From: Eunapius fragilis
Lineage: Eukaryota > Porifera > Demospongiae > Spongillida > Spongillidae
Direction: 5' to 3'
NCBI GenBank assembly: GCA_963681505.1
Contig: OY811976.1
Location: forward strand, 6,885,234-6,949,233
Length of the DNA: 64,000 nucleotides
Both the position numbers and the translations under genes were made by a program. The notes below the pieces were generated by a model. That model ran no database searches. It saw nothing but the letters and a program-made list of their open reading frames with translations, and was not told the DNA's origin. Within the stretch, counting starts at the first letter, position 1. Every line of letters starts with the position of its first letter. Positions 1 through 64,000 of the stretch are shown here, in pieces.

Positions 1-117
1 GAATGACATGTTCTAGTTTTGGGGGACCTAGTTGTCTCTCCCACCCATTGTTAGTGTGCGCATCTTTCTTCTATGACAAATCAATCCGGACATCTTTCAT
101 GACGATGGTATAACACA

Positions 118-1997
118 GTATGTGTGGCTGGATACCATGGCCATTACAGGCAGACCTAGCCCCAACAGTATGTGTGGTTGGATACCATGGCCATTACAGG
201 CAGACCTAGCCCCCAACAGTATGTGTGGTTGGATACCATGGCCATTACAGGCAGACCTAGCCCCCAACAGTATGTGTGGTTGGATACCATGGCCATTGCA
301 GGCAGACCTAGCCCCCAACAGTATGTGTGGTTGGATACCATGGCCATTGCAGGCAGACCTAGCCCCCAACAGTATGTGTGGTTGGATACCATGGCCATTG
401 CAGGCAGACCTAGCCCCCAACAGTATGTGTGGTTGGATACCATGGCCATTACAGGCAGACCTAGCCCCCAACAGTATGTGTGGTTGGATACCATGGCCAT
501 TACAGGCAGACCTAGCCCCCAACAGTATGTGTGGTTGGATACCATGGCCATTGCAGGCAGACCTAGCCCCCAACAGTATGTGTGGTTGGATACCATGGCC
601 ATTGCAGGCAGACCTAGCCCCCAACAGTATGTGTGGTTGGATACCATGGCCATTACAGGCAGACCTAGCCCCCAACAGTATGTGTGGTTGGATACCATGG
701 CCATTACAGGCAGACCTAGCCCCCAACAGTATGTGTGGTTGGATACCATGGCCATTGCAGGCAGACCTAGCCCCCAACAGTATGTGTGGTTGGATACCAT
801 GGCCATTGCAGGCAGACCTAGCCCCCAACAGTATGTGTGGTTGGATACCATGGCCATTACAGGCAGACCTAGCCCCCAACAGTATGTGTGGTTGGATACC
901 ATGGCCATTACAGGCAGACCTAGCCCCCAACAGTATGTGTGGTTGGATACCATGGCCATTACAGGCAGACCTAGCCCCCAACAGTATGTGTGGTTGGATA
1001 CCATGGCCATTACAGGCAGACCTAGCCCCCAACAGTATGTGTGGTTGGATACCATGGCCATTGCAGGCAGACCTAGCCCCCAACAGTATGTGTGGTTGGA
1101 TACCATGGCCATTACAGGCAGACCTAGCCCCCAACAGTATGTGTGGTTGGATACCATGGCCATTACAGGCAGACCTAGCCCCCAACAGTATGTGTGGTTG
1201 GATACCATGGCCATTACAGGCAGACCTAGCCCCCAACAGTATGTGTGGTTGGATACCATGGCCATTGCAGGCAGACCTAGCCCCCAACAGTATGTGTGGT
1301 TGGATACCATGGCCATTACAGGCAGACCTAGCCCCCAACAGTATGTGTGGTTGGATACCATGGCCATTGCAGGCAGACCTAGCCCCCAACAGTATGTGTG
1401 GTTGGATACCATGGCCATTGCAGGCAGACCTAGCCCCCAACAGTATGTGTGGTTGGATACCATGGCCATTACAGGCAGACCTAGCCCCCAACAGTATGTG
1501 TGGTTGGATACCATGGCCATTACAGGCAGACCTAGCCCCCAACAGTATGTGTGGTTGGATACCATGGCCATTGCAGGCAGACCTAGCCCCCAACAGTATG
1601 TGTGGTTGGATACCATGGCCATTACAGGCAGACCTAGCCCCCAACAGTATGTGTGGTTGGATACCATGGCCATTACAGGCAGACCTAGCCCCCAACAGTA
1701 TGTGTGGTTGGATACCATGGCCATTACAGGCAGACCTAGCCCCCAACAGTATGTGTGGTTGGATACCATGGCCATTACAGGCAGACCTAGCCCCCAACAG
1801 TATGTGTGGTTGGATACCATGGCCATTACAGGCAGACCTAGCCCCCAACAGTATGTGTGGTTGGATACCATGGCCATTACAGGCAGACCTAGCCCCCAAC
1901 AGTATGTGTGGTTGGATACCATGGCCATTGCAGGCAGACCTAGCCCCCAACAGTATGTGTGGTTGGATACCATGGCCATTGCAGGCAGACCTAGCCC
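118..1997. repeat. 51-bp minisatellite, about 37 copies, nearly homogeneous
   Basis: Unit begins TATGTGTGGTTGGATACCAT. Copies differ almost only at one site (ATTACAGG versus ATTGCAGG). As 51 is a multiple of three, four frames stay open, so the long frames here are not evidence of a protein. It lies 3' of the last visible exon of the spectrin-repeat gene. Confidence 0.97.
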
Positions 1998-2134
1998 TAA
2001 CTTGCGATCAAAGGTTGAGAACACATGTACTGTAACTACGGGTTACACATCCTAATATTATTCCATTGACAAATTATTTTGATTTTAACAGGATGTACAA
2101 AACAGCTCAGCTAACCACACCCAAGTAACCATGT

Positions 2135-2309
2135 CCAAAATAGAAACACCATACACATATACACCCACACATACACACAATACAAACACATGCACAACAC
2201 CCACACAATATATACACATACATGTACACCCACCCACACAATACATACACACACACTCACACACCCCCCACACACACACACACAATATATACACACACAC
2301 TCATACACA

Positions 2310-2380
<71 letters not shown>
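2135..2380. repeat. CA-rich microsatellite abutting a splice donor
   Basis: (CA)n and variants. On the minus strand the exon ending at 2383 runs straight into GTGAGTGTGTG, so the donor merges with the (TG)n tract. Confidence 0.9.
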
Positions 2381-2382
<2 letters not shown>

Positions 2383-5098
2383 CGTGGTGGACCTCTGTTC
2401 CAGCAAGTAATACTGCAGGCAGTCCTTGGTACGTTGCAACCTGGGACGACACAGCTCGTCCATGCGAGAGATGGCTCCACCCATCTGCACCCTCAGTGCC
2501 TCCACCGCCTGGGTCACCTGGGGAGAGCTAGGGAGCTTAAAGAGGGCCTGGTCCAACTGCGTCGTCTGCTCGCATATGGCCCTGCCTCTATCCAAGAGGG
2601 CGTGGTCTGCCGCGTGAAGCTGGTTGTAGCGGCCCTGGAAGCTGTCCACCTGGAACTGGGCGTCCATGATGGTCGCCGCGGGGACCCACTCCTCACTCTT
2701 GAGCTTCTGGTTCCAGGCTTCCATGTCCTTGATGTGCTGTTGGTTAAACGGGTGGGCGTGTGCACACAGGTCACACACATTGCTTCTGCTCAGTCCACCG
2801 TTAGATGCAATCAAGGTAATTAACATATTCACGTTTGTTTATTTATTTGATTCTGCAGGCATATCAATTGCTATTTCCTTTTTATCAAAACTACATGTAA
2901 CATTTAGAACTTCATCTACATGTAGCCAGTCATGTGTGCTGTGCACATGCACACACCTCCTCTGTGCAACGATTGTAACACACATGCGCAAACTGCATAA
3001 CAAACGTACACATACACACACACTGCACACACTGCACAAATACGTGTACACACAACACGCACATTTACACACTCACACACCTGCATAATTACACACTCAC
3101 ACACTTCCCCCATACCATTTCTACATCATGTTGGAGCTCAGCCAGATCCAGCGATGCGTTCAGCCTGCTCTCCCTCTGCACACACAACACCTCCACCCTC
3201 TTCTTCTCCTCCTCGACCTTAGATAAGGTCTGCTTCAGACCCAGGATAGCTTCTGAGTAGTCCACATGCGTTCCCGCCTCTTCGGCGGCATGTGACGTTG
3301 CCTCAATCTTCTTCACAAGTGTCTGGTGATGTGTGGTGACATCACCCATCAACTTGTTCAGGCTCTCGTGCCTCTGAACAAACTCTGCAAGCCTTGGACG
3401 CAGGTTGTTCACACTCTCTGTGAATTTTTCCCTGGGGACTGGACGACTCAGCTCTCTGGAATCTGATTGGAGCTGCAGGGGTATCCCAAGAAACCACATG
3501 AAGGAGCAAAATAACAAGATATGAAGCCACTTGACCCCACTGTTGACCTAATATGGTCACCCCACTGTTGACCTAATATGGTCACCCCACTGTTGACCTA
3601 ATATGGTCACCCCACTGTTGACCTAATATGGTCACCCCACTGTTGACCTAACATGGTCACCCCACCATTGACCTAATATGGTCACCTCAGATGACCTAAT
3701 ATGGTCACCTCAGATGACCTACATGTAATATGGTCACCCCACCGCAGACCTACATGTAACATGGTCACCCCACCATTGACCTAATATGGTCACCCCACGT
3801 TTACCTCATATGATCACTCCACATTGGCCTGCTTGAATCTGGTCACCCCATGTTTACCTTATTTGGTCACCCCACAATGACCTAATATGTTTACCCCACA
3901 TTGACCTGAGGCCTTGCATGTTCCATAAGTCAGCACACAACCCTTAAGGTATGCTTGAATATGGTCACCCCACAATGACCTAATATGGTTACCCCATGTT
4001 GACCTGAGGCCTTGCATGTTACATCAGTCGGCACACAACTCTTAAGCTATGGTAGAATTAAAAGGACACATACTACAGACCTGGTGTAGATTACATACAC
4101 CACACCACCCTCTCTCCCTCCCTCCTCCCTCCTCACCAGCTCAATCTTCTGGTACCACTCAAAGGTGAACAGGATGATGTCTCTCCTTTCGTCCAGTCTG
4201 CTTGCGAAGACGTGGACCGCCTCCCTCAGGGCGCTAACCTCTGGTTCAATGGTGGCCTTGTGCACCTCCCCACGCTGCAACTGGTCCTCCACAAGCTTGA
4301 ACAGCTGGTTACTGGACGAATACACTACCTGGAAGGGCAAGGAGGGGGGGGGGGGGAGTCACACATAGATCACATGACCAATTATATGGTTACATCACAC
4401 AACCATTAGCAGCTCAAGCACACACACTGCCTGTCACATAAATAAAACATGTACATACATGTAGTGTAAAATACCCCCTACCAATAAGCCGCCCCCCCCC
4501 GCCCCTCTAAAGAGAAAAAGGCTCGTGCTTAAATGATAGTATCTCTGTAATGGCAAATGCTTCTGTAAGCTTTTAAAACATTTCAGGAAACACGAACATG
4601 GTTTAGAAAGAGTTCACAGAAGCTGTTCATGGTTACAGAGATACTCACATTTAAACATGGGCTGGGGGAGAGAGGGGGGGGTGTTGAAGGGGGTGGCTTA
4701 ATGGCGGTACCTTAAGGCATGACACAGTTCATTTCCTTCAACAGAAAACAAACTCAATCTTATCCCCCCTAACCCCTAATGTGCCGATAGCATGAAAGCA
4801 TTACAACTGCCAACAGGTCAATGCATGGCCATGCATCCAGAGGACACCATAGATCTTGTGGCGATATAAATGCAATCTTCCACCACTATACGAGTGCATA
4901 GAAATGCATGGTTCATAAAACACCATCATCCCCACCACATCATTTCACACATACACAGACACACCACACACACAACCACAGACATACACACACACATTCC
5001 AGCACCACACACACACGCACACACACACGCACACACACACACATACATGTACACACACACATACATGTACACACAAACACGCACACACACACATACAT

Positions 5099-5146
<48 letters not shown>

Positions 5147-8100
5147 ACAATGTGCCAACAGTTCAATTCAATAGACTGACAACATGCCGAAGATGATGCA
5201 CGCCCCTGACAACATGTGAGATCTGTGTGTGCTATGATACCTCTAGGTGTGTGTCTGGCAATGGTACCTCTAAGTGTGTGTCAGGCAATGGTACCTCTAG
5301 GTGTGTGTCTGGCTATGGGACCTCTAGGTATGAGTCAGGCAATGGTACCTCTAGGTGTGTGTCTGGCTATGGGACCTCTAAGTGTGTGTCAGGCTATGGG
5401 ACCTCTAGGTATGAGTCAGGCAATGGGAGCTCTAGGTGTGTGTCTGGCTATGGGACCTCTAGGTATGAGTTAGGCTATGGGAGCTCTAGGTATGAGTTAG
5501 GCTATGGGAGCTCTAGGTGTGTGTCAGGCAATGGGACTTCTAGGTGTGTGTCAGGCTATGGGACCTCTAGGTATGAGTCAGGCAATGGTACCTCTAGGTG
5601 TGTGTCAGGCTATGGGACCTCTAGGTGTGTGTCAGGCTATGGGACCTCTAGGTGTGTGTCAGGCTATGGGACTTATAGGTGTGTGTCTGGCTATGGTACC
5701 TCTAGGTGTGTGTCAGGCTATGGGACCTCTAGGTGTGTGTCAGGCTATGGGACCTCTAGGTGTGTGTCAGGCTATGGGACTTCTAGGCGTGTGTCTGGCT
5801 ATGGTACCTCTAGGTGTGTGTCAGGCAATGGTACCTCTAGGTGTGTGTCTGGCTACTGGTGGACTCAGAAGACGTGCAGATTTGCAGGTACAGATATACA
5901 GATGTACACAAGTCAGTTGTGGGGGGGGGGGGGCACATGTACAAAGGCCTTGGGGAAACATGTACATATGCATGAGCCCTTGCATTGATTACAGCCACAG
6001 GAAAAAAAATAACAATTACCAGTTGACTCAAATGTCAGGGGTCTGGGGACTGCATGCAACAACAACGAAGAAAAAAAACATGCCAACAGGTACAGTACTA
6101 CGAGAGTGAGCAACAAATAGAATGCTCTTCTTCATTCCTCTACATTACCTCAACAGGTAACAATGAACAATAGAGGAAGTGTTTGGAGACTAGACACCAC
6201 ACACGTTACATGTGATCATGTGATGGCTCTCAGTAGTTAATAAGTGTGTGTTTACCAATTAACATGTACAGTAACTTTGGTTACAAAGGGGAAATGGTAT
6301 TACTAACAAAAATCCCTAGGTGTGCATGCCTTTGGTGCAAGACGTTAAGCATCACATGAGTATCACATGTGCATCACATGTGTATCGCATGAGTATCACA
6401 TGTGCATCACATGAGTATCACATGTGCATCACATGAGTATCACATGTGCATCACATGTGTATCGCATGAGTATCACATGTGTATCACATGAGTATCACAT
6501 GTGCATACCCTCACTGCGCTAGCTAGCATGGCTGCATGCATGAGCCTGGACCGTCACATTATTACCCTTTGTGGGCCATGGGGCTGGCTTGTGGGATCAC
6601 ATGCACTCAGGGGAACACAGAGAGCCAACCCTCTGGAGAGCTGACCCTTAGGAGAGCTGACCCTCTGGATAGCTGACCCTCTGGATAGCTGACCCTCTGG
6701 AGAGCTGACCCTTAGGAGAGCTGACCCTTAGGAGAGCCAACCCTTAGGAGAGCTGACCCTCTGAAAAGCTGACCCTCTGGAGAGCTGACCCTCTGAAGAG
6801 TTGACCCTCTGGAGAGCTGACCCTCTGACGAGCTGACCCTTAGAGAGCTGACCCTCTGAAGAGCTGACCCTTAGGAGAGCTGACCCTCTGGAGAGCTGAC
6901 CCTCTGAAGAGCTGACCCTTAGGAGAGCTGACCCTCTGGAGAGCTGACCCTCTGGAGAGCTGACCCTCTGGAGAGCTGACCCTCTGGAGAGCTGACCCTC
7001 TGCAGAGCTGACCCTTAGGAGAGCTGACCCTCTGGAGAGCTGACCCTCTGGAGAGCTGACCCTCTGCAGAGCTGACCCTCTGGAGAGCTGACCCTCTGCA
7101 GAGCTGACCCTTAGGAGAGCTGACCCTCTGGAGAGCTGACCCTCTGAAGAGCTGACCCTTAGGAGAGCTGACCCTCTGGAGAGCTGACCCTCTGGAGAGC
7201 TGACCCTTAGGAGAGCTGACCCTCTGGAGAGCTGATCCTCTGGAGAGCTGACCCTCTGAAGAGCTGACCCTCTGGAGAGCTGACCCTCTGGAGAGCTGAC
7301 CCTCTGAAGAGCTGACCCTCTGGAGAGCTCACGTTCATTCCACATCACCCACCCTCCACCTCTAGTTCACATATCGTACCATTCCCATATTTGTGTTTTT
7401 ACCGTCTGTTGTCATGCTCATAAAGTGTGGTAGGGGTGGGGCCCTATGGGGTTGACCTTCGATACTCGGGGACCCGGGCTGGGGGGGGGGCAGCATCCTG
7501 GCTTTGCAACACATGTCACCCAGTTGGTGGCCAGCGTACTAATCAGCCCTCTCACAACCTCACTCACACCAACCTTACCACCCAGTACTGATCAGTACTC
7601 TCACAACCTCACTCACACCAACACCTTACCACCCAGTACTGATCAGTACTCTCACAACCTCACTCACACCAACACCTTACTACCCAAGTACTGATCAGTA
7701 CCTCACTCACACCAACACCAACCTTACCACCCAAGTACTGATCAGCAACTCACTCACACCACCACCTTACCACCCAAGTACTGATCAGTACCTCACTCAC
7801 ACCAACACCACCACCTTACCACCCAAGTACTGATCAGCAACTCACTCACACCACCACCTTACCACCCAAGTACTGATCAGCAACTCACTCACACCGACAC
7901 CTTACCACCCAAGTACTGATCAGTACCTCACTCACACCGACACCTTACCACCCAAGTACTGATCAGTACCTCACTCACACCAACACCACCACCTTACCAC
8001 AGTCTCGTGCTCAAAGGTGTCATGCTTCTTCAGTAGTCTTTGGTTTGCCGCTCCATCTACACCAACACTGGTATTGGTGGAGAGAAACTTGTTGCCCACA

Positions 8101-8170
8101 TCTGTGATCCAAGTGAATATCTGTTGGACATAATGGCGTCATGGCTGAACACACACCACGAGTACATGTA

Positions 8171-8215
<45 letters not shown>

Positions 8216-11200
8216 CACACACACACACAAATACCACAAATACATACAGTACATCCCCCCTCACACACACACATACACAGTCCCTGCTTGATCATATATA
8301 ACAGCTCCATCATAAAGAAAATGAAGGGTCTATACTGTATACTGGTCGCTAAGCACATGTACTTTTCATATTGGTGTTCATAGCAACAGCTATCATGACT
8401 GAGAGAGTTTCAATAATCACCATGCGTATGTGTTCTATTTTCTCTACGATCAAGGCCAGGACTGTACACATTCTTGTTAGTCTCATCCCCAGACCAATAT
8501 GATGCAATAGTGTATAAACACGCTCGTAATAGGACCTGGGAACTAGGCTGCATTCCCCCATACCTTCTTAGCTTCCTCCTTGTACTTCTGGAAGTTCAGG
8601 TTCATTTTGAGGTGGGTACACTTCTTCTGCCACTGTTCCTCCAGGAGGTTGTTCTCATCGTACAATGTCTCCAAGGTTTCCTTCACATGCCTGGACCCTT
8701 GGAGGAAGTTGGTTGGGAGGCTTCGCTCTCCAATAGGCTTTCTCAGCAGCTCTATAAGTTTGTGACCATCTTTCCTCACTGAGCCGTACGCCCCCCCAAA
8801 GCCTTCCTTCAGCTCAAGGTGCTGCCGCAGGAGCTCTTCGCAGTCCGGGATTGTGGCGGGCTCCTCCCGGGTTATGCACTTGTCCATCCAACTTTCCACT
8901 TTTGTCAAAAACTGAAACGTTGGTGATATATGGATAAATGGCCATATATGGATAGATGACACACACTAGGAACTGAATGTGTGGAAGAGGGCAATACGGG
9001 AGGAGGGAGAGGGGAGGAGTTGGAGAAGGGATGGAGGTGGTGGTAGAGGAGGTGGTGGTGGAGGTGGTGGAGGAGGTGGTGGAGGAGGGGGTGGTGGAGG
9101 AGGAGGTGGTGGAGGAGGAGGTGGTGGAGGAGGTGGTGGAGGAGGTGGTGGAGGTGGTGGAGTAGGTGGTGGGGAGGAGGTGGTGGTAGAGGAGGAGGTG
9201 GTGGAGGAGGAGGTGGTGGAGGAGGAGGTGGTGGAAGAGGAGGTGGTGGAGGAGGTGGAGGAGGAGGTGGTGGAGGAGGAGGTGGTGGAGGAGGAGGTGG
9301 TGGAGGAGGGGGTGGTGGAGGAGGGGGTGGTGGAGGTGGAGGTGGAGGAGGAGGTGGTGGAGGAAGAGGTGGTGGAGGAGGTGGTGGAGGAGGTGGAGGA
9401 GGTGGAGGAGGTGGAGGTGGTGGAGGAGGTGGTGGAGGAGGAGGTGGTGGAGGAGGAGGTGGTGGAGGGACACAGGTGATATGAGGGGTAAGGGGAGGGG
9501 CATGAAGTCATGCGACGAGGTTTCCCATCAATCGTTTCTCATGTATGCATGATGATACAAGAGCGAGCATACGATAGAAGGTAATAAAAGGTAGGAAGTG
9601 GGAGGGGCACGAGATGGTGGGAGGGGCTCCCATACCTCATCCTGCTGCTGGTGGAAGGCCACAGACAATGTGAGAAGTGAGGCTCTACCGTCAACCTGCT
9701 CCGAGAACTGTTCCCATTTGTTCTGGAGGTCTGTGTTCTTGGTGTGGATCACCTCCATGGCGTAGTGGGCCTCAGAAGCCAGCAGCCTCTCTCCCATCTG
9801 GGCAATCCTCCCAACCTCCTGGTACTTGAGCTGTGAAAACGAGAGGAGGGGGGGGGGGGGAAGGAGGGGAAGGAGTGTTTAGCGACCATGTGGAGTGTGA
9901 CATGTATTGCGGGAAGGTGTGTGTAGTGTGACATGAGCTGTGGGATGGTGTGGAGTGTGACATGTGCCGTGGGAAGGTATGTAGTGTGACATGTGCTGTA
10001 CACCACACATGTGCAGGCAAATATAACTAGTACCCTCAGTTGAGCCTCAGTTGTGTGGACAAGGTGACTAGTACCCTCAGTTGTGTGGGCAGGGTGACTA
10101 GTACCCTCAGTTGTGTGGGCAGGGTGACTAGTACCCTCAGTTGAGTGGACAAGGTGACTAGTACCCTCAGTTGTGTGGGCAAGGTGACTAGTACCCTCAG
10201 TTGTGTGGGCAAGGTGACTAGTACCCTCAGTTGTGTGGGCAAGGTGACTAGTACCCTCAGTTGTGTGGACAAGGTGACTAGTACCCTCAGTTGTGTGGGC
10301 AAGGTGACTAGTACCCTCAGTTGTGTGGGCAGAGTGACTAGTACCCTCAGTTGTGTAGCAAGGTGACTAGTACCCTCAGTTGTGTGGACAAGGTGACTAG
10401 TACCCTCAGTTGTGTGGGCAAGGTGACTAGTACCCTCAGTTGTGTGGGCAAGGTGACTAGTACCCTCAGTTGTGTGGGCAGGGTGACTAGTACCCTCAGT
10501 TGTCTGGGCAAGGTGACTAATACCCTCAGTTGTGTGGACAAGGTGACTAGTACCCTCAGTTGTCTGGGCAAGGTGACTAATACCCTCAGTTGTGTGGACA
10601 AGGTGACTAGTACCCTCAGTTGTGTGGACAAGGTGACTAGTACCCTCAGTTGTGTGGGCAAGGTGACTAGTACCCTCAGTTGTGTGGGCAAGGTGACTAG
10701 TACCCTCAGTTGTGTGGGCAGAGTGACTAGTACCCTCAGTTGTGTGGGCAAGGTGACTAGTACCCTCAGTTGTGTGGACAAGGTGACCAGTACCCTCAGT
10801 TGTCTGGGCAAGGTGACTAGGTACCCTCAGTTGTGTGGACAAGGTGACTAGTACCCTCAGTTGTGTGGACAAGGTGACTAGTACCCTCAGTTGTGTGGGC
10901 AAGGTGACTAGTACCCTCAGTTGTGTGGACAAGGTGACTAGTAGCCTCAGTTGTGTTGCCGTGGGGATGTGGTCAGGGTGGAGCAGGTACGTAGTGTGGG
11001 TTGTGTTAGTCCAAATGGGTGTGTGCTGAGCGTCCAAAACATGTGCAGTTACAATAGGAAGATAATTAGTTCAAATACCAATCAGATGAAATATTTGCCA
11101 TCAGCAGCACTGTGGTGACTGACGTGTCGTATGTGGTGTGTGAACATGTGTGATGTATGGTGTGTGGTGTGTGATGTGTATGTGTACATGTGTATGTAGG

Positions 11201-11930
11201 TGAATTGGAGTTATACACTGTGAAGTGCATGGAGGTTGCAGGAGGGGTTGTGGGAGGGGTTGAGGGATGGGTTGAGGGACGGGTTGAGGGATGGGTTGAG
11301 GGATGGGTTGAGGGACGGGTTGAGGGATGGGTTGAGGGATGGGTTGAGGGACGGGTTGAGGGATGGGTTGAGGGATGGGTTGAGGGATGGGTTGAGGGAG
11401 GGTTGTGGGAGGGGTTGAGGGATGGGTTGAGGGAGGGTTGTGGGAGGGGTTGAGGGATGGGTTGTGTGAGGGGTTGAGGGATGGGTTGAGGGATGGGTTG
11501 TGTGAGGGGTTGAGGGACGGGTTGAGGGAGGGTTGAGGGATGGGTTGAGGGAGGGTTGTGGGAGGGGTTGAGGGATGGGTTGAGGGAGGGTTGTGGGAGG
11601 GGTTGAGGGATGGGTTGAGGGAGGGTTGTGGGAGGGGCTTTGGGATGAGTTGAGGGGTTGAGGGAGGAGTTGAGGGATGGATTGAGGGATGGGTTGAGGG
11701 AGGAGGGTTGTAGAAGGGGTTATGGGAGGGGCTTTGGGATGGGTTGAGGGGTTGAGGGATGCGTTGTAGGAGGAAAGGGTGCCTTGCACCAACTGGCTTC
11801 TTCTAATGTCCCTATCTCTGTGCCTTCTCTTCACTTAACCCCCTGATTGTCCCCTTGTAACGACGAGAACAACTACTGACAATGTTCAGACATGCATGAG
11901 ACACAAGCAAGTGCTGATGTGTGTGTGCTG

Positions 11931-11994
<64 letters not shown>

Positions 11995-13882
11995 GTGTGG
12001 AGACCTGAGTGTGCTGTCATAATCCATCAGGTTTACAGTACCTACAGACCCCGCCCCAAGGACACGCCCCCACCACAAACAGTAATTACCACACACACTG
12101 CACACAACACACACACACACACACACACACACATGAGATAGGTGGTTGGACCGCTGGACCATCTTATGGGCCTACTGTGATGAAGGAGAAGTAGGCTCTC
12201 CCCCATTTGATGTAAGTGTCTGCCATGTGCATGTGCGTGTGTGTGTGTCTACCTCATAGGTGTGGCAGCCACATGTGTTGTGTGTGCAAAAAACACATTC
12301 ACACAGCAACAGTGCAAACCTGCAGTGTACACACACACACACACACACACACAAACAAACGCGTCCCACAAACAGCCCCTCCTTCCACTTACAGCTCTCT
12401 TCTGTGTCATCTCTTCAAAGGCAGTCCTAGCCTCCACTGCATCTTCCGACGTCTCTCCTATGTCTGTGTACTTACTGGACAGCCTATCGGTCTCATTCTG
12501 AAGCCATTGCAGTATCTATTTAAAGACCAGCAAGATAATGAGCGCTTCCTTGACATAGCAGTGGACATTGAAATTGCTGCATTAATATGACCCAATTGAC
12601 CTATTTGTACCACCACACATGTACATACTTCAAATGTGAGAGTTGTAAGGTTCCATCAAACACCCGCAATTGACCAGGACACAACTGACTCCATTCCACA
12701 CATGGTAACCATGGTACCACTAAACATGATAGCCGTGGTTACCACAATGAGCATCTTGGATGTTCACTGTATCAGTTTCTCACCTTGAGAGGAATGCTAT
12801 AGCCCCTCCCACTTTCCCCTCCCCTAGCCATATTCATCCCTCCATAAGGGAGGGGGGGGGGGGGGGGGGGGGGAGGAGTGTAAAGAAGAGGCTTTATGGC
12901 AAAGTGTCAGAATGGCACCATGACAAGGTGTCACGATGGCACCAAGGCAAGGTGTTACAATGGCACCATGGCAAGGTGTCACAATGGCACCATGGCAAGG
13001 TGTCATGTTGGCACCAAGGCAAGGTGTCACGATGGCACTGTGGTGTTCATGTATATTTATGGTAGACTGTCACATGCACTGTAAATGTACACAAACATGC
13101 ACACACATACACACACGCACACACACACACACACACGCACACACACATGCACACACACACACATGCACACACACACGCACACACATACACACACGCACAC
13201 ACATGCACACACACATGCATACACACGCACACACATGCACACACACACACACACACACACACAGCACACACACGCACAGACCTGCTCCACGTCGTTCTCG
13301 TACACCCTCAGCTGCAGGACCTGGTCCAGTTTGATGCCCTTCTGAGTCCACACCTGCTCAAGCCTTCCCCTCATCTCCCACAGGACAGTCGACTGTTGCT
13401 TGATCCCCCCTAGGCCCAACAGCAGGTCCGGATGGGTCACCCCCTGGTACTGGGTCACCAGCTGGTTCACGGCCCCCACACAGCACGCTCAGGTCCCCCT
13501 GGTTCAGCAGCTGCTTGGCCTCCACGTGGTGCTNNNNNNNNNNNNNNNNNNNNNNNNNNNNNNNNNNNNNNNNNNNNNNNNNNNNNNNNNNNNNNNNNNN
13601 NNNNNNNNNNNNNNNNNNNNNNNNNNNNNNNNNNNNNNNNNNNNNNNNNNNNNNNNNNNNNNNNNNNNNNNNNNNNNNNNNNNNNNNNNNNNNNNNNNNN
13701 NNNNNNNNNNNNNNNNNNNNNNNNNNNNNNNNNATGCGTTGTTCTGACCCATCCCCCACCCCCCTCCAACACACGTGTGAATACAACGAATGTACATACA
13801 CGTACATAGAAAATAAGTACATACATGTAGCTACCATCAGACTGCTGCACCCTGTCTAATATCAAACTGCACCTATCAGCCT

Positions 13883-13914
<32 letters not shown>

Positions 13915-14305
13915 CACACCCACACACACGCACAACGCGACAGTTCAGAATGTAACACGTCTCACGTTGCAGCGCTTTGCGGTGGACCCCCCGCGCTACA
14001 TGTATTTCGTTGTAATAATTTGCTACACTAATGGCACGCACAGAAGAGACCACTAGAGGCGAACACCACGCGACTAACGGCAAGATTTTGGCTCGTGAGA
14101 ATTGAACCTCTCCCCGCTCCCATGGAACAAATTACCCGAACCTTTCCGTTCAGGTCCAGTTCGTCCGCTTACCTAAGCCAGTTGACTCCTGCCTGTCCAT
14201 TGAAATATGGTTTTCTAACCCAGTGCACTCGAGCGTCCCCGGGGTACTGGAACAGCGCTTCGCTTCCAGCTTATCGACGTCTCCTCTACTATCGGCCGTA
14301 GCCAT
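2383..14305 (-). CDS. Multi-spectrin-repeat protein, split gene, partial (continues beyond window start)
   Basis: Exons in transcript order: 14173-14305 (possible first exon, ATG at 14305, donor GTAAGC), [200-N gap], 13282-13533 (partial), 12393-12515, 9636-9830, 8564-8911, 7998-8120, 4137-4328, 3116-3472, 2383-2736. From 13282 onward every junction is phase 0 with GT/AG ends, and the joined frame stays open. The product is helical, with the heptad-like pattern and Trp positions of spectrin repeats. Examples are [16 protein letters not shown] joined to [12 protein letters not shown], and [17 protein letters not shown] joined to [12 protein letters not shown], both typical of the end of one repeat running into the next. 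No catalytic domain is visible. Trio/Kalirin, SESTD1 and CCDC141 are families with such repeats, but I cannot choose between them. The role is inferred to be scaffold or cytoskeletal adaptor. The link of the 14173-14305 exon to this gene is a guess, because the gap hides the next exon and its phase (1) differs from the others. Confidence 0.7.
3537..4030. repeat. 25-bp minisatellite (TGACCTAATATGGTCACCCC), degenerating leftmost to rightmost
   Basis: Regular copies at 3537-3690, then diverged ones to about 4030. It lies in the intron between the spectrin exons 4137-4328 and 3116-3472. Confidence 0.9.
4950..5145. repeat. CA/CACG microsatellite
   Basis: Compound (CA)n with ACATACATGT interruptions, in the same intron as the arrays at 5230-7990. 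Confidence 0.9.
5230..5860. repeat. 27-bp minisatellite
   Basis: Unit ACCTCTAGGTGTGTGTCAGG plus CTATGGG, about 23 copies with GGAGC/GGTAC variants. The multiple-of-three length explains the open frames. Confidence 0.95.
6345..6510. repeat. 22-bp repeat based on ATCACATG
   Basis: Alternating ATCACATGTGC and ATCACATGAGT halves, about 7 copies. Confidence 0.85.
6620..7335. repeat. 16-bp minisatellite
   Basis: Unit GAGCTGACCCTCTGGA with CTTAGGA and CTGAAGA variants, about 44 copies. Confidence 0.95.
7545..7995. repeat. ~42-bp minisatellite ending at a splice donor
   Basis: Units contain CCCAAGTACTGATCAGTACC and CTCACTCACACCAACACC. The last copy's CACCTTACCAC is itself the donor (GTAAGG on the minus strand) of the exon 7998-8120. 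Confidence 0.9.
8168..8230. repeat. (CA)n microsatellite
   Basis: Pure CA tract in the intron between the spectrin exons 8564-8911 and 7998-8120. Confidence 0.9.
9010..9475. repeat. GGAGGT/GGTGGA-rich low-complexity tract
   Basis: Purine-rich triplet-based repeat. The poly-Gly, poly-Glu and poly-Ser frames it produces on either strand are artefacts. Intronic to the spectrin-repeat gene. Confidence 0.95.
10030..10960. repeat. 30-bp minisatellite
   Basis: About 31 copies of AGGTGACTAGTACCCTCAGT plus TGTGTGGGCA with GGACA and CTGGG variants. Intronic. Confidence 0.95.
11238..11775. repeat. 13-bp minisatellite GGGTTGAGGGATG
   Basis: About 40 copies with GGGAGGGTTGTG variants. Intronic to the spectrin-repeat gene. 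Confidence 0.95.
11930..12140. repeat. (GT)n and (CA)n tracts 60-70 bp apart, facing each other
   Basis: GT tract at 11930-11990 and CA tract at 12100-12132. They could pair as a hairpin. Confidence 0.85.
12905..13040. repeat. 24-bp minisatellite
   Basis: About six copies of GGCACCATGGCAAGGTGTCA plus CAAT, preceded by a poly-G run at 12848-12874. Confidence 0.9.
13085..13280. repeat. CA/CACG microsatellite abutting a splice donor
   Basis: Compound CA tract ending at the donor (GTCTGTGCG on the minus strand) of the exon that ends at 13282. Confidence 0.9.
13534..13733. other. Assembly gap, 200 N
   Basis: Exactly 200 unknown bases, probably a placeholder length. It cuts through an exon of the spectrin-repeat gene. 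Confidence 1.
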
Positions 14306-14544
14306 TCCAGACCCGAAGACTCGCGCAAACACAACAAAGAGCCAACACTATTGTAGCCGTAGAACAAACTAACACACGCTGTTTGCAGCAGAACTCCTTC
14401 ACAACATGATTAACGCAGGTAGTAGCGTTAATTAATTATTCCCGCATTCTTGCATCAATTAATTATGTCGCACAAAAAAGGATAAAATATTGGCAGTACA
14501 AATGTGGCGGGTGTTTGCTGTGATGACTCCAGGAGCGGGCGTAC

Positions 14545-17500
14545 CTAAGAGGGCTTCACTTTGATTCGCTTAGCCGGCTTCATAAACGGATTTTCAAATG
14601 GCTCGCCGTTCCCGTGTGCATTGACCGGACTGAGGGGCGTGTCATCAGCATCCCCTCCTCCCCCACCACGGATTCCCACCTGGTCCCCATCTTCCACCAG
14701 GGAGTCTTCGTTCTGAGATGACGACATGATGGCGGGCTCCAGCTGGTCTTCTGGGGAGGGGATGAGGGCCTGGAGATAGGCAGGTGCTGTGGGTACTGCG
14801 TTGACAATCACTATTTGGGAGAGAAGGGAAGGTGTGAAGAAGGGTAGTGTGACAGTGGGGGGTAGGGCATAAGGTGTGAAGGGATAGTATGTTTGATGGT
14901 GGGGATTGGGTGTGAGCAAACGTCCCATGTTAGGAATAAGGGTTAGTACATACAAGTGTGGAATGGTGGGGGTGATGGTACACGGTATGAGAAATGAGGC
15001 GGGCAACATGTAAGAATGAAAATGGAGGTACAGAGGAAAAAGATGGAGAGGGAGATGGTACATGCATTGAAGACTAAGAATGAGGAGGTGGGTGAGGATG
15101 TAAGAGGCTATGAATGAGGTGGGTGAGGAGGTAAGAGATTAAGAATGAGGAGATGGGTGAGGATGTAAGAGGCTAAGAATGAAGGCTAAGAATGAAGAGG
15201 TGGGTGAGGATGTAAAAGGCTAAGAATGAGGTGGGTGAGGAGGTAAGAGATTAAGAATGAGGAGGTGGGTGAGGAGGTAGGAGGTTAAGAATGAGGAGGT
15301 GGGTGAGGCTAAGAATGAGAAGGTGGGTGAGGCTAAGAATGAAGAGGTAAGAGGCTAAGAATGAGGAGGTGGGTGAGTAGGCAGGAGGCTAAGAATGAGG
15401 AGGTGGGTGAGGAGGTAGGAGGTTAAGAATGAGGAGGTGGGTGAGGAGGTAGGAGGTTAAGAATGAGGAGGTGGGTGAGGAGGTAAGAGATTAAGAATGA
15501 GGAGGTGGGTGAGGAAGTAAGAGGCTAAGAATAAGGAGGTGGGTGAGGAGGTAAGAGATTAAGAATGAGGAGGTGGGTGAGGAAGTAAGAGGCTAAGAAT
15601 AAGGAGGTGGGTGAGGAGGTAAGAGGCTAAGAATGAGGAGGTGGGTGAGGAGGTAAGAGGCTAAGAATGAGGAGGTGGGTGAGGAGGTAAGAGGCTAAGA
15701 ATGAGGAGGGGGAGAGTGACAACAGCAGAGTACAGTGAAGAGGTGGATGTGACAGTGTGAGTGGCATACATGCACACCCCTAAAGCTGAAGTCTAAAATA
15801 GTAGTTCGTACAACTGCTCAAACGATGCTGCTTCTACAAAGCAGAACAGAACTGGACAACAAAGATGGGTGACTAGTGTAATTAGGTTTGACTCATAGTG
15901 CAAAACTCTTAGTGCAAGACGCACCAAGTGCCAGTACGTCGCACAACAAAAAGGGAGCTCCCTTTGTTTTTCATCCACCCATCCATTTGTGCATGTCAAC
16001 TGAGAGCGCCTGATGTACCCCCCCATAGGTGTGACCGCTACACCATCCTCACATCAGTGCACACTACTTGTGTGGATGTACCCCCCCATAGGTGTGACCG
16101 CTACACCATCCTCACATCAATGTACACTACTATTGTGTGGATGTACCCCCCCATAGGTGTGACCGCTACACCATCCTCACATCAGTGCACACTACTATTG
16201 TGTGGATGTACCCCCCCATAGGTGTGACCGCTACACCATCCTCACATCAATGTACACTACTTGTGTGGATGTACCCCCAAGCGCCCCCCCAAGGATTAAG
16301 CAAAATACTGCAACACAAGAAGTTGTGTAGGAGGCTTCGCATAGCTTACAGCCACCCAACCTGATCATTGCATATTATGTGACAGGGTCACAATGCGATT
16401 CAATGCAATTGGTTTTCCTTCGGTTACACGCATACCCCCTCATCGTATGCCGTGTGGGGTCCCTGACAACCAACACTCATACCTCCACATATGGGGGTAC
16501 CTGATAACTCCCACATGTGGGGGTCACTGACAACCAACAGGTTGCCTCGTGGAGGTTGCACTGTGGGGTGTGGTCATCACAAACACATTGGAGGCGGACA
16601 AAGCTAATCTACATGTAGTAGAAACAAAAAATAATAATAATAATAATAATAACCTATTTCCCCTGTGGTCATGTGTAAAGACTACTGACTGCAGTGGTCC
16701 TAACTGATATACTTGGACCAAATGGATGCTGGGAAACGTCCCAAACCCAAACCTGCAATTGGTGGAGAATTCACCACCGTAAGCATACCTCAGAGTGGGG
16801 GGGGGTGTAACAACAAGAACGCTGCAAAGGTAAGCTTTAAACGACACACAAGAAAACCAGTCAACAGAAACACACTCTTCTAAGTACTCGTATTCCTCCT
16901 CCTCCCCCTCCCCTCCCCTCCCCTCCCCTCATCTCCCTTTCTTTTGGCATTACACAGGGTGCTGGAACTTTGGGCGACTCGATAAGACAGGCTTCCACCC
17001 CTACCCCTCAATGACTCGAGACATTTTAAGCATATCCAACATGCCTTCAATCCAAACAAAACTACACAACAAAATAACTGACATAGTTCATTCAACTAGT
17101 CTACATTAGCCAGATATTCCACTTCACATGCAATTACTAGAATGGTTAAACATGTAAACACAATGTACACGTGTACCTTCATCATATACATACATACATA
17201 CATACATACATACATACATACATACATACATACATACATACATACATACATACATGCATCATACATACATACATGTACACACATACATGCATACATGCAT
17301 ACATGCATACATGCATACATACATACATACATACATACATACATACATGTACACACATACATGCATACATGCATACATGCATACATACATACATACATAC
17401 ATACATACATACATACATACATACATACATACATACATACATACATACATACATACATACATACATACATGTACATACACACCATACATACATATGCACA

Positions 17501-20500
17501 CACACAATATACTATCGCCATGATGAGGCTGCAGCGCTAAGTTGTAACTCTAACCTGTAAACAGTCCGGTGGGGTCTGAATCTCCAGCCACAGGTCTGGA
17601 ATCCCTGGTCTTTGACAGCAGCTTGGAGAGGCCCCTGCAGCTGCTCCTCCTGTGCACTGCCAGCTTCTCTCTCACAGACTTGTAGTCCACATTGGGAGCT
17701 GTGAAGGTCTGGGGAAAGATGATACACATTTCGGGGGGGCTGGGGACAAGATGATAACACTGGGGGGGGGGGGGGGGGGGGGGCTGTGAAGGTCTGGGGA
17801 CAAGATGATAAACACTGGGGGGCTGTGAAGGTCTGGGGACAATAAAAACATTGTGGCTATGAAGGTCTTGGGACGATGGTGTGGAGGACAAACATTGGGG
17901 AGAGGGGTGGCTGTGGAGGACAAACAAGAATGCACATGTATGCATAATGAATTTTGCAGCAGCCTGACAAGCTAACTTGTGCTTATGGTCTGAACTGACC
18001 ACAAGTGTTCTCAATTCAGGAAATATCACAGCAAACAGTTGTGGAATGTGTTAATTCTTTACATAGTCAGTGTGCTTTAAGCGTGAGGGTGTACGATGGT
18101 GGTACTGTTCAAGAATGGTTGTAATGTGAGGTATAATGTGAAGATTGTGCACTTGTGGTACTGTGAAGGTGTGACTGGAGGTTCTGTGAGGGTGTACACT
18201 GGTGGTAATGTGGTGAGGAAGTGAGGGTATGCACTGGTGGTAATGTGATGTGGATGTGAAGGTATGCACTGGTGGTAATGTGGTGAGAATGTGAAGGTAT
18301 GCACTGGTGGTAATGTGAAGGTTTACATCACACACAAATGTACCTCTATCAACTTCAAAATAAGCTGACGATACTAAAAACAGTTGGTCTATTTGGGTAG
18401 GGCTGAAGGTCTCTTAGGACTTAGGGGTGGGGCTGAAGGCCCTTCAGGACTTAGGGGTGGGCTGAAGATTCTTTAGGACTTAGGGTGGGGCTGAAGGTCC
18501 CTTAGAACTTATGGGTGCGGCTGAAGGTCCTTTAGGATTTAGGGGTGGGGCTGAAGTCTGTTAGGACTTAGGGGTGGGGTTGAAGATCTTTAAGGCTTAG
18601 GGGTGGGGCTGAAGGTCCTTTAGGACTTAGGGGAGGGGCTGAAGATCCCTTACATCATAGGCCTACAATCCTAATCCCACGGACAATGTAATATCTTACC
18701 CTGACCCAGGCTTTTAAAGCACTTCCACTTCTCTCAGTATTTCTACATCCACCTCAGGCACCTTCCCTACACCCACACAAATCATCATGAGACTTACGGG
18801 TGTCCTGATGTACGTGTGAGGATCAGGGAACAAGGGCAGGTAGCTGGGAATGTGAGGTGGGTGTGGCACCTTCCCACCCACCTGCAGACACTTGGGCTGG
18901 GTCTGAGGGAACGTCCTAGGTTCTATAGGGGGAGGGGAGGAGGAGACAGTGAGGAGAGAGAGGAGGGAGAGAAGTCAAGGAATAATGATGATCAACGGTG
19001 CACTAAGCAATAAATTCTACCCATAGAGAAACGGTGTGGTATGATGTGCTTAAAATAGTAAGGCAATAGCATTAATCCTTTTTAAGTTACAGTGATTCAG
19101 ATAGAGTGAGACGCAATCCTTGTGTGAACTGCCCCATATGATGTCTGCAACATTGTTTTAATTTCAAGATTTCAAATTTATGTTATGGCCTGGAAGACTA
19201 TCCCCTACAAAACGGTTTTAACGCACTTAGGATCAAAGTATCAGCTGTCAGGGACTTGCAAGGTACTGGATTATTATCTTAGCCACACAAGCATTTCTCT
19301 TCTTTACCATGCCCTGAAAAAGTACACTAGACCCCTACACTAGGCCCCTACACAAGGCCCATTACACTAGACCCCTACACTAGGCCCCTACACAAGGCCC
19401 ATTACACTAGACCCCTACACTAGGCCCCTACACTAGGCCCATTACACTAGACCCCTACACTAGGCCCCTACACTAGGCCCATTACACTAGACCCCTACAC
19501 TAGGCCCCTACACTAGGCCCATTACACTAGACTCCTATATACTTTCCCCAATGATATATGGAACAAAAAAAACATCCCCACCATTTTACAATCAGCCACG
19601 ATGTACTCCACAAAACAATTTCCCAAATCAAATTGCTCTCAAATTCGATTGCTCTCAAATTCGATCTGTTATCGTGAGAAGCATATACTTGATTAGCCAT
19701 GTAATTCAAACAATTCTTAACAATTCTTATCCGTCATTTTGCACATTGAAGATGCATGTAAGAAACACATTTTAAAGGACTACCGACACTCTGATAATGT
19801 TTAAAGATCTATGAAGACTATATTATGTATTCAAATATGAAATCTTCTGTTCTTCCCACCTAAGCATCCTGCACCTTGGTCCCAAACTATGGGTGGTATA
19901 AATTTCCTTCTTGAGGCTTAAATGATCACTCGTTACCCCTGGGGAACGAATGTTCCCCAGGGGTAAGCACATTGATGGTTTCATTTCCAGTGTGCTACAA
20001 GTAATAGATCCATTAATTGGGCCGTGATAAACACAACTCTTGCCTTTCTCTGCCTGCACTCTTTCATAATCTTCGACATTGCGTTCGTCACCGTTATTTA
20101 ATCTATTCTCTGTTGAAATGGCGGCGGGTTTGATCATTGGAAATCATCGGGCAAGGGGAAAATACAGAAGCTTGGGAAACAGGCTTCAAAATATGAAATG
20201 TGCGATGAAGTAGTATAGGAAAGATACGAACACGCCCCGTTACAAAGCCGGTGGTTAGTAAGAAGGGACAAGCCACTAAAGCATGTAATGTGTGCAGCCT
20301 CACCCACAAGGCCCATAACATAGCTCAAGAGAAAGATCTGTACGGCAGCACAAATAACGAACCTTCAGACGCAGACGAGGCTCCAGATGTCGATGACGCC
20401 GATTCCATGATTTAGCTTATCGAGCCCTTCATACTGATGGTCAGAGCATCAGTCATTGGCAATTTACAGAAATAGTTGGCACTTGCTCTCATGCTGAACA

Positions 20501-21525
20501 GTTTTGGTGATTCGATTTTCACTACTTCAAGCCTCTGATCACACTGGAGCGGCACACAAGTACTTGGTATGTGTTCATAGTTTCAAAGAAGAGAACAATG
20601 GATATTGCTACTTTGCGACATGCAATTGGCCAATGGGATGGCTTTGTTGTAACTGCCTGTGGGATGCGGTCAGAAAGAGGATCCCCACGTACGGACGGTA
20701 TCAGGAACATGGAATTCCAAACTCTGAATAAGACGCTTTCAGTTCTAATCACTACAATGTGTATTTCAACCATTTTTCAAAAACTTGATTATCGGGACCA
20801 TGGTTACGTAACCCCTGGGGCAGATAAACATTAGGGTCATATTCAAAAGGTGCTTTTTTTAGTTTTTTAAGACATAACTTATGGGTGGTGAAGAAATTAA
20901 TTCAACCCATAACTAAAAACGGACAACTAGATTATGAAAAATTCAATTACACAGGTGTTCAAGTTCCAAGGTTTTGGCAGCCAAAATCTTGTTTTGCTGG
21001 GCATACATATAATCCCTCATACACATAATCCCTCCCCTCATACAAAATCCCTTGCAAACATGCATGCAAAGTTAACGTACGTCTGGGCAAATTTCTCCGC
21101 TGTGGCCGTCTCGAGTAGTCCGCTAAGGACTTAACGTCTGCTCCTGGGGTGAAGGCAGTTGCGGGTTTAGTATATCGCCCTGCTAATAATGACCATTGCA
21201 GTATATGCCCAGTACTCACCGCATTCCATCAGGGCTATCTGAACGTCTGACAGTGTTGGCTCATTTCGCTGGGCAAGCTCACAATATGTTCTTGTCATGC
21301 GTCCAATTTCTGTTATATCTACAACCAAACAATACAATAATAACAATTGCAACATTGAGGTATTCTAATAAAAGCACAGCAGCTGCACCTACAACTTTGC
21401 ATCATCTCCGTTAGAGCGCCTATGGCATCCTTTTCCGCACTCAAAAAGCCAGCTTCTACGCAAAGTGCAGACACGGCTGTCTGTAGTGCCTTTCTCCGGG
21501 CCTGTTCAAAACTCTCGTCGCCCAT
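14545..21525 (-). CDS. TAF8: TFIID subunit 8 (TAF8), five exons, complete
   Basis: Exons: 21393-21525, 21220-21318, 18798-18922, 17555-17708 and 14545-14810. Phases fit at every junction, giving 777 nt (258 codons plus stop); the human protein is about 310 aa. Residues about 8-80 form the histone-fold domain (ALQTAVSALCVEAGFLSAEK, LTEMMQSYITEIGR, TLSDVQIALMECG). TAF8 uses this domain to pair with TAF10. Exon 3 carries the family hallmark PHPPHIPSYLPLFPDPHTYI (TAF8 C-terminal/proline-rich domain). Exon 4 has DYKSVREKLAVHRRS followed by LSKLLSKT. Exon 5 has PAYLQALIP and ends ENPFMKPAKRIKVKPS, like the basic nuclear-localisation tail of vertebrate TAF8. Known family role: assembly of the TFIID transcription factor. 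The start is the first in-frame ATG, and it leaves 73 bp to the divergent COPS8 start. Introns 2-4 hold several minisatellites. Confidence 0.93.
15065..15715. repeat. 34-bp minisatellite in TAF8 intron 4
   Basis: Units built from GAGGAGGTGGGTGAGGAGGT plus AAGAGGCTAAGAAT, about 19 copies with deletions. Confidence 0.93.
16010..16280. repeat. ~63-bp repeat, about four copies, TAF8 intron 4
   Basis: Each unit holds CCCCCCATAGGTGTGACCGC and CACCATCCTCACATCA. Confidence 0.9.
17186..17480. repeat. (ACAT)n microsatellite, TAF8 intron 4
   Basis: Tetranucleotide tract with ACATGC and TGTACACAC interruptions. Starts 75 bp 3' of the exon 17555-17708 in transcript order. Confidence 0.95.
18060..18660. 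repeat. Two adjoining minisatellites in TAF8 intron 3
   Basis: About 36-bp units with TATGCACTGGTGGTAATGTG (18080-18325), then about 30-bp units with GGGGTGGGGCTGAAGGTCC (18385-18660). Confidence 0.9.
19325..19535. repeat. 40-bp minisatellite in TAF8 intron 2
   Basis: About five copies of ATTACACTAGACCCCTACAC plus a second half TAGGCCCCTACACTAGGCCC. Confidence 0.93.
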
Positions 21526-21598
21526 CCTTTCGAAACTGCATGTAAACAAAACTATACGATCACGTGGGAAGAGCTCATTAAAAATATTTAAAAAAAAT
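21526..21598. promoter_or_regulatory. Shared divergent promoter of TAF8 and COPS8
   Basis: Only 73 bp separate the two start codons on opposite strands. The stretch holds a palindromic CACGTG E-box at 21561-21566 and an A-rich tract next to the COPS8 ATG. Both UTRs must be very short or trans-spliced. The promoter function is inferred from position. Confidence 0.6.
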
Positions 21599-21801
21599 AT
21601 GGAGGATCTTCTGAAGTGTGGCGACTATGCTGGGTTGGCTGTTTACTGCGAGCAGCAAGAACTGAAGGTAATCAGCAAGTGTATGTAAATAATTTTGGGG
21701 CATCGCAATGTTGCCCGTTGACCAAGTCTCACGCACACACACACATACACACACACACACACACACACGCACGCACACATACATACACGCACGCACACAC
21801 A

Positions 21802-21841
<40 letters not shown>

Positions 21842-24800
21842 CGCCTGGCGGTGTTGCCACAGTAGACATATACGGCACGCTGATAGGCGTTTACCTTCTC
21901 CAGAACGAGCTGTACGTTCAGTGTGCGGGTTAGACAACTCGGGTCAAAAATTGATCCCTCCTTTAGAGACCACGCGAAACTTCTGTGGCAGAGAATCCCG
22001 AAGACGATCAAACAGAGCAACGGGGAGATAGGGGACCTCTGGGAAATAGGCAAGAAGCTGTGGCAGCGAGAGTTTGCCGCCGTCTACCCGCTAGCTTTAA
22101 ATGCCACTTGGCCGCCGTACCTCGTTCCCATCATTACTGACCTCGTCGGTATGTGGAGGGAGGAAGGGGGTGGGGCGCTCTCGTACTCTAGTGCTAATGA
22201 TAAGAATCTAACCTTGACCTGACACTTTGTGTCAGGTCATGACAATATTGGTCGGACAGTTTATATTTTTTGGTTGGACATATTTTTAATGTAAAGATAT
22301 TTTAAAGGGCTTTAGCAATTGGAGCATATTCCGTTACTGGAACAAACTGGTTCTTTTTGTAGAGCACCATAGATGTTCGGTGTGTCACAGATGATGTGTG
22401 CTCTTCATAAGCTGATGCTTTCAAATTGCTACAACCATCTATAAAAGCATGACTCAAGTTTCTCATTCCGATGAGCTTCGCTTCATACATTGCACATACT
22501 CTGCATTGTAAAGTTGGCAGCATTATTGCGGTCGAGCCACTCGTACGAAAGCCATGTTGCTGTTGCCAGCTTCTTTTTCATTTTCGGCTATCCACTTTTG
22601 TACAGTATAAATAGACAGACTTTTTTTTTGCTGCCTTTGTCGCTGGAACACCTTCAACACTACCATCTGCCACCCGTTTACCAGACATCTTATCCGCGCA
22701 TGCTCACAATTGATCGGTCAAATGTCGTAATTGATCGGAAAATGTCCGACGTCCGACCGTTATCATAAGCACTGTACTCATACCAACACTTTTGTCACCA
22801 AAAGCATGAGTGTCGCACTTTGCACCTGTCTAGTTTCAGCTTATCAAAACCAATAGGGGACAATATTATAGAACCTCATTTTAACATGTTACAAAAGTTT
22901 GACAGAGTTCGAAACAAGTTTCACCACATCTTTAGTACTAACCCTGGCTGGGGTGAGTGTGAATGAGTTCCTTAATCGACAATATATCTTAGCTGCAAAA
23001 AGCCGGCTAGCACAAGTTATCATGGGTGAACACTTTACCCTCACAATAACATCTTCTACGTACCCTGATGTGGTATGCCCTCATTGTAACATCTTCTACG
23101 TACCCCTGGTATGATCTGCCCTCATTCCTTCAATAGCTAGAGTAAGGTCCAGAGTGATGAATCTGGTGGGGAAGGCATATTCAAGCATCAGCTTAGCTGA
23201 CCTCTGTACACTTCTGGGACAAACTGAACAGGAGGTCAAATTAGGTGAGTATGTGTATTTTATGTGTTATCTGTGGGCTTGTTTTTTCATTCTGTATATA
23301 TATATATATTTATGTGTATACTTAACACCGGGTTTACGTAAGACGCGGGGAAATCTTGATTATTTTGGGGATATTCAGAAACTGAAAAATTCCCTCTGAA
23401 TGGAGTTGTTGCTTCATAATGCAGCATCTGCTATTACATGTACAAGCATTTTGATAGTCAATGGGTATTTACGACAGCCTTGGGGACAATTGCCTTGGTC
23501 AAAAAAGGCCCGCAATGTCGGACAACCTAGCTAACGGGCCGCGGCAGGTGCACTTTTTTTCTAAGCAATCCCAGATCAGTCTTACAAGTTCATAATATAC
23601 TATTGGTGGTATTTGTAAAGAAAATGCATTTGAAACTGTTTCTGTACCTCTGCCTTTTCGTTTGGCTGATTTAGTAAAGAATCGATATATGTTAAACCGC
23701 TAATTAGACTACGCCCACACGCGGATGTGCTTCATATTGCATGCTGTTTGATGTACATGTACAGAAAATAAGCTCCTACATGTATATCAGAGTGTTTCGA
23801 GCCAATGGTTTGATAATGTGTTGGCAGGAGTGAGAGTTCTGCAAAAATTGATAGGGCATGGGGATGCATATGCATGTAATAGCAATGGTTGTTAGAAATG
23901 TAGGCCCCCCCCCCCCCCCCGCCCAACTTTCATATCAAGCTGTAGCATTCCAATGAAGAGGTGGCAAGGGGTTGTTGTTTCTCTTCCCTGTCCCCATCCC
24001 CCCCTTCCCACTTTTCCCTGTGGACTTTAATTTCAATTGCCCCCAGCTGTGGGAACAGTACCAGGGACAGCTGTGGGAACAGTACCAGGGACAGCTGTGG
24101 AACAGTACCAGGGACAGCTATGGGAACAGTAGCAGGGACAGCTATGGGAACAGTATCAGGGACAGTTGTGGGAACATTATCAGGGACAGCTGTGGGAACA
24201 GTAGCAGGGACAGCTGTGGAACAGTACCAGGGACAGCTGTAGGAACAGTACCAGGGACAGCTGTGGGAACAGTACCAGGGACAGCTGTGGGAACAGTACC
24301 AGGGACAGCTGTGGGAACAGTACCAGGGACAGCTGTAGGAACAGTACCAGGGACAGCTATGGGAACAGTAGCAGGGACAGCTATGGGAACAGTATCAGGG
24401 ACAGTTGTGGGAACATTAGCAGGGACAGCTGTGGGAACAGTACCAGGGACAGCTGTAGGAACAGTACCAGGGACAGCTATGGGAACAGTACCAGGGACAG
24501 CTGTAGGAACAGTACCAGGGACAGCTATGGGAACAGTACCAGGGACAGCTGTACATGTAGGAACAGTACCAGGGACAGCTGTGGGAACATTAGCAGGGAC
24601 AGCTGTGGAACAGTACCAGGGACAGCTGTGGAACAGTACCAGGGACAGCTGTGGGAACAGTACCAGGGACAGCTGTGGGAACATTACCAGGGACAGCTGT
24701 GGGAACAGTACCAGGGACAGCTGTGGGAACAGTACCAGGGACAGCTGTGGGAACATTAGCAGGGACAGCTGTGGAACAGTACCAGGGACAGCTGTAGGAA

Positions 24801-27758
24801 CAGTACCAGGGACAGCTGTGGAACAGTACCAGGGACAGCTGTAGGAACAGTACCAGGGACAGCTGTGGAACAGTACCAGGGACAGCTGTGGAACAGTACC
24901 AGGGACAGCTATGGGAACAGTATCAGGGACAGTTGTGGGAACATTAGCAGGGACAGCTGTGGGAACAGTACCAGGGACAGCTGTAGGAACAGTACCAGGG
25001 ACAGCTGTAGGAACAGTAGCAGGGACAGCTATGGGAACAGTACCAGGGACAGCTGTAGGAACAGTACCAGGGACAGCTATGGGAACAGTACCAGGGACAG
25101 CTGTAGGAACAGTACCAGGGACAGCTATGGGAACAGTACCAGGGACAGCTGTACATGTAGGAACAGTACCAGGGACAGCTGTGGGAACAGTACCAGGGAC
25201 AGCTGTGGGAACATTAGCAGGGACAGCTATGGAACAGTACCAGGGACAGCTGTGGAACAGTACCAGGGACAGCTGTGGGAACAGTACCAGGGACAGCTGT
25301 GGGAACATTACCAGGGACAGCTGTGGGAACAGTACCAGGGACAGCTGTGGGAACAGTACCAGGGACAGCTGTGGGAACATTAGCAGGGACAGCTGTGGAA
25401 CAGTACCAGGGACAGCTGTAGGAACAGTACCAGGGACAGCTGTGGAACAGTACCAGGGACAGCTATGGGAACAGTACCAGAGACAGCTATGGGAACAGTA
25501 GCAGGGACAGCTGTGGGAACAGTACCAGGGACAGCTGTGGGAACATTAGCAGGGACAGCTGTGGAACAGTACCAGGGACAGCTGTAGGAACAGTACCAGG
25601 GACAGCTGTGGAACAGTACCAGGGACAGCTATGGGAACAGTAGCAGGGACAGCTATGGGAACAGTATCAGGGACAGTTGTGGGAACATTAGCAGGGACAG
25701 CTGTGGGAACATTAGCAGGGACAGCTGTGGAACAGTACCAGGGACAGCTGTGGGAACAGTAGCAGGGACAGCTGTGGGAACATTAGCAGGGACAGCTGTG
25801 GAACAGTACCAGGGACAGCTATGGGAACAGTACCAGGGACAGCTGTGGGAACAGTACCAGGGACAGCTGTGGGAACAGTACCAGGGACAGCTGTGGGAAC
25901 AGTAGCAGGGACAGCTGTAGGAACAGTACCAGGGACAGCTGTGGGAACATTACCAGGGACAGCTGTGGGAACAGTACCAGGGACAGCTGTGGGAACAGTA
26001 CCAGGGACAGCTATGGGAACAGTACCAGGGACAGCTGTGGGAACAGTACCAGGGACAGCTGTGGGAACAGTACCAGGGACAGCTGTGGGAACAGTACCAG
26101 GGACAGCTGTGGGAACAGTACCAGGGACAGCTGTGGGAACAGTACCAGGGACAGCTGTGGGAACAGTAGCAGGGACAGCTGTGGGAACAGTAGCAGGGAC
26201 AGCTGTGGGAACAGTACCAGGGACAGCTGTGGGAGCAGTAGCAGGGACAGCTGTGGGAACAGTACCAGGGACAGCTGTGGGAGCAGTACCAGGGACAGCT
26301 GTGGGAACAGTACCAGGGACAGCTGTGGGAACAGTACCAGGGACAGCTGTAGGAACAGTACCAGGGACAGCTGTGGGAACAGTACCAGGACATCTGTGGG
26401 AACATTAGCAGGGACAGCAGGAGAAAGGACAGCGGTATCTGCAGCGGCAGGGCAGCAGGGTGGACAGTACTAATGCTCCAAGGAACAACAGACTCAGCAA
26501 CTATGCCTATGCTCATAGCTGGAGTGCTATGACCACGGGTTTTATTAGCCAATGCAGTTTCAACTGTTTGCGAGGACGTCCGCGAGTGTGTTGTCTACAA
26601 TTACAGACACACTTGAATTACACGTTTTACATGCTCCGCTTCTGTTTTCCTTTTTCGGCTATGCATCCCGGTGCCATCCGCGAAACAATTTCGAGGCAGC
26701 TGTTAATAAGGTAATTGTATTCATCATTATTATTACTTCTCTTCGTGAGTAAAACACACTGCTCCTCGAAAGGCAGTTGCGTTGTCTTCACATATAGCTA
26801 TTGTGTAGGCTTTCCTTATGCCAGAGATGATAATGGCACACTTTATAAGCCAAGGAATTATATAGAAAAAAAGTGCACCTTGAAATCGAGGGCCATAGCG
26901 AAAACGCTAATGAGGTTGGTTTCAGACGTCAGTGTACGACAACGGTATGAAATTTTCGGCCCAAACTCTACAGTATGGTTGCATATAAGACGGTCTGTTA
27001 GGCAACGTAATTAGCTTGGGAATCAAACGTAAGGAGGGAATTATGAAAGTTTTATATTCCCCAAAATTTCCCCGTGTCTTACGTAAACCCGGTGTTAAAT
27101 ATAAGCAAAATGATATATCTACAAGCCTTCATATTTCCTGAGAGTTTGTATAATGCCCCTTTTTATTGCATTGAAAACTTAAACTGTCCATCATAGCTGT
27201 GTGCATCAATTTGCAACAAAGTCTTCGTAGTCTTCATCCATTGTATGCAACATGCATGATTGCCAGTTACAGTTGCAACATTTTGACTTATCAGACTTTA
27301 TGATGTGGTCAGATTGGTCATGAAAAGACAGGGTGATGAATATGGTGATGAATATGCTCACTACTACGGTGCCATTGGTAACTCAAACATAAACCAATAC
27401 ACCAAAAACAAAAGTTAATTGTTACATTGACTCATTTGAGTTTGCTACGTATGTACATGTATTCCACGGGAAGCACCGGCAAGTGTTTGATTTACCAACC
27501 ACATGCCACACCATGTGCATAGATTGATCACTTGGTATGTTTCCCCACAGCTGCAGCAGGGTTAGAATGGGAATTGGATGCTACCACTGGGATATGCCGG
27601 CCTAAACCACTACCTTGTGAGTTTGTCACTGTGCAGAGGTGCATTTTTTTTTTTTTGACATGATGCTCTACCTGACAGGCCCAAAGCCTTCCGAACTGTT
27701 GAACCATCGCGAGAGATTGGCACGCCTCACAGATATTGTGTCGTTCTTAGAGAATTAG
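21599..27758 (+). CDS. COPS8: COP9 signalosome complex subunit 8, six exons, complete
   Basis: Exons: 21599-21667, 21841-21911, 21967-22148, 23137-23244, 27551-27616 and 27679-27758. The total is 576 nt, giving 191 aa (human is 209 aa), with GT/AG ends and matching phases. Diagnostic pieces include [20 protein letters not shown], the CSN8/PSMD8 block [15 protein letters not shown] with [37 protein letters not shown] (PCI region), and the C-terminus [14 protein letters not shown] before the stop, which is nearly the same as in vertebrates. Known role: a PCI-family subunit of the COP9 signalosome, which removes NEDD8 from cullins. Intron 2 is only 55 bp. Intron 4 is 4.3 kb and is almost entirely a TTAA-flanked element with a minisatellite. 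The exon 2 acceptor AG is the end of a CA microsatellite. Confidence 0.95.
21730..21840. repeat. (CA)n tract forming the COPS8 intron 1 acceptor
   Basis: The tract runs to the final CACACAG that is the acceptor of exon 2. There is no classical pyrimidine tract. Confidence 0.9.
23322..27098. mobile_element. TTAA-flanked TIR element in COPS8 intron 4
   Basis: The left end reads TTAACACCGGGTTTACGTAA and the right end is its inverse. The match extends about 40 bp (through GACRCGGGGAAAT), with TTAA at both outer edges (23322-23325 and 27095-27098). A TTAA target is typical of piggyBac and Kolobok elements. No transposase is recognisable. The 98-codon frame at 26715-27014 matches nothing I know. 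The centre is a 24-bp minisatellite. Confidence 0.75.
24045..26418. repeat. 24-bp minisatellite inside the TTAA element
   Basis: About 100 copies of GGGAACAGTACCAGGGACAG plus CTGT, with 23-bp variants (one G missing) that shift frames. The rare variant GCTGTACATGTAGG at about 24549 recurs exactly 600 bp later at about 25149, showing a higher-order duplication of about 25 units. Confidence 0.95.
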
Positions 27759-28222
27759 CATGCATTTATTTGGTGTGTGTGTTTGTGTGTGTATGCGCAC
27801 GATTACAAGTGAAAGTTATCTTGGTCTCCTGTGTGTATTTCTGTATCATGTACCCGTTCTGTCTATTGTCACATCTTCCACGATTGCAACTTGCATACGC
27901 ATGATGACGTCTTCACTCCCGAGTAGCTTCTAGTAGAATGTTACCGCACCTCTTTCAGATAGCTCAGTTCACAAAGTTCAATAGATATTAGAAATCAATC
28001 TTCAATAGCTTATTCGCTGCAAAAAAAAATTCTGAAGTGCAATTAATTATCGAAACCTTACAACATGAAGTGCATGCTAACCCACAATCGCATGAATCGA
28101 TTTCAGCGTATATAAAGGCAATAATTTGTGGATACATCACCCATCCCCTCCGGAGGAGGAGGAGGAGGAGGGATTGTTTTAGGGCTTTGTGCTTGCTTGG
28201 GGGTGTGGTCGTTGTAGGTGAG
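27759..28222. other. COPS8 3' flank, no gene seen
   Basis: AT-rich, with a short GT tract (27772-27792) and a GGA run (28152-28172). It ends in GGGTGTGGTCGTTGTAGGTG, which resembles the 28-bp minisatellite unit. Confidence 0.6.
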
Positions 28223-28388
28223 TAGTCTCGGCCCCAGACGCAGCTGCGGATGGATTATATCACCGCTACAGGGTCTGGAGACGCTGGTAACAAATTCGTG
28301 GCCACCCAGGTAGGATTCATCCTGCCAATCACATTGCAGCAATGCAGCATTCATCGCGTGACTGTCACGCGAATCAAGGCGTGATCCC

Positions 28389-28594
28389 CTACACAACCAA
28401 TTCTTGAAACGCCGTGACGTGAGCGGTACCCAACTTTGGCGTGACGTTAGCGTATACGGGCCCGTAACAGTGCAAGTAAATGAATAATGATATGTTATTC
28501 ATTTAACAGGGCTATTACGGTCCCGTATACGCTAACGTTACGCCAAAGTTGGGTACCGCTCACGTTACGGGCGGGATAAGAATTGGTTGTGTAG
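28389..28594. mobile_element. Palindromic MITE nested in the helicase-bearing element
   Basis: About 95-bp arms beginning CTACACAACCAATTCTT form a near-perfect hairpin around 28490-28500 (for example AGCGTATACGGG on the left pairs with CCCGTATACGCT on the right). No clear target duplication is visible. Confidence 0.75.
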
Positions 28595-28609
28595 CTGCTA
28601 GAGAGAGAC

Positions 28610-28738
28610 CAACAGCGCTCAGTTGTACAAACCTTCTTGGACGGTCATGATGTGTTTGTTTGCCTCCCAACCGGTAGTGGGAAGTCTTTGTGCTACTGGA
28701 TACTCACCGGAGTAATTTTTATAGGTTGAGAGGGCTTG
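28610..28738 (+). pseudogene. RecQ-like helicase N-terminal fragment
   Basis: The frame reads DGHDVFVCLPTGSGKSLCYW, with the motif I (Walker A) GSGKS seen directly. It ends at TGA shortly after. Further downstream, pieces such as VVVVSPLKVLMRE (about 28748-28800) in another frame look like motif Ia of the same helicase, so the copy is frameshifted as well as truncated. Confidence 0.6.
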
Positions 28739-29217
28739 ATAGCAGCATTGTGGTTGTTGTTAGCCCTCTGAAAGTTCTGATGAGGGAACAGTAGAAGCGC
28801 TTAAAGGCAGAGGGTCAAGAGCAGTATCTGTGGGGGACGCTTTATACGAAGAGCTAGTACACGACGAAATAAAAGAAGGTCGCTATCAATTCCTTTTTTT
28901 TTTGTCCTAATTGCTACATACTAATTTAAAATGGCGTGACATGCTTGCAACCTCCGTATGCAAGCAGCACTGTAAAAGAGGGATATGAGCCAATAGGAGC
29001 GTCTACTAACCCATCAGCACGCTTAGTTTGATATGTTTACAACTTGCACAGAAAATGCAATCAGAAACACTGAACTTACCACACATCATGCATGACGACC
29101 ATTATGATTATTCATTAAGTCACAAATGTATTCATCTCACAAATTTATTGCCAGTGGGCGTAGCGGTAATGTAATCCATCCGCAGCTGCGTCCGTTGGGT
29201 CTGGGGCCGAGACTAGA

Positions 29218-29245
29218 AGGTGAGGTGGTTGTAGGAGGTAGTTAG
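29218..29245. repeat. Single-copy seed of the 28-bp minisatellite beside PARP14-like copy A
   Basis: AGGTGAGGTGGTTGTAGGAG followed by GTAGTTAGGG matches about one unit of the large array. It sits at the position equivalent to the array edge near copy B (60165), just before the shared GTATG/GATGAACCTAA sequence. Confidence 0.7.
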
Positions 29246-29731
29246 GGCTGTATGAGATGAACCTAATCACCCCCCCCCCCCCCCTCCCCCCCCTTGATAG
29301 ATTTTCGAAGTAAAGGAAACCAGAACTCAGCTGAGAAACTGATCCATCAGGTGATCTAGAGCTCTGTCGGCTAAAGTAGGACCATGCAGGGTAAGAGTGA
29401 TCCATGCGGTATGGTGGCCTGGGTACCTGGCCTACTGATTTGACCAGGCATGCAAAGTGTCGGCTGACGTCGGAGACAGGGAACTTAAATGAAGAGAGGT
29501 ACCCACATGGTGGTGTAAAGGTTCAGGCTGAGACAAAAACCAAGGACCATAATGGAGCAATTGTGCCAAGAATCGAAATTTTTAAAATATGCATGCAACT
29601 GTGAGTAACACACACACATATATTGTACCTTATATACATGGGGATAACTAAGATGGTGTTAAGAGAGTTCTTATACTATCCAAATGCTACATAACAATAA
29701 AATTGTCACTCAACAAGGTACATGCAGGTGC
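29222..29731. other. Duplicated 3' flank of PARP14-like copy A
   Basis: About 0.5 kb that aligns with 60165-60776, including CATCAGGTGATCTAGAGCTC and CATGGGGATAACTAAGATGG. It contains no recognised gene and ends at the stop codon side of copy A. A poly-C tract (29270-29293) is also shared with 60300-60323. Confidence 0.85.
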
Positions 29732-32700
29732 CTACAGCGTAGGCATAGATTCTTTGTATTCAATGAGGTAAGCTGGATAGGTCTTTTGGTTGTCATACAC
29801 CAGGAACACTTCGGAGCCCCACTTAGTTGATATGGTCACTGTATTGTATTTCACCTGCGGAAGCTGCAACTTCCCATCTGGCTTTCCAGGCTTGGGAGGA
29901 GGCTCCTGGAGGTTGGAGTTTGGGGGGCAGTTATAACTTTCCCCTGCCAGAAGCTTTACGAGGAACATCTCTTTCTGCCCTGTCATGGCATTGGTGTAGG
30001 CATAAGAGTTGGAATAACTTGCATTCACAGCAAAGTAATTTGCCCTTCCCCAAATCCCTTCTGTACTGTACTTCACATCAAATCCATCTCGGCCTTCATA
30101 GATCAGTTTGGGGTCATTATTATGAGAGCCATGGAATAGTTCCTTCTCATTTACCACTCCATCATTTTCAATAAGCAGTTTCTTCTTGTGCAGAAAGTAC
30201 CTTTCCCACAGCCACTTGTTCTGTATTCGTTGGATTGAACCGATTGTGCACATGGTCTGTGGCATAGTCTTCTGGAACAGTTCAGCTACATGGTTCCACT
30301 CCGTTGAGGTTGGAGATAGGGGGAAAAGCACCGTGGTCTTCATTTGTGGCTGCCATTCAGGTGGAAGTGGAACGGAGTGGGGGGAATCTGTTGTGCAGCA
30401 TGCATTATCCAACATCTCTCGTATTCTAATTTTGGAATTCTCAAGATTGCACTTTAAACCCTTGAGAAGTAGTGTATTGATTTTGTCGTTTTGAGGGGTG
30501 TCCTTTGGTGTAACCACATTGCTGGTTGCGTTTCCATGATCTATTTCTTGTGTAGTAGCTATCACGGGTGGAGATACCGTGAGGGCAGGAATGCACCTGA
30601 TACAATGGTGTTTCATGATTTTTGTATTGGTTTGAGTCATTGAACAGAAATCCATAAAATACATTTGTCCATCAATGGTACAACAATGGCTACCACGTGG
30701 ATCATGGGCATATTCACGAGTAAGTGCTGTACAAATCTCACTTGAGTAATTGACCCACATGTTCTTGTCATCCTGCCACTGCCACACATCTGGTGGTGTT
30801 GTTATGATAGGCACTTCAGGATTAGGACTATCGCAGGGCAAATTGGCCTCTGCCCCATTTGAATGCGATGTCACAGAACACCTACTTTGGATGTCTTCTG
30901 TTTTTGAATTGCGACGAAAATTTCTAAACAATGAGAAACTAGGCTGCTCAGGAAGGCATCTGTGCAGAGCTGACATGAATGCCTCAATGACTGAACCATT
31001 GTCTGGCAACACACATCTTACTTTCTGAATATGAGCTGGAGTGCTAGTGTGCCCTTTGCTAAAATCATATATAGCCGTGAACAAAGATTGAGCAAATAAC
31101 TCTGGAGGAATATTAGTAGGAGGAATATTAGTACCAAAAACTGAAAAGGAGACACTTTCAATTCTCTCTGCTTGCACCAAGTTTAGAATGTTGACAAAGG
31201 TGGTATGAACCTGTTCTTTTCTTTGTCTCCCAAGCCTCTGTTTAGGCCATACAGCATGGATCACCTTGTGACAAAGCAGGCTTCCACCATCAAGACACAC
31301 AGCCTCACCTGGTCTTAGTTTGCCATGAGTTCTGACGTAGTTTTCACAGCTGTATTGAATTGAGGGCCCTCCGTCATCAGCAATTAGCTTTGCCAGACCA
31401 TCACTGTGCACCAAGTTCTCATTTGCATTATTCACAATTGCATAGACTTCCTCATTTACAAGAATTCCTTGTACAATTTCCAGCTTGATGAAATGTGAAA
31501 GCGGGGTGGGTTGTATAAACAGAGGATTTTCAAGAACTGTATTCATTTTTCTACTTCCACTTGAACAGTAAACAAATAACTCATCTTGGATAGTTTTACA
31601 AAACCTTACAAATTCATTGCTTTGTATGGTAGGAACTTGTTGTGGATCAACAACTAAGGTCACTTGATCAATGTCTGCACTCATTGATGTCTGCAGCTGC
31701 TGTAACTCTGTTGTAATGGATTCAACTGCTGCTGGGTTCCCCATAAGCACCAGGTCTTTAGTAGGGACGCTTTGTGCAACTACCTTCACATTGTGTGGTA
31801 GTATGATATCATTCAATTTGCTACTGTACTTTGGTGATGCCAAAATCAACCCCATTATGGGGTCGTTGAGTTCTAGAAGTGTTTTTTGGCTGTCCAGATA
31901 CAGTAAAATTTCTTCTCTTGCCTTTTTAATATCATTATCTGAAGCCTCTAGTGGGGCCACGATCATCATTGTGTTGTAGGTCTCATCAATCTCCACATAT
32001 AAAGCCAATGAATGAATGTTTACCTCATTATTTTGAAATCCCTTGGCAACTATTGGTGCTCCTCTTTTTGGGAGCCTCTGCAGTGTTCCTTTATAGCATC
32101 TTCCGCAATCCCTCATTTGGATGAAAGATTTCAATTCATCAATACATTTCAAATCACCCCATGCATTAAATTTTACCAGAGTAGTGTCAGGTGAATTTTG
32201 GTCAATCTGTTTTTGGACAAACGTAAGCATAACATCTTGCTCTGCTTCTTTTTGTATTTTTAACTGCTGCCAATGCTTAAACCACATTTTGCTGTGCTTA
32301 GTTTCAATCTCAACCTCAAATGAAGTTTCACTATATTGAGTCTCAATATATTGCTTCAACGTAAGCATCATAGCATTAACCTGGTTAACTGTACCTTTCA
32401 GTGTGACTGTGCAATCAACACTTTGATCTTTTAGAAGAGACATGTCTACCTTGTTGTTCACTGCATCTGATTTGAGCTTATGGTTTTTCTCAAGACACTG
32501 GGCTTGAAAAGGAGATACTGGGATCATTTTTGTTATAATATGAGTAGAATTGATAGTGTCTTCGATTTTTTTCAGGCACAGATCACCTTCATCTTTGGTC
32601 AAGGTGTAAATTGCCACAGACCCCACAATATCAGTCACAACTCTGGCTCTGTAGTTCTTCTCTAACTCACATGCCATACCTTTTAAAATGTCCATTGCTT

Positions 32701-33500
32701 CTGCGGCCACTGCGCCCTGGCAAGAATATGGGTGGAGCATCTGTATGAAGAAAAATTGACATGCAGTACATATTGTGCTAAGTTACATTGAATTAAAAAC
32801 TCACTTGCATATGATTGCAGATACATCTGAAGTCATCAGGAAACTGGCTGAAGATAGAAACATCAAGTATTCCATCATCTCTGTCCTTCATAGAATAGTA
32901 AAACTGCAGTTTGTCTCTCCATGGAATGAGAACAAACCTCTCAATTTGGCTTTTACATTCAGAATTACCCATACATAGATATGTGAATACTTGGTGTTGC
33001 AAGTTGCTAAGAAAATTCGTTTTGACAATATCTTGTGATTTTGTAATATCATTCTGGTTTCCAAGAAGCACGATTTCACCTCTTAATACAGATATCTTTG
33101 CAGGTAGTGACGATGCAAACAATTCTCTTTCCTTTGATGTCATCAATCGAAGACGCAGTAGTACTAGGTCTCTGTGACTTTCTGGCCAATTTACAGGAAC
33201 AAATTGATTGTAACTTCTATCCGCACTATGATACACCTTCAATTTGTATTCATGTGCAAAGGTACTTTTGTTCAATTTAGCTGTTGTTGCTATCGCAGTC
33301 TCTGCAGAAGAGCACGTAATATATGCATACCCTACACATAGTCCTGTAACATCTCTGTGCACTGCAATGTCAAGGATGTCTGAATCTTTCACACCCAGAC
33401 TAGATGCATGGTGGCGTATTTGTTCCTCTGTGACATAAGGAGGCAGTCCCTCTTTAATGAAGATTTTTATGGGACTGGGCTTTGATTCAACTAAGCTCAT
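29732..33500 (-). CDS. PARP14-like mono-ADP-ribosyltransferase, copy A (RRM-macro-WWE-ART)
   Basis: Two exons: 32805-33500 and 29732-32740 (phase 0, donor CAA/GTGAGT, acceptor ATACAG), about 1234 aa. Residues about 9-95 are an RRM-like fold (IKIFIKEGLPPYVTEEQI, CVGYAYITC). A long stretch of KH-like repeats follows. A macrodomain lies at about 650-810 (AIVNNANENLVHSDGLAKLI). A WWE domain lies at about 885-955 (WQWQDDKNMWVNYSSEI). The ART catalytic domain is at about 1042-1230. Its ART residues are His1102 in FHGSHNN and Tyr1134 in ANYFAVN. The usual third Glu of poly-ADP-ribosylating enzymes appears to be replaced by Val in EVFLVYD, although a Glu is one residue earlier. This suggests mono-ADP-ribosylation. 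In vertebrates this architecture (PARP14, related to PARP9/10/15) acts in antiviral and interferon responses. That role here is inference. The ATG at 33500 is the first in frame; an extra 5' exon is possible. Confidence 0.88.
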
Positions 33501-33899
33501 TTTATTGCTGCATGTGGAAAGATTATAAAGAGCAGGTCCATGGCTCAAAGTATATATTATGCCACCATACTTAGCTCCCTCTCAACGGCCCGTAATACCA
33601 TGCAATTAATATGGTGATGCAATTACTGTAATTATTGTGTGTGGTGACAGATTGAGCCCTTAACAATAATCAGTTCAGTTAATAGACCTTCGCGAGCTGA
33701 GAAAGGCAAAAAGAGAACGTGAGCAGATCAAAGGATTCTTGTGTAGATCCCCCCCCCCCCCCCCCCCCCACTTATAAATAATGGTACAGTTAATCAATTC
33801 TAGAACATAGTGCTGTGGAATCAACAGTGAGCTGGTGCCAGCAGTTTAAACTATTGTTGCACCTTTCCAAAAGAAAGGATAATCTGAAATTGTTAGGGG

Positions 33900-34620
33900 T
33901 GGAGATGTCCCTGAAAAGCGTGCAGGAGCGAAGTCACTTTGAGATCTATAAGTTGATTTTTGAAGGTAAAAATAATCTATATTTACAGGCATTTATGCGG
34001 CTTATTGTGGCGAGGCGTTTGTCAATAAGGATTTGCATTTATGGTACTCCAAAACCACTGTTGACTGAGGTGGAAGTGGAGGTGGAGGTCAGAATCTAAC
34101 AAAACTGCCATAGCTTGGTACAATTTTGCTACAGATTTTTATACACAATACTTCATTGACCATCCTGCTATCCTTGGTGGACTTGGAGTAGAAATAGATG
34201 AGAGCAAATTTGCCAAATGTAAGTACAACTGTGGAAGGATGGTTGAAGGACACTGGGTTTTTGGAGGAATGGAAAGAATTTCAGGAAGTGCTTTCTGGTC
34301 GAAGTGGAACATAGGGATGTTGCAACATTGCTGCCAATAATTCAGCATCATAATAAACCAGGTTAACAGTGATGAATGGGAAGCATAAAACCAACTTACA
34401 ACCTCTACTGGCCTTGGTTCATCAGACTGTGAATCACTTCCTCCACTTTGTTGACCCTGTCACATGTGTGCACACACCGGGAGTAGAAGGCATGTGAAGT
34501 ACAATGAAGCAGACAGTGTTTGAGAAGCCGAGAACAATGCATTCCCGCCTCTTTGAAACTTACCTTCCTGAGTTAATGTGGAGAAGATTTTTTGGTGGAC
34601 CTTCAGTATTTACCCATCTT
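33900..34620 (+). pseudogene. Merlin (ISXO2/IS1595-like) transposase pseudogene
   Basis: Around 34120-34340 the plus strand reads DHPAILGGLGVEIDESKFAK, then CKYNCGRMVEGHWVFGGMER. This is the conserved catalytic region (IDESKF, RGRxVEGxWVFGG) of Merlin transposases. After stops and shifts, pieces such as VDPVTCVHT (about 34450) and a degenerate C-terminal helix follow. Multiple stops make it a dead copy. The TIRs are not identified. Confidence 0.7.
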
Positions 34621-35039
34621 ATAGTATTGTTGTTCAATTCAAATACATTACATTGTAGCATCTAATTCACATCTCAATGACATCCTACATGTACATTCCG
34701 CATCTCAATCTGTGATACATTTGTTCTGCTATACATATAAGTGCCCCCGGAGATCTACCAGAGAATATATTATCCCTGAATCTACACAAGAACCAATTAA
34801 AGAATTAAGAAGAAATCAACAAAAAGAAACAAGTCCGCATGGGCATCACGGCTCAGTTACCAGGCAGGATCTTAATACAGGGCAGGAAACCTTATACTTT
34901 GAATAAAAAGTGCAACAGAAGCCTTCAATTTTGGAATGGGAATGAAGTTCAAAGCAGATGTTTTACATTTTTATGGCATTAGATATACAGTACCGGCTCG
35001 GTAATCAACACATATACGTGCTAACATGCCTGCGTGCGT

Positions 35040-35203
<164 letters not shown>

Positions 35204-35207
<4 letters not shown>

Positions 35208-35329
35208 AGGTAAGACCGGACCAATATACATCAGTACTTCACCGTACCTAGCGCAGGTTCGAAGATTTGTACCTTCAAAACCTGCACTAGGTACGGTGAA
35301 GTACTGATTTATATTGGTCTTACCTCTGT
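35204..35329. mobile_element. Short palindromic MITE, 126 bp, next to a CA tract
   Basis: The arms of about 55 bp start ACAGAGGTAAGACC and include CAGTACTTCACCGTACCTAG. The loop is around 35262-35275. The left arm begins directly where a (CA)n tract ends. Confidence 0.8.
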
Positions 35330-35999
35330 AAGTCCTAGAAGTGCTGGGGCAGGCGATCGGGGACACTACTGAAAGTCCTGAAGACACATGAATCTACAGC
35401 GCTTGCCGTTGAAGAGACACCATCAGACTTACATACCACCCTTGCTGCATTCCGCGTATTTACGACTGCGATCAAGGCGAAATTCGCACCTTATAGGAAG
35501 AGACGGCGCAAATACAGCGATTTAGTGGTCAAAATATGCCTACGAACACTATCAACTTCGCACTTTCTTTCTATCCACCTTTTAAGTGTTTGGGTTCTCA
35601 ACGAGCATCGCAAAAGGTACAGCAAATTAGGACCCTCAAAATGGTATAACTACCCTTCCGCTCAACCGGTGACGCTCGAACAATTACTTCCGCACAACCG
35701 GTGACGCTCGAACAATTACTACGCCACGTAGAAAAGAAATGTACGAACACAATAATCAAAGGCATAGGTAGCGACGGAAAGACGATAAAGGTACAGAGAA
35801 AAATTTTATTGCCAAACTGAATCATTTAAAAATGCAAAACATGAAGCAAAGTAGATAGGACAATCGCTCAAAATGGCTAGTATAAGTGTTAAACAGTATT
35901 AAAGTGGACAAAGCATATACCTAATATGTGGAGGAAAACGCTTCTTTCTAAGCAATTATAGGAACAGAGCCAATTATTTTGCGAGGGAGGGAGGGGCGT
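35330..35999. other. Unannotated stretch with a 37-bp tandem duplication
   Basis: CAACCGGTGACGCTCGAACA with ATTACT occurs twice at about 35662-35722. No gene, RNA or transposon is recognised. Confidence 0.5.
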
Positions 36000-36200
36000 T
36001 ATTATCATGGTTTGGGCGTGGCTACGAAATATTGGGCGTAAGAGAGAAAGATGTATCCGGGGTCTGGGGCGAAGCCCCAGCCGCTGTTTACTGTTATCAT
36101 GTTGTTTACCGCTGTTTACTGTTATCATGTTACTTCGGCGCGTTTTCGTTATATTTGTATCATCAGGGCAACGTACGACACCGCCCCTTGTAGCCCGGAA
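36000..36200. repeat. Dispersed repeat, copy 1 (hairpin GGTCTGGGGCGAAGCCCCAG)
   Basis: Shares TGGCTACGAAATATTG, the hairpin core, ACTGTTATCATGTTACTT and ATCATCAG with 40190-40360. A shorter relative with the same hairpin is at about 38955-38975. Confidence 0.7.
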
Positions 36201-36527
36201 ACGACACACATATATTGGGGGCACTCGAGAAGGTGCTGGTCTGGGTACGGGTACGGGAACCAAAGGCGAAATGTACATATACCCAGCGGCGGATCCACGT
36301 AGACAAGGGGGAGGGGGGCTTGAGCCCTTCCAAATTTTTCCATGAGAATAATATTAAAAATTATCATGGGTGATTAGAATTAACCACTGATAAGCGTACG
36401 TACTATGTCTTTTAAGTTCATCAGTGGCGCCTCGACAAACGATCCATCACTTGATTTGAACCCTTAGCATTAGCATGCTTAGGAACGGTATGAATCGGCG
36501 GTGGCGGTGTGGCTGAGGATAGGTGGC

Positions 36528-37701
36528 CAGGGGCGGATCCAGGAATTTTGATGGGGGGGGAGGGGCACCAACAATGAAAAGTTATAATTAAGTGAGAATG
36601 GGCGTGGTTCACCGAAAGAGGCCGAGGGTGGGTGCGGGAGGGGCCGATCGGGAGCGAGTAGTACCTTATTTGGTGTTGATCTACAAATAGCACATTACAT
36701 CAGCTATCACAATGTTCATGACGCACCGGTATAAATATAACCAGCGTTATCAAATTCGATGGTTTTACTATGCAATCTCAAGGACAATTCTGATGCCATT
36801 CGAGCATCTAAAATTTGAAAGATCCAGATGCTGCCAAACGAGTGTATGTCAAGCGCGCTACCGAAAGGACCAACGGTACGTTACAGCATGGATCCATAAA
36901 CTATGGTATATCGCTAAAATGGAAGAAATAGTTTCTGTATTAAATAGCGGTAGATATTGCGACTCCGCTTTATAGTAATATGCGCTGTTTGAAATGTGTG
37001 TATAACGCAAAAGTTGCTTACGATAACGTATAGTGGTGCATGGTTTATCGTGAGACCAGTTTACTTGGGTACATTTATCCTATGTATTATATGGCTTCGC
37101 TTTTGCCAATGCTTTTAACCTTTATCACCCTTTGGTTCTCAATGGAGGTAGTCTGCATGTGGACTAATGAGCAAAATTGCACATTCAAAAATAAATGTAC
37201 ATGTCATGATCGCGCAAGATGATGTTTTCGCTACCTGGGTCTATAAGTTTCAAGAACTAGGAAACAAGTAATAAAAACATTCCGGCTCTATACGAGAAGG
37301 TTTGTGGTATATAGGAATCAAAGGTGATGGTGGTGTAAAAAGCGAGGGAACAAGGCTTCTGATTGAAAAGGAAAAATGAAATAGACTTATATTAGCACAA
37401 TGTTGTCGTAAATATGCCTGCTAATATAGGTCTATTTAATTTTTCATTCCCTTTCTTTTTACATCACCATCACCTTTGATTCCTATATACCACCAACCTT
37501 CTCGTATAGAGAATGTTTTTATTACTTTGCAATTTAAAAAATGCTATATCAGTTGCGCGACTATGAATATATAATTAGACGAACGAAGGGAGGCATAGAT
37601 AGTTTAGAGAAACTAAACTATTTATGAGGGAGGGGAGGGCACGGGCCCCCTGTGGCCCCCCCCCCACCCCCCCCCCCCCCCCCTTCCTGGATCTGCCACT
37701 G
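36528..37701. mobile_element. Candidate hAT-like element, TIR CAGKGGCRGATCCAGG
   Basis: The left end is CAGGGGCGGATCCAGGAA followed by a G-rich stretch; the inverted right end is CAGTGGCAGATCCAGGAA followed by poly-G. No matching 8-bp flank was found. A palindromic MITE lies inside. The 87-codon frame at 36712-36975 is not recognised. Confidence 0.45.
37266..37527. mobile_element. Palindromic MITE, 262 bp
   Basis: The arms start AAGTAATAAAAACATTC and are inverted copies over about 80 bp (GGTATATAGGAATCAAAGG on the left is mirrored at 37470-37488). The loop is around 37400-37415. Confidence 0.8.
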
Positions 37702-38178
37702 GTGGCAAACCCACGTACGTTCGTATACGTTCATAAAAATTATACTTGTCAGTTTACGGGTGATTGTGCGGAGAAATACTGGTTTGCTCCCCCAGCCATA
37801 CCGCCTCTGTGAATCTGGCTGAACTGTGATTATTCAAAGTGAACCATAATCCCAGCCGTCACATTCATATGTTTGGAGTTTTCATTTCACCAGGTGTTAT
37901 TTGCATGAACGCATCCGTGCAATTTGTGATTGAACTGCATGCGTATACGCCTCGATGTATGAAATCTGCGCGATACAAATTATTTAGTGTAGACAGTGCA
38001 CAGGCGCGAACGTACGGTAGGGTTAAATCCCCAACAGATATCCGGTATTGAATAACTTTACGAGCGTATATTCATATACATGCATGATGAATATTAAAAC
38101 ACATATAGAAATGCATAATTCACATCAACATATGCGTTAGGGGGTGTGTGTGGTCAGGCTCGTTACGACGGTTTTCAG

Positions 38179-38828
38179 TAGTCTGGGGACCCGACTGATG
38201 GCTGTACTATCAGTCTGGTGACTTGATCGCATCCGTTTTGTGCACTAGTTGGTATCATGAAATCTCATGAATATAATAATGTGGATAACGCTTTACCTAT
38301 CACTGCACAAGCAGTACTAGTCCCCAGACTATTTAGCATTAGTATGGCGGATAATCTTTCTGTCCTTTGTGGATATGACCAAACCAACCTTCCACTCGAA
38401 AGGCGCAGCCTTAACGGAACATCTTCATCTAGCGTTGTACGTTTATGGCGGATGTTCGCGCAAAATAGGAAGGCAGGCATAACAAAGACTCTTGCCATAT
38501 CCAGTTGGTAACCTCCAAAAACGTCCTGCCCAGTGGCTATAGCTAAAACTACTTCCAACTGAAGGCTCTTTATCTCGGTAAACCTAAGTCTTTCCACAGC
38601 GTAATGGATAGCATGAACTAACATCCGTATATCGGCCATTACTAAAAACACGTGGTATAGATTTATTTTATTCATATCGTTATGGCTTATAGTTAATGAC
38701 ATACATGCTCGTAGGTGGGGCATAAATTAGATTCATGCTACTGCACGAATTCGTGCAGTAGTGCACAAAACGGATGCGAGCTAGTCACCAGACTGATAGT
38801 ACAGCCATCAGTCGGGTCCCCAGACTAA
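38179..38828. mobile_element. Second helicase-bearing TIR element (650 bp)
   Basis: Inverted ends of about 70 bp start TAGTCTGGGGACCCGACTG. They are flanked by the identical 8-mer GTTTTCAG at 38171-38178 and 38829-38836. The minus strand encodes AVERLRFTEIKSLQLEVVLA, then a frameshift, then TGYGKSLCYACLPIL (Walker A). This is the same RecQ-like helicase region as in the element at 28223-29216. Confidence 0.75.
38450..38660 (-). pseudogene. RecQ-like helicase N-terminal fragment, frameshifted
   Basis: The N-terminal part (VERLRFTEIKSLQLEVVLAI, then ATGQDVF) and the Walker A part (TGYGKSLCY, then ACLPILREHPP) are in different frames, joined near 38515. A stop follows at once, so this is a non-functional captured or decayed fragment. 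Confidence 0.6.
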
Positions 38829-38836
38829 GTTTTCAG

Positions 38837-40189
38837 ATGTACTGAACAAAAAAAATGGCGTCCGGACTCCGACACCCTTCGACGTTATGGAGGGGCCGGG
38901 GGTTATTACAATGACGTTATCTTTAGTTTGGAGACGCCCCCTTAAAGCGGCTGGGGGCCTGGGGCGAAGCCCCAGACCCCATTGGGTGAGCCTTCCCCAA
39001 AACCCCTCCCTGTAGGAGGGGAATGCCCCTCCCCTTTAGTCCCCCCCCCCCCCCCCCAAACTTTGAAAGTTGTCTACGGCTATGCACGTCTAAGCCACCA
39101 GGGACTCGTTGGGCGCAGTATAGCATCCCACACCAGGTAAGGTGTAGTGCATGAGGCTCAATCCCAGAAGCTCTGTATCATTTCTTGAGATGTCCATGGC
39201 GCTGATGAGCACGTGCCTTGCACCACGCCCCCACCATACCCCCACCCCTATCCAAATTGGAAGTTTTATACCCAATGCGGAGGTTTATACATATACCTAA
39301 ATTAACCAAATGCGGAGGCATATACACCCAATGTGGAGGATGCACTATAAGAAATGAATATATACCCATAGATATTAGAAGAGAGGGATTGGAAACGGGT
39401 CAATGAACCTAATTTCTTACGTTACAGTCCACGTTACGCCGGAAGTGACTAGTATCTATGGCGGCACTATAAAGCAGATGGCAGCACTAATGTCCAGTTT
39501 GGAGAGCCATTGTAATCGTCAGCGAAATGGCATACAAAGCGTCTTGACTGACGAAAACTTCACAATCGGAAGTTCGAAAGCTAAGACCACCGTTGACTAC
39601 GCGAAAAGCATGATTCAATGGTAGTATGGATATATATTATTATATATATTATAATTATATATATAGTCCACTTTGAATACTTACCTCGCTTGAGTACTAA
39701 GCCTCAATGAGAAAGTAATAGGCGATGGCTATGCAAAAAAAAAAAAAAAAAAAAACAATGCTCTTCAGTTCTGAAATAAAAACGTTTGTATTGGACTAAC
39801 ACTCAAAACACGCTTTAGAGAGGTACAGCGCCAAACAGTTTCAAATATCGCTTCGCTTGTATTTCAACGTTAGCACTGAACGAGAAGAACGATTCTGTTT
39901 GCTCAAAACTAGTCAAAGACACACAAAAATGCCTTACCCGGTTACCTGTAGCCCAGAAAAATGCTTTTCAATACACCTCGTTCGAATACCAGAATTACAG
40001 GTAGTGGAGGGGGGGGGTACTACAAGATGCGTGTCAACGTAAATAGAATTACTCAATAAGGGCCCAGCATTTACACACCACTTACACGATGTTGGCGGAA
40101 GTACTCCGATGTTCAGAAAGAACAGTGAGCTCGCAGCAGTGCAGGAGCGATCCAGAATTTTTTTTTTGCGAGGGGGGGCAAAGGGGAGG
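38837..40189. other. Intergenic stretch with no recognised gene
   Basis: Contains a poly-C run at 39038-39057, an AT-repeat at 39630-39665 and a poly-A tract at 39735-39755. The segment ATAGATATTAGAAGAGAGGG (39369) has an inverted copy near 51455-51475. Confidence 0.5.
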
Positions 40190-40360
40190 GGCGTTAATAA
40201 TCATAGTTGGGGGTGGCTACGAAATATTGCGCGTGTTGTACCCGGGGTCTGGGGCAAAGCCCCAGCCGCTTTTTACTGTTATCATGTTACTTGAGCGCGT
40301 TTTCGTTGTATTTATATCATCAGCGCGACATAAGACACCGCCCTTGTAGCTATGAATACT
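40190..40360. repeat. Dispersed repeat, copy 2
   Basis: Same sequence family as 36000-36200 in the same orientation, followed by CTATGAATACTTAATTTC and a poly-C tract. Confidence 0.7.
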
Positions 40361-41519
40361 TAATTTCTACTTGGCTGGAGGGGCCCGGGGTGTATCCTCC
40401 CCCCCCCCCCCCCCCCCCCCACCCCACCCCGTTGAAGTTAGCCGCACATTCCTCAGCCGCACATTTTACAATGAATAAGTTAACGTTAACATGCCACTAG
40501 CGGCGGGCGGCGGATGCGTGCGCGTTTGATGACTGTATGAGGTTGGTCCACGGTTCAGTGTCGATATGGCCATTCTAACGGCGATGCTTAGGACATGGGA
40601 TTGGTAGGTACGAAACGCATCAAAGTCTCAGCTCTCACCAAACTCAGAGAATATAATACCATGACTATACGTGAATTGAATCAAAAATCAAAAATGACAC
40701 AACATGCAACTCATGCGCTATGCTCACAGTTCCTAGATGCTTAAAAAATGTAGCAAACATCCTTAGTGTTGGACAAATGTATGCGACGGTTCAGAACGGG
40801 TCCAAACCAATTGATCAGTTATTCATAGCTCAGGTTGTCAACGAAATCAATTTCATGATTGGGTAACATGCACCCAGCTTGCATGTATATGAAAAGTGCA
40901 TGCACCACTGGTTTCCAACATTCACTGCACAAAAAGTTGGGTTTACTACGTCTGAACACGATGCGTAAACTTGTCGCAAACATGAAACATTATCTTTGCA
41001 CACATATTTACGCATATGTACACATGTAATGTCTTTACGCTAATGTTTGCAATACATTTACCACGTACGTAAAGGTGCTTACATATTTACGTACATATTT
41101 ACAACATATTTGCTACAGGTGTAAATACCGTTATATATTTACCTACATCTTTGCAATACGTTTGCTAGCGATAGATTTGCCATTGTCTTTACAGGGTAAG
41201 TAAATATATGACCCAAATTCTAAATAAACGAAATCGTGCATTACAGGCCCGGCCCAGGTCACTCTCGTACTCGATTCGACCCTACTCGCGCTCGAGACTT
41301 CACGACTCACACTCGCGATTCTACACTACGTACTCGCGCTATTTGAGCGAGCAGAGTCAAATTTGAATAAAGTTAAGCGACAAGTCGACAGTCATACCGG
41401 CCGCCCGCGACCTTCAGCCAACGCACGAAGGTCGGGCTATGCACCCAAATGTAATTATTATGATCTGGTTCCGCTTGTGCCCAGCTTCTAGTACTTCTAC
41501 AAACGACGCTTTTGGAACA

Positions 41520-43830
41520 TCAAATGCGCCACTGGTGGAGTATGTACTATGGTGGAGTATGTACACTGGTGGAGTATGTACACGGGTGGAGTGTGTGAAC
41601 TGGTGTAGTGTGTGCACTGGTGTAGTGTGTGGAGTGTGTGCACTGGTGTAGTGTGTACACTGGTGGAGTGTGTGCACTGGTGTAGTGTGTACACTGGTGG
41701 AGTGTGTGCACTGGTGTAGTGTGTACACTGGTGGAGTATGTATACACTGGTGGAGTGTGTACACTGGTGGAGTGTGTACACTGGTGTAGTGCGTACACTG
41801 GTGGAGTGTGTACACTGGTGGAGTGTGTACACTGGTGGAGTGTGTACACTGGTGGAGTGTGTACACTGGTGTAGTGTGTGCACTGGTGTAGTGTGTACAC
41901 TGGTGGAGTGTGTGCACTGGTGTAGTGTGTACACTGGTGGAGTATGTATACACTGGTGGAGTGTGTGGAGTGTGTACACTGGTGGAGTGTGTACACTGGT
42001 GGAGTATGTATACACTGGTGGAGTGTGTACACTGGTGTAGTGTGTACACTGGTGGAGTGTGTACACTGGTGGAGTGTGTACACTGGTGGAGTGTGTACAC
42101 TGGTGGAGTGTGTACACTGGTGGAGTGTGTACACTGGTGGAGTGTGTACACTGGTGGAGTGTGTACACTGGTGTAGTGTGTACACTGGTGTAGTGTGTAC
42201 ACTGGTGTAGTGTGTACACTGGTGGAGTGTGTACACTGGTGGAGTGTGTACACTGGTGGAGTGTGTACACTGGTGGAGTGTGTACACTGGTGTAGTGTGT
42301 GCACTGGTGTAGTGTGTGGAGTGTGTACACTGGTGGAGTGTGTACACTGGTGGAGTATACACTGGTGGAGTGTGTGGAGTGTGTACACTGGTGGAGTGTG
42401 TGGAGTGTGTACACTGGTGGAGTGAGTGGAGTGTGTACACTGGTGGAGTGTGTGGAGTGTGTACACTGGTGGAGTGTGTGGAGTGTGTACACTGGTGGAG
42501 TGTGTACCACTGGTGGAGTGTGTACACTGGTGTAGTGTGTGGAGTGTGTACACTGGTGGAGTGTGTACACTGGTGGAGTGTGTACACTGGTGGAGTGTGT
42601 ACACTGGTGGAGTGTGTACACTGGTGGAGTGTGTACACTGGTGGAGTGTGTACACTGGTGGAGTGTGTACACTGGTGGAGTGTGTACACTGGTGGAGTGT
42701 GTACACTGGTGGAGTGTGTACACTGGTGTAGTGTGTGCACTGGTGTAGTGTGTACACTGGTGGAGTGTGTACACTGGTGGAGTGTGTACACTGGTGTAGT
42801 GTGTACACTGGTGTAGTGTGTGGAGTGTGTACACTGGTGGAGTGTGTACACTGGTGGAGTATGTATACACTGGTGGAGTGTGTGGAGTGTGTACACTGGT
42901 GGAGTGTGTGGAGTGTGTACACTGGTGGAGTGAGTGGAGTGTGTACACTGGTGGAGTGTGTGGAGTGTGTACACTGGTGGAGTGTGTGGAGTGTGTACAC
43001 TGGTGGAGTGTGTACCACTGGTGGAGTGTGTACACTGGTGTAGTGTGTGGAGTGTGTAACTGGTGGAGTGTGTACACTGGTGGAGTATGTACACTGGTGG
43101 AGTGTGTACACTGGTGTAGTCTGTACACTGGTGGAGTGTGTGGAGTGTGTAACTGGTGGAGTGTGTATACTGGTGGAGTGTGTACACTGGTGGAGTGTGT
43201 ACACTGGTGTAGTCTATACACTGGTGTAGTCTGTACACTGGTGGAGTGTGTACACTGGTGTAGTCTGTACACTGGTGGAGTGTGTACACTGGTGGAGTGT
43301 GTACACTGGTGTAGTCTGTACACTGGTGGAGTGTGTGGAGTGTGTACACTGATGGAGTGTGTGGAGTGTGTACACTGGTGTAGTCTGTACACTGGTGGAG
43401 TGTGTGGAGTGTGTAACTGGTGGAGTGTGTATACTGGTGGAGTGTGTACACTGGTGGAGTGTGTACACTGGTGTAGTCTGTACACTGGTGGAGTGTGTAC
43501 ACTGGTGGAGTGTGTACACTGGTGGAGTGTGTACACTGGTGGAGTGTGTACACTGGTGGAGTGTGTGGAGTGTGTACACTGGTGGAGTGTGTGGAGTGTG
43601 TACACTGATGGAGTGTGTGGAGTGTGTACACTGGTGTAGTCTGTACACTGGTGGAGTGTGTGGAGTGTGTACACTGGTGGAGTGTGTACACTGGTGGAGT
43701 GTGTACACTGGTGGAGTGTGTACACTGGTGGAGTGTGTGGAGTGTGTGGAGTGTGTACACTGGTGGAGTGTGTACACTGGTGCAGTGTGTAAGTGTACAT
43801 TGGTGGAGTTAGTGTGTGTGGAGTGTGTAA
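41520..43830. repeat. Minisatellite, 17-bp unit with 26-bp variants, inside the CACTA element
   Basis: About 2.3 kb of GTGTACACTGGTGGAGT repeats, some with an extra GTGTGGAGT. A longer-range repeat is visible: the variant GTGTACCACTGG occurs at about 42503 and again at about 43011. Because 17 is not a multiple of three, long open frames on both strands are artefacts of repeats that lack stop codons. Confidence 0.95.
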
Positions 43831-43961
43831 GCACTACGTATTCTGTTCTGCTTTTTGTGGTGTGCGTGTTTTGCATACATGTTTAATGAATAATAATGGC
43901 TATTGCATTGTAGGAGTACAAACTGTTAACATTGTGATGTGTGTAGAGTATTAATATTCAT

Positions 43962-44525
43962 TCATATAAATGTTTTCTGTGGTATAGGACACACATATAG
44001 TGTGTCTTCATCATTCATGCTGTTGAATCCTGCCACAAATTGGGATTGTATCCTTTGCACAGGAAGAAAACTTGCTGGCCCAAACGGTTCGAACAAGTTT
44101 GCACACCAGGTCTCCATTCTGGTAGTAGCTACATTATGCTGCGAAGAATGATGTTGATACCATTGCACAAAAGCAAATACATGTGGCACTACATTCTGTT
44201 GAATTGTAAAGCTGTGTTTGAAGAAATATAGAACACGTCCAGGCCGAAAGTCAACGGTGTTGATGTCTACTTTTCCGTCTCTACCACACCATGCTGCCAA
44301 TATGAAGGATGATCTTTTGGATTTGCTTTGTTGTGAACCATACACATTGTTACCGAACTTAATTTTAGAATGTTTCTTGGCATAAAATGATATTTGCTGA
44401 TAGTTTGCTGCTTGATTGTATAAAACTTTGTATGATTCGATTAAGTAGGCAATGGAAGATTCATCAAGAAAAATTTCTTTACTAACACCTACAAGGTCAT
44501 ATGGTTCAAGACAATGCCAAATCAT
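43962..44525 (-). pseudogene. C-terminal domain of the CACTA transposase, separated by a frameshift
   Basis: A 187-codon frame begins with ATG overlapping the stop of the transposase core by one base. It has segments such as EWHCLEPYDL (if the two frames are read across the shift), FILAAWCGRDGKVD, FRPGRVLYFFKHS, FAFVQWYQHH and WCANLFEPFGPASFLPVQRI. These resemble the conserved tail of animal CACTA transposases, so it is more likely the broken-off end of the same protein than a separate gene. It could be an assembly error or a real inactivating indel. Confidence 0.7.
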
Positions 44526-46989
44526 TCTATTACCTCACATGCAGGCAACCTTGATGCAGTCTGAATTTCCAAATGTGAATTAGAATTTAGAGCAAGCATG
44601 TCATTGAGAGTTCCAACAACTGCAGTTGTTTGGTCTAACTCCTGTACAATCGAATGGGCAGTGTAGCTTTCATCTCTTATATGTAACTTGCCTATTTCCA
44701 TTTCTTGAACAAAATGCCTCATTAACTGTACTTCAATAGACCTGTTGTTAGTTCTATAGCTACCCAAAATACCATTGTATCTTTCAAATGAAAATGACCA
44801 GAATGCATAGACAGGCCCATAGTCCAAAATGCAGTTCAAGATGTGCATGTGCATGTGCATGGTAGGCGTAACCTTGTCCTTACCATACAGCCGCTGAAAC
44901 TGCTTGCAAAACTGCAATAGTAACTTGTGTCCCTCCATAGCATCATGAATCTTCAGCATAGGGGAAACTAGGATGTTGCATGCTTGTACAAATAGATACC
45001 AGTACTCAAGATGCTCCTGTTCTAGCACGCCATGAAGGGCATACGTAGAAAAAACCATTGTCCATGTTTTCCATTGGTCTGCTGTAAAAGAACTGAATGA
45101 AGATGCAATTTTATGTGGGATTCTACCCATTGAAGAAGGAGTTTCACACTTATCAACTTTCTCTTGCATCATTGCATGAAACCTTTTAGGTATAATAGGT
45201 TCAATATCATCTAACCATACGTTCTTCATAATGTGTTTTGCTGTTCCAAGGAATAGGTTGTGCATGGGGTCAACTATATGAAAGCGAACACAATCAAAGT
45301 ATTCCAAAAGCATTAAAGCAGTAAATCGTGAACCGTATTGTGATTCTATACGATCTCTTGCAGCTTGAGTTGTTTGCATGGAGGCCAAATCTGCTTGTTC
45401 ACGGTGGTCAGATTCATTTCGTAAGGGCGATTCATCTTCGCCATCATCGAAACAACCAAAACAAGCATGACCAGTTTCACAGTTGATGTGAGACTCTTTA
45501 GTGCACTTTGAACATCCCAATTTAGCCATGTGGCCTAAAAATCCACAAATTTTCCTTGCTGCAGGAATATCACAGGCTACACAAAGCAGTCCTGCTTTCA
45601 AATGCACTTGCTGGCCTGGGTTGTCTGGCATATTAATGACCATGCCCTCACTCCACAAAACCTTTAATTCCTCCACTAAGGGCTCCAGGTAAGAATTAAT
45701 ATTAAGCGGAGGCTCATTTGGACCTGGAATTAAACCAAAAAGAATCATGTTTTCTTTTAAAAATCTTTTTGAGCGTGGAAGATTCATAACAGATAAATAC
45801 ACAGCTCCAACACTGTATGGTGTGTGCTTGAATGGGGTAAACCAGTCAACGTTCATCATTAGGCCTATGTTATGGGGGGCAGCAAGGAATGCTGACCCAT
45901 TGACATACTGGAACTCCTCCCAAATCTTGCCATCATAGATATCACAAAGAGTATCCTTGGGTATCTTCCGTTCACGCCAATGTTCACATGAGTTCAAAAC
46001 ACCTGGCTTACTAAGCAAAGTTTGCAACGATTCTATAAGAGGTTTATAACAGTACACTTTCAAAGGATAGAACTTGTGATCCCCATCTTTAGTGACTACA
46101 GCCCTCAAAAGTTGAGATCCGCAATGCTGCCTTCGGGAACGATGAGGGTGGTTGGGGAACTTGGAAAATGAGCACACTTTGGGGATCATTTTAGCTTTAT
46201 CAACAAAGCACTTCTCAAACTCATAAAGAGTATGGCATTTCGGGCAAGAAACTAAACGCCTAAAGTCATTGCTGTTAACATTGAGACAACTATGTAAGCC
46301 TATAATTGAGGTTGGAAAAATGGTTGTCATCTGGGCAACAAAAGATGAACACCTACCTACAATGATAAAAACACAGCTGATAATGCGAATTAAAGCTGAG
46401 ACTGCAGCTATTGAGATGTTGTATCTTGATGACCACTTAGACAAAAGTACTAAAAAGAAAGCTACAACTCTTGAAGAGTCGTCACTACAGACATCAGTTT
46501 CTAGATGCACGAGATGCTCATGCAAGGAATTAGTTGATTTTTCCATCATGTCACCTTCAATTTCAGAAACATTCACACCTTCCCACACCTCACCATCATC
46601 CACCTCATCTTCCAGGCAGTCCTCCGTAGCTTGTAGCTCAGCAGTGGAGTTATCCATCTCATCATCACTTAAACCTTCCGAATTATCACTGCCTATGAAA
46701 AAATAATGGAGGATTATCAGTGACAGTGCACATCCAAAATGATTGCTAATACGACAAGGCTTACTACATGGATGGATGTCAGTATGATAATTTATCCCTG
46801 ACCTGAATTTAATTGAATTGCACCACCATCATCCCCCTCATCCTCAGATGTAGACGGAACAGATTGACAATCTTTACTCCAAATCCGCGTGTGATCATCG
46901 TAGTATGCCTCCTTGTGCCTTAAAAATGTACGTGCTGATATAAATTCCTCACAGTGTTCGCAATATCGATACAAATGATTCCGATCCAT
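44522..46989 (-). CDS. CACTA (tnp2-family) transposase, main part
   Basis: Exon 1 is 46803-46989 and exon 2 is 44522-46692, with correct phase across a 110-bp intron, giving about 785 aa. The N-terminus has a Cys/His cluster (YCEHCEEFISARTFLRHKE) resembling a small zinc finger. An acidic linker follows, then the transposase core. DWFTPFKHTPYSVG holds the probable first catalytic Asp (about residue 345), DPMHNLFLGTAKH the second (about 537) and FWSFSFERYNGIL the Glu (about 699), matching the DDE pattern of tnp2 proteins. Other Cys pairs (SCPKCHTLYEFEKC, GCSKC) may bind zinc. The reading frame stops at 44522 by an ATGA overlap with the next frame, which encodes the family's C-terminal domain. 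This suggests a 1-nt frameshift, since no intron with fitting phase is visible. Confidence 0.85.
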
Positions 46990-47152
46990 TGTATATACAC
47001 AGACGCGAAGTTTTTCAAAATAAAAACGTCAGAAAATTCGGACCAATCAATTTCATTCTATACTTAACGAGATACATCAAAAAATACACAAGGCGGTAAA
47101 ATCAGACCAATCATTTTTCACTTCTGCGCAAAAAAAACGCGCGCGTCACATA

Positions 47153-48453
47153 ATGCAGCTGTTGACAGCAGCTCATGTATGCATGAATAGTTTCACTATC
47201 TGTTGCATTCATTTTTCTTTGAATCAGTCAGTATGTCATCAGCTCGTACTCCCGTTCGACCACTCGGAACGGGTGAAGACAGCGAGCGTAGGGTTTCGTC
47301 ACCTTTTCTGTCGTCGTCGAGATCTTTGTTGCAGCCTGCATGCAGGTAAAAAAAAAAAAAATCATTCATTTCATGCAAATGAGGACCATTTGTTTTAGAT
47401 TCCCGACGACAGGAAAGTGCCGCCGGCAGTACTGGTAATGTTAACGTCCAGATACTTGCGGCGATTAAATCGCTCCAAGAACAAGTGGCGGACTTACAGG
47501 CCAAGTCTACGCAACCAGCTGCCTCTTCCATCGAACAATGTGCAGTTTCTAAGAAAGCACCAAAAGAACTGTTGGTAAAGTATATTGAACTTTATCATGC
47601 ATGTAATACCAATAACGTGCTTTCTATAGACATCTATTCACAGTGTTGTGAGGCATCTTCGAGAAAGACTGGATGCACCTATGCAATGGGACACAAGTTC
47701 AGGGTAAGCAATTTGCATTTGAAAACATAACCTTATAATTGCATGTATTGCACAGTTTTTCTTCGCCTGAAAATATGCGGGTGACATCGGAGATTGTAAC
47801 AGCCTGTGTCAACGAGAAGTATCCTGCTTCCGTTGTACAAAGTAAGTCACTATCCATGCAAGAGAGTATACATGTATATATTCAAACAATGTTTTTACAG
47901 AAGCCACCAAAAAATACTTCACAACTCTGAAGCGGCGCTCGCGTCTACAAACTAACAACAAACTTCCAGACGCGAGAAAAAAAACAACGAAGGCTTCAGT
48001 GAAAGCACCACGTACGTTTATGACTATGCAGAATTTAACGTGATGTGTATTAGCATTAATCAATAATCATTCGGCATACAGAAACTTCAGAATGTCAAAG
48101 TAGCTCTGTCGGGATCAACAACTTTAACACAGGAGCAGAAAGAAAAGTTTTCTTCTATTCTTCGCATCGAATACATGTCTTCGGAAGAAAGCGCCGAGGA
48201 ATCGGGTGAGGACGAGCACATGGGGGAACGATTAAAGGTGCTCCTCATTCACACTCTCCCGTGGAGAAATCCAAGCGTGAACGAAATGTTCCAATCACTG
48301 GATCGCAAAAGTGCAAGAAAAAGAACATCAAGAGCAGCTGAAATGTGCCGCAAACGGTGCCGTGCTAGCGCTACTGAACCATCCTCGCCGAGCGGATTTA
48401 CAGCAAAACCTCCACCATCCTGCCCTGCGTGGGCAAAAGTGTCTGACTGTTAA
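47153..48453 (+). CDS. CACTA accessory gene, multi-exon, function unknown, possibly decayed
   Basis: Divergent from the transposase, as is common for the second gene of CACTA elements. Probable exons: 47153-47345 (an alternative ATG at 47233 is in another frame), 47399-47703, 47756-47841, 47901-48011 and 48082-48453. Exon 2 encodes a coiled segment (VNVQILAAIKSLQEQVADLQ). Exon 4 is basic (KYFTTLKRRSRLQ). The last exon has an acidic patch (SSEESAEESGEDEHM), then a hydrophobic and basic part (LPWRNPSVNEMFQSLDRKS) and a Pro-rich end. The 47345/47399 and 47841/47901 junctions keep frame. The 47703/47756 and 48011/48082 junctions do not in my reading, so either the exon ends are wrong or the gene is broken. 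I do not recognise a domain with known function. Confidence 0.45.
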
Positions 48454-48984
48454 TTTTAGTTATCGTGATGTGTAATGTACTGTATGTATTTATTGATATC
48501 AAAATATTTTAACTTCAATAATAGATGTGAACCAAGATATTTTTAAACTATAGGCGTGTTGTAAAAATAAGACGTCATAATGTTGTGTATTTATAGAACA
48601 CCTTTGTATACCTTGTGTAAAGCTATTGCAAATGTTACATTTGACATCATGTTTGCGATGCGCAAACATGAGTAAAACCAGCCTTTACCATCTTTACACC
48701 GTCATGTAAACATCACGTTTGCGTCGTCGTAAATACAAGTAAATATACGTAAATGTGACCTTTACATCATGTTTACGTATTATTTACCGCACGCGTAAAC
48801 ACAATTTTTTACGCAGTGATTGAGGACTGAGTTGCACCATGCTCTGAACCACCATTCATCTTATAAAATAGTGCATTGAACAGAACTCATGCAGTGCTAT
48901 ACAATCCTTTGTTCTGTCATGTACATATATAAGTAGCCCGCATGTGTGCAGATCAGTTCAAACATATTGAAGCAGTACATTATT

Positions 48985-50395
48985 CTTCACTGGGGATCGA
49001 TGCCACCTCTGTAAGTTCTAAAGCAGATCCAGACATTCTGATGACAATTCCCCGTTCCCACAGGGTAGGTGTGTACATGTTATAGGATGGGGAACCCAAC
49101 GCCACGCGTAGTTCCCTAATGCCTGGCCAACCTGTGAGTGAACCCCAAAAGAAATTATTATTAACATATCATCTTCACTGAAGATGGACGCCACCTCTGT
49201 AATTTCTAAAGCAGATGCATACATTCTGTTCTAATTGTAAAATTAATGGCAACACTTTTGCAACTGGTCTTAGTAACTCCTCAGATTTCATCTATTAATA
49301 CCTGCACACCAAACCTTTCAACTAACACATGCTCCACACCAACCCGAATCCAGGTTTTTAAAAGCACAAACATGCACTGAAATGTATCACTGTTTTGCAT
49401 ATTCCAAATTATAATACATCGGTCATGCAGCACCATTCAGATTACTTGGTTATTCCCATTCAGATTACTTGGTTATTCTTAAAAGTGTTGTCAAGTAGGC
49501 CATTGAAAAGATGGTCCCAGGAAGGAGACAGCATCCAGAATCTAGCCATGGCATAGTGTTCTCCATCCTCACATGTAAACACCTACCCTGTGGGAACAGG
49601 GAACTGTCATCAGAATGTCTGGATCTGCTTTAGAACTTAACAAATGGTGGCACCCATCTTCAGTGAAGATTATATGTGAATAATTTCATTTGGAGGTTAC
49701 ACATTGGTCAGGCATTGGGGAATTACGAGTGGCGTTGGGTTCCCCATCCCCACATGTACACACCTACCCTGTGGGAACAGGGAACTGTCATCAGAATGTC
49801 TGGATCCGCTTTAAAACTTACAGAGGTGGCATCCATCTTCAGTGAAGTTGATGTGTGAATAATTTCGTCCATCTTCAGTGAAATTGATGTGTGAATAATT
49901 TCATCCATCTTCAGTGAAGTTGATGTGTGAATAATTTCATTTGAGGTTCCTCACAAGTTGGCTAGGCATTTGGGAATTACGCGTGGCGTTGGGTTCCCCA
50001 TCCTCACATGCACACACCTACCCTGTAGGAAGAGGAATTGTCATCAGAATGTCTTACTTAGAGGTGGCATCCATCTTTATTGAAAATGATATGTGAATAA
50101 TTGCATTTGGGGGTTACTCACAAGTCAGTCAGGCATTGGGGAACTGCGCATGGTGTTGGGTTCTCAATCCTCACATGTACACACCTACCCTGTGGGAACA
50201 GGGAACTGTCATCAGAATGTCTGGATCTGCTTTCATAGGTGGCATCCATCTTTAGTGAAGATGATATGTGAATAATTTCATTTGGGGGTCACTAACTAGT
50301 CATGCATTCTGGCATTGGGAAGCTACGTGTGGCGTTGGGTCCCCCATCCTGACATGTGCACACCTACCCTGTGGGAACAGGGAACTGTCATATTG
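48985..50395. repeat. Cluster of ~200-bp repeats, one inverted and about five direct
   Basis: Direct units at about 49560, 49740, 49990, 50160 and 50330 share CACACCTACCCTGTGGGAAC, CTGTCATCAGAATGTCTGGA and a CATCTTCAGTGAAG stretch. The unit at 48985-49230 is in the opposite orientation. No gene is seen in the stretch from 48819 to 51340. Confidence 0.85.
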
Positions 50396-51532
50396 ATATC
50401 AAATGTATCATATTCCACTTATCACATTTCAGAACAGCAAATTGCCCAATCATGCAGGGAAACACAAGTGACTACGGTGTGTATGCATGTCTAGTAAGTT
50501 TATGTTACATCAATATAACTATTCAGGATAAAAAGCATGCGCTACTGTCTTTTTAAAAAACTATGTTTCATAAGAGAATGCTGTGGATAAGGTATGGCTT
50601 TGGTAGTGACTTTAGCTTATTATCCTTTGTTGTTTACTTGGATAGGAAACACTACTGCATCGCCCATCAATGCTCATTGTAAAGCTGTTATTATACCTGA
50701 AGACAGTAGGGTATGCTACATGTGAAATAAATGGTGATGCATATATTTTACGTTTTTTCCCCCGCTCCAGTGCATTGTAATGACAATAAAAGTGACACAT
50801 TTTCGAATCAAAGTACCCTTGACCACAATGATAGCAGTAATGACAACATTCGTAGTAGTGAAAGAGGCTGTTTTGGTTCTAAGAATGTGGAGAAATTCCT
50901 GATCCCATCTTACTACAACAAGCCAGATGTGGATGATATATGTGCTCTGAAGAGAGGTTTGATGTTAAGTTCTTTCCCTCATTGAGAAGACCTCGAGCTC
51001 CTTACACGTAAGATCACCTACAGTTTTCATTAGTAATCCTTGAAATATATAGAACAGCGAATGCCCTTTCAGTAGAAACTTCATAAGGAAAGGTGGGAAG
51101 GGCTATCACCGCTCTTATAACGACGAAGTTTGATACAAACCGAGAAGCTATTTCGCATGTCTTTACCCACACATTGCCATAATAACTGCAAATACAAACC
51201 TATATGCATGGCACACAATCAATGAATATTCAAAACGAAATGATTATCATTAGCCGTCGGCCTAATTGTAAGAGATAATTGCTTGGAATGTGCGGCCTGA
51301 GGCTGAATGTGCGGCTAACTTCCCCTCCCTCCCCCCCGGATCCGCCACTGCAGAGACAAACCTCTTAGACTGTAATAAAGCTCTTTCGTTAATAACCGTT
51401 TCAAGGAGTGCCTATGTACAACTATGCGCTCACGTGACCTCGTTTCTAATCCCTCTCTTCTAATATCTATGATATACTTAATGAATGGCGTTAACTCCCA
51501 AGCTTGTCAGTCTATCCTGACACATTTTTCGA

Positions 51533-53515
51533 TCATAGTACATTCTTAACTCGTGCTAATGTACTAAATGAGCGTTCCGCCTGTGCTACAGAAACTGGAA
51601 GTGTGCAGAAAATTCGTAGGACAACCATTATAAACAAAGCATCAAGTCTCATCCCGTGGAAACTATTTAACAAATCAAGGGGAGATAGACTCTTTTCACC
51701 GAGATTGGCTGTGTGGATAGCTTTCAATTGTAACATCTCAGTTACAAAATCCTCTGATATGTCTGCACTGTACTTCTCACACAAAGCTCCAGCTTTGCTC
51801 AGTAACTCCTCCTCATCCATACTTTGATAGGCCCATACAAATCCAAACAGAGCAACTCAGTCTAACTCTTTGGCTGCCTTGTCAAATTTCCTATAACGCA
51901 GTCCAGAAGGGTGTAAAAAACATTATGCTTGAAATGATTTTCTGTATCAAACTCTATATCTTTTTCCTGTGTATCATCAGGAACATTTTCCATTGTCATA
52001 TCCTTGTCCACGACAGTCTGCAATAGGTATGTTGTGCTTGGTAAGTGTATCAAGGATCAACTGTGCAATTGCCTCTCCAATTTTTTTTTAGGAGAGAGGT
52101 AATGGACTTACAATCGACATTGGAATTTTGACTTGTTTTGACCTTTTTTAAGTGTTCTTCAAGGATGGGATCATAGTGGCTGATCAATTCCAATATACCA
52201 AGGAAATTACCATTTCCTGAATCCCCAATAAGTTGGTTGTCTCCTCTAAATGCTAATTCTCTCTCTCCAAGAAATAGTGTACCATCTAAAATTCTATGCA
52301 ATATCTGTTTCCAGTAAGCTGCCTTACTCCTAATATTGTGCAATACGTACTGGTCCACGGTGGAGTCACACTGTATGCTTTTCTCCATATCGCGCCACTA
52401 AATGTAGCACATTTTGTGATTGTTGCATGCTACTCAAGTTTGATGTTCAGGAATCTTCTCATGTAATTTTTTCCATCTTTGACATGTAGAGTAGCCTGGT
52501 GCACAAGTTGAAAAAGAGCAATTTGCAGATGGAAGTTTACTGAAAAGACGATACAGGAAACTAAACAATGCCTTCTTTGTTTTACTCCAGGCCAGCCAGT
52601 CGCGTTGTATTACTTCACCATTTTGCAATGAAGCCTGAAGGATGCTTGTAGGAAATGAATGACCATATTCATCATCAGGAAAATGTGTTGGAAAGTTGTC
52701 AGAGCCACGCTGAACTGCTTCTCTCACTTGAGCTGGTGATGGCACTTCATTCTCTATTAACCCTACATCATAATCATGAAGACTCAGCTACAGCATGGTG
52801 CTCAACTATAGCTATTGGCTGAGCCAATAAGGTGAGTGCACGTCCAGGTTAGATCTGAAATTTCATGCTCGGCATTGGAATCGTTATGTACGTCACAATT
52901 GTCGTTCCTAGCTGTGTCAGTGAAGTCGTTCCTAGCTGTGTCAGTGAAGTCGTTCCTAGCTGTGTCAGTGAAGTCGTTCCTAGCTGTGTCAGTGAAGTTG
53001 TTCCTAGCTATGTCAGTGAAGTCGTTCCTAGCTGTGTCAGTAAAGTCGTTCCTAGCTGTGTCAGTGAAGTCGTTCCTAGCTGTGTCAGTGAAGTCGTTCC
53101 TAGCTGTGTCAGTGAAGTCGTTCCTAGCTGTGTCAGTGAAGTCGTTCCTAGCTGTGTCGGTGAAGTCGTTCCTAGCTATGTCAGTGAAGTCGTTCCTAGC
53201 TGTGTCAGTGAAGTCGTTCCTAGCTGTGTCAGTGAAGTCGTTCCTAGCTATGTCAGTGAAGTCGTTCCTAGCTGTGTCAGTGAAGTCGTTCCTAGCTGTG
53301 TCAGTGAAGTCGTTCCTAGCTGTGTCGGTGAAGGTGTTCCTAGCTGTGTCGGTGAAGTCGTTCCTAGCTGTGTCAGTGAAGGTGTTTGCGACGAAGCCTA
53401 AACATTTCAAAGTTTTTTGTCTTTTGGTAGGATCGTGGTTCTCTTCTCTTACTGCCCTTTCCTTTCTTTTCTGCCACCCGGACTTGTGCTTGTACATTTT
53501 AGAAAATGAATACAA
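51533..53515 (-). pseudogene. hAT-family transposase pseudogene (ZMYM1/52-kDa-repressor-like)
   Basis: Pieces in N to C order: 53515-53400 with YKHKSGWQKRKERAVREE, the usual N-terminus; 52745-52434 with RDWLAWSKTKKALFSFLYRL (TTF-type zinc-finger region); 52388-52050 with FRGDNQLIGDSGNGNFLGIL and ISHYDPILEEHLKK (DUF4371); 52053-51862; and 51820-51533 with LPVSVAQAERSFSTLARVKN, the hAT C-terminal dimerisation motif. The pieces lie in several frames with stops and a large part of the RNase-H-like core is missing, so the gene is dead. A 24-bp minisatellite has expanded in frame after the N-terminus. Confidence 0.8.
52905..53392. repeat. 24-bp in-frame minisatellite within the hAT pseudogene
   Basis: About 20 copies of a 24-bp unit (GTCGTTCCTAGCTGTGTCAG plus TGAA), read on the minus strand as FTDTARND. 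Because 24 is a multiple of three, the frame stays open through the array. Confidence 0.95.
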
Positions 53516-53727
53516 AGAAATTGCATGTTATATGGTACATGATTCTATTCTGCACAGAACGTATACAATTTTATTGCACCTGTGCAATGATCACAACAAA
53601 ACATCAATCACACATTAAAAATAAAGTAAAAGACCAGCCTGGCGGCCTGAGCCCCATGTTTAACAACGGGCCCCGGGGTCAGCAGCCCCCCCGGCCCCCC
53701 CCCCCCCCCTCTCGGCGGCCCTGGTTG

Positions 53728-55010
53728 TAGGTGGGGTGGTTGTAGGAGGTAGTTGTAGGTGGAGTGGTTGTAGGAGGTAGTTGTAGGTGGGGTGGTTGTA
53801 GAAGGTAGTTGTAGGTGGGGTGGTTGTAGGAGGTAGTTTGAGGTAGGGTGGTTGTAGGAGGTAGTTGTAGGTGGGGTGGTTGTAGAAGGTAGTTGCAGGT
53901 GGGGTGGTTGTAGGAGGTAGTTGTAGGTGGGGTAGTTGTAGGAGGTAGTTGTAGGTGGGGTGGTTGTAGGAGGCAGTTGTAGGTGGGGTGGTTGTAGGTG
54001 GTAGTTGTAGGTGGGGTGGTTGTAGGAGGTAGTTGTAGGTGGGGTGGTTGTAGGAGGTAGTTGTAGGTGGGGTGGTTGTAGGAGGTAGTTGTAGATGGGG
54101 TGGTTGTAGGAGGTAGTTGTAGGTGGGGTGGTTGAAGGAGGTAGTTGTAGGTGGGGGAAGTTGTAGGAGGTAGTTGTAGGTGGGGTGGTTGTAGGAGGTA
54201 GTTGTAGGTGGGGTGGTTGTAGGAGGTAGTTGTAGGTGGGGTGGTTGTAGGAGGTAGTTGTAGGTGGGGTGGTTGTAGGAGGTAGTTGTAGGTGGGGTGG
54301 TTGTAGGAGGTAGTTGTAGGTGGGGTGGTTGTAGGAGGTAGTTGTAGGTGGGGTGGTTGTAGGAGGTAGTTGTAGGTGGGGGAGGTTGTAGGAGGTAGTT
54401 GTAGGTGGGGTGGTTGTAGGAGGTAGTTGTAGGTGGGGGAGGTTGTAGGAGGTAGTTGTAAGTGGGGTGGTTGAAGGAGGTAGTTGTAGGTGGGGGAAGT
54501 TGTAGGAGGTAGTTGTAGGTGGGGTGGTTGTAGGAGGTAGTTGTAGGTGGGGTGGTTGTAGGAGGTAGTTGTAGGTGGGGTGGTTGTAGGAGGTAGTTGT
54601 AGGTGGGGTGGTTGTAGGAGGTAGTTGTAGGTGGGGTGGTTGTAGGAGGTAGTTGTAGGTGGGGGAAGTTGTAGGAGGTAGTTGTAGGTGGGGTGGTTGT
54701 AGGAGGTAGTTGTAGGTGGGGTGGTTGTAGGAGGTAGTTGTAGGTGGGGTGGTTGTAGGAGGTAGTTGTAGGTGGGGTGGTTGTAGGAGGTAGTTGTAGG
54801 TGGGGTGGTTGTAGGAGGTAGTTGTAGGTGGGGTGGTTGTAGGAGGTAGTTGTAGGTGGGGTGGTTGTACGAGGTAGTTGTAGGTGGGGTGGTTGTAGGA
54901 GGTAGTTGTAGGTGGGGTGGTTGTAGGAGGTAGTTGTAGGTGGGGTGGTTGTAGGAGGTAGTTGTAGGTGGGGTGGTTGTAGGAAGTAGTTGTACGTGGG
55001 GGTGGTTGTA
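53728..55010. repeat. 28-bp minisatellite, first block
   Basis: Unit GTAGGAGGTAGTTGTAGGTG plus GGGTGGTT, about 46 copies with little variation. It is separated from the larger block by a 0.56 kb insertion. Long open frames across it are not genes. Confidence 0.97.
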
Positions 55011-55013
55011 GGC

Positions 55014-55573
55014 AGGCCCGTTGAGAGCGGCACGGAGGCCCGGGGTATTTAAGTTAATGAGGCCCCTCACCCATGCCAAGCATAGCCGCGGATCCAGGTT
55101 ATAGGGGGGGTGGGGCACGGATGGTGGGTGTGGCTGGGTGCTTTTGGCTTCTGGCCCGATACGAAAAGCGGGGGGGGGGGGGGGGGGGGGTGCTGTCGGT
55201 TTCTAGCCTAATATAAAAAGTGGGGGAAGGGGGGTATGATCGCATATCGGGGGGCCCAGGATATAGTACACTAGTAGAGTTAATGCGTACGGGTATCAAT
55301 AGGTGGCGCAAGCATGCGGCTATTATTATAAAATGCAGCCCAAAAAGTTATGAATTTATATTTGGAAGGGGGGGGGGGGGGGGGGGGGGGGAGAGACACG
55401 TGCACTGAGTTACCCCCCCCCCTCCGGATCCGCCGCTGAAGCATCACATTTGATGATGATTCCTTCAACCCCCCAATTGTAGGAATAATATTTTCTGGAC
55501 CCGGAGGCCCCTTTACACCCTGAGGCCCGGGGTAACTTACCCTGCTTACCCCCCCCTCTCTACGGCCCTGGTT
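55014..55573. mobile_element. hAT-like MITE inserted in the 28-bp array
   Basis: The left end reads CAGGCCCGTTGAGAG and the inverted right end CAGGGCCGTAGAGAG. Flanking array sequence on both sides reads GTTGTAGG (8 bp), matching a hAT-type duplication. However, that string also belongs to the repeat, so the duplication is not proof. The interior has GC-rich low-complexity tracts and no gene. Confidence 0.6.
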
Positions 55574-58500
55574 GTAGGAGGTAGTTGTAGGTGGGGGTGG
55601 TTGTAGAAGGTAGTTGCAGGTGGGGTGGTTGTAGAAGGTAGTTGTAGGTGGGGTGGTTGTAGGAGGTAGTTGTAGGTGGGGGTGGTTGTAGGAGGTAGTT
55701 GTAGGTGGGGTGGTTGTGTGAGGTAGTTGTAGGTGGGGTGGTTGTAGGAGGTAGTTGTAGGTGGGGGTGGTTGTAGGAGGTAGTTGTAGGTGGGGTGGTT
55801 GTAGGAGGTAGTTGTAGATGGGGTGGTTATAGAAGGTAATTGCAGGTGGGGTGGTTGTAGGAGGTAGTTGTAGGTGGGGTGGTTGTAGGAGGTAGTTGTA
55901 GGTGGGGTGGTTGTAGGAGGTAGTTGTAGGTGGGGTGGTTGTGTGAGGTAGTTGTAGGTGGGGGTGGTTGTAGAAGGTAGTTGCAGGTGGGGTGGTTGTA
56001 GGAGGTAGTTGTAGGTGGGGTGGTTGTAGGAGGTAGTTGTAGGTGAGGGTGGTTGTAGGAGGTAGTTGTAGGTGGGGTGGTTGTAGGAGGTAGTTGTAGG
56101 TGGGGTGGTTGTAGGAGGTAGTTGTTGGTGGGGTGGTTGTGTGAGGTAGTTGTAGGTGGGGTGGTTGTAGGAGGTAGTTGTAGGTGGGGTGGTTTTAGAA
56201 GGTAGTTGTAGGAGGTAGTTGGAGGTTGGGTGGTTGTAGGAGGTAGTTGTAGGTGGGGTGGTTGTAGGAGGTAGTTGTAGGTGGGGTGGTTGTGTGAGGT
56301 AGTTGTAGGTGGGGTGGTTGTAGGAGGTAGTTGTAGGTGGGGTGGTTGTAGGAGGTAGTTGTAGGTGGGGTGGTTGTGTGAGGTAGTTGTAGGTGGGGTG
56401 GTTGTAGGAGGTAGTTGTAGGTGGGGTGGTTGTAGGAGGTAGTTGTAGGTGGGGTGGTTGTAGAAGGTAATTGCAGGTGGGGTGGTTGTAGGAGGTAGTT
56501 GTAGTTGGGGTGGTTGTAGGAGGTAGTTGTAGGTGGGGTGGTTGTAGGAGGTAGTTGTAGGTGGGGTGGTTGTAGGAGGTAGTTGTAGGTGGGGTGGTTG
56601 TAGGAGGTAGTTGTAGGTGGGGGTGGTTGTAGGAGGTAGTTGTAGGTGGGGTGGTTGTAGAAGGTAGTTGCAGGTGGGGTGGTTGTAGGAGGTAGTTGTA
56701 GGTGGGGTGGTTGTAGGAGGTAGTTTTAGGGGAGGGTGGTTGTAGGAGGTAGTTGTAGGTGGGGTGGTTGTAGGAGGTAGTTGTAGGTGGGGTGGTTGTA
56801 GGAGGTAGTTGTAGGTGGGGTGGTTGTAGGAGGTAGTTGTAGGTGGGGTGGTTGTGTGAGGTAGTTGTAGGTGGGGTGGTTGTAGGAGGTAGTTGTAGGT
56901 GGGGTGGTTGTGTGAGGTAGTTGTAGGTGGGGTGGTTTTAGAAGGTAGTTGTAGGAGGTAGTTGGAGGTTGGGTGGTTGTAGGAGGTAGTTGTAGGTGGG
57001 GTGGTTGTAGGAGGTAGTTGTAGGTGGGGTGGTTGTGTGAGGTAGTTGTAGGTGGGGTGGTTGTAGGAGGTAGTTGTAGGTGGGGGTGGTTGTAGGAGGT
57101 AGTTGTAGGTGGGGTGGTTGTAGGAGGTAGTTGTAGGTGGGGTGGTTGTAGGAGGTAGTTGTAGGTGGGGTGGTTGTAGAAGGTAGTTGTAGGTGGGGTG
57201 GTTGTAGAAGGTAGTTGTAGGTGGGGTGGTTGTAGGAGGTAGTTGTAGGTGGGGTGGTTGTAGAAGGTAGTTGTAGGTGGGGTGGTTGTAGGAGGTAGTT
57301 GTAGGTGGGGTGGTTGTAGGAGGTAGTTGTAGGTGGGGTGGTTGTAGAAGGTAGTTGTAGGTGGGGTGGTTGTAGGAGGTAGTTGTAGGTGGGGTGGTTG
57401 TAGGAAGTAGTTGTAGGTGGGGTGGTTGTAGGAGGTAGTTGTAGGTGGGGTGGTTGTAGGAGGTAGTTGTAGGTGGGGGTGGTTGTAGGAGGTAGTTGTA
57501 GGTGGGGTGGTTGTAGGAGGTAGTTGTAGGTGGGGTGGTTGTAGGAGGTAGTTGTAGGTGGGGTGGTTGTAGGAGGTAGTTGTAGGTTGGGTGGTTGTAG
57601 GAGGTAGTTGTAGGTGGGGTGGTTGTAGAAGGTAGTTGTAGGTGGGGTGGTTGTAGGAGGTAGTTGTAGGTGGGGTTGTTGTAGGAGGTAGTTGTAGGTG
57701 GGGTGGTTGTAGGAGGTAGTTGTAGGTGGGGTGGTTGTAGGAGGTAGTTGTAGGTGGGGTGGTTGTAGAAGGTAGTTGTAGGTGGGGTGGTTGTAGGAGG
57801 TAGTTGTAGGTGGGGTGGTTGTGTGAGGTAGTTGTAGGTGGGGTGGTTGTAGAAGGTAGTTGTAGGTGGGGGTGGTTGTAGAAGGTAGTTGTAGGTGGGG
57901 TGGTTGTATGAGGTAATTGTAGGTGGGGTGGTTGTATGAGGTAGTTGTAGGTGGGGTGGTTGTAGGAGGTAGTTGTAGGTGGGGTGGTTGTAGGAGGTAG
58001 TTGTAGGTGGGGTGTTTGTAGGAGGTAGTTGTAGGTGGGGTGTTTGTAGGAGGTAGTTGTAGGTGGGGTGGTTGTAGGAGGTAGTTGTAGGTGGGGTGGT
58101 TGTAGGAGGTAGTTGTAGGTGGGGTGGTTGTAGAAGGTAGTTGTAGGTGGGGTGGTTGTAGGAGGTAGTTGTAGGTGGGGTGGTTGTAGGAGGTAGTTGT
58201 AGGTGGGGTGGTTGTAGGAGGTAGTTGTAGGTGGGGGTGGTTGTAGAAGGTAGTTGTAGGTGGGGGTGGTTGTAGAAGGTAGTTGTAGGTGGGGTGGTTG
58301 TAGGTGGGGTGGTTGTAGGAGGTAGTTGTAGGTGGGGTGGTTGTAGGTGGGGTGGTTGTAGGAGGTAGTTGTAGGTGGGGTGGTTGTAGGAGGTAGTTGT
58401 AGGTGGGGGTGGTTGTAGGAGGTAGTTGTAGGTGGGGTGGTTGTGTGAGGTAGTTGTAGGTGGGGTGGTTGTAGAAGGTAGTTGTAGGTGGGGGTGGTTG

Positions 58501-60180
58501 TAGAAGGTAGTTGCAGGTGGGGTGGTTGTAGGAGGTAGTTGTAGGTGGGGTGGTTGTAGGAGGTAGTTGTAGGTGGGGTGGTTGTAGGAGGTAGTTGCAG
58601 GTGGGGTGGTTGTAGGAGGTAGTTGTAGGTGGGGTGGTTGTAGGAGGTGGTTGTAGGTGGGGTGGTTGTAGGAGGTAGTTGCCAGTGGGGTGGTTGTAGG
58701 AGGTAGTTGCAGGTGGGGTGGTTGTAGGAGGTAGTTGTAGGTGGGGTGGTTGTAGGAGGTAGTTGTAGGTGGGGAGGTTGTAGGAGGTAGTTGCAGGTGG
58801 GGTGGTTGTAGGAGGTAGTTGCAGGTGGGGTGGTTGTAGGAGGTAGTTGTAGGTGGGGTGGTTGTAGGAGGTGGTTGTAGGTGGGGTGGTTGTAGGAGGT
58901 AGTTGCCAGTGGGGTGGTTGTAGGAGGTAGTTGCAGGTGGGGTGGTTGTAGGAGGTAGTTGTAGGTGGGGTGGTTGTAGGAAGTAGTTGCAGGTGGGGTG
59001 GTTGTAGGAGGTAGTTGTAGGTGGGGTGGTTGTAGGAGGTAGTTGCAGGTGGGGTGGTTGTAGGAGGTAGTTGTAGGTGGGGTGGTTGTAGGAGGTAGTT
59101 GTAGGTGGGGGTGGTTGTAGGAGGTAGTTGTAGGTGGGGTGGTTGTAGGAGGTAGTTGTAGGTGGGGAGGTTGTAGGAGGTAGTTGTAGGTGGGGGTGGT
59201 TGTAGAACGTAGTTGTAGGTGGGGTTGTTGTAAGAGGTAGTTGCAGGTGGGGTGGTTGTAGGAGGTAGTTGTAGGTGGGGTGGTTGTAGGAGGTAGTTGT
59301 AGGTGGGGTGGTTGTAGGAGGTAGTTGTAGGTGGGGTGGTTGTAGGAGGTAGTTGTAGGTGGGGTGGTTGTGTGAGGTAGTTGTAGGTGGGGTGGTTGTA
59401 GAAGGTAGTTGTAGGAGGTAGTTGTAGGTGGGGTGGTTGTAGGAGGTAGTTGTAGGTGGGGTGGTTGTAGGAGGTAGTTGTAGGTGGGGTGGTTGTAGGA
59501 GGTAGTTGTAGGTGGGGTGGTTGTAGGAGGTAGTTGTAGGTGGGGAGGTTGTAGGTGGTAGTTGTAGGTGGGGTGGTTGTAGGAGGTAGTTGTAGGTGGG
59601 GTGGTTGTAGGAGGTAGTTGTAGGTGGGGTGGTTGTAGAAGGTAGTTGTAGGTGGGGTGGTTGTAGGATGTAGTTGTAGGTGGGGTGGTTGTAGGAGGTA
59701 GTTGTTGGTGGGGGAGGTTGTAGGAGGTAGTTGTAGGTGGGGTGGTTGTAGGAGGTAGTTGTAGGTGGGGGTGGTTGTAGGAGGTAGTTGTAGGTGGGGT
59801 GGTTGTAGGAGGTAGTTGCAGGTGGGGTGGTTGTAGGAGGTAGTTGTAGGTGGGGTGGTTGTAGGAGGTAGTTGCAGGTGGGGTGGTTGTAGGAGGTAGT
59901 TGTAGGTGGGGTGGTTGTAGGAGGTAGTTGCAGGTGGGGTGGTTGTAGGAGGTAGTTGTAGGTGGGGTGGTTGTAGGAGGTAGTTGTAGGTGGGGGTGGT
60001 TGTATGAGGTAGTTGTAGGTGGGGTGGTTGTAGGAGGTAGTTGTAGGTGGGGTGGTTGTAGGAGGTAGTTGTAGGTGGGGTGGTTGTAGGAGGTAGTTGT
60101 AGGTGGGGTGGTTGTAGGAGGTAGTTGTAGGTGGGGTGGTTGTAGAAGGTAGTTGTAGGTAGGGTGGTTGTAGGAGGTAG
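55574..60180. repeat. 28-bp minisatellite, second block (4.6 kb)
   Basis: About 160 copies of the same 28-bp unit, more diverged than the first block. Variants include GTGTGAGGTAG, GTAGAAGGTAG and TTGCAGGTGGGG, some 27 or 29 bp long. The block ends at the conserved 3' flank of PARP14-like copy B. Confidence 0.97.
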
Positions 60181-60776
60181 AGGGTTGTATGGGGTATGGG
60201 ATGAACCTAACCACTTGCTTCTGCATAATCGGTGTTATGCATGTGGAGGCAGGAGGAAGTTGGACTTGGTCACCTTGATTCTGGGAGTGATTGTAGTACC
60301 CCCCCCCCCCCCCCCCCCCCCCCTTTGATAGAGTTTCAAAGTGGAAGGACCAGAACTCCGCTGAACTGATCCATCAGGTGATCTAGAGCTCTGCCGGCTA
60401 CAGTATGACCATGCAGGGTAGGCTTTGGGTCAAGAGTGGACCATGCAGTATGGTGGCCTGGATACCTGGCCTACTGGTTGGACCAGGCATGCAGTTACAT
60501 AAACACAGTGTGTTGGTTGATGTTGGAGATAGAGAACTTCAATGGAGAAAGGTACCCACATGGAGGTGTAAAGGTTCAGGCTGAGATGAGGACCAAGCAC
60601 CATAATGGAGCAATTGTGCCAAGAACCGAAATTTTTAAAATATGCATGCATCTGTGAGTAGCACACACATATTGTACCATATATACATGGGGATAACTAA
60701 GATGGTGTTAAAAGAGTTCTTGTACTATCCAAATGCTAAACTGTCACTCAACAAAACTAAATGTACATGCAGATGC
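60165..60776. other. Duplicated 3' flank of PARP14-like copy B
   Basis: Homologous to 29222-29731. It differs by a roughly 80-bp insertion (about 60212-60300) before the poly-C tract. No gene is seen. Confidence 0.85.
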
Positions 60777-63700
60777 CTACAGTGTAGGCATAGATTCTTT
60801 GTATTCAATGAGGTAAGCTGGATAGGCCTTTTGGTTGTCATAAGCCAAGAACACTTCAGAGCCCCACTGATTTGATATGGTCACTGTATTGTATTTCACC
60901 AGCGGAAGCTGCAACTTCCCATCAGGCTTTCCAGGCTTGGGAGGAGGCTCCCGGAGGTTGGAGTTTGGGGGGCACTTATAGCTTTCACCTGCCAGAAGCT
61001 TTACAAGGAACATCTCTTTCTGCCCTGTCATGGCATTGGTGTAGGCATAAGAGTTGGAATAACTTGCATTCACAGCAAAGTAATTTGCCCTTCCCCAAAC
61101 CCCTTCAGTACTGTACTTCAAATCAAATCCATCTCGGCCTTCATAGATTAGTTTGGGGTCATTGTTATGAGAGCCATGGAATAGTTCCTTCTCATTTACC
61201 ACTCCATCATTTTTACTAAGCAGTATCTTCTTGTGCAAAAAGTACCTTTCCCACAGCCACTTGTTCTGTATTCGTTGGATTGAACCAATTATGCACAAGG
61301 TCTGTGGCATAGTCTTCTGGAACAATTCAGCTACATGGTTCCACTCCGTTGAGGTTGGCGACAGGGGGAAAAGCACCGTGGTCTTCGTTTGTGGCTGCCA
61401 TTCAGGTGGAAGAGGAACGGAGCGGGGGGTGTCTGTTGTGCAGAATGCATTATCCAACATCTCTCGTATTCTAATTTTGGAAATCTCAAGATTACACTTC
61501 AAACCCTTGAGAAGTAGTGTATTGATTTTGTCGTTTTGAGGGGTGTCATTTGGTGTAACCACATTGCTGCTTGCATTTCCATGATCAATTTCTTGTGTAG
61601 TAGCTATCACGGGTGGAGATGCCATGAGGGCAGGAATGCACCTGATACAACGGTGTTTCATGAATTTTGTATTGGTTTGAGTCATTGAACAGAAATCCAT
61701 AAAATACATTTGTCCATCAATGGTACAACAATGGCTACCACGTGGATCATGGGCATATTTACGAGTAAGTGCTGTACAAATCTCACTTGAGTAATTGACC
61801 CACATGTTCTTGTCATCCTGCCACTGCCACACATCTGGTGGTGTTGTTATAGGCACTTCAAGATTAGGACTATTACAAGGCAAATTGGCCTCTGCCCCAA
61901 TTGAATGCGATGTCACCGAACAACAACTTTTTATGCCTTCTGTTTTTGAATTGCGACGAAAATTTCTAAACAATGAGAAACTAGGCTGCTCAGGAAGGTA
62001 TCTGTGCAGAGCTGACATGAATGCCTCAATGATTGAACCATTGTCTGGTAACACACATCTTACTTTCTGAATATGAGCTGGAGTGCTAGTGTGCCCTTTG
62101 CTAAAATCATATATAGCCATGAACAAAGATTGAGCAAATAACTCCGGAGGAATATTAGTACCAAAAACTGAAAAGGAGACACTTTCAATTCTCTCTGCTT
62201 GCACCAAGTTTAGAATGTTGACAAAGGTGGTATGAACCTGTTCTTTTCTTTGTCTCCCAAGCCTTTGTTTAGGCCATACAGCATGGATCACCTTGTGACA
62301 AAGCAGGCTTCCACCATCAAGACACACAGCCTCACCTGGTCTTAGTTTGCCATGAGTTCTGATGTAGTTTTCACAGCTGGATTGAATTGAGGGACCTCCG
62401 TCATCAGCAATGAGTTTTGCCAGACCATCACTGTGCACCAAGTTCTCATTTGCATTATTCACAATTGCACAGACCTCCTCATTTACAAGAATTCCTTGCA
62501 CTATTTCCAGCTTGATGAAATGTGAAAGTGGGGTGGGCTGTAAAAACAGAGGATTTTCAAGAACTGTATTCATTTTTCTACTTCCACTTGAACAGTAAAC
62601 AAATAACTCATCTTGGATAGTTTTACAAAACCTTACAAATTCATTGCTTTGTATGGTAGGAACTTGTTGTGGATCAACAACTAAGGTCACTTGATCAATG
62701 TCTGCACTCATTGATGTCTGCAGCTGCTGTAACTCTGTTGTAATGGATTCAACTGCTGCTGGGTTCCCCATAAGCACCAGGTCTTTAGTAGGGACACTTT
62801 GTGCAACTACCTTCACATTGTGTGGTAGTATGATATCATTCAATTTGCTACTGTACTTTGGTGATGCCAAAATCAGCCCCATTATGGGGTCGTTGAGTTC
62901 TAGAAGCGTTTTTTGGCTGTCCAGATATAGTAAAATTTCTTCTCTTGCCTTTTTAATATCATTATCTGAGGCCTCTAGTGGGGCCATGATCATCATTGTG
63001 TTGCAGGTCTCATCAATCTCCACATATAAAGCCAATGAATGAATGTTTACTTCATTATTTTTTATTCCCTTGGCAACTGTTGGTGCTCCTCCTTTTGGGA
63101 GCCTTTGCAGTATTCCTTTATAGCAACTTCCACAATCCCTCATTTGGATGAAAGATTTCAATTCATCAATACATTTCAAATCACCCCACACATTAAATGT
63201 TACCAAAGTAGTGTCAGGCGAATTTTGGTCAATCTGTTTTTGGACAAACTTAAGCATAACATCTTGCTCTGCTTCTTTTTGTATTTTTAACTGCTGCCAA
63301 TGCTTAAACCACATTTTGTTGTGCTTAGTTTCAATCTCAACATCAAATGAAGTTTCACTATATTGAGTCTCAATGTATTGCTTCAATGTAAGCAGCATAG
63401 CATTAACCTGGTTAACTGTTCCTTTCAATGTGACTGTGCAATCAACACTTTGATCTTTTAGAAGAGACATGTCTACCTTATTTTTCACTGCATCTGATTT
63501 GAACTGATGGTTTTTCTGAAGACACTGGGCTTGAAAAGGAGATACTGGGATCATTTTTGTTATAATATGAGTAGAATTGATAGCGTCTTTGATTTTTTCC
63601 AGGCAAAGGTTACCTTCATCTTTGGTCAAGGTGTAAATTGCCACAGACCCCTCAATATCAGTCACAACTCTGGCTCTGTAGTTCTTCTCTAACTCACATG

Positions 63701-64000
63701 CCATACCTTTTACAATGTTCATTGCTTCTGTGGCCACTGCGCCCTGGCAAGAATATGGGTGGAGCGTCTGTATGATGAAAAATTGACATGCAGTACTTAT
63801 TGTGCTAAATTACATTGACAACTCACTTGCATATGATTGCAGATACATTTGAAGTCATCAGGAAACTGGCTGAAGATAGAAACATCAAGTATTCCACCAT
63901 CTCTGTCTTTCATAGAATAGTAAAACTGCAGTTTGTCTCTCCATGGAACAAGAACAAACTTCTCAATTTGGCTTTTACATTCAAAATTACCCATACATAG
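60777..64000 (-). CDS. PARP14-like mono-ADP-ribosyltransferase, copy B, 5' end outside window
   Basis: Exon 2 is 60777-63767 and exon 1 is 63827 to beyond 64000. The protein is well over 90% identical by eye to copy A along its length, with the same macrodomain (AIVNNANENLVHSDGLAKLI), WWE (WQWQDDKNMWVNYSSEI) and ART motifs (FHGSHNN, ANYFAVN, EVFLAYD). Exon 2 begins with ACG where copy A has ATG, so the true start must be in exon 1 in both copies. Copy B lacks a five-residue duplication (about 15 bp) present in copy A near 31115-31130. The reading frame is fully open, so purifying selection or very recent duplication is likely. The third ART residue also looks like Val. Confidence 0.87.

Follow-up and report, generated by a model that had tools for sequence, protein, structure and literature searches.

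When a tandem array and a single copy of its unit stand at matching positions beside duplicated genes, do they record the birth of a minisatellite? The question is raised by a 64,000-nucleotide stretch of the Eunapius fragilis genome (hereafter the window; contig OY811976.1), in which a preliminary description saw a before-and-after view of array expansion, with about one 28-bp unit beside PARP copy A and about 200 beside copy B. Extending it with a third copy (C), a transposon at the left edge of array B, another inside B, and left flanks with no detectable homology between the copies, we consider it likely that the array lies at the edge of a triplicated PARP segment, that at least one unit was ancestral, and that the arrays then changed length independently, copy A having either never expanded or lost units. 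Coordinates of all features are collected in Table 1.

Table 1. Repeat units, inserted elements and PARP open frames at the three copies
Feature	Position	Strand	Details
Copy A unit, left part	28211..28222	+	
993-bp TIR element in copy A unit	28223..29215	.	ends TAGTCTCGG...CCGAGACTA
Copy A unit, right part	29225..29240	+	preceded by the right-hand target duplication (29216-29224)
PARP copy A, 1002-aa open frame	29732..32740	-	Macro, WWE, PARP catalytic domains
Transposon forming left edge of array B	51493..53723	-	end CTCTCGGCGGCCCTG at 53709-53723
28-bp minisatellite, copy B left block	53724..55012	+	~46 units, ~92 half-units
MITE inside array B, 558 bp	55013..55570	+	inverted ends CAGGCCCG...CGGCCCTG
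28-bp minisatellite, copy B right block	55571..60180	+	~165 units, ~328 half-units
PARP copy B, 986-aa open frame	60777..63737	-	Macro, WWE, PARP catalytic domains
PARP copy C, 1009-aa open frame	L012:3034-6063		outside the window

Array B and the elements in and beside it

Array B extends over positions 53724-60180, where TRF reports a period of 28 in two overlapping rows of 202 and 28 copies, the first of which spans the inserted element as well. Its two blocks together hold about 210 units in 5.9 kb adjoining the homologous PARP 3' flank, in agreement with the size first described, lengths and unit numbers being those of one assembly. The unit consists of GTTGTAGGTGGGGTG followed by GTTGTAGGAGGTA. 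These half-units, 15 and 13 bp long, alternate almost strictly, and both are built on the core GTTGTAGG. Head-to-tail units in the range of about 10-100 bp, in long arrays (28 bp; about 210 units in B, 12 in C), identify the repeat as a minisatellite. The G-rich strand has a G4Hunter-type score of 1.25 over three consensus units vs 0.16 for the window. A protein-coding reading was considered and rejected: open frames of up to 1166 aa on the minus strand arise mechanically, because the unit has a length not divisible by three and the C-rich consensus, judged by eye, has no stop in any frame. Large arrays are ordinary in the window, where 33% of bases lie in tandem repeats of period at least 7 (compared with 6% in the 50 kb that follow on the right) and array B is the longest. 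The proportion reaches 40% in the first 27 kb of the window. Elsewhere in the window, a 711-aa open frame (44522-46657) matches Transposase_21 (tnp2; E=2.7e-20).

Exact internal repeats in array B reach 226 bp, and one of 172 bp recurs at an offset of 743 bp, complete with rare variants seen twice. From these exact block repeats we infer that growth probably occurred through slippage or unequal exchange, with blocks of several units copied within the array. An assembly artefact, in which array lengths are wrong or copies collapsed, is very improbable; tandem repeats are hard to assemble, but a transposable element flanked by a target duplication interrupts array B, variants differ along the array, and the left flank is different in each copy.

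The splitting element combines terminal inverted repeats, an 8-bp target duplication (GTTGTAGG at 55005-55012 and 55571-55578) and many copies, which are the marks of a MITE. A genome search, in which 40 of 614 candidates were scored, returned the element itself and 23 others at 88-96% identity over most of its length, the 16 further scored candidates being shorter or weaker. Target duplications of 8 bp are the rule for hAT MITEs, and on the likeness of its inverted ends and duplication we take the element to be of hAT type, although no transposase of that family was identified here. Of 11 unit variants compared between the blocks that it separates, GGTGGGGGAA occurs in 3 of 46 left and 0 of 165 right units (p=0.01), GGTGGGGGTGG in 0 left and 16 right units (p=0.026) and GTTGAAGG in 2 left and 0 right units (p=0.047), all three values being uncorrected for the 11 trials. 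The other eight show no difference at p<0.05, four of them being absent or nearly absent from both blocks. These differences hint weakly that the two sides of the element have been changing independently of each other.

On its left, array B starts directly at the end of a transposon whose listed start marks only how far similarity to a single family copy extends. Family similarity ends at 53723 in one of nine loci and at 53727 in the other eight, and the 15 bases up to 53723 match the end of the inner element at 13 of 15 positions; judged by this end sequence, the transposon may be hAT-like. A 237-aa frame tested within it yielded no transposase domain, and no convincing opposite end came to light when 33000-56000 was scanned for the 15 bases at up to four mismatches. 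Of the matches in that scan, a four-mismatch one at 47415 was taken as chance and the other is the inner element's own end. The transposon also holds a tandem repeat of its own, 20 units of 24 bp at 52901-53381, for which six other family copies (L057, L058, L061, L063, L064 and L065) have about 2 to 3.5 units with similarity on both sides; this is possibly a cleaner before-and-after case than the 28-bp array.

The split unit of copy A

Joined across the inserted element, the two parts at copy A form one 28-bp unit that matches the consensus at 27 of 28 positions, which upholds the original reading of about one unit. The related sequence GGTGTGGTCGTTGTAGG reported to the left of the element is not a separate unit; it overlaps the left part of the same unit. 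The exact core GTTGTAGG, the form searched for, occurs beside A twice only, both times in this unit. The 993-bp element is bounded by an imperfect 9-bp target duplication (8/9; GTAGGTGAG / GAAGGTGAG), and because the two parts of the unit are complementary and in phase, the element would have landed in a copy A that already consisted of about one unit. Compared with the majority of seven family copies, the element is different at 7 of 278 sites, 6 of 13 family loci having been dropped where the stretch was uncovered on the strand used. This divergence suggests that the one-unit state is not very recent, and does not tell whether it was the first state. Nested within the insertion is a further inverted-repeat element, a MITE of about 206 bp (28389-28597), which is 98-100% identical to its scored genome copies, so that its family has been recently active.

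These observations bear on two readings. According to the first, a true birth, the single unit of A is the original state, and growth took place only in the B/C lineage, mostly in B; the near-consensus unit, its state before the insertion and the element's divergence all speak for this reading, which we hold as a serious possibility short of probable. According to the second, the ancestor had several units, and either the duplication broke inside the array or the array contracted in A; a contraction would have had to reach one unit before the element inserted, and the confinement of the exact core to one unit also tells against it.

Shared and unshared flanks

A genome search with the flank of A, scoring 40 of 153 candidates, found two other places at 89% identity, copies B and C. 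Copy C lies about 12 kb past the right end of the window and its 24 half-units, or about 12 units, adjoin the right-hand junction seen also in A and B, so that homologous right-hand edges bear 1 (A), about 12 (C) and about 210 (B) units, the differing number expected of a VNTR. With up to two mismatches the unit matches 188 places in the genome, 177 in the window (all in array B) and 11 in C, and the reversed pattern matches none; the array is therefore not a product of chance. Compared with array B in 340-bp windows (step 14), the array of C has a best edit distance of 26 and a middle-ranked one of 43, and the variants in C, two of which occur in B (twice each) and one of which does not, are too few to decide common descent.

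The flanks on the right, earlier described as aligning to the edge of the array, can be aligned from close to the unit out across PARP, with about 5 kb of homology for every pair of copies and more for B vs C. The junction GGAGGTAGTTAGGG(C/T)TGTATG is common to copies A and C, with a slight alteration in B, and on the strength of this common junction at least one unit would have been present before A, B and C separated. Within this 3' flank, up to about 110 bp (29453-29565) recur at 74-90% identity on C6, C20 and C22, partly clustered.

To the left of the arrays, blastn (E 0.01) found no homology adjoining an array among the three copies. The 49 kb left of A (partly masked) share only 31-94 bp matches with the regions on the left of B and of C and with the region beyond C, and six matches of 50-174 bp between the left sides of B and C adjoin no array. 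The 823 bp left of A match only themselves in a genome search that skips simple repeats and very common words, and the left flank of C is repeat-derived to about 10 bp before the array. A newborn minisatellite would have both flanks homologous at the empty and the expanded site; here this holds for the right flank only. Given that no shared left flank was found, and given the transposon at the edge of B and the repeat-derived flank of C, the repeat lies at the end of the duplication homology, and A is consequently not a clean empty site; its single unit may have been left by truncation or by contraction, or may be a true "before" state. Thus the size difference at a shared right edge stands, but the fully homologous position claimed for it does not. 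The missing left homology weighs against birth, and it favours loss or truncation in A, as do the lack of a second genome match for A's left flank and the transposon end at B with no convincing partner in 33000-56000 (up to four mismatches). A human parallel points the same way: PMC4411736 describes truncated minisatellite segments at the junction of a duplication beside a large minisatellite. We regard loss or truncation as a credible account that stops short of likelihood.

Branching order

The order of duplication bears directly on whether A can stand for the earlier state. In columns 0-750 of a three-way alignment, mostly non-coding flank, 40 sites group B with C, 15 A with C and 15 A with B, vs 60, 90 and 52 in the remaining columns (Fisher p=8e-5, the cut having been placed after inspection of the data). 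Six outgroup loci (L025-L030; L031-L035 were excluded because they match just 68-81 bp) allowed about 115 bp of flank to be polarised, giving five sites for B+C and none for either other pairing. Beside the array, A probably branches outside B+C, which favours birth. The same flank has 15 changes specific to A and 2 specific to B, and A lacks bases present in all six outgroup loci spanning the spot. Beside the array A is also the eroded copy, and the excess of 15 A-specific over 5 B/C-shared changes, together with the missing bases, counts against birth and is in keeping with loss.

The PARP genes themselves, whose domains were scanned with Pfam in the two copies within the window, give B+C no support, a further point against birth. 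Rooted with one outgroup (L019), coding sites divide into 11 for AB, 9 for AC and 7 for BC, and with the majority of four outgroups into 8, 7 and 6; with paralogues of about 70-72% identity as outgroups, no clear tree emerges, and the order of duplication therefore rests on the short flank. The coding parts have perhaps been mixed by gene conversion, which is also what the conflicting site patterns along the three long-frame paralogues suggest. More distant PARP relatives (70-75%) are found on contigs C8, C11 and C21.

The claim of birth is partly supported, in that A probably branches first beside the array and the element would have landed in what already read as a single unit, but a single unit also fits contraction or a duplication breakpoint inside an array. 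We posit that a non-coding 28-bp minisatellite stood at one edge of a PARP-bearing segment now present as three copies in a row (A, B and C), and that its arrays, changing length independently, would have reached about 210 units at copy B and 12 at copy C. Copy A would never have expanded or would have lost units, before a transposable element split the remaining one. The series of 1, 12 and 210 units is real and of a known kind, ordinary tandem-repeat growth and loss; the "birth" of the array from a single unit is plausible but unproven. A stronger version, in which three tandem paralogues keep successive stages (1, about 12 and about 210 units), A is the true pre-expansion state and the transposon insertions serve as time markers, is conceivable, though we lean against it.

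Comparable minisatellites and significance

Lineage-specific expansion from a single unit is already documented (PMC7425993), as is the occurrence of a large minisatellite next to the junction of a duplication (PMC4411736). In the first, the unit of the 33-bp VNTR in the human TRIB3 promoter is single in great apes and other mammals and expanded in one lineage. The likeness lies in a unit that is single at related positions and expanded in one lineage, but the TRIB3 case compares species at one locus, with known direction and alleles of 1 to 5 units, whereas the present locus compares paralogues with one shared flank and up to about 210 units. In the second, the 16q24.1 minisatellite near FOXF1 measures 8,688 bp in human vs 597 bp in chimpanzee. 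It is likewise a kilobase-sized minisatellite, very variable in length between homologous positions and beside a duplication junction; that comparison was made between species at one locus with polymorphism measured, whereas ours is between tandem paralogues in one assembly.

Where a tandem array terminates a duplicated segment, copies with one and with many units do not by themselves make a before-and-after pair, because truncation or contraction also leaves a single unit. If A proved to be ancestral, the locus would offer a growth series for one array inside a single genome, with transposon insertions as time markers.
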